This document shows positions 1 through 52,942 of a stretch of DNA of 52,942 nucleotides, piece by piece. Below the pieces are notes generated by a model. It did not search any database. It worked only from the letters and a program-made list of their open reading frames with translations, and was not told the origin of the DNA. The DNA is taken from assembly GCF_014174155.1 (NCBI RefSeq), contig NZ_JABEQM010000021.1, positions 1 to 52,942 of the forward strand, given 5' to 3'. The translations under genes and the position numbers were made by a program. This DNA is from Gluconacetobacter tumulisoli. GTDB taxonomy: Bacteria > Pseudomonadota > Alphaproteobacteria > Acetobacterales > Acetobacteraceae. Within the stretch, counting starts at the first letter, position 1. Each line of letters begins with the position of its first letter.

Positions 1-111
1 CGCGTAGGTCAGGCAGTCCACATTGACCACCTCGTGCCCCGTAAACCCGATCAGACGGCGCACAACCGCCGAACCAATGAACCCGCAACCGCCCGTCACT
101 AGAATCCGCAT
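1..111 (-). CDS. rfbB: dTDP-glucose 4,6-dehydratase, N-terminal fragment (cut by window edge)
   Basis: Only the first 37 codons are inside the window; the gene continues to the left. The translation begins [20 protein letters not shown] and shows the Rossmann NAD-binding glycine motif TGGxGFIGS at residues 6-14, followed by the [10 protein letters not shown] strand that is characteristic of RmlB/RfbB. The family converts dTDP-glucose to dTDP-4-keto-6-deoxyglucose, an early step of dTDP-rhamnose synthesis for surface polysaccharide. It is divergent from the PLP enzyme at 234. A related sugar-nucleotide epimerase is the main alternative, because the catalytic YxxxK region is not visible. Confidence 0.8.
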
Positions 112-233
112 GGAAGTCCCCGGTTTCGAAAGATCCGCGATGCCCCGCGCGTCCGCATGGCGAAGGCGCAGGGTGCGGAATTGATGACCCTGCCGCGTGC
201 GCGCATAGTGATGACGGCAACAGGGATTTTCAT

Positions 234-2324
234 GTGCTCGCCGAACAGCTGACCCAGGATCTGATCTCCGTCCTCGAACGCCCCGACCTGCGCGTGATCG
301 CGGGTGCGCGGCATATCGCCCTGGATTCGGCGCTGGAGACGCCGTTCCGGGTCGACGCCGACGGCGGGGTCGTTTTGGGAGCACCGTGCCTGGCGCCGCC
401 CGGCGTCGCGTCGTTCTTCCTGCGCCACGCGCTGGAACTGGCCCGGCTGCTGGAAATCGCGTCGGTGGACCCGGTCCTGGCGGGGATGTGCGCCGCCCGG
501 ACCGCCGCCCTGTTCCGGACCCTCGACGTCGTGGATGAAGGCGCCGGCGGGCAGGCGGCATGGTGCGCCGACATGGCCGGCGATGTTCCGCCCTCCGCCG
601 CGTGCCTCGGGGCGGTGTGGGCGATGCTCGCCCCGTTGCAGCCGTCGGCCGGCGTACCGGCCGACGGCTTCGCCGCCCTGCGGGTGCGGCTGACGGACCT
701 GTGGCCCCTGCTGGGCCCGGCCGAGGCCCTGATGGCCGAAGGGGGGGATGGGCGCCTGGCCATCGACCCGGCGACCGGGCTCAATCATTACGGATGTTCC
801 CACCGGCCGCGCCCGTGGGCGGTCACCTTCGCGTCCTCGACGGCTTCGTCCCTGTCGGAACGCGGCTTCGCGGGGGCCGAGGCCGCGCGCCTGCGGCTGG
901 TGACGGAATGCGTCGCCGGACGGGGCGATGCCGGGCGCACGGAGCTGGTGCGTGACCTGCACGCGCAGATCGCCGCGCATTTCCATCTTGCCGATGACGA
1001 GGGCGTGGTGCTGGCCCCGTCCGGAACGGATTGCGAACTGGACGCTCTGGTCCTCGCTGCGCTGGCACCTGGTGGACATCCGGTCAGCAATATCCTTCTG
1101 GCCCCCGAGGAAACCGGGAGTGGCGTACCGTTAGCGGCAAAAGGTTGCCATTTCGCCAACGACACGGCGCTGGGTGCGCAGGTGGAGAAGGGCCGGCTGA
1201 TCGACGGCTTCCCGGCGGATACGATGCTGCTGTCGGTACCCCTGCGCGGCTCCGACGGCGCGCTGCGCCCGGCCGGCGATGTCGATCGCGACTGCGTGCT
1301 GCTGGCACGGCACGCACGCGCCGCCGGCCGGCATGTCCTGTTGCACCGGCTGGACCTGTCGAAGACCGGGCTGCTGGCGCCGGGGACGGCGGTGCTGGAC
1401 GGCCTGACGGCGGGGGACAACCCGCCGGACATCGTGGTCGACGCCTGCCAGGCCCGGCTGGATCCCTGCCGGGTGCGCGATTATCTGGATCGCGGCTGGA
1501 TGGTGATGGTCACCGGGTCCAAATTCTTCACCGGACCACCCTTCTGCGGCGCGTTGCTGCTGCCTGCCCGGATGGCGGCGCGGCTGGGGCATGGGCGCCT
1601 GCCGGCGGGTCTGGCGCAGTACAGCCATCGCGGGGCATGGCCTGACTGTCCCGCCGGGCGGGTGCTGCCCGCGGGCGAGAATATCGGCCTGGCCCTGCGC
1701 TGGTCCGCGGCGCTGGCGGAAATGACAGCCCTGCGGGCCATCCCCCGCGCGGTGGTGCGCGACCGGCTGAACCGTTTCCTGACGGCGGTCGAACGGGCGA
1801 TCGACGCCAGCCCCGACCTCGCGCGCCTGCCGGCGCCGTCGCCGGCGCGGCCGCCCCTGGCCGATGCCTGGGACGACCGGCCGACCATCCTGTCCTTCTT
1901 CGTGCGCGATCCGGCGGGGGCCGGCGCTTCGTTCGTGCCCCTGTCGCTGGAGGATGCGCGCGCCCTCTATCGCTGGCTGAACACCGATCTGTCGCGGCTG
2001 GTCCCGCCGGATGCGGACCGCGCCCTGGCCAGCCTGCTGTGCCATGTCGGCCAGCCGGTTCCGCTGCCGCATGACGGGCGGCCCGACGGCCTGGCGGGGG
2101 CGCTGCGCCTGTCGGCGGGGGCGCGCCTGGTGTCGGGCGAGCCGTCGCATGACGGGCTGGTTCCCGACAGGCGCATGGATCGGGAAATCGGCGATGCGCT
2201 GCGGGTCGTGGCCAAGATCGGGCTGATCCTTCGGCACTGGCCCGCCATTGCGCGGGCCGACCCGGTACAGACCTACGCCCCGCATCCGGTTATGGATGGC
2301 GACGCACCATTGCCCCGCTGCTGA
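234..2324 (+). CDS. Uncharacterised PLP-dependent fold-type-I enzyme
   Basis: A 696-residue protein starting at GTG 234; no ATG lies in frame upstream. The core resembles class V-like PLP enzymes. A candidate cofactor-binding Asp and Gln occur as D403-A-C-Q406, and the candidate Schiff-base lysine is K430 in [10 protein letters not shown], the same DAxQ...SK..xGP spacing logic as in cysteine desulfurase-type enzymes. Residues 1-240 and 530-696 do not match a family I recognise, so the protein is much longer than a simple aminotransferase (about 400 residues). The next gene, a histidine phosphatase, follows after 12 bases, so the two are probably co-transcribed. Reaction and substrate are unknown; decarboxylase, lyase or aminotransferase are all possible. 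Confidence 0.75.
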
Positions 2325-2336
2325 CCGGATCCGCGC

Positions 2337-3002
2337 ATGACCCAGACTCACGGCCATTTCCTCGATACCCCCAAGCTCCAGCCCGGGGTCACCCGCTTCT
2401 GGATGATCCGCCACGCGCTGGTCGAGGAAAACGCCCGCATGCGGCTCTATGGCGCGCTGGACGTGCCGCTGTGCCCCGACAGCCTGATCGCCCAGCGCCC
2501 GATGTACGAGGCGCTGGCGGCCCGCCTCCCGCGCGAGGCCCTGTGGTTCACGTCCCCGCTGGGGCGGACGCACCGGACGGCCCAGGCGATTCAGGAGGCC
2601 GGATATGGTCCGGTGGACTGGACGGTCGAGCCCGGCTTCACCGAGCAATCGATGGGCGAATGGCACGGGCTGCGCCATCACGAACTGCCCGATTGCCTGA
2701 CGCTGCCGCCGCATCTGTTCTGGTCGGTGTCCGCCAGCGAATGTCCGCCCGGCGGGGAAAGCATGCTGAACGTCTGCGCCCGCGTCGGCGAGACGCTGGA
2801 TCGCCTGGCGCGCCGGCATGCCGGGCAGGACATGGTCGTCGTCAGCCATGGCGGCGCGATCCGGGCGGCGCTGGCGCATGCCCTGCGCGTGCATGCGGAT
2901 ACGGCGCTGCATTTCTCGATCCAGAACCTGTCGCTGACGATCGTGGAGCGCTTCCCCGAGGCCTGGCGCATCGTCACCGTCAACGAGCTTCCGGGGGTCT
3001 GA
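2337..3002 (+). CDS. Histidine phosphatase family protein (RHA variant)
   Basis: A 221-residue phosphoglycerate mutase-like phosphatase. The phospho-accepting histidine motif reads R25-H26-A27 where most members have RHG. The SPLGRTHRTAQA segment supplies the conserved second arginine, EQSMGEWHG supplies the acid region, and SHGGAIRAAL (His171) supplies the second catalytic histidine. Alphaproteobacterial members with RHA are common, so the change is not itself evidence of inactivity. The family includes alpha-ribazole phosphatase (CobC) and many small-molecule phosphatases; nothing nearby belongs to cobalamin synthesis. It sits 12 bases after the PLP enzyme and 73 bases before the malic enzyme. 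Substrate unknown. Confidence 0.85.
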   Translation: MTQTHGHFLDTPKLQPGVTRFWMIRHALVEENARMRLYGALDVPLCPDSLIAQRPMYEALAARLPREALWFTSPLGRTHRTAQAIQEAGYGPVDWTVEPGFTEQSMGEWHGLRHHELPDCLTLPPHLFWSVSASECPPGGESMLNVCARVGETLDRLARRHAGQDMVVVSHGGAIRAALAHALRVHADTALHFSIQNLSLTIVERFPEAWRIVTVNELPGV

Positions 3003-3075
3003 CGCCGGACACCCGCCCGGGACCATTCAAAGAGGCCGCTCAACAGGCCATCCAGTTTTTGGGAGAACGAACAAG

Positions 3076-4722
3076 ATGAACAGACCTGCCCGACAGACCC
3101 TGCGGGGCACGGCGCTGCTGAACGACCCCGCGTTCAACCGGGGCACCGCATTCACACGCGAGGAACGGCGCGCCTACGGGCTGGAGGGCCTGCTGCCCCC
3201 GCAGATCGAGACGTTGGAGCGGCAGGCGGAACGGGTCCAGCGCCATCTGGACGCCAAGCCGACGGATCTGGAACGCTATATCTACCTGTCCGCGCTGGTC
3301 GACCGGAACGAGACCCTATTCTACAAGGTGCTGATGTCCGATCCGGCGCGCTTCGTGCCGATCGTCTACGCCCCCACCCTGGGCGAGGCCTGCAAGGCCT
3401 TCAGCCACATCTACCGCCGCCCCCGGGGCATGTATATCAGCCTGGAGATGAAGGGGCGCATCGCCGAGATCCTGCGCAACTGGCCGGTGTCCGACGTGCG
3501 GTTCATCTGCGTCACCACCGGCGGGCGCATCCTGGGGCTGGGCGACATCGGCGCCAACGGCATGGGCATTCCCATCGGCAAGCTGCAGCTTTATACCGCC
3601 TGCGCCGCGGTGCCGCCGCAGACGACCCTGCCCATCCAGCTGGATATCGGCACCACCAACGCGGCCCTACGCGCCGATCCGCTCTATCTCGGCCTGCGGC
3701 GCGAGCCGCCGCCGCAGGCGGAACTGGATGCGTTCGTCGCCGAATTCGTCGCCGCCGTGCAGGAGGTCTTTCCCGCCTGCTGCATCCATTTCGAGGACTG
3801 GAAGGGCACGGACGCCATCCGCTACCTGGAACAGTACCGCGACCGCGTGCTGTGCTACAACGACGACATCCAGGGCACTGCGTCGGTGACCCTGGCCGGC
3901 CTGATCACCGCCCTGCGGATCAAGGACGAGAAACTGTCGGACCAGACCTTCCTGTTCTACGGCGCGGGCTCGTCGGCGCTGGGCACGTCCGACCTGCTGG
4001 TGAAGGCGATGCAGGCCGAGGGCCTGTCGCAGGCCGAGGCCCGGGCGCGGATCACCATGATGGACGTCCGGGGCCTGATCGAACCCTCGCGCACCGACCT
4101 GAGCGACGAGCAGCGCCGCTATGCCCACGTGGCCGAGCCCACGCGCGACCTGCCCGCCACCGTCCGCCGGGTGCGCCCCAGCGTGCTGATCGGGGTATCC
4201 ACCGCTGGCGGGGCCTTCACGCGCGAAGTCGTGTCGCTGATGGCCGAGATCAACGTGCGGCCGGTGATCTTCCCGCTGTCGATTCCCCATTCCGAATGCA
4301 CGGCCGAACAGGCCTATGCATGGTCGGACGGGCGGGCGCTGTACGCGGCCGGGGTGCAGTTCCCCCAGGTTACGCGCGGCGAGGCGGTCTTCCGTCCCGG
4401 GCAGGCCAATAATTTCTATATCTTCCCCGGCCTGGGGCTGGCGACCTATGCGACCAGGCCGCGCCTGATCACCGACGCCCTGATCATCGAGGCGGCGCAT
4501 GCCCTGGCCGACCAGGTCGACGTGACGGCGCAGGCGCGCGGCATGCTCTATCCGCCGCAAAGCCAGATCCTGGAGGTCCAGATCACCTCGGCCTGCCGCC
4601 TGGCCGAATATATCTTCGCGTCCGACATGGCGCAGGTGGACCGCCCTGCCGATATCCGCTCGTGGATCGAGGGCATGACCTACAGCCCGGTCTACGATCC
4701 GGAACCCGGACTGGCGGACTGA
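3076..4722 (+). CDS. maeA: NAD-dependent malic enzyme
   Basis: A 548-residue malate dehydrogenase (oxaloacetate-decarboxylating), converting malate to pyruvate, CO2 and NAD(P)H in the cytosol. The long-form malic enzyme signature is present: GDIGANGMGIPIGKLQLY around residues 156-173, the FEDWKGTDAIRYL segment and the metal-binding CYNDDIQGTASVT near 263. A Rossmann segment FLFYGAGSSALGTSDL follows, and the C-terminus is the usual NAD-binding domain. Length matches the SfcA/MaeA family. It has its own upstream gap of 73 bases. In an acetic acid bacterium with flux through C4 acids it would supply pyruvate. Cofactor preference (NAD versus NADP) is inferred from family membership. Confidence 0.93.
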   Translation: MNRPARQTLRGTALLNDPAFNRGTAFTREERRAYGLEGLLPPQIETLERQAERVQRHLDAKPTDLERYIYLSALVDRNETLFYKVLMSDPARFVPIVYAPTLGEACKAFSHIYRRPRGMYISLEMKGRIAEILRNWPVSDVRFICVTTGGRILGLGDIGANGMGIPIGKLQLYTACAAVPPQTTLPIQLDIGTTNAALRADPLYLGLRREPPPQAELDAFVAEFVAAVQEVFPACCIHFEDWKGTDAIRYLEQYRDRVLCYNDDIQGTASVTLAGLITALRIKDEKLSDQTFLFYGAGSSALGTSDLLVKAMQAEGLSQAEARARITMMDVRGLIEPSRTDLSDEQRRYAHVAEPTRDLPATVRRVRPSVLIGVSTAGGAFTREVVSLMAEINVRPVIFPLSIPHSECTAEQAYAWSDGRALYAAGVQFPQVTRGEAVFRPGQANNFYIFPGLGLATYATRPRLITDALIIEAAHALADQVDVTAQARGMLYPPQSQILEVQITSACRLAEYIFASDMAQVDRPADIRSWIEGMTYSPVYDPEPGLAD

Positions 4723-4733
4723 GGTCGGCGGAC

Positions 4734-4849
4734 GGAAAGGCCGGGCTCCGCCCGCACCCGGCAAGGGCCTCGGCCCTTGCATCCCATTTGTTTATCCCTG
4801 ATCGGGGTCCTGGGCCCCAGGCCCTGGTGAGTTCGGGCAACGCCCGATC
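4734..4849. repeat. Dispersed hairpin repeat, modules A (inverted) + B
   Basis: Fills the gap between the convergent maeA and tyrA. The left half is an inverted copy of module A: the hairpin arms gcaagggcc/ggcccttgc and the arms cgggc/gcccg. The right half is module B: gatcggggtcc, gggccccaggccc, then the arms cgggcaacgcccg. The module B arm runs right up to the tyrA stop codon (complement of 4848-4850). Probably acts as a bidirectional terminator. Confidence 0.8.
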
Positions 4850-5783
4850 AGGCCTGGCGGTTTTCGATCAGGCTGCGGCGGATGCGCCGTCCGCGTTCGA
4901 TCCGGTCGACGATGAACGCCTCGTCGCCCCAGCGGATGGCGCGGGCCATGGCCTGCGCGTCCTCGGTGAAGCGGGCCAGCATTTCCAGCAGCGCCTCGCG
5001 GTTGTTCAGGAAGATGTCCCGCCACATCACCGGGTCGGACGCCGCGATGCGGGTGAAATCGCGGAAGCCCGAGGCTGCGAAATCCAGCACTTCCGACCGG
5101 GTTTCGTCCGCCAGGTCGTCGGCGGTGCCGCAGATGGTGAAGGCCAGCAGATGCGGCAGGTGGCTGACGATCGCGCAGACCCGGTCGTGGTGGGCCGGGT
5201 CCATGACGCGCGTGCGCGCACCCATGCGGTGCCACATTTGCTCGATCAGGTCCGTCGCCGCCGGGGGCGTGTCCGGCAGCGGGGTCAGCAGGCACCAGCG
5301 GTCGTCGAACAGGGTGGCGAACCCGGCATCGGGGCCGGAATGCTCGGTCCCCGCCATCGGGTGCGTCGGCACGAACGGCACGTCGGCGCGCAGCGCCGGC
5401 GTGATGGCGGTCAGGATCGACACCTTGGTCGACCCGACCTCGCTGAGGATGGCGCCGGGCTTCATGGCCGGCAGGATCCGGGTCCCGACCTCGGCCACCG
5501 CGCCGACGGGGACGCACAGGATCACGCAATCGGCGTCGGCGACGGCGCGCATCGGGTCCTGCTCCACCTCATCGGCCAGGTCCAGTTCCGCGACCCGGCG
5601 GCACACGTCGGGGTCGATGTCGCAGGCCACCAGTTCGGCCGCGATCGTGCCGTCCCGCCGCGCGCGGCGCAGGATGGACGACCCGATCAGGCCGGGGCCG
5701 ACGATCGCCAGCCTGCGGAACAGCGGCGCGGAGGAATCCGCCGGGGAAACGGTCAGGGAAGCGGTCGTGGGGGACGCGGTCAT
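4848..5783 (-). CDS. tyrA: Prephenate/arogenate dehydrogenase
   Basis: A 311-residue TyrA-family (TyrC-like) dehydrogenase that oxidatively decarboxylates prephenate or arogenate in tyrosine synthesis. The N-terminal Rossmann motif is GPGLIGSS near residues 29-36; the catalytic region HPMAGTEHSGPDA contains the invariant histidine and is followed by the helical dimerisation domain. No chorismate mutase domain is fused. The start is ATG at 5783; the first 20 residues are low-complexity and a later start is possible. It lies 12 bases downstream of hpnL on the same strand, so the two probably share a transcript. The stop codon abuts a dispersed repeat. Confidence 0.9.
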   Translation of the reverse strand: MTASPTTASLTVSPADSSAPLFRRLAIVGPGLIGSSILRRARRDGTIAAELVACDIDPDVCRRVAELDLADEVEQDPMRAVADADCVILCVPVGAVAEVGTRILPAMKPGAILSEVGSTKVSILTAITPALRADVPFVPTHPMAGTEHSGPDAGFATLFDDRWCLLTPLPDTPPAATDLIEQMWHRMGARTRVMDPAHHDRVCAIVSHLPHLLAFTICGTADDLADETRSEVLDFAASGFRDFTRIAASDPVMWRDIFLNNREALLEMLARFTEDAQAMARAIRWGDEAFIVDRIERGRRIRRSLIENRQA

Positions 5784-5795
5784 GATGGGGCCTGT

Positions 5796-6884
5796 TCAGC
5801 GCGAGCGTTCCGACGCGGCATAGGCCGCGGGCTTCTGGTCGCGCGCCGGGGGAATGGCGCGTTCGCGCTGGCGCAGGACGCGCATTTCCGACGCCTGCCA
5901 TAGCAGCAGGACGGGCACGCCGATCACCAGGTCCCGGCCCCGCCGCAGCAGCGACAGGCCCAGCGACAGCGACGGGTCGATCCCGAAGGCTGATCCCAGC
6001 GCTATGTAGGCCGCTTCCTGCACGCCCAGTCCGGCGGGGACCAGGAACGACGCCGACATGATGCCGCAGGCCACGCCCTCGATGGCGATGGCGCCGGCGA
6101 AGCTCAGATGCGCGCCCAGGAAATAATAGGCGACCCAGACCGTGCCCGCGCTGCCGATCCAGGCGATCACGTGCAGCAGCGCGGCCTCGGCGATACGGCC
6201 GGGATGGGACCAGACCTCGTCCAGGCGCTGCTGCATCGTGTCGGCGCTGCTCAGCATTGCGCTGTGCCATTGCGAGGCAATGTTGCGGCTCAGCCCCCGC
6301 GCGACGCGCTTGAGGATCGTGCCGCCATGCCGCTGCGTCCAGATGAAGCCGCCGATGCCCAGGGCCAGCAGGACGGTGCCGATGATGACCGGCTTGGCGA
6401 ACGGGCTGGATTGCTGGTGCGCGACCAGGAAGACCACGGCCACCAGGACGAAGACGATCTGGCCCAGCACCTCGGTCGTCAGGTCGACGATGTTGGCGCT
6501 GGCGGCCTCGGGCCATTCGACGGGGCGGCCGGTCTGCCGCCGCGCCAGGCCCGAACAGGTCGCGCGGATGCCGATCAGGATGCCGCCCAGCTGCGAGAAC
6601 GGCAGGCAGGTCGCCGCCGCGTCGCGTACCATGCGCGATCCCGTCAGGTGCCCCAGCCCGATCTCGCGGCAAGCCGCGTGCCAGGCAAGACCCAGAATTG
6701 CGTCGACCGCAAGCTGGGCCAGCACGGTCGCGCCGAATCCGACCAATCCGATGGACAGGACGGCCTTCACGACCGACCCCGCGCCGAGCCACGCGGTACA
6801 CCCGGTGATCAGGGCCAATCCCAGGAAGGCCAGCAGGATAGTGAGCTTTTTCAAGGATGGATCGCACTTCGTCTGCCGCACCAT
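5796..6884 (-). CDS. hpnL: HpnL-like hopanoid-associated membrane protein (UPF0104/LPG flippase-like)
   Basis: A 362-residue integral membrane protein with about eight hydrophobic segments, including residues around 13-31, 40-62, 138-156, 168-184, 250-290. It resembles the lysylphosphatidylglycerol synthase transmembrane (UPF0104) superfamily to which HpnL belongs, and it lacks the cytosolic lysyl-transferase domain of MprF. Position supports the assignment: it is divergent from hpnA with a 161-base gap. HpnL is a putative transporter or flippase for hopanoid precursors; that role is inference from the family and context. It is transcribed with tyrA. An unrelated member of the superfamily remains possible. 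Confidence 0.8.
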   Translation of the reverse strand: MVRQTKCDPSLKKLTILLAFLGLALITGCTAWLGAGSVVKAVLSIGLVGFGATVLAQLAVDAILGLAWHAACREIGLGHLTGSRMVRDAAATCLPFSQLGGILIGIRATCSGLARRQTGRPVEWPEAASANIVDLTTEVLGQIVFVLVAVVFLVAHQQSSPFAKPVIIGTVLLALGIGGFIWTQRHGGTILKRVARGLSRNIASQWHSAMLSSADTMQQRLDEVWSHPGRIAEAALLHVIAWIGSAGTVWVAYYFLGAHLSFAGAIAIEGVACGIMSASFLVPAGLGVQEAAYIALGSAFGIDPSLSLGLSLLRRGRDLVIGVPVLLLWQASEMRVLRQRERAIPPARDQKPAAYAASERSR

Positions 6885-7045
6885 GGAGCGTCCTCGGCGG
6901 GGCGTTCCGGCGCATGGGTTGCGCCTGACTTACACCAGAGGAGGGTCTGGCGCCACCATGAGGTGTCGGGATAAATGGAACCCCCGCCGCCCCGCGTTTT
7001 CTCGCGGGCGCGCCTTATGACGTTATCGGAGCACCCGGCCGCATC
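6885..7045. promoter_or_regulatory. Divergent hpnL/hpnA control region with leader hairpin
   Basis: A 161-base gap between divergently transcribed hpnL and hpnA that should carry both promoters. A perfect 6-bp hairpin cccgcg-ttttct-cgcggg lies at 6991-7008, 38 bases before the hpnA start, and could form in its leader. No convincing -35/-10 pair stands out. The ggaac at 6977 followed by cgtt at 6995 has only 13 bases between, too short for an EcfG-type promoter. Confidence 0.4.
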
Positions 7046-8041
7046 ATGACCGCCCCCACGCTTGTTACCGGTGCGACCGGCTTTGTTGGTTCGGCCGTCG
7101 CCCGCAACCTTCTCGAACGCGGACATTCGCTGCGCCTGATGGCGCGCAAGGGGGCGGACCTGACGAATATCCGCGACCTGCCGGCGGAGCTGGTCGAGGG
7201 CGACCTGTCCGCGCCGGCGGGCTTCGCCGCGGCGGTGAAGGGCTGTCGCTACGTCTTCCATGTCGCCGCCGACTACCGGCTGTGGGTGCCCGATCCGGCG
7301 CCGATGATGATGGCGAATGTCGAGGGCACGCGGCAGCTGATGATCGCGGCGCAGGACGCGGGGGTGGAACGGATCGTCTATTGCTCGTCCGTCGCGGCGC
7401 TGGGACTGATCGGCGACGGCAGCGTGTCGGACGAGACCACGCCGGTGCACGAACACGCGGTGATCGGGATCTACAAGCGGTCCAAATACCGCGCGGAGCA
7501 GGAGGTCCTGCGCCTGGTGCGCGAACGCGGCCTGCCGGCGGTGGTGGTCAATCCCTCGACCCCCGTGGGGCCGCGCGACATCAAGCCGACGCCGACCGGG
7601 CAGATGATCCTGGATTGCGCCGCCGGGAAGATGCCCGCCTATGTCGATACCGGCGTCAATATCGTCCATGTCGACGACGTGGCCGAGGGGCACGCGCTGG
7701 CGCTGGAACGCGGCCGCGTGGGCGAGAAATACATCCTGGGCGGCCAGAACTACCTGCTGCGCGACCTGTTCGCCATGACGGCGGACATCGCCGGCGTGCG
7801 GCCGCCGCGCATCAGCCTGCCGCAATCGGTGATCTGGCCGGTGGCGGTCGTTTCGGAATGGCTGTCGCGCGGCTTCGGGATCGCGCCCCGCGTCACGCGC
7901 GAGATGCTGGCCATGTCGCACAAGAAGATGTTCTTTTCCTCGGCCAAGGCCGAGCGTGACCTGGGCTATGCCCCCCGTCCGGCGCGCGCGGCGGTGTCCG
8001 ACGCCATCGACTGGTTCCGCCAGAGCGGCATGCTGGGGTAA
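7046..8041 (+). CDS. hpnA: Hopanoid-associated NAD-dependent sugar epimerase
   Basis: A 331-residue short-chain dehydrogenase/reductase of the extended type. The glycine motif TGATGFVG spans residues 8-15 and the catalytic pair is Y143/K147 in IYKRSKYRA. The ASP/CSSVAAL strand precedes it as expected. HpnA is the first gene of many hopanoid clusters; its substrate is not firmly established and it may act on the sugar-derived side chain. It opens a run of seven co-directional hpn genes, with hpnB starting 13 bases after its stop. Start ATG at 7046. Confidence 0.92.
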   Translation: MTAPTLVTGATGFVGSAVARNLLERGHSLRLMARKGADLTNIRDLPAELVEGDLSAPAGFAAAVKGCRYVFHVAADYRLWVPDPAPMMMANVEGTRQLMIAAQDAGVERIVYCSSVAALGLIGDGSVSDETTPVHEHAVIGIYKRSKYRAEQEVLRLVRERGLPAVVVNPSTPVGPRDIKPTPTGQMILDCAAGKMPAYVDTGVNIVHVDDVAEGHALALERGRVGEKYILGGQNYLLRDLFAMTADIAGVRPPRISLPQSVIWPVAVVSEWLSRGFGIAPRVTREMLAMSHKKMFFSSAKAERDLGYAPRPARAAVSDAIDWFRQSGMLG

Positions 8042-8053
8042 AGGCGCGATCGA

Positions 8054-9229
8054 ATGCTCTGGCTGGTCCTGTCGCTTCTGTCGGTCCTGATCTGGGTCGT
8101 CCTCGTCTTCTTCCATGGCCGGTTCTGGCAGGCCGGCCCGATCCTTTCCCCGGCCCGGCCGGACGGGACCTGCCCCGACGTCTGCATCGTCGTGCCCGCG
8201 CGGGACGAGGCGGAATCTGTTGGGGCCTGCGTGGCCTCGCTGGTGGGTCAGGATTATCCCGGGTCGCTCCGCCTGATCCTGGTGGATGACAACAGCACGG
8301 ACGGCACCGGCGACATCGCCCGCGCGGTGCCCGACCCGCTGGACCGCCTGACGGTGATCACGGGGCAGGCGCGCCCGCCGGCCTGGAGCGGCAAGCTCTG
8401 GGCGGTGGCGCAGGGCGTGGCCGAGGCCCGGCGGCAGGTGCCGGACGAGGCGGGATATGTGTTCCTGACCGACGCGGACATCCGGCACGATCCGGCCCAC
8501 CTCTCCACCCTGGTGGCCAAGGCGCAGGCCGACGGCCTGGACCAGGTATCCGAAATGGTGGAACTGAACTGCCAGAGTGCCGCCGAACACATGCTGGTCC
8601 CGGCCTTCGTCTTCTTCTTCGCGCTGCTGTATCCCTTTGCACGGGTCAATGATCCGCGCAGCCGGGTGGCCGGCGCTGCCGGCGGGTCGATCCTGATCCG
8701 GCGCAGCGCGTTGGCCCGTATCGGCGGGATCGAGTCGCTGCGCGGCGCCCTGATCGACGATTGCACCCTGGCCGCCCGCGTCAAGCGCAGCGGCGGCGGC
8801 CTGTACCTGGGCCACAGCCGGCTGGCCCGCTCGATCCGCCCCTATCCGCATCCGCGCGATATCTGGCGCATGGTGGCGCGCACCGCCTATGTGCAACTGC
8901 GCTATTCGCCGGCCCTGCTGGCGGGAACGGTGCTGGGCATGGCGCTGGTCTGGATCGCGCCGATGCTGTTCGCCCTGTTCGGCCATGGGGTGCCGCGCCT
9001 GCTGGGGGCGCTGGCCTGGGGCGTGTCGATGGCGTCGTTCGTGCCGACCTTGCGCCGGTCCCGCCTGTCGCCGGCCTGGGCGCTGCTGCTGCCGCTGGTG
9101 GCGGTGTTCTATACCGCGGCCACCATCGGCTCGGCCGTCGACCATCACCGCGGACGCGGCGTGGTGTGGAAGAACCGTGCCTACACCGAACCGACCGGGG
9201 CCGGCGACAGCGTCCCTGGCAGGCGGTAG
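8054..9229 (+). CDS. hpnB: Hopanoid biosynthesis-associated glycosyltransferase HpnB
   Basis: A 391-residue family-2 glycosyltransferase. An N-terminal membrane segment occupies residues about 1-20. The GT-A core has VVPARDEAESV and VDDNSTDGT, and the metal-binding DxD is D140-A-D142 in FLTDADIRHD. Hydrophobic segments near residues 185-200 and from about 290 to 365 anchor it in the membrane. HpnB is conserved in hopanoid clusters, but its acceptor is not settled. The gene lies 13 bases after hpnA and 35 before hpnC. Residues after about 375 are polar and rich in glycine and proline, as in the C-terminal tails of relatives. Confidence 0.92.
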   Translation: MLWLVLSLLSVLIWVVLVFFHGRFWQAGPILSPARPDGTCPDVCIVVPARDEAESVGACVASLVGQDYPGSLRLILVDDNSTDGTGDIARAVPDPLDRLTVITGQARPPAWSGKLWAVAQGVAEARRQVPDEAGYVFLTDADIRHDPAHLSTLVAKAQADGLDQVSEMVELNCQSAAEHMLVPAFVFFFALLYPFARVNDPRSRVAGAAGGSILIRRSALARIGGIESLRGALIDDCTLAARVKRSGGGLYLGHSRLARSIRPYPHPRDIWRMVARTAYVQLRYSPALLAGTVLGMALVWIAPMLFALFGHGVPRLLGALAWGVSMASFVPTLRRSRLSPAWALLLPLVAVFYTAATIGSAVDHHRGRGVVWKNRAYTEPTGAGDSVPGRR

Positions 9230-9264
9230 GCAGAGGCCACGGCACGCGATAGTGTCCGCCCGGC

Positions 9265-10188
9265 ATGACGACGATGACAGGACATGAAGTGAACGCCAGC
9301 CACAGCACCAGCCAGAGCAACGGCGGGGACCCGGCGCCGGACGCCGTGTGGGGGACGGAAGACGTGTCGTCCGGCAAGGGCGCGTCGGACGAGAATTTCC
9401 CCGTGGGGTCGCTGCTGATCAGCCGCCGGCTGCGCCCGCACGTGCATGCGTATTACGATTTCGCCCGGGTGATCGACGATATCGTCGATACCGACCGGCT
9501 GGATGCCGACGCCAAGATCGCGCGCCTGGACGCGATGGAGGACGTGGTGCTGGGCCGCCGCCAGGCGCCGCCGCGCCGCGATGCGCAGACGGCGGTGCGG
9601 GTCGGGCGGTCGCTGGCCGCGACCGGGGTGCCGGCGGCGACGGCCACCGACCTGATCGTGGCGTTCCGCCAGGACGCGGTGAAGGGGCGGTACCAGTCCT
9701 GGGACGAACTGGTGGAATACTGCCGTTATTCCGCCAATCCGGTCGGTCGTTTCCTGCTGTGCCTGCATGGCGAGGACGCGGCGACGTTCGGCCCGTCGGA
9801 TGCGCTGTGCACGTCGTTGCAGGTGCTGAACCATCTTCAGGATTGTGCGGACGACCTGCGCGTGCTGGATCGCTGTTACCTGCCGTTGCCCTGGCTGGCG
9901 CGTGAAGGGGCGTCGCTGGACGATCTGGGCGCCAGCCGCGCGTCCCCCGGCCTGCGTCGGGTGATCGACGCCCTGCTGGACCAGGTGGACATCCTGAACC
10001 GCGAGGCCGCGCGCCTGCCCGGGCTGGTGCGCGACCGGCGCATGCGGCTGGAAAGCGCGGTGATCGTCGGTCTGGCCCATCGTCTGGCCGAACGCCTGCG
10101 GCGCGAGGATCCGGTGGCCGGACGGGTGAAGCTGTCGAAGATGGACGTGGCGCGGGCCGGGTTCGGCGCGCTGCGGGTGCTGGCATGA
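9265..10188 (+). CDS. hpnC: Hydroxysqualene synthase HpnC
   Basis: A 307-residue trans-isoprenyl diphosphate synthase-like enzyme. In the HpnC/D/E pathway it converts presqualene diphosphate to hydroxysqualene. The first aspartate-rich motif is DDIVD at residues 71-75, after the HAYYDFARVI helix, and the second is DCADDL at 193-198. The region SFGKG-like ASDENFPVGS near the N-terminus matches the family. The first 40 residues are polar and may not all be translated; ATG at 9265 and at 9274 are both possible starts. It precedes hpnD by 31 bases. Confidence 0.92.
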   Translation: MTTMTGHEVNASHSTSQSNGGDPAPDAVWGTEDVSSGKGASDENFPVGSLLISRRLRPHVHAYYDFARVIDDIVDTDRLDADAKIARLDAMEDVVLGRRQAPPRRDAQTAVRVGRSLAATGVPAATATDLIVAFRQDAVKGRYQSWDELVEYCRYSANPVGRFLLCLHGEDAATFGPSDALCTSLQVLNHLQDCADDLRVLDRCYLPLPWLAREGASLDDLGASRASPGLRRVIDALLDQVDILNREAARLPGLVRDRRMRLESAVIVGLAHRLAERLRREDPVAGRVKLSKMDVARAGFGALRVLA

Positions 10189-10219
10189 TGGCGCGGATTT
10201 TTCAGATGGAACGCAGGAC

Positions 10220-11122
<903 letters not shown>

Positions 11123-11126
11123 CCGG

Positions 11127-12440
11127 ATGACGGGACATGTCCATATCGTCGGCGGCGGGCTGGCAGGCCTGTCGGCGGCGGTCGAACTGGCCGGCAGCGG
11201 GGTGCGGATCTCGGTCTACGAGGCCGGACCGGCCTGCGGCGGCCGCGCCCGGTCGTACGAGGACCGGCATCTGGGCTGCCGGATCGACAACGGCAATCAC
11301 CTGCTGCTGTCGGCAAACGACGCGGTGTTCCGCTATCTGGGCCTGATCGGGGCGGAACGCAGCCTGACCGGCCCCGGCCGGCCGATCTTTCCCTTCGTCG
11401 ACCTGGGGGATCGGTCGCGCTGGACGCTGGACCTGTCGCGGGGAAGGGTGCCGCTCTGGCTGCTGTCGAAGCGCCGGCGCGTGCCGGGGATGCGCCTGTC
11501 GGAAATCCGCGGCCTGACGCGCCTGACCCGCGCCGGCCCGGACGACACGGTGGCCGACTGCCTGGCGCCCGGCATGCTGGCCACCCGCCTGCTGGCGCCG
11601 TTTGCGGTGTCCGCGCTGAATACGCCGTGCGACACCGGCAGCGCCGCCCTGCTGGGGGCGGTGATCCGCGAAAGCCTGGCCAAGGGCGGCCGCGCCTGCA
11701 TCCCCTGCTTTCCGGAGGTGGGACTGTCCGAAAGCTTCGTCGATCCGGCGCTGGCGCATCTGTCGATCCTGAAGGCGGAGGTCGAAACCGGCTGCCGTAT
11801 CTCCGCCATCGAGGTCGCGGGCGGCCGGGTGACCGGCCTGCGCCTGCCGGACCGGTCGGTGTCCGTGGGGCGGGACGACACGGTGATCCTGGCGGTGCCG
11901 GCGCCGGTGGCGGCGGGCCTGCTGGCCGGGAAGGTGCCGGGCTTCACCGCGCCGGACGCGTTCGAAAGCATCCTGAACGTCCATTTCCGCATGCCTGATC
12001 CGCCTGTGGCGCTGGGGGCGCTGGCACAGGCGCGCTTCATCGGCGTCGTCGGGGGCATCAGCGAATGGGTATTCGTCAAGGGCGACGTGCTGTCGGTCAC
12101 GGTCAGCGCCGCCAACCGCTATGGCGACCGCGACCCTGATGCGCTGGCCGCGACGGTATGGGACGAGGTCCGCACCGCCCTGGATCCGGCGCTGGCCCGG
12201 CCGTTGCCGGTCGCGATGCCGCCGGTGCGCGTGGTGCGCGAGAAACGCGCGACCTTTGCCGCGACCCCCGCGCAGGAACGTCTCCGTCCCGGAACCGAAA
12301 CGACATTGGACAACCTGCTGCTGGCGGGGGACTGGACGGCCACGGGGTTGCCCGCGACAATCGAAGGTGCAATGAGATCCGGGGCGGCCGCGATACGCGT
12401 CCTGCGCGCGCGCGGACGATCCGCCCGGGCGACGGGGTGA
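11127..12440 (+). CDS. hpnE: Hydroxysqualene dehydroxylase HpnE (FAD-dependent)
   Basis: A 437-residue flavoprotein of the phytoene desaturase/amine oxidase superfamily that reduces hydroxysqualene to squalene. The ADP-binding motif HIVGGGLAGLSAAVEL starts at residue 4; GRARS and the NGNHLLLSAND segment follow, and the C-terminal flavin motif NLLLAGDWTATGLPATIEGA is clear. Start ATG at 11127, four bases after the hpnD stop. Together with hpnC and hpnD it replaces the single-enzyme squalene synthase of eukaryotes. Squalene then passes to Shc, the next gene. Confidence 0.94.
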   Translation: MTGHVHIVGGGLAGLSAAVELAGSGVRISVYEAGPACGGRARSYEDRHLGCRIDNGNHLLLSANDAVFRYLGLIGAERSLTGPGRPIFPFVDLGDRSRWTLDLSRGRVPLWLLSKRRRVPGMRLSEIRGLTRLTRAGPDDTVADCLAPGMLATRLLAPFAVSALNTPCDTGSAALLGAVIRESLAKGGRACIPCFPEVGLSESFVDPALAHLSILKAEVETGCRISAIEVAGGRVTGLRLPDRSVSVGRDDTVILAVPAPVAAGLLAGKVPGFTAPDAFESILNVHFRMPDPPVALGALAQARFIGVVGGISEWVFVKGDVLSVTVSAANRYGDRDPDALAATVWDEVRTALDPALARPLPVAMPPVRVVREKRATFAATPAQERLRPGTETTLDNLLLAGDWTATGLPATIEGAMRSGAAAIRVLRARGRSARATG

Positions 12441-12510
12441 CGCGCGGCGCGCGGACCACCCGCAGACAGGAATTTTGGACAGGCCCGCGCCGGATGGCGG
12501 GGAACGTGGA

Positions 12511-14502
12511 ATGATGCCGAACGCGACCGATACCCTCGACTCCTCCCGCCCCGCCGTACGGGACCCGATCGTGCCGATGGCGGACGTCGACCGCGCCGCC
12601 GACCGCGCCCATGCGGCGCTGGGCCGACGGCAGAACGACGACGGGCACTGGGTGTTCGAGCTGGAGGCCGATGCCACCATTCCGGCGGAATATGTCCTGC
12701 TGGAACATTACCTGGACCGGATCGACCCGGCGCTGGAGGCGCGCATCGGCGTCTATCTGCGCCGGATCCAGGGGGACCACGGCGGCTGGCCGCTCTATTA
12801 TGGCGGCAAGTTCGATATCTCGGCGTCGGTAAAGGCGTATTTCGCGCTCAAGGCCATCGGCGACGACGTCGACGCGCCGCACATGGCCCGCGCGCGCGCC
12901 GCGATCCTGGACCATGGCGGGGCGGAGCGCAGCAACGTCTTCACCCGCTTCCAGCTGGCGCTGTATGGCGAGGTGCCGTGGCATGCCACGCCGGCGATGC
13001 CGGTGGAGCTGGTGCTGCTGCCGCGCAAGGCGTTCTTTTCCATGTGGAACATGTCGTACTGGTCGCGGACGGTGATCGCCCCGCTGCTGGTGCTGGCGGC
13101 CCTGCGTCCGCGCGCGATCAACCCGCGCGGCGTGCATGTCCAGGAATTGTTCGTCACGCCCCCGTCCCGCATCCGGGACTGGATCCGCGGGCCGTACCGC
13201 TCGCCCCTGGGTCGCGTGTTCAGATATGTGGACAAGGTGGTGCGTCCGGCGGAACGCCTGATCCCCGAGACCACCCGCCGCCGCGCGATCAAGGCGGCCG
13301 TCGATTTCATCGAACCCCGGCTGAACGGCGTGGATGGGCTGGGCGCGATCTATCCCGCGATGGCCAACACGGTGATGATGTATCGCGCGCTGGGCGTGCC
13401 CGACAGCGACCCGCGCGCCGCCACGGCGTGGGAAGCGGTGCGCAACCTGCTGGTCGAGAACGGCGAGGAGACCTATTGCCAGCCCTGCGTGTCGCCGATC
13501 TGGGATACCGGCCTGGCCGGCCATGCGATGATCGAGGCCGCCTCCGGCCCCGACGGCGTCCGGCCCGAGGAAACGCGGCAGAAGCTGGCCGCCGCCGCCG
13601 CCTGGCTGCGCGACCGGCAGATCCTGGACGTCAAGGGCGACTGGGCCATCAACTGCCCGGACGTGGAGCCGGGCGGATGGGCCTTCCAGTACCGCAACGA
13701 TTATTACCCCGACGTCGACGACACGGCGGTGGTCGGCATGCTGCTGCACCGCGAGGGTGATCCCGCGAATGACGAGGCGATCGAGCGCGCCCGCCAGTGG
13801 ATCATCGGGATGCAGAGCAGCAACGGCGGCTGGGGCGCGTTCGATATCGACAACAACCTCGAATTCCTCAATCATATTCCCTTCGCCGACCACGGCGCGC
13901 TGCTGGACCCGCCGACGGCGGACGTGACCGCGCGCTGCATCTCGTTCCTCGCGCAGCTCGGCCATCCCGAGGACCGGCCGGTGATCGAGCGCGGGATCGA
14001 CTACCTGCGGTCGGACCAGGAAAAGGAAGGCTGCTGGTTCGGGCGCTGGGGCACCAACTATATCTACGGCACGTGGTCGGTCCTGTGCGCATACAACGCT
14101 GCGGGGGTGGCGCATGACGACCCCTCGATGGTCCGGGCGGTCGAATGGCTGCGCGCGGTCCAGCGCGAGGACGGCGGCTGGGGCGAGGATTGCGCGTCGT
14201 ATGAAGGCGCGACCCCCGGCATCTACCACGAGAGCCTGCCGTCGCAGACCGCTTGGGCGGTGCTGGGCCTGATGGCGGCCGGCCTGCATGGCGATCCGGC
14301 GGTGGCGCGTGGCATGGCCTTCCTGACGCGGATGCAGAACGAGGATGGCGAGTGGGACGAGGAACCGTACAACGCGGTGGGTTTCCCCAAGGTCTTCTAT
14401 CTGCGCTATCACGGCTATCGCCAGTTCTTCCCGCTGATGGCGCTGTCGCGCTATCGCAACCTGGCCTCCAGCAACAGCCGCCACGTCGCGTTCGGCTTCT
14501 GA
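12511..14502 (+). CDS. shc: Squalene-hopene cyclase
   Basis: A 663-residue class II triterpene cyclase that converts squalene to hopene and hopanol at the membrane. The catalytic acid motif DVDDTA lies at residues 401-406, and several QW repeats are visible: GGWGAFD, GCWFGRWGTNYIYGTW and GGWGEDC. The C-terminal VFYLRYHGYRQFFPL segment is also typical. ATG at 12511 is preferred because it follows a ggaacgtgga stretch; the open frame extends 12 codons further to 12475 but that extension overlaps nothing conserved. The stop TGA shares one base with the hpnG start ATG, indicating tight coupling. Confidence 0.95.
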   Translation: MMPNATDTLDSSRPAVRDPIVPMADVDRAADRAHAALGRRQNDDGHWVFELEADATIPAEYVLLEHYLDRIDPALEARIGVYLRRIQGDHGGWPLYYGGKFDISASVKAYFALKAIGDDVDAPHMARARAAILDHGGAERSNVFTRFQLALYGEVPWHATPAMPVELVLLPRKAFFSMWNMSYWSRTVIAPLLVLAALRPRAINPRGVHVQELFVTPPSRIRDWIRGPYRSPLGRVFRYVDKVVRPAERLIPETTRRRAIKAAVDFIEPRLNGVDGLGAIYPAMANTVMMYRALGVPDSDPRAATAWEAVRNLLVENGEETYCQPCVSPIWDTGLAGHAMIEAASGPDGVRPEETRQKLAAAAAWLRDRQILDVKGDWAINCPDVEPGGWAFQYRNDYYPDVDDTAVVGMLLHREGDPANDEAIERARQWIIGMQSSNGGWGAFDIDNNLEFLNHIPFADHGALLDPPTADVTARCISFLAQLGHPEDRPVIERGIDYLRSDQEKEGCWFGRWGTNYIYGTWSVLCAYNAAGVAHDDPSMVRAVEWLRAVQREDGGWGEDCASYEGATPGIYHESLPSQTAWAVLGLMAAGLHGDPAVARGMAFLTRMQNEDGEWDEEPYNAVGFPKVFYLRYHGYRQFFPLMALSRYRNLASSNSRHVAFGF

Positions 14503-15224
14503 TGGCGCCGGACGGATCGGGAATGGCGCATGACGCGTCGGCGCGGGGTGGAATGCCGGCCGCGCGGCCGGGCATCGTCGTGGGGATGGAGGCCGAGGCC
14601 AGGCTGATCCGCGCGTTCGCCCCCGACGCCGCGATCGGCGTCAGCGGCGCCACCCGCGCGGGGGCCGAGGCTGCGGTGGCGACCCTGCTGCAATCGGGGG
14701 TGGACGCGATCCTGTCCTTCGGGCTGGCGGCCGGCCTGGACCCGGCCCTGCGCCCCGGTGCGGTGCTGGTGCCGCGCCATGTTGTGCTGCCCGACGGGCG
14801 GCGCTTGGCCGCCGATCCGGGCTGGCTGGCCTGGCTGGGCGACGGCCGGCCCGATATCGTGTCGACGGACCTGCTGCACAGCGACGACGTGGTGGTGACC
14901 GCCGGACGCAAGGGGGCCTGTTTCCGCCGTACGGGTTGCGCGGGCCTGGACATGGAAAGCGGCATCGTCGCCGATGCCTGCGTCCGGGCGGGGGTGCCGT
15001 TCGCGGTGCTGCGCGTGGTCTGTGACCCGGCCAGCCGCAGCCTGCCGCCGGCGGCGGTGCTGGCGCTGGGACCGGACGGCGGCATCGGCATCGGCCGCAT
15101 CCTGGCCAGCGTCCTGCGGCGCCCGTCGCAGATCCCGGCCCTGGTGGCGCTGGGCCGCGATGCGGGACAGGCCCGGTCGCGGGCGATCGCGTTTCTGCGG
15201 GGCCGGCTGTCCGGAAATCCGTAA
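14502..15224 (+). CDS. hpnG: Adenosylhopane nucleosidase/phosphorylase HpnG
   Basis: A 240-residue nucleoside phosphorylase-family protein. The family signature GMEAEARLIRAF and the active-site region GLDMESGIVADAC are present. HpnG removes adenine from adenosylhopane to give (phospho)ribosylhopane, the precursor of bacteriohopanetetrol. ATG at 14502 overlaps the shc stop by one base; ATG at 14523 or 14553 are possible later starts. The adenosylhopane synthase gene hpnH, which would supply its substrate and often follows hpnG, is absent from this window. The operon appears to end here. Confidence 0.88.
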   Translation: MAPDGSGMAHDASARGGMPAARPGIVVGMEAEARLIRAFAPDAAIGVSGATRAGAEAAVATLLQSGVDAILSFGLAAGLDPALRPGAVLVPRHVVLPDGRRLAADPGWLAWLGDGRPDIVSTDLLHSDDVVVTAGRKGACFRRTGCAGLDMESGIVADACVRAGVPFAVLRVVCDPASRSLPPAAVLALGPDGGIGIGRILASVLRRPSQIPALVALGRDAGQARSRAIAFLRGRLSGNP

Positions 15225-15282
15225 GCCTGTTCCCGGGACCGGGGGATGCCGCACGCCCGATTCCCCTGCTGTCGCAACATAG

Positions 15283-15303
15283 AGGCGTTTCGGACAGTCG
15301 CCT
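15283..15303 (+). terminator. Weak hairpin after hpnG
   Basis: Short inverted repeat aggcg...cgcct followed by an A/T-rich tract (ttaatttaatctc) 59 bases after the hpnG stop. The five-base stem makes it only a possible intrinsic terminator of the hopanoid operon. Confidence 0.3.
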
Positions 15304-15416
15304 TAATTTAATCTCAATGTTTCACGTCTGTGCTGTGGCCTGTCGGGTTTGTTCGGCGGGGCGGCATGACGGAGGTTTCGTTCCGTGGTGGCCTTGCCTG
15401 TCTGAAACGAGGGTGC

Positions 15417-17942
15417 ATGTCCAGTCCGGTTCCGCTTCGTCAGTTGACGAATTTTCAGGGTCATTTCGATGGCGTTACGGGTAGGCTGGCGGTAGGTTGG
15501 GCGTTCGACGCCAACGCGCCCGATGAAGTCACGGAACTTCATGTCCTGATCGACGAGCAGGAAGTCGGGACGATACGCTGCGGCCAGCCCCGTCCGGACG
15601 TGCAGCAGGTCCTGGGCACGTCCGCGACCGACCTGGGCTTCGCCTTTCCCATTCCCGACCAGTTCATCGACGATCGCCCGCACAGCCTGTCGCTGCGCTT
15701 TCCCGACCGGTCGGTGGTGCCGACGCTGGACCCGGAAGATTCGTCCCGGCTGAGCGATAAATGCGAATTCCGGATCCGTTCGAAATACGAATACCGGTCG
15801 TTCGTGGACGGGCTGAAATCCGGCGCGCTGCGGGGATGGATCCAGCGGATCGACACCCTGACCGGCGAGGTCGGCGGCCATTGCCATATCCTGGTGACGA
15901 TGGACGACGCCCCGATCGCGCAGGTGCGGGCCGATCGCTATCGCGGCGACGTGACGGCGGCGATCGGGGGGGAGGCCAATTGCGGGTTCGAACTGGTGGT
16001 GCCGAATTCCCGCCGCCGGTTCGGTCCGGTCCGGTTCCGGTTCTTCGTCATGCCCGACAATGTCGAACTGGGCGGCAGCCCGGTCGAGACGTCGATCGTC
16101 ACCGACCAGCTGGAAGGGCGGTTGCTCGACCTGTCGGCAACCATCGCGCGCCTGCATGGGGAAATCACGTCGCTGCGGCGGCAGGTGGTCGATCTGGTTC
16201 CAAGCCCGGGCTACAATCTGGGCGATTACGATCGCTGGGCGCGCCGGTATTACGACTGCCTGCGCGCGCGTGTCGCCGAACGGCGCGCGACCGCGGCGCA
16301 TGCGCCCGCCGAACCGCTGATCAGCGTGATCTGCCCGACCTACAAGCCGGAAATGAGCGATTTCACCGCGGCGGTGGAGTCGGTGATCGCGCAGACTTAC
16401 CAGAACTGGGAACTGATCATCGTCGATGACGGGGTGAAATCCATTCCGGTGGCGGCGCGGATCGACGAATATTGCCGGGCCGATTCCCGGATCCGTTCGG
16501 TGCCGCTGAAGAAGAATCTCGGGATTGCCGGCGCGACCAACGCGGGCCTGAAGGCGGCGCGGGGGGAGTGGATCGTCTTCTTCGACCATGACGACCTGCT
16601 GGTCGACGTGGCGCTGGAGGTCATGATGTCGGATGCGCGCCGGACCGGCGCGAAGGTCCTGTATTCGGACGAGGACAAGATCGACCAGGCCGGCTATTTC
16701 CTGGAGCCGAACCTGAAGCCCGATTTCAATTACCGCTATCTGCTGGGCTGCAACTATATCTGCCACCTGATGATGGTCGATGCCGCCGTGATGCGCACGG
16801 TGGGTGAGATCCGGTCGGATTACGACGGCGCGCAGGATCATGACCTGGTCCTGCGCCTGACCGAGGCGGTGCCGCACGCGCAGATCCATCACGTGCCGGA
16901 AATCCTCTATCACTGGCGCAAGACGCCGAATTCCACGGCGGTCGCGATCGGGAACAAGACCTATGCCATCGATGCCGGCGTCCGCTGCGTGGGCGATCAC
17001 CTCAAGCGGATCGGCAAGAAGGCCAGCGTGTCGTCGCTGCGGGGGCTGACCTTGTACCGCGTGGACTGGAAGGCGCCGCGCGCCCAGCCGTCGGTGACCA
17101 TCATCATTCCGTTCAAGGACCAGATCGACATCACCCGCCTGTGCGTCGAGACGGTGCTGGCGACGACCGATTATCGCAAATACGACATCATCCTGGTCAA
17201 TAACTGGTCCCTGACGCGCGAGGCCGAGCTGTTCTGCGCCGAAATGGCGAAGAACCCCCGGATCCGCGTCCTGACGATCGAGGAGGGGTTCAATTATTCC
17301 CGCCTGAACAATCTGGCGACGCAGGAAAGCACCGCCGATTTCTATTTCTTCATGAACAACGACGTCTTCGTCCGGGATGCCGGCTGGTTGAAGACGATCG
17401 TGAACGAGGCGACGTCCTGCGACGACATCGGCATCGTCGGGGGCAAGCTGCTGTATCCCAACGACACGGTGCAGCATGTCGGCGTCGTGGTCGGGCCGGC
17501 GGGTGTCGCGGCGCATGTGCATCGCGGGCTGGACGGCAACGAGTACGGCTTCATCGGGCGGGCGCAACTGTCGCACGAGGTCTCGGCCGTGACAGCGGCG
17601 GGAATGCTGATCCGCGCCAGCCTGTTCCGCGCCGTCGGCGGTTTCGACGAACAGAACCTGACCGTCGCCTATAATGACGTCGACCTGTGCCTGCGCGTGC
17701 GGGAGGCCGGCTATCGCATCATCCAGTGCAACGAATTCGTCGCCTATCATCACGAAAGTTTGTCACGCGGCAGCGACAACCGGCCGGAGACCGAGGCCCG
17801 CTTTTTCGAGGAAACGCAGTACATGCAGGAAAAATGGGGCGACAGGCCGATCTTTCGCAACGATCCGGCCTATTCCCGCCATTTCACGGTCGATCTGCAG
17901 CCGTTCTTCGATCTGGTCGACCCGGCGGCGCCTGCCGCCTGA
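15417..17942 (+). CDS. Two-domain family-2 glycosyltransferase
   Basis: About 841 residues from ATG 15417; upstream in-frame starts at 15366 and 15330 would add 17 or 29 residues without recognisable motifs. Residues 1-260 form an N-terminal beta-rich region with no catalytic motif I recognise. The first GT2 domain starts near residue 299 (ISVICPTYKPE, VDDG, the metal-binding FFDHDDLL). The second starts near 556 (VTIIIPFKD, FFMNNDVFV and the late YNDVDLCLRVREAGY). There are no obvious transmembrane spans, so it is probably cytosolic or peripheral and assembles a surface polysaccharide. No other polysaccharide genes adjoin it apart from the rfbB fragment at the left edge. Acceptor and sugar are unknown. 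Confidence 0.85.
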   Translation: MSSPVPLRQLTNFQGHFDGVTGRLAVGWAFDANAPDEVTELHVLIDEQEVGTIRCGQPRPDVQQVLGTSATDLGFAFPIPDQFIDDRPHSLSLRFPDRSVVPTLDPEDSSRLSDKCEFRIRSKYEYRSFVDGLKSGALRGWIQRIDTLTGEVGGHCHILVTMDDAPIAQVRADRYRGDVTAAIGGEANCGFELVVPNSRRRFGPVRFRFFVMPDNVELGGSPVETSIVTDQLEGRLLDLSATIARLHGEITSLRRQVVDLVPSPGYNLGDYDRWARRYYDCLRARVAERRATAAHAPAEPLISVICPTYKPEMSDFTAAVESVIAQTYQNWELIIVDDGVKSIPVAARIDEYCRADSRIRSVPLKKNLGIAGATNAGLKAARGEWIVFFDHDDLLVDVALEVMMSDARRTGAKVLYSDEDKIDQAGYFLEPNLKPDFNYRYLLGCNYICHLMMVDAAVMRTVGEIRSDYDGAQDHDLVLRLTEAVPHAQIHHVPEILYHWRKTPNSTAVAIGNKTYAIDAGVRCVGDHLKRIGKKASVSSLRGLTLYRVDWKAPRAQPSVTIIIPFKDQIDITRLCVETVLATTDYRKYDIILVNNWSLTREAELFCAEMAKNPRIRVLTIEEGFNYSRLNNLATQESTADFYFFMNNDVFVRDAGWLKTIVNEATSCDDIGIVGGKLLYPNDTVQHVGVVVGPAGVAAHVHRGLDGNEYGFIGRAQLSHEVSAVTAAGMLIRASLFRAVGGFDEQNLTVAYNDVDLCLRVREAGYRIIQCNEFVAYHHESLSRGSDNRPETEARFFEETQYMQEKWGDRPIFRNDPAYSRHFTVDLQPFFDLVDPAAPAA

Positions 17943-17995
17943 CCCGGTCGGCCCGCTGCCGCCGGCCGATGCGGCGCCCGGTCGCAGGGCTGGGT

Positions 17996-18009
17996 TTGAC
18001 ACGGGTCAA
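17996..18009 (+). promoter_or_regulatory. FNR/FixK-type box upstream of ackA-xfp
   Basis: The sequence TTGAC-ACGG-GTCAA is a perfect 5-4-5 palindrome one position away in each arm from the FNR consensus TTGAT-N4-ATCAA. Its centre lies 41.5 bases before position 18044, the expected start for the candidate -10 TAGACT at 18033-18038. That is the class II activator geometry, which supports, but does not prove, oxygen- or redox-linked control of acetate kinase and phosphoketolase. Confidence 0.55.
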
Positions 18010-18032
18010 TGTCCTTCCATCCCCCGGCCTGT

Positions 18033-18038
18033 TAGACT
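18033..18038 (+). promoter_or_regulatory. Candidate -10 element of ackA
   Basis: TAGACT matches four of six consensus -10 bases, including the first two and last. It lies 33 bases before the ackA start codon and is correctly spaced from the FNR-type box. No good -35 hexamer is present, as expected for an activator-dependent promoter. Confidence 0.4.
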
Positions 18039-18071
18039 GGTCGGCAGATCGGGGATGGAAGGGGACATGTC

Positions 18072-19304
18072 ATGGCGACGGCGGTACTCGCGCTCAATGC
18101 CGGTTCGTCCAGCGTCAAGTTCGCCCTGTTCCACCAGGATGACGCGGGGCAGGGGGGTGGAACCGCACGGCGGATCGCCTCGGGCGAACTGGAAGGCATC
18201 ACCACCCATCCGCATTTTCGTGCCGTGGACGCCGACGGGCATGTCCTGGTCGAACGGACCTGGCCGGCCCCCGATCCGGCCGCCGCCGATTCAGCCGACG
18301 GCACGGACGCCCATCACGGACCGGTCGGCAGCCTGATCGACTGGGTGACGTCCCATCTGGGGGACGTACCGCTGGCGGGGGTGGGGCACCGGGTGGTGCA
18401 TGGCGGGCCCGATTTCATCCAGCCCGTACGGATCACCCCGGATATCGTGACCCGGCTGGAGGCGCTGACCCCGTTCGCGCCGCTGCACCAGCCCGCCAGC
18501 CTGGGCCCGATCCGCGCCCTGGCGACGCTGCGTCCCGACCTGGCGCAGGTGGCGTGTTTCGACACCGCCTTCCATCACACCATGCCGGCGGTGGCGACAC
18601 GCCTGGCGCTGCCGCGCGCCTACGGGCAGCGGGGGGTGCGGCGCTACGGGTTCCACGGCCTGTCCTATGAATATATCGCGTCGTGCCTGCCGGACCTGGC
18701 GCCGCGCCTGGCGGCGGGGCGGACGGTGGTGGCGCATCTGGGCAACGGGGCCAGCCTGTGCGCGTTGCACGGCGGACGCAGCGTCGAGACCACGATGGGC
18801 TTCTCGGTGCTGGACGGGCTGGTGATGGGCACGCGCTGCGGCCAGATCGACCCTGGCGTCATCCTGTACATGCTACGTGCCGAGGGGCTGGACGCCGCCG
18901 GGATCGAGGATGTGCTGTACCGGCATTCGGGCCTGCTGGGCGTGTCCGATGCCTCCAGCGACATGCGCGACCTGCAGGAGCGCGCGCGGGGCGACGCCCA
19001 GGCGCGGGAGGCGCTGGATCTGTTCGCCTACCGCCTGGTGCAGCAGGTGGGCGCCATGGCGGCAGTATTGGACGGACTGGACGGGCTGGTTTTCACAGCC
19101 GGCATCGGCGAGCATGATGCCGCGGTGCGCGCGACGGCCTGCGCGCGCCTGTCCTGGCTGGGTATCCGGCTGGACGAGAGCGCCAACGCGGCCCACGCTG
19201 CGGTGATCAGCACGCCGGACAGCGCGGTGGAGGTCCGCGTGATCCCGACCGATGAGGAAAGCATGATCCGCCGCCATGTCGCGGATTGCCTGGCGGGGGG
19301 CTGA
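18072..19304 (+). CDS. ackA: Acetate kinase
   Basis: A 410-residue acetokinase with the N-terminal phosphate-binding signature [16 protein letters not shown] at residues 5-20 and the second signature [19 protein letters not shown], the [19 protein letters not shown] segment and the C-terminal [13 protein letters not shown] are also conserved. It interconverts acetyl phosphate plus ADP with acetate plus ATP. Only 35 bases separate it from xfp, so acetyl phosphate from phosphoketolase is probably turned into acetate with ATP gain. A purine-rich ggaagggga precedes ATG 18072. Confidence 0.95.
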
Positions 19305-19339
19305 CTGTGCCCTGCGCGACCGTTTCGAAAGGACCGAAG

Positions 19340-21724
19340 ATGAGTGAGACGACGATGTGCGGGACGCCGACGGCGACCCCGCTGTCCGCGACCGAGATCG
19401 GGCTGTTCAACCGGTGGTGGCATGCCGCCAATTACCTGTCCGTGGGGCAGATCTACCTGATGGCCAATCCGCTGCTGCGCGAACCGCTGCGGCTGGAACA
19501 TACCAAGCCGCGCCTGCTGGGCCATTGGGGCACCACGCCGGGGCTGAATTTCCTTTATCTGCACCTCAACCGCATCATTCGCGCGCGCGACGCGAATGTG
19601 CTGTTCATCGCGGGCCCGGGCCACGGCGCGCCGGGGATCGTGGCCAGCACCTATCTGGAAGGGACATACAGCGAATATTTCCCCGCCGTTTCGCAGGATG
19701 AGGCCGGGCTTGGCCGGTTGCTGAAGCAGTTTTCCTTTCCGGGCGGGATTCCCAGCCATGCCGCCGCGACGACGCCCGGCTCGATCCACGAAGGTGGGGA
19801 ACTGGGCTATTCGCTGTCGCACGCCTATGGCGCCGCGTTCGACAATCCCGACCTGATCGTCGCCTGCGTCATCGGCGATGGCGAGGCCGAGACCGGGCCG
19901 TTGGCGACCTCGTGGCACGGCAACAAATTCCTCGACCCCCAGACCGACGGCGCGGTGCTGCCGATCCTGCACCTCAACGGCTACAAGATCGCGAACCCTA
20001 CGGTCCTGGCCCGCATTCCGCCCGCCGAGCTGACGGCGCTGCTGCGGGGATATGGCTACGACCCGATCTTCGTCGAAGGCCACGATCCCGACCCGATGCA
20101 CCAGAAGATGGCCGCCGCCATGGACATGGCGTTCGACCGGATCGCCGCGATCCAGAAGGCGGCGCGCGAAGGGGGGGACACCACCCGTCCGGTCTGGCCG
20201 ATGATCGTCCTGCGCAGCCCCAAGGGCTGGACCGGCCCCAAGGAGATCGACGGCCTGCGGACCGAGGGCTATTGGCGGTCGCATCAGGTGCCGTTCTCGG
20301 ACCTGACCAAGCCGGGACATCTGCAGGCGCTGGAAAGCTGGCTGCGCGGCTACCGGCCCGAGGAGCTGTTCGACGAAAGCGGCCGCCTGTTTCCCGACAT
20401 CGCGGCGCTGGCGCCCGTGGGCGACCGGCGGATGAGCGCCAATCCCCATGCCAATGGCGGGCAGCTGAAACGTCCGCTGAAGCTGCCGGACATCGGGGGA
20501 TACGCCGTGCAGGTGGCCTCGCCCGGCCATGATACGGCCGAGGGCACGCGCATTCTGGGAACGTGGCTGCGCGACGTGATGAAGGAAAACCTGCCGTCGC
20601 GCAATTTCCGCGTCCTGGCCCCGGACGAGAACAATTCGAACCGGCTGAACGCGGTGCTGGACGCCACCAACCGCGCCTGGAATGCCGAGACGCTGGACTA
20701 TGACGATCACCTGTCCCGCGACGGGCATGTCATGGAAATCCTGAGCGAGCATACCTGCCAGGGCTGGCTGGAAGGCTACCTGCTGACCGGGCGCCATGGT
20801 TTCATGTCCTGCTACGAGGCGTTCATCCACATCGTCGATTCGATGGTCAACCAGCATGCGAAATGGCTGAAGACGTCGCGCGAGGTGCCGTGGCGGCGGT
20901 CGATCGCGTCGCTGAACTACCTGCTGACGTCGCATGTCTGGCGGCAGGACCATAACGGGTTCAGCCACCAGGATCCGGGCTTCATCGACCATGTGATCAA
21001 CAAGAAGGCCGATATCGTCCGCGTCTACCTGCCGCCCGATGCCAATACCCTGCTGTGCACGGCGGCGCATTGCCTGCAAAGCTGGGACCGCATCAACGTC
21101 ATCGTCGCCGGCAAGCAGCCCGAGCCCCAGTGGCTGGACATGGATGCGGCCGTCCGCCATTGCAGTTCCGGCATCGGCATCTGGGAATGGGCCAGCAACG
21201 ACAAGGACGGCACGCCCGACGTGGTGATGGCCTGCGCCGGCGACGTGCCGACCATCGAAACCCTGGCCGCCGTCAAGCTGCTGCATGAGCATGTGCCGGA
21301 TCTGAAGATCCGCGTCATCAATGTGGTCGACCTGATGACGCTTGAATCCGCCAGCCAGCATCCGCACGGCCTGCCCGATTCCACGTTCGATGCGCTGTTC
21401 ACGCTGGAGACGCCGGTGATCTTCGCATTCCACGGCTATCCGCAGCTGATCCACAAGCTGATCTACCGGCGGACCAATGCCCGGAATTTCCACGTTCATG
21501 GCTTCCGCGAGGAAGGATCGACGACGACGCCGTTCGACATGGTGGTGCGCAACCATCTGGACCGCTTCCACCTGGTGTCGAACGTCATCGATCGCGTGCC
21601 GGGCCTGGCCACGCGCGCGGCCTATGCCAAGCAGGCGATCCGCGACAAGCTGGTCGATCACACGCGCTATATCGCCGAACATGGGCGGGACATGCCGGAA
21701 ATCGAGGAATGGCGCTGGTCCTGA
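19340..21724 (+). CDS. xfp: Phosphoketolase
   Basis: A 794-residue thiamine diphosphate-dependent enzyme cleaving xylulose 5-phosphate (and probably fructose 6-phosphate) to acetyl phosphate and an aldose phosphate. Visible signatures are [12 protein letters not shown], the [10 protein letters not shown] segment, GPGHGAPG, the TPP-binding [21 protein letters not shown] and [11 protein letters not shown]. Length matches the family. ATG at 19340 is preferred because it follows aaaggaccgaag; an in-frame codon at 19286 would overlap ackA. Context with ackA gives a bypass from pentose phosphate to acetate. The strong hairpin at 21741 follows the stop. Confidence 0.95.
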
Positions 21725-21740
21725 CGGGGACGACAGGGGG

Positions 21741-21766
21741 GGCGGGGCGCACTTTCGCGCCCCGCC
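21741..21766. terminator. Strong hairpin after xfp
   Basis: Perfect 10-bp stem ggcggggcgc / gcgccccgcc with the six-base loop actttc, 17 bases after the xfp stop and between convergent xfp and the outer membrane factor gene. No T-run follows, so it may work in either direction or with Rho. Confidence 0.6.
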
Positions 21767-21770
21767 TGGC

Positions 21771-21830
21771 CTGAATCGGGGTCCAGGGCCTCAGACTCTG
21801 GTAGGTTCGGGCAAAGCCCGAAAACCCTGC
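21771..21830. repeat. Dispersed hairpin repeat, module B
   Basis: Single module B copy (gaatcggggtccagggcctcag, then ttcgggcaaagcccgaa) in the convergent gap between xfp and the outer membrane factor. It lies 20 bases from the downstream gene's stop. Confidence 0.75.
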
Positions 21831-21849
21831 TCGGCAGTCCTTGCCGGCC

Positions 21850-23367
21850 CTACTGCTTCAGGGCGCGGGCCAGGACGTTCTGCGTTTCCAGCGACACCGG
21901 CAGGGCGGTGGCGGTGGCCGCGACGCCCTGCCAGCCGGCGCCCATGGCGGTGTACAGGTCGATGGCGTCCTGCAGCCGTTCCAGCCGGGCCACCGCCTCG
22001 GCGTTCTCGGCGGCCAGGGCCATGCGTTCCGTGGTCAGCACGTCCAGGAAGCCTACCAGTCCCGCGCTGTAAAGCCTGCGCGCCCGGTCGCTGGCCAGCG
22101 TGCTGTCCTCGGCCGCGCGGTGCAGCAGCTCGGTGTGCTCCACGTCGTCGTGCCACGCGGCCATCGCGTCCTCGACCTCGCGGAACGATTGCAGGACCGT
22201 CTGCCGATAGGTCAGGCGACTGGCCTCGGCCGCTGCCTGGGCGGCGCGGATCTGGCCGGTCAGCTTGCCGCCGTGCATCAGCGGCAGCGACGCCAGCATG
22301 AAGAACTGCCAGCTCAGCGCGCCGGCCTCGAACACCTGGTACATGGCCGACGCGTTGGGGTTGAAGTTCAGCGGAATGCTGAAATTCGGATACATCTGCG
22401 CGACCGCGACGCCGACGCGGGCCGTGGCCTCGGCATAGGCGCGTTCGGCGCGGCGGATGTCGGGCCGGTTGGCCAGTACGATGGAGGGCAGGGTCGCCGG
22501 GAAGTCCGGCACCTTGGGCAGGGGCTGGGCCACCTTCAGCTCGGCCTCGGTCGTGCCGGGCACCTGGCCCATCAGCACGTCGATGGCGTGGGTGATCTGC
22601 GCGATATGGGTGCGCAGAGGTTCGCGGGCCGCCATCTGGGAATCCAGCTCGGCCTTGGCCTGGGCGATCTGCAGGGTGTTGCCGATGCCTTCGAGGTACA
22701 GCCGGTTGGTCAGGTCATAGGCGTCCTGGGCCACACGGATGTTGCGGTTGGAGATATCCAGCCGCAACTGCGTGTCGCGCAGGACCATATAGTCGCTGAC
22801 CAGTGAGGACAGCATCGTCATCAGGACGGCGCGCCGGTCCTCGATCGTCTGTTCGACGGCATGTTCCTGGGCTTCGACGCTGCGGCGGATGCGGCCGAAG
22901 ACGTCGATCTGCCAGCTGGCGCTGACGCCGTACGACAGGTAGGACGCGCCGGGCCGGTTGGCCGGATTGCCCGGGCGCAGCGGCCAGTTGTCGATGTTCA
23001 GCGAATAGCGGCTGTCGCCGTTGGTGGTGTTCGCATCCACCTGTGGATACCAGGCCGACGCCTGGACGTCGCGCAGCGCGCGTTCGGCCAGGATCCGCTG
23101 GCCGGCGATCTGCAGGTCGTAATTGCCCGCGATCGCGCGATCGACCAGCTTGTCCAGTTCCGCATCATTGAAACGATGCCACCAATCCTTCATTTCGGCG
23201 TTGGTGCGTGCGATCTCGTCCGGGGTGGCCGGATGCTCGTCCTCGGCGAAGGCCGGGGGCAGCTTCATCCGGTCCGGCTGGTAGCGCGGCCCGACCGTGC
23301 ACCCCGCCAGGAACAGGGCGGAGGTCAGGAACAGGCCGGCCCTTCTGGGCATTGTCTTCATGGTCAT
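21850..23367 (-). CDS. Outer membrane efflux lipoprotein (NodT/OprM-type)
   Basis: A 505-residue TolC-like outer membrane factor of the NodT family. It has a lipoprotein signal: FLTSALFLAGC with the lipidated cysteine near residue 23. Two repeated outer-membrane efflux domains follow, with the characteristic DWWHRFNDAELDKLVDRA and the internal repeat around VFEAGALSWQFF. It would form the exit duct of the FUSC/HlyD pump encoded immediately upstream; the gap to the HlyD stop is 16 bases. The start is ATG 23367, with 23361 and 23352 as alternatives. Substrate unknown; AaeB-type systems export aromatic acids. Confidence 0.93.
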   Translation of the reverse strand: MTMKTMPRRAGLFLTSALFLAGCTVGPRYQPDRMKLPPAFAEDEHPATPDEIARTNAEMKDWWHRFNDAELDKLVDRAIAGNYDLQIAGQRILAERALRDVQASAWYPQVDANTTNGDSRYSLNIDNWPLRPGNPANRPGASYLSYGVSASWQIDVFGRIRRSVEAQEHAVEQTIEDRRAVLMTMLSSLVSDYMVLRDTQLRLDISNRNIRVAQDAYDLTNRLYLEGIGNTLQIAQAKAELDSQMAAREPLRTHIAQITHAIDVLMGQVPGTTEAELKVAQPLPKVPDFPATLPSIVLANRPDIRRAERAYAEATARVGVAVAQMYPNFSIPLNFNPNASAMYQVFEAGALSWQFFMLASLPLMHGGKLTGQIRAAQAAAEASRLTYRQTVLQSFREVEDAMAAWHDDVEHTELLHRAAEDSTLASDRARRLYSAGLVGFLDVLTTERMALAAENAEAVARLERLQDAIDLYTAMGAGWQGVAATATALPVSLETQNVLARALKQ

Positions 23368-23383
23368 GGGGATGCCGGGGGCC

Positions 23384-24295
23384 TTACAGATGGTCTTGCA
23401 GCCAGGTGGTCAGGCGTCCCCGCTGTCCCCGGGATTCGGGGCCGACGGTGACGGTGCAGGTCATGCCGGCGGCCAGCGTCACGCTGTCGGGCACGTGGTC
23501 GAGATGGACGCGGACGGGGATGCGCTGCGCCAGGCGGACCCAGGTGAAGATCGGGTTGACGTCCTGCAGGCCGAGGCGGTCGGGGGCGCCGTTCTGGTCG
23601 TTGATGCCGCGCGCGATGGAGACGACGTGGGCGGGGATGATCTGCTTGTAGCCCATCAGCTTGACGCGGGCGACGTCGCCGACATGCACGCCCCACATCT
23701 TGGTTTCCTCGAAATAGCCGTTGACCCAGTAGGAGTCGGCGTCGATGACCGCCAGCCGCGCCGCGCCGGCGGTCACGTAGTCGCCGACCCGCAGGTTCAG
23801 GTTGGTGACGTATCCGTTGACCGGGGAATAGAGGACCGAGCGCTGCAGGTTCAGCTTCGCCAGGTCCAGCGACGCGCGCGCCGCGTCGACGGCGGCGACC
23901 TGGGTCGCGACGTTCGAGTTGAAGACTTCCTGCTCTTCGGCCGAGACGATGCCGCCCAGGCCCATGCGGCGCTTGGCGTCGTTCTGCTTCAGCTTCAGGT
24001 CCTCCAGCGCGCCGTCCAGCCGGGCCTGAGCCTCGCGGATCGCCAGGCGGAAGCGCACGGGGTCGAGCACGAACAGCGGGTCGCCCTTATGGACGAACTG
24101 GTTGTCCACGACCGGCACCTGCACCACGGTGCCGGGGACTTCGGGCGCCACGTCGACGACATAGACGCGGACCCGGCCGTCGCGGGTCCACGGGGCGATC
24201 ATGTAGGTGTCCCAGAGGGTGATGCCCATGGCGATGGCCAGGGCCACCACGGTCAGGGTCAGGACCACGCGGATCAGGGTGCGCAGAAGGGGCAT
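23384..24295 (-). CDS. HlyD-family periplasmic adaptor (AaeA-like)
   Basis: A 303-residue membrane-fusion protein. A single transmembrane segment spans residues 5-27; the biotinyl-lipoyl half-motif VAPEVPGTVVQVPVVDNQ begins near 46; a coiled-coil hairpin with EAQARLDGALEDLKLKQ follows, then the closing lipoyl strand LYSPVNGYVTNLNLRVGDYV and a beta-barrel region. It links the inner-membrane FUSC pump to the outer membrane factor. Length and order match AaeA/EmrA-like adaptors of the aromatic carboxylic acid efflux family. It starts 33 bases after the DUF1656 gene. Confidence 0.92.
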   Translation of the reverse strand: MPLLRTLIRVVLTLTVVALAIAMGITLWDTYMIAPWTRDGRVRVYVVDVAPEVPGTVVQVPVVDNQFVHKGDPLFVLDPVRFRLAIREAQARLDGALEDLKLKQNDAKRRMGLGGIVSAEEQEVFNSNVATQVAAVDAARASLDLAKLNLQRSVLYSPVNGYVTNLNLRVGDYVTAGAARLAVIDADSYWVNGYFEETKMWGVHVGDVARVKLMGYKQIIPAHVVSIARGINDQNGAPDRLGLQDVNPIFTWVRLAQRIPVRVHLDHVPDSVTLAAGMTCTVTVGPESRGQRGRLTTWLQDHL

Positions 24296-24328
24296 TGGGG
24301 ATTCTCGAACCTTCCTGGGGGCAGCAGT

Positions 24329-24523
24329 TCAGACGTAGAGGATCAGCAGGCAGAGGACACAGACGTACAGGGCGACCTCGAACAGCGCGAGGTGCCAGAA
24401 CCATTTCATGATGCCGCTCCACCACAGCACGAAGCGGATCAGCATGGTCACGGGCAGGGCCGCGATCGCGTAGACGACGATCGGGGCCATGAAGACACCG
24501 AAGAAATTGAACTCGGTCAGCAT
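24329..24523 (-). CDS. DUF1656 small membrane protein (AaeX/YtcA-like)
   Basis: A 64-residue protein with two hydrophobic segments, near residues 9-32 and 42-62, separated by WWSGIMKWFWH. It belongs to the DUF1656 family that is almost always found between a FUSC permease and an HlyD adaptor. The ATG at 24523 shares one base with the FUSC stop; a GTG one codon earlier (24526) is also possible. Its function in the pump is not known, although its conservation suggests an accessory inner-membrane subunit. Confidence 0.88.
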   Translation of the reverse strand: MLTEFNFFGVFMAPIVVYAIAALPVTMLIRFVLWWSGIMKWFWHLALFEVALYVCVLCLLILYV

Positions 24524-26751
24524 CACGCGGCTTTCATTCCGAACAGGTTCGTTCCGGGGGGGACGGCCAGGGTCAGCCTGTTATTGGCGCCAGGCATGTT
24601 GGCTGACAATTGCAGCGGTCCATTCGCATGGAAGAATCCCGGAATCGCATCCAGCAGCAGCGACGCCTGTTCGAGGCACGCGGCAATCCGGCGCGTGGGC
24701 ATGTGCGAGGCCGCGTGCCGTCCCTCGACATGTGTCATGATCACCTGCGCGGTTTCGCGCAGGGTCGTCGCGGTCAGGTTCGGGCGGCTGCGCAGGTGCC
24801 GGAAGGCGGCCAGGGCCGCGCGGGCGCGGACGCGATCGTCCTCGTGCACCGCCGGGTCCAGCACCAGGCGGCGCAGGCGCGCGATCACCCGGCCCAGCGA
24901 TACGGCGATGAAGGCCGCATCCGTGACCTCGTACACGCGGCGTGGTGGCGCGACGAGCGAGAATCGCTGGATCATGCGCAGGATTTTCTGCATCTGCAGG
25001 TTTTCCCACACCATCCAGTCCACCCGCCGGTGGATGGGCCGGCACGCCAGGCGTTCGGTTGCGCGGGTGATCGACATCACCAGCCGCCCGGTATCCAGCC
25101 GGTGGTCGGCCGGCAGGATCACCCTGAACACCAGGGCCAGTCCGATCAGGGCGATCAGGTACGACAGCCACAGATTCATCAGCGAGATGTCGTCATAGGA
25201 AATCGGGTTGCGGATCTGCACCATCGCGTTGAAGAACACCGCGTAGCCGAAGCCGCGCATGGCGTGGCGCGGATGGAACTGGATCCAGATGCCCGGCAGC
25301 AGGCAGATCGACAGCGACAGCCACAGCAGCGGGTATCCGTCGATCCGCGGCAGCATGTAGGTCTGGCAGATGAAGGCCGCGGGGATCGCGGCCAGCGTGC
25401 CGCTGGCGAACAGGGCGCTGGCCCGGGATGCCAGCGGGCTGGTCGCCAGCAGGCACGAGGCCGGGATCAGGTAGGTCAGCATCGTGGCGCCGTTCGACCA
25501 GCGGAAGACGTACCAGACCAGGCAGCCCAGCAACGTCACGCACGCCCCGCGCGCGCCGTTGCGCAGGGCTGCCGGCCAGTCGAAATACACCTTCAGCGGC
25601 AGGCGCCGCACGCGGTGCTGGGGTCCCACGAAATCGTCCAGCGCGGCGCGCAGCTGGTCGAGAATGTCGCGCTCGTTGTCGATGAACGCGATCGTCGGCA
25701 GGTCGTGCGTCTGCTCGGTCAGTTCGTCCAGGCGGGCGATGGCGGCGGCGATCCGCGCGCGCATGTCGCCCGGATCGTCCAGATGCAGGTTCTCGGGTGG
25801 GGTGGCGGCGAACGTCGCCATCACCGTCTGCACGATCTGGCGCGCCTCGGCGGAATGCGGGGTGTCGGGCGGCACGTCCTCCCAGATCGGGTGATGCGTG
25901 CTCAGCAATCCCAGCAGGCGGGCGACGCCGGCGTGCAGGCCGCGGGCGCGACGGCCGATCGCGAAATTGTCGGCGGCCGCATATTCGATCGCCTCGACCA
26001 GCGCATTGGCCTGAGACAGAAGGCGCGCGCGTTCGTCGTAGCTGGTCACCGTCATCGCCCGGAACGACAGCGGCTGGCCACTGTCGTCGGGCATCGGCGT
26101 GGCGCCGGCGATCGCGCCTTCGAGGTCGGCGGGGTGGGAAAACCGCGCGGTGATGTTGCGCAGGGTCTGGTCCACCTGCCGCAGGATTCGCTCCGGCCGG
26201 CTGATGGACGTGACCAGGAAGACCACCGCCGTGCAGATGATGCCCACCGTCACCGCCGACAGGCGGGACATCGCGGCCATGAAGATATGGTCGGGGTCGC
26301 TGAAGGCGGAGACCGAAATCAGCACGATCGTATAGCCCGTCAGCACGGCGGCATACGCCTTGAAGAAGCGCAGCAGCGTCGACACGCAGCAGGCGATCCC
26401 GATGATCAGCGACAGGCCGAGGAAATAGAGCAGCGGCGATTGCGGGAACAGCGCCATCAGGATGACGGCGCTGGCCGCCCCGACCACCGTGCCGAAGATG
26501 CGCCAGAAGCTCTTGGACACCATGGCGCCGACGACCGGATTGGCGACGATCAGGACCGTCGTCACCGACGACATCGGCGTCTGGAGCTGGAAATAGAACG
26601 ACAGGAACAGCGCCAGCCCGACGGCCAGCAGCGCCCGCGCCGCATAGGCCGCCGTCGGCCTGACCGTCTTCCATTCCGGAAAGGCGAAGGTGCCGAAGCG
26701 GGCCAGGGGGATCGACAGGGACCATGCGCCGCTCGGCGGGATCAGCCGCAT
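24523..26751 (-). CDS. FUSC-family inner-membrane efflux protein (AaeB-like)
   Basis: A 742-residue fusaric acid resistance/AaeB-type transporter. The layout is the family one: an N-terminal block of hydrophobic helices, roughly residues 30-190, then a soluble region of about 220 residues, then a second helical block near 390-520 and a cytosolic tail. The segment TPMSSVTTVLIVANPVVGAMVSK near residue 59 is typical. It probably exports aromatic acids or similar toxic weak acids, through the adaptor and outer membrane factor downstream. It overlaps the end of the marR-type regulator gene by 10 bases, so regulator and pump are co-transcribed. Confidence 0.92.
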   Translation of the reverse strand: MRLIPPSGAWSLSIPLARFGTFAFPEWKTVRPTAAYAARALLAVGLALFLSFYFQLQTPMSSVTTVLIVANPVVGAMVSKSFWRIFGTVVGAASAVILMALFPQSPLLYFLGLSLIIGIACCVSTLLRFFKAYAAVLTGYTIVLISVSAFSDPDHIFMAAMSRLSAVTVGIICTAVVFLVTSISRPERILRQVDQTLRNITARFSHPADLEGAIAGATPMPDDSGQPLSFRAMTVTSYDERARLLSQANALVEAIEYAAADNFAIGRRARGLHAGVARLLGLLSTHHPIWEDVPPDTPHSAEARQIVQTVMATFAATPPENLHLDDPGDMRARIAAAIARLDELTEQTHDLPTIAFIDNERDILDQLRAALDDFVGPQHRVRRLPLKVYFDWPAALRNGARGACVTLLGCLVWYVFRWSNGATMLTYLIPASCLLATSPLASRASALFASGTLAAIPAAFICQTYMLPRIDGYPLLWLSLSICLLPGIWIQFHPRHAMRGFGYAVFFNAMVQIRNPISYDDISLMNLWLSYLIALIGLALVFRVILPADHRLDTGRLVMSITRATERLACRPIHRRVDWMVWENLQMQKILRMIQRFSLVAPPRRVYEVTDAAFIAVSLGRVIARLRRLVLDPAVHEDDRVRARAALAAFRHLRSRPNLTATTLRETAQVIMTHVEGRHAASHMPTRRIAACLEQASLLLDAIPGFFHANGPLQLSANMPGANNRLTLAVPPGTNLFGMKAA

Positions 26752-27257
26752 GGCAGGACCGCCACTGTGTCGGGGGCCACGCTCTCGGCGACCGGCGTCG
26801 TCCCGGCGTCGCGAGGGGTGCCCAGCGCGCTTTCGATCCGGTCGAAGATCGCGTAGCAGGCCTGCAGTTCGCCGGTCGAGACGTCACGCAGCAGGCGGGC
26901 CGATACGGAATCGGCCGTCTGGCGCACCTGGTGCTCGATCCTCTGGCCGCCGGGGCTCAGCCGCACCAGGTTCGAGCGGCGGTCTTCCTTGTCGCGGGTG
27001 CGCACGATCAGGTCCCGGCGTTCCAGCACGTCCAGCAGGCGGGCCAGGGACGGGGCCTCGATCCCCAGCGCGCGGGCCAGGTCGCTCTGCCGGACGGGCG
27101 GCGGCAGCTGGCCCAGGTACAGGATGGGGCGCCACGTGGCCTCGGTCAGGCCGAAATCCCGCAGGTCATGATCGATCTGGCGTCGCCAGGCGGCCCCCAG
27201 ATGGGCCAGGCGACGTCCAAAGGATCGTTCCCGCGCGCTCCGCTCGGTCTCGGCCAT
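26742..27257 (-). CDS. MarR-family transcriptional regulator
   Basis: A 171-residue winged-helix regulator. The HTH lies in RQSDLARALGIEAPSLARLLDVLE (about residues 56-79), and the wing RDKEDRRSNLVRLS matches the MarR DR-x-R signature. It is the first gene of the efflux operon and overlaps the FUSC gene, the usual arrangement for a repressor that senses the exported compound. A palindrome 31 bases upstream of its start is a candidate operator. The ligand is unknown; phenolic or aromatic acids are the typical inducers for such neighbours. Confidence 0.92.
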   Translation of the reverse strand: MAETERSARERSFGRRLAHLGAAWRRQIDHDLRDFGLTEATWRPILYLGQLPPPVRQSDLARALGIEAPSLARLLDVLERRDLIVRTRDKEDRRSNLVRLSPGGQRIEHQVRQTADSVSARLLRDVSTGELQACYAIFDRIESALGTPRDAGTTPVAESVAPDTVAVLPCG

Positions 27258-27287
27258 CCGTTTCTGCTACCCGGTTTCCCAATTGAT

Positions 27288-27312
27288 GAGCACACAAATC
27301 GTTCGCGTGCTC
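27288..27312. promoter_or_regulatory. Candidate MarR operator
   Basis: Perfect inverted repeat GAGCAC-N13-GTGCTC, with flanking TGAT and ATCA extending it imperfectly. It lies 31 bases upstream of the marR-type start codon, where autorepression would be expected, and in the 166-base gap before the holin-like gene. Confidence 0.5.
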
Positions 27313-27423
27313 ACGATCATAGTCCGGGGGCACGTTTCCAGAAATGCCGGACGGGAGCCAATGCAATTTCAGCATGGATACCTTCCGGCAATGCCATCCC
27401 TCCGGTTCCGGAAGGGGAAGGGC

Positions 27424-27864
27424 TCAGACCTGGCCCTTCCGGCCGAAGGCCGACCGCACGACATGCCAGATCGCCCGGCCGGCCTGGCGGCCGACCGGAC
27501 CCGCGACGGCGGTGGTGACCGCCGTCAGGGCCACGGCCTGGCGCAACTCGTTGATCGCGTGATCCCGTTCGAAGCGCGCGCGGATTTCCTGCGGCGTCAT
27601 GATGGACCGACGGCCCAGCAGCAGGAACAGCAGGGCGACCAGGGCGTCGGCGGCGAAGACCAGGATTGCCGCCCCCAGGACGCTGAAGCCCAGCGTCTGG
27701 TAGGCGAAGGCCCACAGCAGCGCATGGCCGGACAGGATGGCCAGCAGGCCGAATATCCCTGCGATGACCAGGAAAGCCGCCTGCCGGCCTATGCGGATGG
27801 CCATCTGCCGGCGGACGGTCAGTTCCGCCTGCACGGTGGCCTTGCCAAGTTCGGCTATTCTCAT
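27424..27864 (-). CDS. Holin-like/YqjE-type membrane protein
   Basis: A 146-residue protein with two hydrophobic segments, near residues 28-50 and 58-82, joined by a short loop, with an arginine-rich tail after MTPQEIRARFERDHAINEL. This resembles proteins annotated as phage holin III superfamily or YqjE, which in enterobacteria follow the DUF883 gene yqjD. The DUF883 gene lies 39 bases upstream here and supports that reading. Despite the name there is no phage context. Its role is unknown; YqjD relatives bind ribosomes at the membrane in stationary phase, and this may be a partner. Confidence 0.7.
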   Translation of the reverse strand: MRIAELGKATVQAELTVRRQMAIRIGRQAAFLVIAGIFGLLAILSGHALLWAFAYQTLGFSVLGAAILVFAADALVALLFLLLGRRSIMTPQEIRARFERDHAINELRQAVALTAVTTAVAGPVGRQAGRAIWHVVRSAFGRKGQV

Positions 27865-27903
27865 GGTCCTCGCTTCGTCCCTCTGCTGTGTTGGGCGGAC
27901 GAC

Positions 27904-28182
27904 CTACCGGCGCATGCGCCCGACCAGATAGCCCACCGCGGCGAAGATGGCGATGGCGATCAGCGGCTTCGCGCGCACGCGGCTGGTGACGTCCTGAACC
28001 TGATGATCGGTCAGTTCGCGCGCATTGGCAACGACGTGCTCCGCCCTGTCGGCCGCATCGGCCAGCACCGGGGTCACGTGCTCGTTCATCAACCGTTCCA
28101 CCTGCGACTTCAGCGACAGCAGTTCGTCGTGGGTCGCCTTCAGGGCTTCCTGGGTCGGTTTCTTGGTCTTGCAGCCGAACAT
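27904..28182 (-). CDS. DUF883 (ElaB/YqjD-like) C-tail-anchored protein
   Basis: A 92-residue protein. Residues 8-72 are an amphipathic helix likely to form a coiled coil (LSLKSQVERLMNEHVTPVL and similar heptads), and the C-terminus AIAIFAAVGYLVGRMRR is a single membrane anchor with the GxxxGR-type ending of the ElaB/YqjD/DUF883 family. Family members associate with ribosomes and the inner membrane in stationary phase. It is divergent from the ABC-like operon, with 73 bases between starts, and upstream of the holin-like gene. Confidence 0.88.
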   Translation of the reverse strand: MFGCKTKKPTQEALKATHDELLSLKSQVERLMNEHVTPVLADAADRAEHVVANARELTDHQVQDVTSRVRAKPLIAIAIFAAVGYLVGRMRR

Positions 28183-28255
28183 GGGTCGTCTCCCTCGATG
28201 TGGATGTGTACATTGTTACCAACGCCTCGTCCGTTCGTCAGGTTTCGGTTCTTGC

Positions 28256-29392
28256 ATGCCACCTTCCCTCCCACGTCTTGACGTTCGCGGACTTGTGCGC
28301 GCGCCGCTGGACCCGTCGCGCCACGGATTCTCGGTGCAGGTCGCCGCCGGCACGTGCCTGGCGCTGCTGGGCAATCGCGCGGCGGACCTGTCCTGCCTGC
28401 TGGATACGCTGGCCGGACACCTGCCGGCCGTGGCGGGCGGCATCGTCGTGGACGGGCAGGATGTGACCGCCCGGCCGCCCGGCCGGCGGGGGATGGGCCT
28501 GTTCAGCGCGCGCGATCCGCTGTTCGCCCATCTGACCGTGCGGCAGAACCTGGCGTTTCCGCTGGCCGCGCGGGGGATGCCCCGTCCGCAGGCCGCGGCA
28601 CGCGTGCGCGAAATCATGGCCCTGCTGGGGCTGGACGGGCAGGCGTCGCGCCGGCCGCGCGACCTGGATCCGGAACAGGCCTGGCGTGTCCGGCTGGGGC
28701 GCCTGCTGGCCTTCGCGCCCCCCGTCCTGCTGCTGGACGATCCGTTCGCGGCGCTGGAGCCCGAGGGGCGGCGGGCGATGCAAACGCTGCTGGCCCGCCT
28801 GGCGCGGGCGCAGGGCCTGACGATCCTGCTGGCCACCCGCGACCGGGAAGATGCGCTGCTGCTGGGCGACCGGATCGGGTTCCTGTCCGGGGGGACGCTG
28901 CTGCAGACGGGAACGGCGGCCGAGCTGTTCGACCGCCCGGCCTGCGACCGGGTCGCCACCGGCTTCGGCGACGCCAACAGCCTGACCGGCCGCGTCGAGT
29001 GGGTCGAGGACGACCAGGCCCGCGTCCGCCTGGCCAGCGGCGCGGTGATGGAGGCGATGGCTGCCGACGGGCTGGAAGCCGACGCGCTGTGCACGCTGTG
29101 CGTTCGGCCCGACCGGATCGCGACGCTGTTTCCCGCGGGATTTTCCGCCGGGCCTTTCCACGGCCGCGACGCGGCGGATGGCGGTGACGGCGACGTCCCC
29201 GCCACCCTCGTGGCGGTTCATCACATGGGCGATCACGTGCGCCTGCGCCTGCGCCTGCCCGACGGGCAGGAGGTCCTGGTCCGCCGCCCGCCGATCCAGA
29301 CCCTGGCCGGCCTGTCGCCCGGCCGCCGGGCCCTGCTGGCGTGGCAACCGGCGCATGCCGTGGCCTTTCCGTTTCGGGGCGAACTGGTCTAG
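28256..29392 (+). CDS. Degenerate ABC-transporter ATPase (PotA-like, probably catalytically dead)
   Basis: A 378-residue protein with the full PotA-type outline: NBD up to about residue 240, then a TOBE-like C-terminal domain. Every ATP-handling motif is altered. The Walker A position reads GNRAADLSC and lacks the lysine. The Q-loop glutamine is missing in FSARDPLFAH. The signature is LDPEQ instead of LSGGQ. Walker B is VLLLDD, with Asp where the catalytic Glu is expected. The switch His is Arg in LLATRDRED. Yet the frame is open and the D-loop and TOBE parts are normal. ATG 28256 is the start; the longer open frame upstream is antisense to the DUF883 gene. It is followed by a binding protein and a short permease, so it looks like a retained pseudo-transporter. 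Confidence 0.85.
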   Translation: MPPSLPRLDVRGLVRAPLDPSRHGFSVQVAAGTCLALLGNRAADLSCLLDTLAGHLPAVAGGIVVDGQDVTARPPGRRGMGLFSARDPLFAHLTVRQNLAFPLAARGMPRPQAAARVREIMALLGLDGQASRRPRDLDPEQAWRVRLGRLLAFAPPVLLLDDPFAALEPEGRRAMQTLLARLARAQGLTILLATRDREDALLLGDRIGFLSGGTLLQTGTAAELFDRPACDRVATGFGDANSLTGRVEWVEDDQARVRLASGAVMEAMAADGLEADALCTLCVRPDRIATLFPAGFSAGPFHGRDAADGGDGDVPATLVAVHHMGDHVRLRLRLPDGQEVLVRRPPIQTLAGLSPGRRALLAWQPAHAVAFPFRGELV

Positions 29393-29431
29393 TTTTCCGC
29401 CCTTAGTCCTTATTCGCTTTTCGTCCCCGCT

Positions 29432-30451
29432 GTGAAAGTGATCCCCCTGTCCGGTCCGTCCTGTCTGCCCTTCAGACCGTCCCGTCCTCTGTCCGGGATT
29501 CTTCTGCTGCTTGCGCTGTCGGCGCCGGCCCGGGTGGATGCCCGGGGCAGCGGGCACACGCTGGCGGTCGCGACCTGGGGCGGTGCCCTGGGCAAGGCGC
29601 AGGACCAAGCGTTCTTCCAGCCCTTCGCACGCGCCAGGGGCGTCGGCGTCCGGCGGTTTGCCTGGGATGGCGACGGACAGGTTCCGGCGAACCGTCCGGC
29701 GCGGGGGCGCCACGCCTGGGCGATGGCCCTGATGGAGGACAGCACCGCCCGCATCGCCTGCATGCAGGGGCAGTTGCAGCGCCTGGGCGGTGCCCCCGGC
29801 AGCGCGGACGCCTGCAGCGTGCCGGCGCTGCATGACGGCATCGTCCTGGCCTGGGATCGGGGCCGCGTCCCGACCGCTCCGCGCTGGAGCGATTTCTGGG
29901 ACGTTGTCCGTTATCCCGGCAAGCGGGGCCTGCGGAAGGATCCGCGCTCGACGCTGGAAATCGCGCTGATGGCCGATGGGGTGGCGCCTGGGGATGTCTA
30001 TGCCCTGCTGGCCACGCCCGAAGGCGTGGCGCGGGCGTTCCACAAGCTCAGCCAGTTGCGGCCCTATATCGTCTGGTGGACGACCGCGGCGGATTCCGCG
30101 CGGATCATCGGCAACGGCAGCGTGCTGATGACCAGCGCGGCGGCGGGCGAGGTCGCGGCGCAGGCCGCCACCGGGGGGCGGCGCGATGTCGGGCTCCAGG
30201 GCGCGCAGGGCCTGGATGACGGCCTGTCGTGGGGCATCGCCCCTGGACTGGACGCGGGCGAGCGGGACCGGGCGCGCGATCTTCTGCACTACATGGCCGG
30301 GTCGGACCGCGTGGCCCGCTTCGCCGCGCTGTATCGCGCCCGTCCCGACGACGCGGCGGCGCAGCCCCTGCCGATGGACGCAGCGTTCTGGCAGGATCAC
30401 CTGCCCGACCTGGCCCGGAAGTTCGCGGACTGGCTGGCGGCCCCCGCGTGA
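29432..30451 (+). CDS. PotD-like extracellular solute-binding protein
   Basis: A 339-residue periplasmic binding protein. A hydrophobic N-terminal signal runs from about residue 21 to 38 ([18 protein letters not shown]), then the family motif [20 protein letters not shown] starts near 48. The C-terminal lobe includes [20 protein letters not shown] and ends with a typical [18 protein letters not shown]. Relatives bind polyamines or iron chelates; the ligand here is unknown. Start GTG 29432, 40 bases after the degenerate ATPase. Its stop overlaps the start of the short permease (GTGA). Confidence 0.88.
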
Positions 30452-30912
30452 CGGGCCTCTCGTTGTCCGGATTGGGACTGTCCGACCTGGTCATCTGCCT
30501 GGCGACGGCGGGGGCCGCCGCCGGCGTGGGGCTGGCGGCGTTCGTCCTGCTGCGCGCCGCGGGGCCGGGCCTGTCCGGCCGCGTGCTGGCGGCCTGCCTC
30601 ACCCTGGCCGTGGCCCTGGCGATTCCCGGTTGCGTGCTGGCGCTGCTGCTGCCGCGCCTGGCGGGGGGCGATGGCGGCGTGCCCCGTGCCGTCCTGCAAG
30701 GGCTGTGCCTTGTGCCGCTGGTGGTGCTGCCGCCATTGGGGGCGATCTGCCGGCTGCCGGCGGGCCTGGCCCGCACGGCGGAAGGGCTGGGGGCGGGGCA
30801 GGGTATGCGGGCGCGCATGCTGTGGCTGCCGCTGCTGGGGCCGTCCGGCCTGGCGGCGTTGCTGCTGGCGGTCGGCGGGTCGGTGCTGGTCGCGCTGGTC
30901 GATGTGCGATAG
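30448..30912 (+). CDS. Short ABC-permease-like membrane protein
   Basis: A 154-residue protein starting at GTG 30448, inside the stop of the binding protein gene. Four hydrophobic segments are visible, near residues 8-30, 39-60, 73-95 and 128-150, whereas binding-protein-dependent permeases usually have six and about 270 residues. The loop [26 protein letters not shown] matches the EAA coupling-loop pattern that docks to the ATPase. No missing N-terminal half is found in other frames, because the upstream bases encode the binding protein. It is either a minimal permease or a remnant. Confidence 0.65.
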
Positions 30913-30971
30913 GTCGGCCTTGCCGCGCCTTTTTCTTTCCGGCACGGGCCGGAGTGCGTAAAACAGCCCCC

Positions 30972-31502
30972 ATGACCGATTCTCCCCCTTTCTGGCAGGT
31001 CCGCCGCCTGGACGAGATGACGACCGAGGAATGGGAATCGCTGTGTGACGGCTGCGGCCGGTGCTGCCTGCACAAGCTGCGCGAGGACGAGACCGATACG
31101 GTCCTGTATACCGACGTGGCCTGCAGGCTGCTGGATACCGACACATGTCGGTGCTCGGATTATGCGGACCGGCAGCGCAAGGTACCGGATTGCGTGCGGC
31201 TGACCCCGGCCGCGCTGGCGGATATCGACTGGTTGCCGCCATCCTGCGCCTATCGGCTGGTGGCGGCCGGCCGGCCCCTGGCGTGGTGGCATCCGCTGGT
31301 GTCGGGCCGGCCGGAAACGGTGCATGAGGCCGGGGTTTCGGTGCGCGGCCGCGCCATCAGCGAACGACGCGCCGGCCCGCTGGAACATCATATCGCCGAT
31401 TGGCCGGGCCAGATGCCTGCCGCGCGCAAGCCCCGGGTCCGCCGGCTCGCACGGGACCTGAAGGTCGGCGATCGGTCCGGCCCGGACGACGGGTCCCGAT
31501 GA
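30972..31502 (+). CDS. YcgN-family cysteine cluster protein (UPF0260)
   Basis: A 176-residue protein with the conserved metal-binding-like pattern CDGCGRCC at residues 27-34, CxC in [10 protein letters not shown], and later C residues in VPDCVRL and PPSCAYR. This is the zinc/iron-sulfur cluster-type domain of UPF0260 proteins such as E. coli YcgN; the function is unknown. The end overlaps the start of the DUF45 peptidase gene by four bases (ATGA), so the two are likely translated together. The last 25 residues are basic and polar. Confidence 0.87.
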
Positions 31503-32221
31503 CGGCCGCCCTGTCCGACGGTCGGGGCGGGATGGGCGAGACGATTCATCTGGCAGGGCGCGAGATCCCGCTGCGCTGGCGCAGTTCGGCGCGGGCGCGC
31601 CGGGTGTCGCTGCGGATCGATCCGCGCGGCGGCGGGGTCGTCGTCACGCTGCCGCCCCGTGCGGGGCGCGAGGCCGGATTGACCTTGCTGCGCGCGCATG
31701 CCGCCTGGGTGGTGGCGCGGATCGACACGCTGCCCACCCCGACGCCCTGGCAGGATGGCGGGCAGGTCCTGCTGGACGGCCGGCCGCATGCCATCCGCCA
31801 CTGCCCGCAGGGCCGGCGCGGCGTCTGGATCGAGGACGGCGTCGTCCTGGTCAGCGGCGAGGCCCCGTTCCTGCAAAGGCGCCTGGGCGCCTTCCTGCGG
31901 CGCGAAGCCGGGGTGCGGCTGGGCGCGCGGGTGGCGGAACTGGCCGCCCGGTCGGGCCTGCGTCCCCGGCGCCTGACGATCAAGGATACCAGCAGCCGGT
32001 GGGGCAGTTGCAACGCCGAGGGCACGGTGATGCTGAGCTGGCGGCTGCTGATGGCCCCGGCCGAGGTCCAGCATTACGTCATCGCCCACGAACTGGCGCA
32101 TCTGCGGCACCTGAATCACGGCCCCGATTTCTGGGCCCTGGTCGCCACCCTGACCCCGCATCGCCGCGCGGCAGAGGCCTGGCTGCGCCGCCACGGCACG
32201 GCGCTGCTGCGTGCCGCATAG
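31499..32221 (+). CDS. M48-type metallopeptidase (DUF45/YgjP-like)
   Basis: A 240-residue soluble protein. The zinc motif is [11 protein letters not shown] (HExxH, then a further H six residues on), preceded by the conserved SSRWGSCN strand, the hallmark of YgjP-type DUF45 proteins. The N-terminal half is beta-rich, with [21 protein letters not shown] 31499 overlaps the upstream stop; ATG 31532 is a possible later start, and family similarity begins near it. Substrates are unknown for the family. The tRNA-Leu gene follows after 63 bases. Confidence 0.88.
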
Positions 32222-32284
32222 GCGGAGAAAAACCCCCGCCACCGGATTTTACGGGTTCGGCGAGTGTGCTAGAGGGCGAGCCGG

Positions 32285-32370
32285 GCGAGCTTGGCGGAAT
32301 GGTAGACGCACGAGACTTAAAATCTTGCGCCCGCAAGGGCGTGCGGGTTCGAGTCCCGCAGCTCGCACCA
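32285..32370 (+). tRNA. tRNA-Leu (anticodon UAA)
   Basis: The cloverleaf reads clearly: acceptor gcgagct / agctcgc, D arm gcg...cgc, anticodon loop cttaaaa with anticodon taa at 32318-32320, a long class II variable arm (cgcccgcaagggcgt), T arm gcggg-ttcgagt-cccgc, discriminator A and an encoded CCA. The long variable arm and UAA anticodon identify leucine. Confidence 0.97.
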
Positions 32371-32403
32371 GCCTGTCTGTCGCAGGTCGCGTCCTGAACC
32401 GGA

Positions 32404-32466
32404 GCGCCCTTTTATCCTGAAACAGGATGTTTCTGACGCCGGCCGTTCGTGCCGCATAAAGGGCGC
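32404..32466. terminator. Nested hairpins between tRNA-Leu and the FxLYD gene
   Basis: A perfect ATCCTG-AAA-CAGGAT hairpin (32414-32428) sits inside an outer inverted repeat gcgccctttTat...ATAAAGGGCGC. It lies between convergent transcripts and is the likely terminator for the tRNA and the opposing gene. It does not match the dispersed repeat. Confidence 0.5.
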
Positions 32467-32473
32467 GTGCCCC

Positions 32474-32790
32474 TCAGCGGGCTGCCGGCACGGTCCGGAT
32501 CCGCGCCAGCCCGAAATCCGCGAACAGCGTCCAGGCCCGGGCATGGAACGTCCAGCGTCCGTCGGGCGGCAGATCGTGGGTTTCGTCGATGGCGCTGCCG
32601 ATGATCGTGCCGTGTTCGCCGTACAGGTTGAACATCACCGTGGCCGTTTGCAGCATCCGGCCCGACCGGTTTTCGGCGGTGCCGACGATGGCGTGCCGGC
32701 CGCCTGCCTCGTTCACCGATCGGGCTTCGCGGACGATGAGGTCCTGCGCGTGGGCGGGGAGGGCGGGCAGCACCGGCAGGGCGGCCAATA
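32474..32790 (-). CDS. Exported FxLYD-domain protein, start uncertain
   Basis: About 100 residues with a hydrophobic leader (LLAALPVLPALPAHAQD) followed by a small FxLYD-type beta domain: VNEAGGRHAIVGTAENRSG and MFNLYGEHG..IIGSAIDET. The family is exported and of unknown function. No ATG precedes the leader: the open frame runs back through the dispersed repeat to an ATG at 32977, giving the phantom peptide DRGPGPQALVGPGKAR seen in other repeat copies. TTG near 32772 or CTA-flanking codons are possible starts. The end coordinate given is therefore approximate. Confidence 0.6.
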
Positions 32791-32792
32791 GT

Positions 32793-32925
32793 AATGATAG
32801 AACCCGGGCTTTGCCCGGACCCACCAGGGCCTGAGGCCCTGGACCCCGATCATGCACCACCGACCGGGTTTCAAAGGGGTGGGGTCCTCTGGCGGGTTTC
32901 AGGGCAGCGCCCCGGGGCTTGCGGT
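32793..32925. repeat. Dispersed hairpin repeat, module B (inverted) + module C
   Basis: Inverted module B (cccgggctttgcccgg, then ccagggcctgaggccctggaccccgat) followed by module C (accgggtttcaaa and ccccggggctt). It covers the expected promoter and start region of the FxLYD gene and extends to within about 60 bases of the nadK stop, a co-directional gap. Confidence 0.75.
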
Positions 32926-32986
32926 CGAACGGCGATTCATGACGCGGATGGGTATGAATGCGGCACCTGTCGGACAATGGGCGGGG

Positions 32987-33793
32987 CTATACGGTGAATT
33001 GTTCGGCCAGGATGCGTTCGGACAGGCTCTGGTCCGGGTCGAACAGCAAGGTGGTGTGCAGCGTCCGGTCTTCCTCGATCGCGACCGAGATCACGTCGCG
33101 GACCTCGGTGAAATCGGCGACGGCGGCGACGGGGCGCTTCTCGTGCTCGAGGATCGTGAAACTGACCCGCGCGGTGGAGGGCAGAAGCGCGCCGCGCCAG
33201 CGCCGGGGGCGGAAGGCGCTGATCGGCGTCAGCGGCAGAAGGTTGGCCGACAGCGGCACGATCGGCCCGTGTGCCGACAAATTATAGGCCGTCGATCCGG
33301 CGGGGGTCGAGACCAGTACCCCGTCGCAGATCAGTTCGGACAGGCGTTCGCGGCCGTCGACCTCGATGCGGATCTTGGCGGCCTGGCGGGTCTGGCGGAA
33401 CAGGAACACGTCGTTCAGCGCCAGCGCCTCGATCACCTCGCCGGCCCGGGTGGTGGTCTGCATGCGCAGCGGGTGCAGCGTCGCCGCCTGCGTCTTGGCC
33501 AGATGGGCCGGCAGATCGTCGGGGATCGCCGGGTTCATCAGGAACCCCACCGACCCGCAATTGATCCCGTAGACGGGGATATTGCGGCCCAGGGTGGTAT
33601 GCAGGATCTCCAGCATGAAGCCGTCGCCGCCGAGGCAGATGATGGCATCGGCCTCCAGCGGGTCATGCTGGCCGTAGCGGGCGGTCAGGATTTCCAGCGT
33701 CTGGCGGGCGCCGGTGTTGGGCGCCGCGACGAAGGCGAAACGGCTCGGTATCATGCCGATGGGCCAGGGCGGGGGCTGGTGGGGTTCGGTCAT
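32987..33793 (-). CDS. nadK: NAD kinase
   Basis: A 268-residue ATP-NAD kinase that makes NADP. The diagnostic motif GGDGFML (canonical GGDGTxL with Phe, as in many alphaproteobacterial members) lies near residue 55, after [16 protein letters not shown] follows near residue 77. The [21 protein letters not shown] segment near residue 165 is the second conserved block. The start ATG at 33793 could be replaced by 33754 (MIPSRFAF). The stop lies about 60 bases from a dispersed repeat. An unannotated 459-base gap lies upstream. Confidence 0.95.
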
Positions 33794-34252
33794 CGGGCGG
33801 CGCGGGGCGTCGGCGAAACGGGAAGCATGGACAGGGGCATCGTCGTCACAGGGGCAGGCGGCGATGAGCGGTCACCGCTGTCCCGGCGCGCACCTGCCGC
33901 GCCGGGGCCGGCCGATCGGCGCGGATCGCGGCCTCGACCCGGTGGGGCGCCCGGTCGATAATGTCCGGCAGGGACGACCCGGGGGCCATCTGGGCGACGG
34001 TGGCGCGCACGTGAAACTCCATCCGAGGGGGGGCGGGGGCATTCGCCGGGCGCCCCGGGCGTCGCCCTGTCGTTCTGCCCCGTGCTTCCGCGCGAACCGC
34101 ACGTGGCATGCCGATCATGACCCATTGCTTATAAGGGGCCGGCCGACGGGACTGCAACAGCCACCGTCAGGGTCGCCCGGCCCGATGCGGGGGCGGTGCT
34201 TGGGCCGTCGGCCAGCGCGGGATATGATCCTCCATCCTCTGGCGGAGCAGTC
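33794..34252. other. 459-base gap between nadK and the CDF gene
   Basis: Divergent gap between nadK (minus) and the CDF transporter (plus). Apart from the doubtful 58-codon frame at 33846-34022, nothing was recognised. It contains GC-rich runs (gggggggcgg near 34024) but no repeat module, no clear promoter and no tRNA. Confidence 0.4.
33846..34022 (-). CDS. Possible small hypothetical protein
   Basis: A 58-codon frame ([12 protein letters not shown]...) in the 459-base gap between nadK and the CDF transporter. The codon pattern looks coding: third positions are mostly G or C and the composition is mixed rather than arginine-rich like the shadow frames. The frame stays open upstream to 34157, but that extension is low-complexity. 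No family is recognised and no ribosome binding site stands out. It would be the last gene of a short minus-strand unit before nadK. Confidence 0.25.
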
Positions 34253-35197
34253 ATGGCCCCCTCGTCCTCCCGTTTCGTGGTTTATGCGGCATTGTCGGGC
34301 AACCTGCTGATCGCGTTGGTGAAATTCGGCGCAGCGGCACTGACCGGCAGTGCGGCGATGCTGAGCGAGGCGATCCATTCCCTGATCGATACCGGCAACC
34401 AGGTGCTGCTTCTGGTGGGCATGCGGCGTGCGGCCCGGCCGGCGACGGCGTCGCATCCGTTCGGTTACGGGCTCGAACTGTATTTCTGGACCTTCGTGGT
34501 GGCGTTGCTGATCTTCGGGGTCGGGGCCGGCGTGTCGGTCCTGGAAGGGATCGCCCGGATCCGCCATCCGCATCCCGTTGACCATGTGGCGGTCAACTAC
34601 GCCGTCCTGGCCATCGCCCTGGTGTTCGAGGGCGCGGTCTGGCTGACGGCGCTGCGAACGTTCCGCCGCCACGGCAAGGGCCGGCGCGGCTGGATCGAGG
34701 CGGTGCGGCACAGCAAGGACCCGACCGTCTTCACCGTGTTGTTCGAGGATACGGCCGCGCTGTGCGGCCTTGTGGTCGCGTTGTTGGGCACGATCCTGTC
34801 GGACCTGTTCGACCTGCCGGTCCTGGACGGGGCGGCGTCGATCGTGATCGGGGCGATCCTGGCATTCACGGCCATGTTCCTGGCGCGGGAATCGCAATCC
34901 CTGCTGACCGGCGAGGGCATGGCGGCGGAAGGGCTGGCCCGCGTCCGCGCCATCGCCCTGGCGGAACCGGGCGTGCTGGGCCTGAATGAGATCCGGTCCA
35001 TGCATTTCGGCCCGTCGGACGTGCTGGTGGCGATCAGCCTGGATTTCGATGATGCCGTGTCGGCCGGCCGGGTCGAGGATGCGGTGTCGCGCATCGAACG
35101 ACGGGTCAAGGAAAGCTTCCCCGAAATCACCCACACGTTCATCGAGGCGCAGAATGGCCAGGACCGCCTGGCCGCTGGCGCCCCGAGAATGGCCTGA
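34253..35197 (+). CDS. Cation diffusion facilitator family transporter
   Basis: A 314-residue inner-membrane metal/proton antiporter of the CDF family. Six hydrophobic segments start with SGNLLIALVKFGAAALTGSAAM; the metal-site helix carries SEAIHSLID (HxxxD) near residues 41-45, and a later helix carries FEDTAALCGLVVALLG, with acidic residues in the usual position. The C-terminal soluble domain (VRAIALAEPGVLGLNEIRSMHFGPSDVLVAIS) is the dimerising metallochaperone-like fold. Zinc, iron or manganese export is likely; the metal cannot be told. ATG 34253 follows ggcggagcagtc; the longer frame to 34196 lacks support. Confidence 0.92.
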   Translation: MAPSSSRFVVYAALSGNLLIALVKFGAAALTGSAAMLSEAIHSLIDTGNQVLLLVGMRRAARPATASHPFGYGLELYFWTFVVALLIFGVGAGVSVLEGIARIRHPHPVDHVAVNYAVLAIALVFEGAVWLTALRTFRRHGKGRRGWIEAVRHSKDPTVFTVLFEDTAALCGLVVALLGTILSDLFDLPVLDGAASIVIGAILAFTAMFLARESQSLLTGEGMAAEGLARVRAIALAEPGVLGLNEIRSMHFGPSDVLVAISLDFDDAVSAGRVEDAVSRIERRVKESFPEITHTFIEAQNGQDRLAAGAPRMA

Positions 35198-35236
35198 CAT
35201 GCGGCCTGTCGGCCGATCCGACGCGTGCCGCCAGCT

Positions 35237-35357
35237 TCCCTGGACCCCGATCCGGGAACAGGTCCGAGCTTTTGGCCGTGCCCCTCGCCGACCGGATTTC
35301 AAAGGCGACGCCTTTGATGGGGTTCAAGGGGCAACGCCCCTTGGGCCGGCGCCCCGT
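35237..35357. repeat. Dispersed hairpin repeat, partial module B (inverted) + module C
   Basis: Partial inverted module B (ctggaccccgatccggg) followed by module C: accggatttcaaaggc-gac-gcctttgatgggg, then caaggggcaacgccccttgg. The last arm runs up to the serB stop. It has the same B-then-C order as the copy at 32793. The gap lies between convergent CDF and serB genes. Confidence 0.8.
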
Positions 35358-36253
35358 CAGTCCACGCTAACGAAGGACGCAGCCGGATAACCCTGGGCGA
35401 ACAGCAGGGTGCGCAGGGTGGTATGATCGACGCGGTTGGTCACTGCCGCGCGTACGATCGGCTTGCCGTGGAAGGCGATGCCCAGCCCGGCCTCGCGCAG
35501 CATGGCCAGGTCGTTGGCGCCGTCACCGACGGCCATGGTGGCGGCAGGCTTCAGCCGGCCGGCCTCGGCCAGGCGATGCAGGTGCGCGCGCTTGGCGTCC
35601 GGGCCCAGGATCGGTGTGCCGACCTCGCCGGTCAGGGTGCCGTCCCGGCTTTCCAGCACGTTGGCATGATGTTCGGAAAACCCGCACAGCGCCGCGACCC
35701 GGCCGGTGAAGAAGGTGAAGCCCCCCGACACCAGCGCGGTGTGCGCGTTGCGCGCACGCATCGTGGCCACCAGTTCGCGCGCGCCTTCGTTCAGCCGCAC
35801 ATCCTTCCATGCGGTGTCCAGCAGCGAGGCCGGCAGGCCCTTCAGCAGGCCGACCCGCTCACGCAGCGCGGATTCGAAATCGATCTCGCCATTCATCGAC
35901 CGCCGCGTGATCTCGGCGATGCGCTCGCCGATCCCGGCATGGGCGGCCAGGTCGTCCAGGGTCTCGTTCGCGACGATGGTGCTGTCCATATCCGCGACCA
36001 GAAGCCCTTTGCGTCGTCCGCGCGAACGCGTCAGAAGGGTGTCGACATGGCGGGGGCCGAAGACCGCGCGGATCGTGTCCAGCGTCGGCATGCCCGGCCC
36101 GGGGGCGGGACAGGGGATATCCACGGCCTCACCGGGTGACAGGATGACGGGCGCGCCGCCCTTGACCATGTCGCGCGCGGCGCGGACCTGGGCGTCGGTC
36201 AGGGTCGTGGCGTCGCGGCGGGCGACGAGCGTAAGGGTATGGGACAGCGACAT
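35357..36253 (-). CDS. serB: Phosphoserine phosphatase
   Basis: A 298-residue HAD-family enzyme completing serine synthesis from 3-phosphoserine. The nucleophile motif is ADMDSTIVANETL near residue 88, followed by the Ser motif SGGFTFFTGRVA, and the C-terminal acidic motif VGDGANDLAMLREAGLGIAF. The first about 75 residues are a weak ACT-like regulatory region seen in longer SerB proteins. It is divergent from miaA with only 29 bases between start codons, so both promoters overlap. The stop abuts a dispersed repeat. Confidence 0.94.
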   Translation of the reverse strand: MSLSHTLTLVARRDATTLTDAQVRAARDMVKGGAPVILSPGEAVDIPCPAPGPGMPTLDTIRAVFGPRHVDTLLTRSRGRRKGLLVADMDSTIVANETLDDLAAHAGIGERIAEITRRSMNGEIDFESALRERVGLLKGLPASLLDTAWKDVRLNEGARELVATMRARNAHTALVSGGFTFFTGRVAALCGFSEHHANVLESRDGTLTGEVGTPILGPDAKRAHLHRLAEAGRLKPAATMAVGDGANDLAMLREAGLGIAFHGKPIVRAAVTNRVDHTTLRTLLFAQGYPAASFVSVD

Positions 36254-36282
36254 GACGCAAGGCGTGTGGCAGGGATGACGGC

Positions 36283-37281
36283 ATGACGCAAGCGGCGGAT
36301 GGGCCCGCGCGGCCGGTCGTGGTGATCGCGGGGCCGACCTGTTCGGGGAAATCGGCGCTGGCCCTGGCGGTTGCGCGCGCGGTCCGGGGGATGATCGTCA
36401 ACGCGGATTCCATGCAGGTCTATCGTGACCTGCGGATCTTGACCGCCCGTCCGTCGCCGGCGGACGAGGACGCGGTGCCGCATCGCCTGTATGGGGTGCT
36501 GCCGGCCGCGGAAACCGGCAGCGTCGCGTGGTGGCGCCAGCGGGCGGTCGCGGAAATCGAGGCCGCGTGGGCCGAAGCCCGGGTTCCGGTGCTGTGCGGC
36601 GGCACGGGCATGTATCTGCGGGCGCTGACCGACGGCCTGACGGACATCCCCGATCCCGGTCCCGCCGCCCGGGCGGAGGCCCGGGCGCTGGCCGCGGCCG
36701 AAGGCCCTGCCGCCCTGCATGCCCGCCTGGCGGAAGTGGATCCCGAGAGCGCCGCCACGCTGCATCCCGCCGACACCCAGCGGATCGCCCGTGCGTGGGA
36801 GGTCTGGTCCGGCACCGGACGGGGCATCGCCCGCTGGCGGCGGGAGGCGACGCTGCCGCCGCTGGCCTGCCGTTTCGTCGCCATACGCCTGGATCCGCCA
36901 CGCGACATGCTGCGTGCGGCGATCGCGGTCCGGTTCGCGGCGATGGTGCGGGCCGGCGCGCTGGACGAGGTCCGCGCCCTGCTGGCCCGGGATCTGTCGC
37001 CCGCGTTGCCGGCGATGCGGGCGCACGGCGTCCCCGAACTGGCCGCCCATCTGCGGGGCGAGATCACGCTGGACGAGGCCGAACGCCGCGCGGTCCTGGC
37101 CACCGGGCGCTATACGCGGCGGCAATCGACCTGGTTCGGCCACCATTCCCTGGCCGCGCCCGATGACAGTCGGGTGATCGGGACAAGAATATCCGCGGAT
37201 GCGCAACAAATGGAAAGAAACGACGACGATATCGTTTCTTTTATTCTAAACCGGATTGACGCGGGCCGGAGCATTCCCTAA
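36283..37281 (+). CDS. miaA: tRNA dimethylallyltransferase
   Basis: A 332-residue enzyme that transfers a dimethylallyl group to A37 of tRNAs reading codons starting with U, such as the tRNA-Leu(UAA) in this window. The P-loop GPTCSGKSAL is near residue 16; NADSMQVYRDL near 39 and GGTGMYLRAL near 107 complete the catalytic core. The C-terminal TRRQSTWF segment is typical. It is 75 bases upstream of ilvB, possibly co-transcribed. The last 30 residues are not conserved. Confidence 0.95.
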   Translation: MTQAADGPARPVVVIAGPTCSGKSALALAVARAVRGMIVNADSMQVYRDLRILTARPSPADEDAVPHRLYGVLPAAETGSVAWWRQRAVAEIEAAWAEARVPVLCGGTGMYLRALTDGLTDIPDPGPAARAEARALAAAEGPAALHARLAEVDPESAATLHPADTQRIARAWEVWSGTGRGIARWRREATLPPLACRFVAIRLDPPRDMLRAAIAVRFAAMVRAGALDEVRALLARDLSPALPAMRAHGVPELAAHLRGEITLDEAERRAVLATGRYTRRQSTWFGHHSLAAPDDSRVIGTRISADAQQMERNDDDIVSFILNRIDAGRSIP

Positions 37282-37355
37282 ACCCACCCGACATTCCGTC
37301 CGGATGGGCCTCGCTGGGGGCCCTCCTGAACACGCCGGACGGAGGAGCCAGGGAT

Positions 37356-39182
37356 ATGAACGCGACACCGAACCTGAACGATCTGAAGCCGAACGCACGC
37401 GCCGCGGCAGGGGACGTCGTCCTCTCCGGGGCCGAAGTCCTGCTCCGCGTTCTCGTCGACCAGGGTGTCGAGGTCGTCTTCGGCTATCCGGGCGGGGCGG
37501 TGCTGCCGATCTATGACGCGCTGTTCCGGCAGAACGCGATCCGCCACGTGCTGGTCCGGCACGAGCAGGCGGCCGTGCATGCGGCCGAGGCCTACGCCCG
37601 CTCCACCGGCAAGGTTGGCGTGGTGCTGGTCACCAGCGGCCCCGGCGCCACCAACGCGGTGACCGGGCTGGTCGACGCGCTGATGGATTCCATTCCGGTC
37701 GTCTGCTTCTCGGGCCAGGTCGGCGTGCCGCTGATCGGCACCGATGCGTTCCAGGAGGCCGACACCACGGGCATCACCCGCCCGGCGACCAAGCATAATT
37801 ACCTGGTGCGGCGCGCGGGCGACCTGGCCCGCGTGGTGCATGAGGCCTTCCATATCGCGCGCAGCGGCCGTCCCGGCCCGGTGCTGGTGGACCTGCCGAA
37901 GAACCTGACCGTGGGCCCCGCGCCCTATCAGCCGGCGTCCCGCGCCCCGCACCCGTCCTACCGTCCGCGCACCGAACCGGATCGCGAGGCGGTGGCGCGC
38001 GCGGTCGCCGCGATGAAGGGGGCGAAGCGTCCCCTGTTCTATACCGGCGGCGGCATCATCAATTCCGGTCCCCGCGCCAGCGAGGCGCTGGGCCGCCTGG
38101 TACGGATGACGGGCTTTCCCTGCACCTCCACCCTGATGGGGCTGGGGGCGTTCCCCACCACCGACCGGCAGTTCCTGGGCATGCTGGGCATGCACGGCAC
38201 CTACGAGGCCAATCTGGCCACCCATGGGTGCGACGTCCTGGTGGCGCTGGGCGCGCGCTTCGACGACCGCGTCACGGGGCGGCTGGATGCGTTCTCGCCC
38301 GATTCGTTCAAGATCCACGCCGATATCGACCCGTCGCAGATCAACAAGATCGTGCAGGTCGACGTGCCGGTCCTGGGCGACGCCGGCCGGATCATCGAGA
38401 TGATGATCGAGGAATGGGCCCGCCAGTCCGAAATCCCCGACAGCGCGGCGCTGGCGCAATGGTGGCAGCAGATCGACGCCTGGCGCGGGATCCGCAGCCT
38501 GCATTTCGAGCAGGACATGACGCCGTCGGCGATCATCCGCCCGCAGCACGCGGTGCGCCGCCTGTACGAACTGGCCATGGAAACCGGCCGCGACACCTAT
38601 GTCTCGACCGAGGTCGGCCAGCACCAGATGTGGGCGGCCCAGCATTTCCAGTTCGACCGCCCGAACCGCTGGCTGACCTCGGGCGGCCTGGGCACGATGG
38701 GCTATGGCCTGCCGGCGGCGGTCGGCGCGCAGATCGCCCATCCCGACGCGCTGGTCATCGACATCGCGGGCGAAGCCTCGACCCTGATGAACATCCAGGA
38801 ACTGGGAACGATCGCGCAATATCGCCTGCCGGTGAAGCTGTTCATCCTCAACAACCAGTATATGGGCATGGTCCGGCAGTGGCAGGAACTGCTGCACGGG
38901 TCGCGCTATTCCGAAAGCTACAGCGCCGCCCTGCCGGATTTCGTCCGCCTGGCCGAAAGCTTCCACGCCCGCGGCATGCGCGCCACCTGCGTGGGCGAAC
39001 TGGACGACGTGATCCGCGCGATGCTGGCCGAACCCGGTGCGGTGGTCGCCGACATCAGCGTGGCGCAGGACGAGAACTGCTACCCGATGATCCCGTCCGG
39101 GGCCGCCCACAACCAGATGCTGCTTGGGCCGGAGCAGGACGGCGAGGTCAAGGTCAGTGCCGAGGGACGCATGCTGGTCTGA
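37356..39182 (+). CDS. ilvB: Acetolactate synthase large subunit
   Basis: A 608-residue TPP enzyme for the first common step of branched-chain amino acid synthesis: two pyruvates to acetolactate, or pyruvate plus 2-ketobutyrate. The catalytic glutamate is in VRHEQAAVHAAEAYAR near residue 71, SGPGATN follows, and the TPP motif reads IAGEASTLMN near residue 470, in place of the GDGS form, as in other alphaproteobacterial members. The FAD-binding middle domain is present. It heads an ilvB-ilvH-ilvC group: ilvH starts 109 bases on. An upstream RBS cggaggagcc precedes ATG 37356. No leader peptide with branched-chain codon runs was found. Confidence 0.95.
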   Translation: MNATPNLNDLKPNARAAAGDVVLSGAEVLLRVLVDQGVEVVFGYPGGAVLPIYDALFRQNAIRHVLVRHEQAAVHAAEAYARSTGKVGVVLVTSGPGATNAVTGLVDALMDSIPVVCFSGQVGVPLIGTDAFQEADTTGITRPATKHNYLVRRAGDLARVVHEAFHIARSGRPGPVLVDLPKNLTVGPAPYQPASRAPHPSYRPRTEPDREAVARAVAAMKGAKRPLFYTGGGIINSGPRASEALGRLVRMTGFPCTSTLMGLGAFPTTDRQFLGMLGMHGTYEANLATHGCDVLVALGARFDDRVTGRLDAFSPDSFKIHADIDPSQINKIVQVDVPVLGDAGRIIEMMIEEWARQSEIPDSAALAQWWQQIDAWRGIRSLHFEQDMTPSAIIRPQHAVRRLYELAMETGRDTYVSTEVGQHQMWAAQHFQFDRPNRWLTSGGLGTMGYGLPAAVGAQIAHPDALVIDIAGEASTLMNIQELGTIAQYRLPVKLFILNNQYMGMVRQWQELLHGSRYSESYSAALPDFVRLAESFHARGMRATCVGELDDVIRAMLAEPGAVVADISVAQDENCYPMIPSGAAHNQMLLGPEQDGEVKVSAEGRMLV

Positions 39183-39291
39183 CGGACGCGCCCATGCTTC
39201 CGGCCGGATGAGTCGGCCGGACCTTCTTTTTTCCAGTCGGTTGCGGGGTGACGGGGCCCCGCGCCGATATCCATGCAGGAACGGACACATC

Positions 39292-40892
<1,601 letters not shown>

Positions 40893-40904
40893 TCTCGACG
40901 AGTC

Positions 40905-40985
40905 GGGTCCAGGGGACACAGTCCCCTGGACCCCATCAAGGGCCTGCCTTTGAAATCCGGTCGTTGAGCGGCTTTCGGCCGCGAA
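40905..40985. repeat. Dispersed hairpin repeat, module C (inverted), with 13-bp hairpin
   Basis: Begins with the perfect hairpin gggtccaggggac-aca-gtcccctggaccc (40905-40933), then the inverted module C core aaggcctgcctttgaaatccggtcg. It sits 12 bases after ilvC, before the convergent lipoprotein gene. It is the strongest terminator-like structure in the window. Confidence 0.8.
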
Positions 40986-41003
40986 TCTGCGGCGGGGCGG
41001 TTT

Positions 41004-41486
41004 TCAGATCCGTCCGTAGCCGTAGGTGGTCGTCGGCAGGGGACCAAGCCGGTAGGGCATGGCGGCCTGCGGCGACTGGCCCGGGATATGCGGCACCAGC
41101 GTGCGGTCCGGCAGCATGTCGTAGGTATCGTACTGCGTGCCAGGCAGCCCCTTCAAATGAAGGCGCGTCCAGGCCTGCCCGTCGGCAGTCCCGGATTCCA
41201 GTTCCCAGTGATCGCTGTAGAAGACGCTCGACGCGCCCTGCAGCAGGGCGGCCGGATTAAGCGGCGTCATCCGCATCCGATAGGTCCCCTCGCGCACGTC
41301 GGGGGTGCCTTCCAGGACGAGCTGCACATTGCGTTCGTACCCGATGGCGCCGTCGGGCTGATATCCCGACCACTGGCCATAGATGGGGCCGGTCGGACCG
41401 AAGCATCCCCCCAATGTCGCGGCCAGCACGATGGCCCCGATCGCGCCCCGGATGTGTCGCGCGTGCCGGACGACATGATGGCGCAT
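41004..41486 (-). CDS. Small lipoprotein of unknown function
   Basis: A 160-residue protein with a lipoprotein signal: basic N-terminus MRHHVVRHARHIRG, hydrophobic AIGAIVLAAT and lipobox LGGC with the cysteine near residue 28. The mature part is mostly beta-strand-like (YGQWSGYQPDGAIGYERNVQLVLEG...GTYRMRMTPLNP) and ends TTTYGYGRI. It is probably anchored in the outer membrane. ATG 41486 is preferred over 41519, which would add 11 residues. No family recognised. It is convergent with ilvC and divergent from the FAH-family gene. Confidence 0.7.
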   Translation of the reverse strand: MRHHVVRHARHIRGAIGAIVLAATLGGCFGPTGPIYGQWSGYQPDGAIGYERNVQLVLEGTPDVREGTYRMRMTPLNPAALLQGASSVFYSDHWELESGTADGQAWTRLHLKGLPGTQYDTYDMLPDRTLVPHIPGQSPQAAMPYRLGPLPTTTYGYGRI

Positions 41487-41706
41487 GGCCGGACCCTTTT
41501 CTGTGCAACGGTATCGCATGGCGATGGCCTATACAGCAGTGCCGTCCGGGGCGCATCCGGCTGTCATTGCATTGCTTCCCGCACCTGCATGCCGTGGGGG
41601 AGGGCTGCCGGCCCTCGGCCTCACCGGCTCGTGCGTCATCCCGACGCGTCGCGCATGCTATGTGGCGGCCACGCCATGTCGTGGCCACAGACAGGAAGCA
41701 GGATAT

Positions 41707-42399
41707 ATGGTCGAGTATGTGATTCCCCCGCCCCCGCAGGCCAGCCTGGCGGTCGTGGGCGGCGACGCGCGTTTCCCGGTGCGCCGCATCTGGTGCGTGG
41801 GCCAGAATTATGCCGAACACACCCGCGAAATGGGACAGGAACCGGGTCGCGCGCCGCCTTTCTTCTTCGCCAAGCCCGCCGACGCGGTGGTGCCCGGCGG
41901 CGGGGTGCTGCCGTTCCCGGTGAAGACGTCGAACCTGCATCACGAGGTCGAACTGATCGTGGCGATCGGCCAGGGCGGGCGGGACATCCCGGTCGCCGAC
42001 GCCCTGTCGCATGTCTATGGCTACGCGCTCGGCCTCGACATGACGCGGCGCGACCTGCAGGCCGAAGCCAAGAAGGCCGGCCGGCCCTGGGCATTGGCCA
42101 AGGGGTTCGACCAGTCCTGCCCGATCGGTCCCGTCATGCCGGCGGATCGGATGGGTTCGCCGGACGCGGGCCGGATCGCCCTCGCCGTAAATGGTGAAAT
42201 CCGGCAGCAGGGCGACCTGGCGGACATGATCTGGCCGGTGGCCGAAATCGTCTCGCAGCTCAGCGCCTTCGTGGCGCTGGCCCCGGGCGACCTGATCATG
42301 ACCGGCACGCCCGCGGGCGTGGGCGCGGTACGGCCCGGCGACGTGCTGCATGCGACCTGCGACGGCCTCGGCGCACTGGATGTGACCTACGGCGCCTGA
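41707..42399 (+). CDS. Fumarylacetoacetate hydrolase-family protein
   Basis: A 230-residue FAH-superfamily enzyme, close to fumarylpyruvate hydrolase/acylpyruvase types. The metal ligands lie in HHEVELIVAIG (ExE) and GYALGLDMTRRD, the core starts RIWCVGQNYAEHTREMG near residue 26, and KGFDQSCPIGP and MTGTPAGVGAV are the other conserved blocks. The frame is open to 41485, but similarity starts only after 41707. Substrate unclear; such enzymes act on acylpyruvates in aromatic degradation, though no pathway is nearby. Confidence 0.88.
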   Translation: MVEYVIPPPPQASLAVVGGDARFPVRRIWCVGQNYAEHTREMGQEPGRAPPFFFAKPADAVVPGGGVLPFPVKTSNLHHEVELIVAIGQGGRDIPVADALSHVYGYALGLDMTRRDLQAEAKKAGRPWALAKGFDQSCPIGPVMPADRMGSPDAGRIALAVNGEIRQQGDLADMIWPVAEIVSQLSAFVALAPGDLIMTGTPAGVGAVRPGDVLHATCDGLGALDVTYGA

Positions 42400-42446
42400 T
42401 TGCGACGACGGCGTCGCCTCCGGAACCCGGGGGCTTCAAAAAACGA

Positions 42447-42503
42447 ACGGGATGCAAGGGCCCCGGCCCTTGCCGGGTTCGGGCAGCGCCCGACCTTCCT
42501 TTT
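42447..42503. repeat. Dispersed hairpin repeat, module A
   Basis: Direct module A: gatgcaagggccccggcccttgc and cgggttcgggcagcgcccgacctt. It lies between the convergent FAH-family gene and the LysR regulator, ending about 12 bases from the regulator's stop. Confidence 0.8.
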
Positions 42504-42514
42504 CCACCGGGCAC

Positions 42515-43405
42515 CTACGGGAACTCGCCCGGATGCAGCAACTCGCTCATGAACAGGGCGATCTTGTGCGACTGGGCGGTGCTGACGGTATGGATGGCGT
42601 AGAAGGTGACCGGGTCGGGCTCCCAGGCCTCCATCACCGTCTCCAGCCGGCCGGCGCGCAGATGGTCCTCGACCTCCCACAATGATTTCTGGGCCAGGCC
42701 CAGCCCGTCCAGCGCCCATTGGACGGGCAATTCCGAATTGCTGGATGCCAGCACGCCGTCGACCCGCAGGATGCGGATGTCCTCCCCCCGGCCGAACCGC
42801 CATTCCCCGCGGCACTGGCCGGTCATGTTGGCGACCAGGCAGGCATGGCGGGCCAGGTCGCCCGGCGTCTCGGGTCGCCCATGCCGCGCCAGGTAGCCGG
42901 GGCTGGCCACCAGCACCCGCCGGCTTTCCATCAGCCGTCGCCCGGTCAGCGTGGTATCGACGACGGGGGCCGCGCGGATGGCGATGTCATATCCCTCGCC
43001 CACGATGTCCGTCATCCGGTCTTCCAGCGCCAGATGGACGCGCATGTCGGGATGGCGCCGGGCGAACCCGGCGACGAACGGTGCCAGGCGGATGCGGCCG
43101 AACGGCACGGGCGCGGTGACGCGCAACATGCCGCCGGGGGCGTTCACGGTGGCGCGGACCCGCGCCTCCATCCCGGCGGTGGCCGCCATGATGGCGGTGG
43201 CCTCGTCCAGATAGATCCGCCCCGCCTCGGTCAGGGTCTGGCGGCGCGTGGTGCGGACCAGCAGGCGTGTGCCCAGCCGGCGTTCCAGACGCGACAGCCG
43301 GTCGCTGACGACCGATGGCGCCAGCCCCAGATGGCGGGCCGCTGCCGACAGGCCCCCCTGGCGGACGATCTCGACGAAAATCTCCATCTCGTCCGCGTCG
43401 CGCAT
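42515..43405 (-). CDS. LysR-family transcriptional regulator
   Basis: A 296-residue LysR protein. The N-terminal HTH is MEIFVEIVRQGGLSAAARHLGLAPSVVSDRLSRLERRLG (residues 6-45), followed by a linker helix and a periplasmic-binding-like effector domain. ATG 43405 is chosen; the frame extends to 43498 but would run through the promoter gap. It is divergent from the aldo/keto reductase with 113 bases between starts, the classic arrangement for controlling that gene. Effector unknown. Confidence 0.93.
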   Translation of the reverse strand: MRDADEMEIFVEIVRQGGLSAAARHLGLAPSVVSDRLSRLERRLGTRLLVRTTRRQTLTEAGRIYLDEATAIMAATAGMEARVRATVNAPGGMLRVTAPVPFGRIRLAPFVAGFARRHPDMRVHLALEDRMTDIVGEGYDIAIRAAPVVDTTLTGRRLMESRRVLVASPGYLARHGRPETPGDLARHACLVANMTGQCRGEWRFGRGEDIRILRVDGVLASSNSELPVQWALDGLGLAQKSLWEVEDHLRAGRLETVMEAWEPDPVTFYAIHTVSTAQSHKIALFMSELLHPGEFP

Positions 43406-43518
43406 CGATCCTTCGCCTTTTCCGGAAGCTGTTTTCCGGATTTGACGGTTATCATTCCCCGGCGGCGGCGCCCATAGTCCCCAGGGATATTCGATCATAT
43501 TCGACCGGGAGACCTACC

Positions 43519-44577
43519 ATGCAGTATCGCCAGCTCGGCCGCTCCGGCCTGCGCGTATCCGTCTTCACCCTCGGGACGATGACGTTCGGCGGCAAGGGCG
43601 CCTTCGCCAAGACCGGCAGCACGGACGTGGCGGGCGCCAAGCGGCAGATCGACATGTGCATCGAGGCCGGCATCAACATGTTCGATACCGCCGACGTCTA
43701 TTCCTCCGGCGTGTCCGAGGAAATCCTGGGCGAGGCGCTGAAGGGCCGCCCGCAGGAGATCCTGGTCGGCACCAAGGCCCGCTTCCACATGGGGCCGGGG
43801 CAGAATGACGCCGGGTCCTCGCGCTATCATATCGTCAGCGCGTGCGAGGCCAGCCTCCGCCGGCTGGGACGCGATCACATCGACCTGTATTATCTGCACG
43901 AATGGGACGGGCAGACCCCGCTGGACGAAACGCTGGAGGCCCTGGACACCCTGACCCGCTCGGGCAAGATCCGCTATGCCGGGGTGTCCAATTTCTCGGG
44001 CTGGCACATCATGAAGGCGCTGGGCACGGCGGAACGCAACCGCCTGATCGCCCCGGTGTCGCAGCAGATCTATTATTCGCTGCAGGCGCGCGAGGCCGAG
44101 TACGAATTGCTGCCGCTGGCCCTCGACCAGGGTCTCGGCGTCCAGGTCTGGAGCCCGATGGCGGGCGGCCTGCTGTCGGGCAAGCACCGGCGCGGCAAGC
44201 CGGAACCCGAGGGCACGCGCCAGCTGGCCCAGTGGAACGAACCGCCGGTCTATGACATCGAAAAGCTGTATGACGTGGTCGAGGTCCTGGTGGCGATCGG
44301 CGCGGAACGCGGGGTGTCGGCGGCCCAGGTGGCGCTGGCCTGGGTGGCGCATCGCCCGGCCATTACCTCGGTGGTGATCGGGGCCCGTACCGACGCGCAG
44401 CTTGCCGACAATCTGAAGGCCGCCGAACTGGCGCTCTCGGCCGAGGAAATGGCCCGGCTGGACAAGGCCAGCGCACCGCCGCTGATCTATCCCTACTGGC
44501 ACCAGGCCAGCACATCGTCGGACCGGTTGTCGGCGGCGGATCTGCTGCTGCTCGGCCCGTCGATCAAGACGGCATAG
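43519..44577 (+). CDS. Aldo/keto reductase
   Basis: A 352-residue (beta/alpha)8 NADPH-dependent oxidoreductase. The catalytic Asp and Tyr are in NMFDTADVYSSG near residue 55-62, the Lys in ILVGTKARF and the His in YYLHEWD. The NADPH site includes SPMAGGLLSGKHRRG and VVIGARTDAQL. The end DRLSAADLLLLGPSIKTA is family-like. ATG 43519 is chosen; the frame to 43315 is not conserved. It is divergent from the LysR regulator and 5 bases upstream of the secreted GlcG-like gene. Confidence 0.93.
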   Translation: MQYRQLGRSGLRVSVFTLGTMTFGGKGAFAKTGSTDVAGAKRQIDMCIEAGINMFDTADVYSSGVSEEILGEALKGRPQEILVGTKARFHMGPGQNDAGSSRYHIVSACEASLRRLGRDHIDLYYLHEWDGQTPLDETLEALDTLTRSGKIRYAGVSNFSGWHIMKALGTAERNRLIAPVSQQIYYSLQAREAEYELLPLALDQGLGVQVWSPMAGGLLSGKHRRGKPEPEGTRQLAQWNEPPVYDIEKLYDVVEVLVAIGAERGVSAAQVALAWVAHRPAITSVVIGARTDAQLADNLKAAELALSAEEMARLDKASAPPLIYPYWHQASTSSDRLSAADLLLLGPSIKTA

Positions 44578-44582
44578 CGGCG

Positions 44583-45107
44583 GTGCCCCGCTCCACCTTC
44601 GTGGCGATGGGCGTGGCCTGCGCCGCCCTCGTTGCGGCGTCCCCGGCCCGGGCAGCCGGGTCCCCGATCATCACGACCCAGAAACTGTCATGGGAACTTG
44701 CCGAACGCCTGGCCGCGACGGCGGTGCGGATCTGTGCCGCGCGCGGATGGTCGGTGACGGCGGCGGTGGTCGACCCTTCGGGACACGAACAGGTCATCAT
44801 CAAGGGCGATACCGTGCCGCTGCAATCGCTGTCGGTGTCCTATCGCAAGGCCTATACGGCTTATGCCTACGGCCTGGCCTTCGACAAGGATACGACCAGC
44901 GCCCTGATCGCGGCGAAGGTGACGGGCCCGGAAAACGGGGCCCTGAACACGATTCCGCAGGTTCTGTTCGTGCCCGGCGGCGCGCTGATCCGCCGGGCCG
45001 ACCGGACGATCCTGGGGGGCGTCGGGGTATCCGGCGCCCCCGGCGGCGACAAGGACGAGGCCTGTGCCGTCGACGCGCTGAAGGAAGTCTCCCCGCAGTT
45101 CCGCTAG
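44583..45107 (+). CDS. Secreted GlcG/HbpS-family protein
   Basis: A 174-residue protein starting at GTG 44583, five bases after the aldo/keto reductase stop. A signal peptide (ATFVAMGVACAALVAASPARAA-like, residues 6-25) precedes a GlcG/HbpS (DUF336) domain: SVTAAVVDPSGHEQVIIKGD, YRKAYTAYAYGL and the closing GGVGVSGAPGGDKDEACA. Family members bind haem or related cofactors or small ligands; a function in glycolate use is suggested only by the name. Export to the periplasm is inferred from the signal. Probably co-transcribed with the reductase. Confidence 0.85.
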   Translation: MPRSTFVAMGVACAALVAASPARAAGSPIITTQKLSWELAERLAATAVRICAARGWSVTAAVVDPSGHEQVIIKGDTVPLQSLSVSYRKAYTAYAYGLAFDKDTTSALIAAKVTGPENGALNTIPQVLFVPGGALIRRADRTILGGVGVSGAPGGDKDEACAVDALKEVSPQFR

Positions 45108-45171
45108 GCCGGCGTCCGGGGTGGTGGGCGGCGGCCTTGCGTGGCGGCGGAAAGGCGGCAATGTTTGTAAC

Positions 45172-46554
45172 ATGAAACGTCTCTCCGGCTTGCGCGCCCG
45201 CCTGCGCCCCTGTCTCGTTCCCGCCCTGTCCGCCGTGCTGTGCCTGGGGACCATGCACGCCCCGATGGCCGCAGCCCCCGGCGGCCTGCCCCATCCGGAC
45301 CAGGCGATGCTGCGCCAGACGGTGACGGCGATGGTCGGGTTCGGTACGCGGCACACGCTGTCCACCACGACGGACGCGGGGCGCGGGATCGGGGCGGCGC
45401 GGCGCTGGGTGGCCGATCGGTTCGCGACCTATGGCGCGGCCTGCGGCGGCTGCCTGTCGGTCGAGACGATCGGCGACCGCTTCACCGGCCCGCGCGCGCC
45501 GGATGGTGTGCGGGTGGAAGACGTGCTGGCGGTACAGAAGGGCACGACCGATCCCGACCGCGTGGTGATCGTGCAGGCCCATATCGACAGCCGCGTGAAC
45601 GATGTGATGGACGCGACCACCGACGCGCCCGGTGCCAATGACGACGCGTCGGGCGTGGCGCTGGTGATGGAGGCCGCGCGCCTGCTGTCGCGGCAGCATT
45701 TCCCCGCCACGATCGTCTATGCCGTGCTGTCGGGCGAGGAGCAGGGATTGTGGGGCGGCGAATTGCTGGCCCGTACGGCCAAGGCGCGCGGGTGGCAAGT
45801 GGCCGGCGTGCTGAACAACGACATCGTCGGCAATACCCATGGCATCGGGGGGGAGCACGTCGATAATCGCGTTCGCGTATTCAGCGAGGGTATCCGCGCG
45901 GCTGCCGATGCCGCCGGCATCAAGGCGCAGCGCGCGACGGGGGGTGAGGACGATTCGCCGTCCCGCGCGCTGGCGAAGGCGGTGGTGATGGGGGCGGAGG
46001 CACATCCGGGCCTCGGGCTGTCGGTGCTGGCGGTACGGCGGCCCGACCGTTTCATGCGCGGTGGGGACCATATTCCCTTCCTGGCCGAGGGCTTTCCGGC
46101 CGTCCGCTTTACCGAGGCGGTCGAGGATTACGACCGCCAGCACCAGCGTGTGCGGGTCGAGGCCGGCCGCCAGTATGGCGACACCATCGCGTTCGTGGAT
46201 TTCCCGTATCTGGCGCGGGTCACGGCGTTGAACATGCTGGTGCTGTCCGACCTGGCAGCCGCCCCCGCGGCGCCCGCCACGGCGACGATCGCCGGTGCGC
46301 TGTCGGACGACACGACGGTGACCTGGGCGGTCGTTCCTGGGGCCGTGTCCTATCGCGTGCGCTGGCGTCTCGCCGACGGGACGGTCTGGACGGACCGGCG
46401 CGATACGCCTGCGAACGCGACGTCGCTGGTGCTGAAGAACGTGAATATCGACGATCATGTCTTCGGTGTATCGGCCCTTTCCGCGACGGGGGCCGAAAGC
46501 CTCGTGACCTTCGCCGGCATGCCGCCGCGCCCGATTCCCGGCCATACACGCTGA
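45172..46554 (+). CDS. Exported M28-family metallopeptidase
   Basis: A 460-residue zinc aminopeptidase-like enzyme. Signal peptide residues 1-33. The metal ligands and catalysts are visible: His in VQAHIDSR, Asp in PGANDDASGVA, the Glu pair in LSGEEQGLWGG, Asp in LNNDIVGN and His in RGGDHIPFLA. After residue about 375 an Fn3-like C-terminal domain (TVTWAVVPGAVSYRVRWRL) follows. ATG 45172 starts the signal peptide; the longer frame to 45121 is not conserved. The S10 peptidase gene is next but separated by a 426-base gap. Confidence 0.92.
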   Translation: MKRLSGLRARLRPCLVPALSAVLCLGTMHAPMAAAPGGLPHPDQAMLRQTVTAMVGFGTRHTLSTTTDAGRGIGAARRWVADRFATYGAACGGCLSVETIGDRFTGPRAPDGVRVEDVLAVQKGTTDPDRVVIVQAHIDSRVNDVMDATTDAPGANDDASGVALVMEAARLLSRQHFPATIVYAVLSGEEQGLWGGELLARTAKARGWQVAGVLNNDIVGNTHGIGGEHVDNRVRVFSEGIRAAADAAGIKAQRATGGEDDSPSRALAKAVVMGAEAHPGLGLSVLAVRRPDRFMRGGDHIPFLAEGFPAVRFTEAVEDYDRQHQRVRVEAGRQYGDTIAFVDFPYLARVTALNMLVLSDLAAAPAAPATATIAGALSDDTTVTWAVVPGAVSYRVRWRLADGTVWTDRRDTPANATSLVLKNVNIDDHVFGVSALSATGAESLVTFAGMPPRPIPGHTR

Positions 46555-46980
46555 CGTCGCGCGCTTACGGAACCTGTCGTTGATCCACGCCCGGGGACCA
46601 GGGCCCCGGGCCCTGTCAGGCCCGGCGAAAGGCCGCCCCGTTCCGACGTATCATTGCGAAGAATAAATATTATTTGCAGATGATTGGGAATCTCTCTTTC
46701 CATATCACAATAAAATTAAATTTACGACATACGCGATCACCCGCGATTGTTCCGGGAACAGGCCATTGTTATAGCTGGGCCCCTGCTATATCCGAACGAT
46801 CCTGCAAGGAGATCCGTCCTGCCAATCCGCCGGAAACGGCGCGGGATCGTCCTGTTTGCGCCGTGCGACGACTGTCCCGCCAGGTTCCGGTTTTCGATCG
46901 ACCCTTGCGCGGCGCGTCTCTCTGCCTGTCTGCAGCATGACGGTGCGTGATTGTGCTGCGCAGCAACCAAGACAGATGAG
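46555..46980. other. 426-base gap with an AT-rich block and two palindromes
   Basis: Besides the diverged repeat, 46648-46740 is strikingly A+T-rich for this GC-rich window (runs such as aataaatattattt and aaaattaaattta). A perfect palindrome TGTTCC-G-GGAACA lies at 46748-46760 and TATAGC-N9-GCTATA at 46770-46790. Together these look like an upstream promoter/operator region for the S10 peptidase at 46981. No convincing gene was found in it; candidate frames of 60-100 codons lack family matches. Confidence 0.5.
46586..46645. repeat. Dispersed hairpin repeat, diverged module B
   Basis: Sequence ggaccagggccccgggccctgtcaggcccggcgaaaggccgcc follows the module B pattern but is diverged in both arms. 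It lies just after the M28 gene in a tandem gap. Confidence 0.6.
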
Positions 46981-48624
46981 ATGACACGATCCTTCCTTCT
47001 CGCCGGCGTCGCCCTGGCGATGCTGGCGCCATGCCTTGCCATGCCCCGCCTCTCTGCAGCGCGGGCCGAGGATCATCCGATCCACGCCGACATCCCGGCC
47101 AAATCCGCCACAGGCGGGTTCGATTTTACCCCGCAGCAGAAGATTTCGGACGGCACGGTCACCGTGCGCGGGCAGAAGATCGCCTATCAGGCCGTTGCGG
47201 GCACGCTGATCGTCCATCCCCGTGACTGGGACGATGCCGCCCCGGAAAAGAAGGCCAAGCCCGAGGAAGAGCCGGTCGCGGCGATGTTCTATGTCGCCTA
47301 CTTCAAGAAAGGGGCGGCAAGCACCGCGCGCCCGATCACCTTCGTCTATAATGGCGGGCCGGGTTCGGCGACGGTCTGGCTGCATATGGGCGCGTTCGGC
47401 CCGCGGCGCATCGTGACGGCGGACGACACGCATACCGCCGCCGCGCCGTACAAGCTGATCGATAATGACGATAGCCTGCTGGATGTGACGGATCTGGTCT
47501 TCATCGACGCGCCGGGCACCGGTTTCGGTCGCCTGGGCGGCAAGGACAAGGACAAGGCGTTCTACGGCACCGATCCCGATGCCTGGGCCTTCACGGATTT
47601 CATCGCCCAGTTCCTGGGCCGCTACCGCCGTTATAACTCGCCCAAATATCTGTATGGCGAAAGCTATGGCACCACCCGATCGGCCATCGTCGCCAACATG
47701 CTGAAGCAGGACAAGGAAATCGACCTGAACGGGGTAATGCTGCTGTCGCAGATCCTCGATTACGATAACAGCATCGATCGTCCGCAGAACAATCCCAGCG
47801 TCGATCAGCCCTATGTCCTGGCGCTGCCCAGCTTCGCTGCCACGGCGTGGTACCACCACAAGCTGCCGCAGCAGCCGGCGGACCTGAAGGCCTTCCTGCA
47901 TGAGGTCGAGCATTTCGCCCTGACCGACTATACCAGCGCCCTGCAGGAGGGCACGGCGATTTCCGATGCGCGCTTCAACGACATCGCCGCGCGGCTGCAT
48001 ACCTATACGGGCCTGCCGGTCGATTACATCAAGCACGCGAACCTGCGTGTGAATGGCGGCGAGTTCGAAAAGACCCTGATGGGGGACGAAGACACCGACA
48101 CCGGCCGCCTGGACAGCCGTTTCTCCGGCATTTCGATCGATCCGCTGTCGCAGCGTCCGTTCTATGATCCGATGGATTCATCGATGGGGTCGGCCTATCT
48201 GTCCACCTTCAACGATTACGCACGCGACGTGCTGCATTACGGCGGCGAAAGCCCGACTGGCGCCTATGAGGAATACAAGGTCAGCGCCCATTCCATCGGC
48301 GCCTGGTCGTTCACCCACGAACAGCCCGACAGCCCGCATTCAAACCGCGGCCTGCCCAACGTGCTGCCCGACCTGGCCATGGCGATCAAGGAAAACCCCC
48401 TGCTGAAGGTCCAGCTGAACCAGGGTTATTTCGATCTCGGTACGCCGTATTTCGAGGGCGTGTTTGAAATGCGCCATCTGCCGATCCCGCGCAAGCTGGC
48501 GGGCAATGTCGAAATCCATCAGTACATGTCGGGCCACATGGTCTATGCCCATGCGCCGGCGCTGAAGGAACTGCACGACAACGCCGCCGACTTCATCCGC
48601 CGGACCGACAACCTGCCCGGTTGA
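46981..48624 (+). CDS. S10-family serine carboxypeptidase-like protein
   Basis: A 547-residue exported protein; the first 26 residues form a signal (TRSFLLAGVALAMLAPCLAM). The serine nucleophile is in YGESYGTTRS near residue 231, the oxyanion segment VYNGGPGSATVWLHMG near 122, an acid in NQGYFDLGTPY and the histidine in SGHMVYAHAP near the end. This order matches peptidase S10. ATG 46981 is chosen; the frame to 46951 adds ten non-conserved residues. With the M28 gene it would give two exported exopeptidase-type enzymes. The alcohol dehydrogenase follows 97 bases later. Confidence 0.92.
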   Translation: MTRSFLLAGVALAMLAPCLAMPRLSAARAEDHPIHADIPAKSATGGFDFTPQQKISDGTVTVRGQKIAYQAVAGTLIVHPRDWDDAAPEKKAKPEEEPVAAMFYVAYFKKGAASTARPITFVYNGGPGSATVWLHMGAFGPRRIVTADDTHTAAAPYKLIDNDDSLLDVTDLVFIDAPGTGFGRLGGKDKDKAFYGTDPDAWAFTDFIAQFLGRYRRYNSPKYLYGESYGTTRSAIVANMLKQDKEIDLNGVMLLSQILDYDNSIDRPQNNPSVDQPYVLALPSFAATAWYHHKLPQQPADLKAFLHEVEHFALTDYTSALQEGTAISDARFNDIAARLHTYTGLPVDYIKHANLRVNGGEFEKTLMGDEDTDTGRLDSRFSGISIDPLSQRPFYDPMDSSMGSAYLSTFNDYARDVLHYGGESPTGAYEEYKVSAHSIGAWSFTHEQPDSPHSNRGLPNVLPDLAMAIKENPLLKVQLNQGYFDLGTPYFEGVFEMRHLPIPRKLAGNVEIHQYMSGHMVYAHAPALKELHDNAADFIRRTDNLPG

Positions 48625-48721
48625 TCCGCCGCGTGACCCTGCCGCCGTTGATCTGTATCATGGCGGCAGCGGGGCCGGTGCGCCTTTGCTGAAACCCGAC
48701 ATACGGGCGGAGGGCAAGAGA

Positions 48722-49750
48722 ATGGCCGGGACAATGAAGGCAGCCGTCGTACGGGCGTTCGGCGCGCCCCTGACGATCGAGGAACTGGCGGTTCCGCAGA
48801 TCCGGCCCGACCAGATTCTGGTGAAGATGGACGCCTGCGGGGTCTGCCATACCGACCTGCACGCCGCGCGCGGCGACTGGCCGGTGAAGCCCACGCCGCC
48901 CTTCATTCCGGGGCATGAAGGGGTGGGCCATGTGGTGGCCGTGGGCAGCGCGGTGAAATGGGTGCGCGAGGGCGATGTGGTCGGCGTGCCCTGGCTGTAT
49001 TCCGCCTGCGGGCATTGCGAACATTGCCTGGGCGGGTGGGAAACGCTGTGCAAGACGCAGGACGACACCGGCTATACCGTCAACGGCTGCTTTGCCGAAT
49101 ATGTGGTGGCCGATCCGAATTACGTGGCGCATCTGCCCAAGGGGGTGGATCCGGTCCAAGTCGCACCGGTGCTGTGCGCGGGGCTGACGGTCTACAAGGG
49201 CCTGAAGATGACCGATGCCCGCCCGGGCCAGTGGGTGGCGGTCTCGGGCGTGGGCGGGCTGGGGCAGATGGCGGTGCAGTATGGCGTGGCCATGGGCCTG
49301 AACGTGATTGCCGTCGATATCGACGACGGCAAGCTGGCGACGGCCCGTACACTGGGGGCGGCTCTGACGGTCAATGCGGCCCAGACCGATCCCGCCGCCT
49401 TCATCCAGGATCATGTGGGCGGCGCGCACGGCACGCTGGTGACGGCGGTGTCGCGCAGCGCCTTCGCGCAGGCCATGGGCTACGCCCGACGGGGCGGAAC
49501 GATCGTGCTGAACGGCCTGCCCCCGGGTGAATTCCCGATTTCGATCTTCGACATGGTGATGGCAGGCACGACGGTGCGGGGATCCATCGTCGGCACCCGC
49601 CTGGACATGATCGAGGCCCTGTCCTTCTTCGCCGACGGCAAGGTCCGCACTGTGGTGGCCCCGGAACGGTTGGAGAACATCAATCGCATCTTCGACGATC
49701 TGGAACACGGCACAGTACAGGGCCGCATGGTGATCGACTTCCGGAACTGA
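48722..49750 (+). CDS. adhP: Zinc-dependent alcohol dehydrogenase (AdhP-type)
   Basis: A 342-residue medium-chain dehydrogenase. The catalytic zinc site starts with DACGVCHTDLHAARGDW (residues 37-53) and GHEGVGHVV; the structural zinc is in SACGHCEHCLGGWETLC. The Rossmann motif VSGVGGLGQMAVQYG is near residue 173. It oxidises primary alcohols such as ethanol in the cytosol with NAD(P). In acetic acid bacteria most ethanol is oxidised by the membrane quinoprotein system, so this enzyme is probably secondary. ATG 48722 follows ggagggcaagag; the frame to 48686 is not conserved. Confidence 0.93.
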   Translation: MAGTMKAAVVRAFGAPLTIEELAVPQIRPDQILVKMDACGVCHTDLHAARGDWPVKPTPPFIPGHEGVGHVVAVGSAVKWVREGDVVGVPWLYSACGHCEHCLGGWETLCKTQDDTGYTVNGCFAEYVVADPNYVAHLPKGVDPVQVAPVLCAGLTVYKGLKMTDARPGQWVAVSGVGGLGQMAVQYGVAMGLNVIAVDIDDGKLATARTLGAALTVNAAQTDPAAFIQDHVGGAHGTLVTAVSRSAFAQAMGYARRGGTIVLNGLPPGEFPISIFDMVMAGTTVRGSIVGTRLDMIEALSFFADGKVRTVVAPERLENINRIFDDLEHGTVQGRMVIDFRN

Positions 49751-49797
49751 GGCGGGCGACGTCCCTAACCCACAGATTATCATGGATTTTATGGACG

Positions 49798-49855
49798 AAC
49801 GCGATGCAAGGGCCTCGGCCCTTGCCGGGTTCGGGCGGAGCCCGACCTTCCCCGG
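49798..49855. repeat. Dispersed hairpin repeat, module A
   Basis: Direct module A: cgatgcaagggcctcggcccttgc and cgggttcgggcggagcccgacctt. It is in the tandem gap between adhP and clpB, about 50 bases after the adhP stop. Confidence 0.8.
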
Positions 49856-49896
49856 CCGAGCGGGGGGCTGCCATCCCGCCCGCCCATGGCTTTCCT

Positions 49897-49923
49897 CTTG
49901 TCATAACGCCTGCGGCATCCCAT
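49897..49923 (+). promoter_or_regulatory. Candidate heat-shock (RpoH) promoter of clpB
   Basis: CTTG at 49897-49900 followed after 18 bases by CCCAT at 49919-49923, a fair match to the alphaproteobacterial RpoH pattern. It lies 87 bases upstream of the clpB start and just after a module A repeat. RpoH control of clpB is well known elsewhere; here it is inference. Confidence 0.5.
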
Positions 49924-50010
49924 CTCGGAATCGTTCCGGTGACGCCGCTGCCTCGAGAAGGGGCGATGTCGCCGGCTGACAGGTCGCCTGAGTGAAAGGG
50001 ACATGGGATA

Positions 50011-52614
<2,604 letters not shown>

Positions 52615-52615
52615 C

Positions 52616-52650
52616 GGCAAGGGGAAGGGTGGTTTCCGCCTTTCCCTGCC
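52616..52650 (+). terminator. Hairpin after clpB
   Basis: Imperfect stem ggcaaggggaaggg / cctttccctgcc directly after the clpB stop. Likely terminator between clpB and the rRNA operon, but no T-run follows the stem. Confidence 0.5.
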
Positions 52651-52768
52651 TCCGGTCCCGGGGCTGACGAAAAAAATTCATCATTCTTTCGGCCCGCCTG
52701 GGGGGACGGGGGGCAGAAATGGCGGTTTTCCGGCGGAAGCAGCGATTTTTGGCAGGCGAGACAGTGTG

Positions 52769-52797
52769 TTGACATCCCCCGCCAGTCCCCGTAAAAG
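52769..52797 (+). promoter_or_regulatory. Candidate rRNA operon promoter
   Basis: TTGACA at 52769-52774 and, after 17 bases, taaaag at 52792-52797 as a weak -10. It is the only strong -35 in the 328-base region after clpB and stands upstream of a boxA-like site, so it is read as the rrn promoter. Confidence 0.6.
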
Positions 52798-52830
52798 CCG
52801 CTTCACCGAACGGCACTGCCCCTTCGGTGC

Positions 52831-52843
52831 TGATCTTTGACAA
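52831..52843 (+). promoter_or_regulatory. boxA-like antitermination site of rRNA leader
   Basis: tgatctttgacaa matches the boxA type sequence found upstream of 16S rRNA genes. The following bases to 52942 are rrn leader; the 16S gene itself starts beyond the window. No gene is visible between 52615 and 52942. Confidence 0.7.
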
Positions 52844-52942
52844 TAGAATAGAGAGAGTTTGGAAGGGATATGTTGGCGGCGTTCTGACGACCTGGCTTAG
52901 GTTGGGTTGTTGAGGAGGATTGGGCATCTGGTTTGTTCTGGG

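Follow-up and report, generated by a model that had tools for sequence, protein, structure and literature searches.

Repeat copies at the locus

The window, the whole stretch of 52,942 nucleotides that was analysed, is contig C21 of a Gluconacetobacter tumulisoli genome that is near those of G. johannae and G. azotocaptans. Its genes were called with our own gene caller, with a filter on GC content by codon position, and of 20 called proteins that were tested, 17 matched a Pfam family in the frame assigned to them. A preliminary description of this DNA had placed eight intergenic copies of a hairpin repeat between these genes, and all eight were recovered by two covariance models (R1 and R2), together with long inverted matches of 46-73 nt (78-91% complementary) that join copies to one another (I1-I4). 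The repeat unit is approximately 55 bp long and consists of an outer hairpin (H2), an ACCC-type linker and an inner hairpin (H1).

The first copy (about 4735-4853) contains two units. An A-type unit (4735..4790, minus strand; R1 30.8 and R2 31.7 bits) has its outer end 12 nt downstream of where a malic enzyme gene stops (assigned by Pfam; 3076-4722, plus strand), while a B-type unit (4799..4853, plus; R1 72.6 bits) faces it with its inner end and overlaps with its outer end the stop codon of a prephenate dehydrogenase gene (4848-5783, minus). Another dimer (32798-32917), located in a tandem gap, has a B-type unit as its left half (32798..32852, minus; R1 80.7 bits) and a C-type unit as its right half (32867..32917, plus; R2 59.3 bits), the inner hairpin of which is decayed when aligned with the orthologous G. 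azotocaptans copy (L175). The copy at 35195-35347 comprises a weak remnant of a B-type unit (35195..35253, minus; R1 15.2 bits) and a C-type unit (35294..35345, plus; R2 40.3 bits), which lies in the convergent gap between a cation efflux gene and a HAD hydrolase gene, 11 nt from the facing stop codon.

The other copies are single units. Those in convergent gaps are a lone B-type unit between a phosphoketolase gene and an outer-membrane efflux gene (21773..21827, plus; R1 68.5 bits), 22 nt from the facing stop codon; a C-type unit (40907..40958, minus; R2 27.0 bits), 14 nt behind the stop codon of ilvC (39873-40892, plus); and an A-type unit between the genes of an FAA hydrolase and a LysR regulator (42444..42499, plus; R1 45.6 bits). 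Tandem gaps hold a diverged B-like unit between M28 and S10 peptidase genes (46588..46642, plus; R1 27.1 bits) and an A-type unit between an alcohol dehydrogenase gene and clpB (49796..49851, plus; R1 39.7 bits), the latter being common to the window and G. johannae.

The distance to stop codons, initially put at about 20 bases, holds for five of the eight copies, which are within 22 nt, but not for those at 46588 (33 nt), 49796 (45 nt) and 32798-32917 (69 nt). Five of the six convergent gaps of at least 60 bp in the window carry a copy; the sixth (32222-32473) has none and houses a tRNA-Leu gene. The tRNA (32285-32367) was the only feature in the window to reach the Rfam gathering score and, with no Rfam match for the repeat there, a known RNA family was rejected as its identity.

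One unit type and one dimer arrangement

The repeat had been described as modules A, B and C joined in both orders and orientations. Instead, the three are variants of the single unit described above: A and B could be aligned across the whole unit, and separate, independent modules were ruled out because R2, the model for C, also detects A and B copies. The supposed freedom of arrangement disappeared as well, as only one arrangement was found genome-wide. In all 53 two-unit elements the inner ends are face to face, those of the sole four-unit element face likewise, and the modal length of the dimer spacer is 14 nt.

Scanning the whole genome with consensus models, as had been suggested, showed that the modules abound beyond the window, with 193 units in 137 elements. 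For R1, 106 of the 142 matches listed were used (full-length, at least 18.1 bits); weaker matches were set aside, as were partial ones on the opposite strand of the same palindromes. For R2, 142 matches were also listed, from which partial 6-26 matches and those below 20 bits were left out, and four window matches were added from a separate scoring of the window. Units were labelled AB or C according to the better-scoring model, hence some A units carry the C label. Chance does not account for the number of copies: when as many as two mismatches were allowed, the H2 pattern matched the genome 121 times and its reversed form 8 times, and for the exact B pattern the counts were 17 and 0. The density of units is uneven between contigs. 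With regard to the replication axis, the contig with dnaA (C10) has an average density, and a dif consensus had no match.

Two hairpins could be parsed in 179 of the 193 units, while 14 were not parsable. Within the parsed units, the H1 stem is 8-9 bp in 127 and its loop 2-3 nt in 141, the H2 stem is 6-7 bp in 114 and its loop 3 nt in 133, and ACCC is present near the hairpins in 145. The stems of A/B units covary, with 94.8% of cells paired compared with 84.2% in shuffles and 121 double changes compared with 30.1 (none of 500 shuffles was as high), in an alignment that had been fitted to the model. Among C units, the values are no higher than in shuffles for two out of five measures of covariation.

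Placement relative to genes

For 132 elements the gap could be classified, which omits two elements inside genes and three at contig edges: 69 are in convergent, 54 in tandem and 9 in divergent gaps, so that convergent and tandem gaps together hold 123 of all 137. The reference was a sample of 194 gaps of at least 60 bp from 20 regular 20-kb stretches (25 convergent, 125 tandem, 44 divergent). Compared with it, elements are in excess in convergent gaps (69/132 against 25/194; binomial, 2.5e-27) and in deficit in divergent gaps (9/132 against 44/194; binomial, 9.6e-7). An earlier count with R1 only (n = 106) gave 53 convergent, 40 tandem, 6 divergent, 4 in-gene and 3 edge cases. The convergent bias seen in the window is therefore strong genome-wide, and copies are not spread evenly across divergent gaps. 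Two stricter claims, a copy in every convergent gap and in no divergent one, are true only locally. The former holds for the protein-coding gaps of the window but not for the sample, where a unit was found in 2/25 convergent, 6/125 tandem and 1/44 divergent gaps (3, 6 and 0 gaps with R1 matches and an earlier gene call), therefore most convergent genes do without the repeat. The latter stands in the window (0/7 divergent gaps, of which an earlier gene call had six), but 9 of the 137 elements in the genome are divergent.

In 108 of the 193 units the outer end falls between -40 and +30 nt relative to the stop of a gene pointing at it, whereas the inner end does so in 18. At least one facing stop codon is within 30 nt in 62/69 convergent and 33/54 tandem elements, while 38 of all 137 elements have none within this distance. 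In convergent gaps, lone units have the outer end nearer in 33/44 cases; in tandem gaps they show no orientation preference, the upstream stop codon being faced by 13 outer and 16 inner ends. Tandem elements are closer to the upstream stop codon than to the downstream start codon in 42/54 cases (medians 17 and 69 nt).

The convergent bias and the inverted dimers could also be explained by a DNA element, such as a cruciform or a binding site for a protein (gyrase or IHF, both known from BIMEs), that handles supercoils between convergent genes, and BIMEs have been described with protein binding and chromosome organisation in the relevant passages of PMC2817692. We regard this as very improbable. 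The way in which tandem elements hug the upstream stop codon is a better fit to RNA; our tests for conserved binding sites covered linkers and tags.

Terminator features

The preliminary description had suggested bidirectional terminators. The placement fits this idea, but most units have no U-tract. Reading in gene sense, none of the 179 parsed units has TTTT among the 8 nt that directly follow either hairpin, and on the other strand it follows H2 in four. A units are T-richer, yet only in 4/38 do the 10 nt that follow H1 contain at least five T. A scan of 32943-52942 for terminator patterns showed no excess (8 found, 8.7 expected), although two of the eight fall in the 42444-42499 copy, which has T-rich tails on both strands (42479-42493, plus; 42465-42448, minus). 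A GC hairpin with a direct U-tract, as in a classical intrinsic terminator, is thus not what the units present, although some A units come close. What unit anatomy and placement do present is a hairpin cluster, in which two or more hairpins are separated by under 15 nt close to a stop codon.

It is accordingly improbable that the copies are ordinary intrinsic terminators, inherited in place and alike only through their GC-rich stems rather than as a mobile family. The position behind stop codons and the T-rich tails of part of the A units would be expected of such terminators. Not expected of them are shared sequence that extends through entire units and dimers, linkers and the modal 14-nt spacer included, and the presence or absence of elements between sister species.

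Variation between relatives

Copy numbers across species of the genus range from 6 to at least 91, with two genomes at the ceiling of 95 scored candidates, and the same gene pair can be with or without the element in named sister species. At one clean empty site, the gap measures 20 bp in G. asukensis but 115 bp, with a unit, in the window; a target-site duplication, as a MITE would leave, was not evident at this one site. A number of orthologous copies have decayed, and there are half copies as well. In comparisons of orthologous A/B units against those of G. johannae and G. azotocaptans, 7/8 substitutions were in loops, by a hand count summed over four pairwise comparisons in which the loop change of one copy was counted twice. 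Sister Gluconacetobacter lineages have, in its stead, large numbers of an unrelated hairpin repeat that is AT-rich and can occupy the position behind the same genes. For 30 units from six other genera, a facing stop codon was within 40 nt in 14, none was found in 10 and a contig edge applied to 10, which makes 3' placement in these genera suggestive only.

Mobility had also been suggested, with a RAYT-type transposase as a possible partner. Presence and absence among sister species fit insertion or loss; the RAYT mechanism is not supported, as Y1_Tnp (PF01797), the one autonomous partner covered by the search, had no match in the host genome (99.9% complete) or in the 23 other family genomes searched. 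In the same search, 5/40 relatives were positive, all from other families, and control matches were obtained in 5/14 named genomes. RAYT-driven REPs were therefore rejected for the host genome.

Such variation would be expected if the repeats were purely selfish, inserting widely with no function for the host and surviving only behind genes, where insertions would end near both stop codons because ancestral convergent gaps were short. The wide range of copy numbers, the G. asukensis gap, the decayed and half copies, the uneven density between contigs and the lone tandem units without orientation preference all favour this explanation, which we consider a possible but clearly less likely one. 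It accounts less well for the tandem elements that still hug the upstream stop codon, and for the covarying A/B stems with orthologous changes mainly in loops, although copying could need folding too.

Possible role and comparison with known systems

On balance, we favour a REP/BIME-like family of small repeats that probably acts at the RNA level, on both strands, to mark 3' ends, and that has spread without a RAYT of its own. The full element spans about 120 bp, consists of two of the two-hairpin units in inverted orientation and follows directly on stop codons. From the gene outwards, the order is the stop codon, usually 0-20 nt, H2, the ACCC-type linker and H1, after which the same parts return in mirrored order to serve the opposite strand. 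As the order of units is mirrored, each message between convergent genes would, if the element is transcribed, end in its own stable pair of hairpins, and the repeat may mark message ends in both directions. The hairpin cluster could help the polymerase to stop, perhaps together with Rho, block exonucleases at the 3' end of the message and keep convergent transcription out of the neighbouring gene. Copying or transposition could have spread the element, with copies retained mainly where 3' ends tolerate or use them. Several observations speak against this reading: the U-tracts missing from most units, the lone tandem units without a preferred orientation, the C-unit covariation that does not surpass shuffles in every measure, the elements with no facing stop codon nearby, the many convergent gaps that lack a unit, and the decayed orthologous copies. 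A further one comes from a model-free scan for double hairpins in 59 named loci above 60% GC and our own sample, which required perfect stems and was too strict to be decisive: in our own sample, 0/6 near-3' cases had an ACCC linker, while in the named loci ACCC came after the first hairpin in 4/26 near-3' and 5/254 in-gene cases.

A further reading, which we consider rather unlikely, is that Acetobacteraceae possess their own class of two-way 3'-boundary element, in which U-less double hairpins with a fixed ACCC-type single strand and stems changing between genera are read by some protein, not by polymerase alone, and are multiplied other than by RAYT transposition. As an AT-rich repeat can lie behind the same genes in sister lineages, the position behind the stop codon, and not the sequence, would be selected.

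The family bears on the way in which REP-like repeats multiply when they have no RAYT, and on whether they are tolerated passengers or working message ends. With two-hairpin units, a single dimer arrangement and precise placement it offers a clean test case, as do sister species in which a gap has the element or lacks it, or in which another hairpin repeat follows the gene in question.

No published description of this family was found in the literature searched. It can be likened by description to rhizobial RIME elements, which are repeated palindromes without a GTAG or CGTC tag. The same likeness by description extends to the palindromic repeats without these tags in Brucella, Bordetella, Mycobacterium tuberculosis and Deinococcus that are named as REP-like in a section of PMC3733652.

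The preliminary comparison with REP/BIME elements was upheld in the broad sense, as there are many extragenic palindromic copies, with 53 inverted two-unit elements among the 137, and these copies lie mostly 3' of genes, close to stop codons and with a marked preference for convergent gaps. Tags are less alike. GTAG was found within 6 nt of either hairpin, on either strand, in only 4/179 parsed units, while the looser GT[AG]G was near hairpins in 38/179, a raw count without a chance level. CGTC was found in 6/179, [CT]GTC in 14/179 and CCTC in 10/179, and while the H1 stem mostly has the 8-9 bp of CGTC REPs, the H2 stem is mostly shorter and the loops, mostly 2-3 nt, do not reach their 4-5.

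In the hairpin-cluster terminators of PMC8355165, fewer than 15 nt separate the two hairpins, which commonly start no further than 20 nt from the stop codon and for which joint termination has been proposed. Two close hairpins near a stop codon are shared with our units, but those terminators are a structural class derived from predictions and RNA-seq and not a repeat family, whereas our units are defined by sequence.

In the passages of PMC3733652 on CGTC REPs of alphaproteobacteria, these have no dedicated transposase, and form mainly head-to-head dimers with heterodimers common; most conv-REPs of S. wittichii lie no more than 20 bp from both 3' ends. The present family is similar in having no Y1_Tnp match in the genomes searched, forming inverted dimers and lying close to 3' ends, but differs in the rarity of CGTC, the ACCC-type linkers, the shorter loops and the two-hairpin unit. 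The same passages report CGTC repeats as missing in Acetobacteraceae, the family of the host, to which a REP-like family is added here.

GTAG REP/BIME elements, in the portions of PMC3733652 and PMC2817692 that deal with them, are RAYT-associated, high-copy extragenic palindromes with inverted dimers, mainly in convergent and unidirectional gaps near 3' ends, with roles described in transcription termination and mRNA stabilisation. Our repeat differs from them in having two hairpins per unit rather than one, in the rarity of GTAG and in the absence of Y1_Tnp from the genomes searched. It resembles them in copy number, palindromes, inverted dimers and 3'-end placement, and appears to form a new branch within the REP/BIME repeats already known.

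Structure and arrangement of the repeat unit

In the preliminary description, A, B and C were treated as separate modules, which was not borne out: A and B form one unit with an inner hairpin (H1), a linker of CGGGT or similar and an outer hairpin (H2), C units follow an identical plan, and a model made from C units picks up A and B copies too. H1 is CCAGGGCC/GGCCCTGG in B units and GCAAGGGCC/GGCCCTTGC in A units, and H2 is TCGGGC nnn GCCCGA in both. In C units, H1 is CCAAAGG../..CCTTTGG, the linker YGGGT, and H2 either CAGGGC nnn GCCCTG or CAAGGGC nnn GCCCTTG. Read from the gene, the order is stop codon, usually 0-20 nt, H2, an ACCC-type linker, H1 and then an ACCC-, ATCC- or AAAC-type stretch, with ACCC no more than 6 nt from a hairpin in 145 of the 179 parsed units. 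For four genes of this genome (G000:C2:84515, C19:2390, C20:21756 and C7:41749), the called ORF enters the repeat and ends at the TGA that makes up the loop of a B-type H1; at these sites, both the stop codon and a C-terminal tail would come from the repeat.

The window is the entire contig C21 of a genome that is 99.9% complete and spans 3,962,674 bases over 49 contigs. Its MiaA shares 91-92% identity with the proteins of Gluconacetobacter johannae and G. azotocaptans, compared with 83% for that of G. diazotrophicus PA1 5, which places the host in Gluconacetobacter (Acetobacteraceae). The gene calls were made for this analysis, and 17 of the 20 window proteins tested had a Pfam match in the called frame.

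Genome-wide, the covariance model R1, built from 14 B units, yielded 106 accepted units and R2, built from 20 C units, 87 more, giving 193 units in 137 elements: 83 of a single unit, 53 of two and one of four. All multi-unit elements were arranged (-)(+) or (-)(+)(-)(+), with inner ends face to face, and no other arrangement was found in the genome within the 100-bp joining distance. The two-unit elements combined one best-R1 and one best-R2 unit in 47 of 53 cases. The modal spacer between model ends was 14 nt. The median length of two-unit elements was 120 nt, and their median fold energy was -58.7 kcal/mol on one strand and -60.9 kcal/mol on the other.

Element density was uneven between contigs (C7, C21, C12, C19 and C20 vs C6 and C3). 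C7 (238 kb) carried 30 elements against 8.2 expected (Poisson 4e-9) and the window 8 against 1.8, whereas C6 (240 kb) had one and C3 (422 kb) four; density on C10, which carries dnaA, was average.

Placement relative to genes

It had been proposed that every convergent protein-coding gap of the window carries a copy and no divergent gap does. A strong bias of this kind was found genome-wide, but it is not absolute: 69 elements were in convergent gaps, 54 in tandem gaps, 9 in divergent gaps, 2 in genes and 3 at contig edges. As background, 20 regular 20-kb stretches, picked irrespective of hits, contained 25 convergent, 125 tandem and 44 divergent gaps of at least 60 bp, resulting in a binomial probability of 2.5e-27 for the convergent excess and 9.6e-7 for the divergent deficit. 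The convergent bias of R1 units holds without the window (48/88, p 1e-20). In the window, the sole convergent gap of at least 60 bp without a unit (32222-32473) holds a tRNA-Leu gene.

The outer end was located -40 to +30 nt from the facing stop in 108 of 193 units, and the inner end in 18. Counting against a strict placement rule, lone tandem units showed no orientation preference (13 vs 16), 38 of the 137 elements had no facing stop within 30 nt, and only 2 of the 25 sampled convergent gaps carried a unit. Some element-free convergent gaps are very short, such as the 20-bp gap of G. asukensis, so that insertion anywhere in them would land near both stops. The tandem gaps, in which the upstream stop was closer than the downstream start for 42 of 54 elements, are less open to this confounder than the convergent result.

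Possible selection on folding

For the A/B units (105 distinct rows), 94.8% of cells were paired and double changes numbered 121 compared with 30.1 in shuffles, with slid versions far lower, in an alignment that was fitted to the model and consists of related copies. For the 20 C units, percentage paired, double changes and covariation score were all above 500/500 shuffles; pairs with double changes (3 vs 3.7) and further pair types (17 vs 16.1) showed no excess over shuffles. When A/B units of the window were aligned with their counterparts in G. johannae or G. azotocaptans (three gaps, four comparisons), a count from the alignments gave 8 substitutions, 7 of them in loops. The C unit at 32867 has its inner hairpin broken relative to the G. 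azotocaptans copy, and one of the hairpins behind ilvC is missing in G. azotocaptans.

Possible function at RNA 3' ends

In gene sense, the T content of the first 8 nt was 3% behind H2 and 16% behind H1, and TTTT was found there in none of the 179 parsed units; A units were T-richer on both sides. Terminator-pattern matches in 32943-52942 numbered 8, against 8.7 expected by chance, 2 of them within the copy at 42444-42499. A plain intrinsic terminator therefore fits only some A units.

E. coli REPs near stop codons reportedly affect translation and mRNA decay. Clusters of two hairpins near the stop are proposed as terminators (PMC8355165), and REPs are described as helping Rho-dependent termination (PMC2817692). 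This leads us to favour a role of the units as a putative two-way RNA 3'-end boundary. The main rival is a purely selfish repeat.

Spread, gain and loss

All 14 genomes of the genus, counting the one that holds the window, had R1 matches at E values up to 0.001, as did 16 of 22 further genomes of the family and 3 of 24 from other families. A second search of six family genomes (E up to 1e-6) gave 141, 56, 39, 27, 8 and 8 matches; in the units of these genomes the order 'GC hairpin, ACCC, GC hairpin, ACC' is retained, with different stems. Outside the genus, a sketch of 30 units placed 5 in convergent, 12 in tandem and 2 in divergent gaps, 1 in a gene and 10 at contig edges. The contig-end units (L256, L261, L269, L273, L279 and other loci) hint at longer or near-identical repeats that break the assemblies there.

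The window shares the unit in the FAA hydrolase/LysR gap with G. johannae and G. azotocaptans; the gap is just 20 bp in G. asukensis, and the unit is also absent in G. tumulicola and G. aggeris, but the LysR gene matches only in part there. A different, AT-rich hairpin repeat is carried in the cation efflux/HAD gap by G. tumulicola and G. asukensis, and behind ilvC, followed there by a different downstream gene, by G. diazotrophicus, G. tumulicola, G. asukensis and G. aggeris. It can fill the same gap as the GC-rich unit (L176 14469, L177 8839/14519, L178 8839/14519 and L179 14532; genomes G001-G013).

The three R1-richest of the 14 genus genomes had 91, at least 95 and at least 95 R1 matches with 6, 2 and 2 AT-rich pattern matches, and the remaining 11 had 6-32 and 18-83, respectively; the reversed pattern gave 0-1 per genome. 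AT-rich matches fell into groups of 49-83 (six genomes), 18-22 (five) and 2-6 (the three R1-richest). This inverse abundance may reflect one lineage event.

Relation to known repeats

The suggestion of a REP/BIME-like element fits in the broad sense and fails for the two tagged classes: the repeat differs from GTAG-REPs in that the GTAG tag is rare (4 of 179 parsed units) and no RAYT was found in this genome or in 23 others of the family, and from CGTC-REPs in tag (CGTC in 6 of 179) and loops. The gap pattern noted in the preliminary description is known for REP-type repeats, since PMC3733652 already describes, for tagged REPs, heterodimers, conv-REPs near both 3' ends and a preference for convergent and unidirectional gaps. 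The same paper reports CGTC repeats as missing in Acetobacteraceae. Within the literature searched, what is new is the repeat family itself, two-hairpin and untagged, in Acetobacteraceae.
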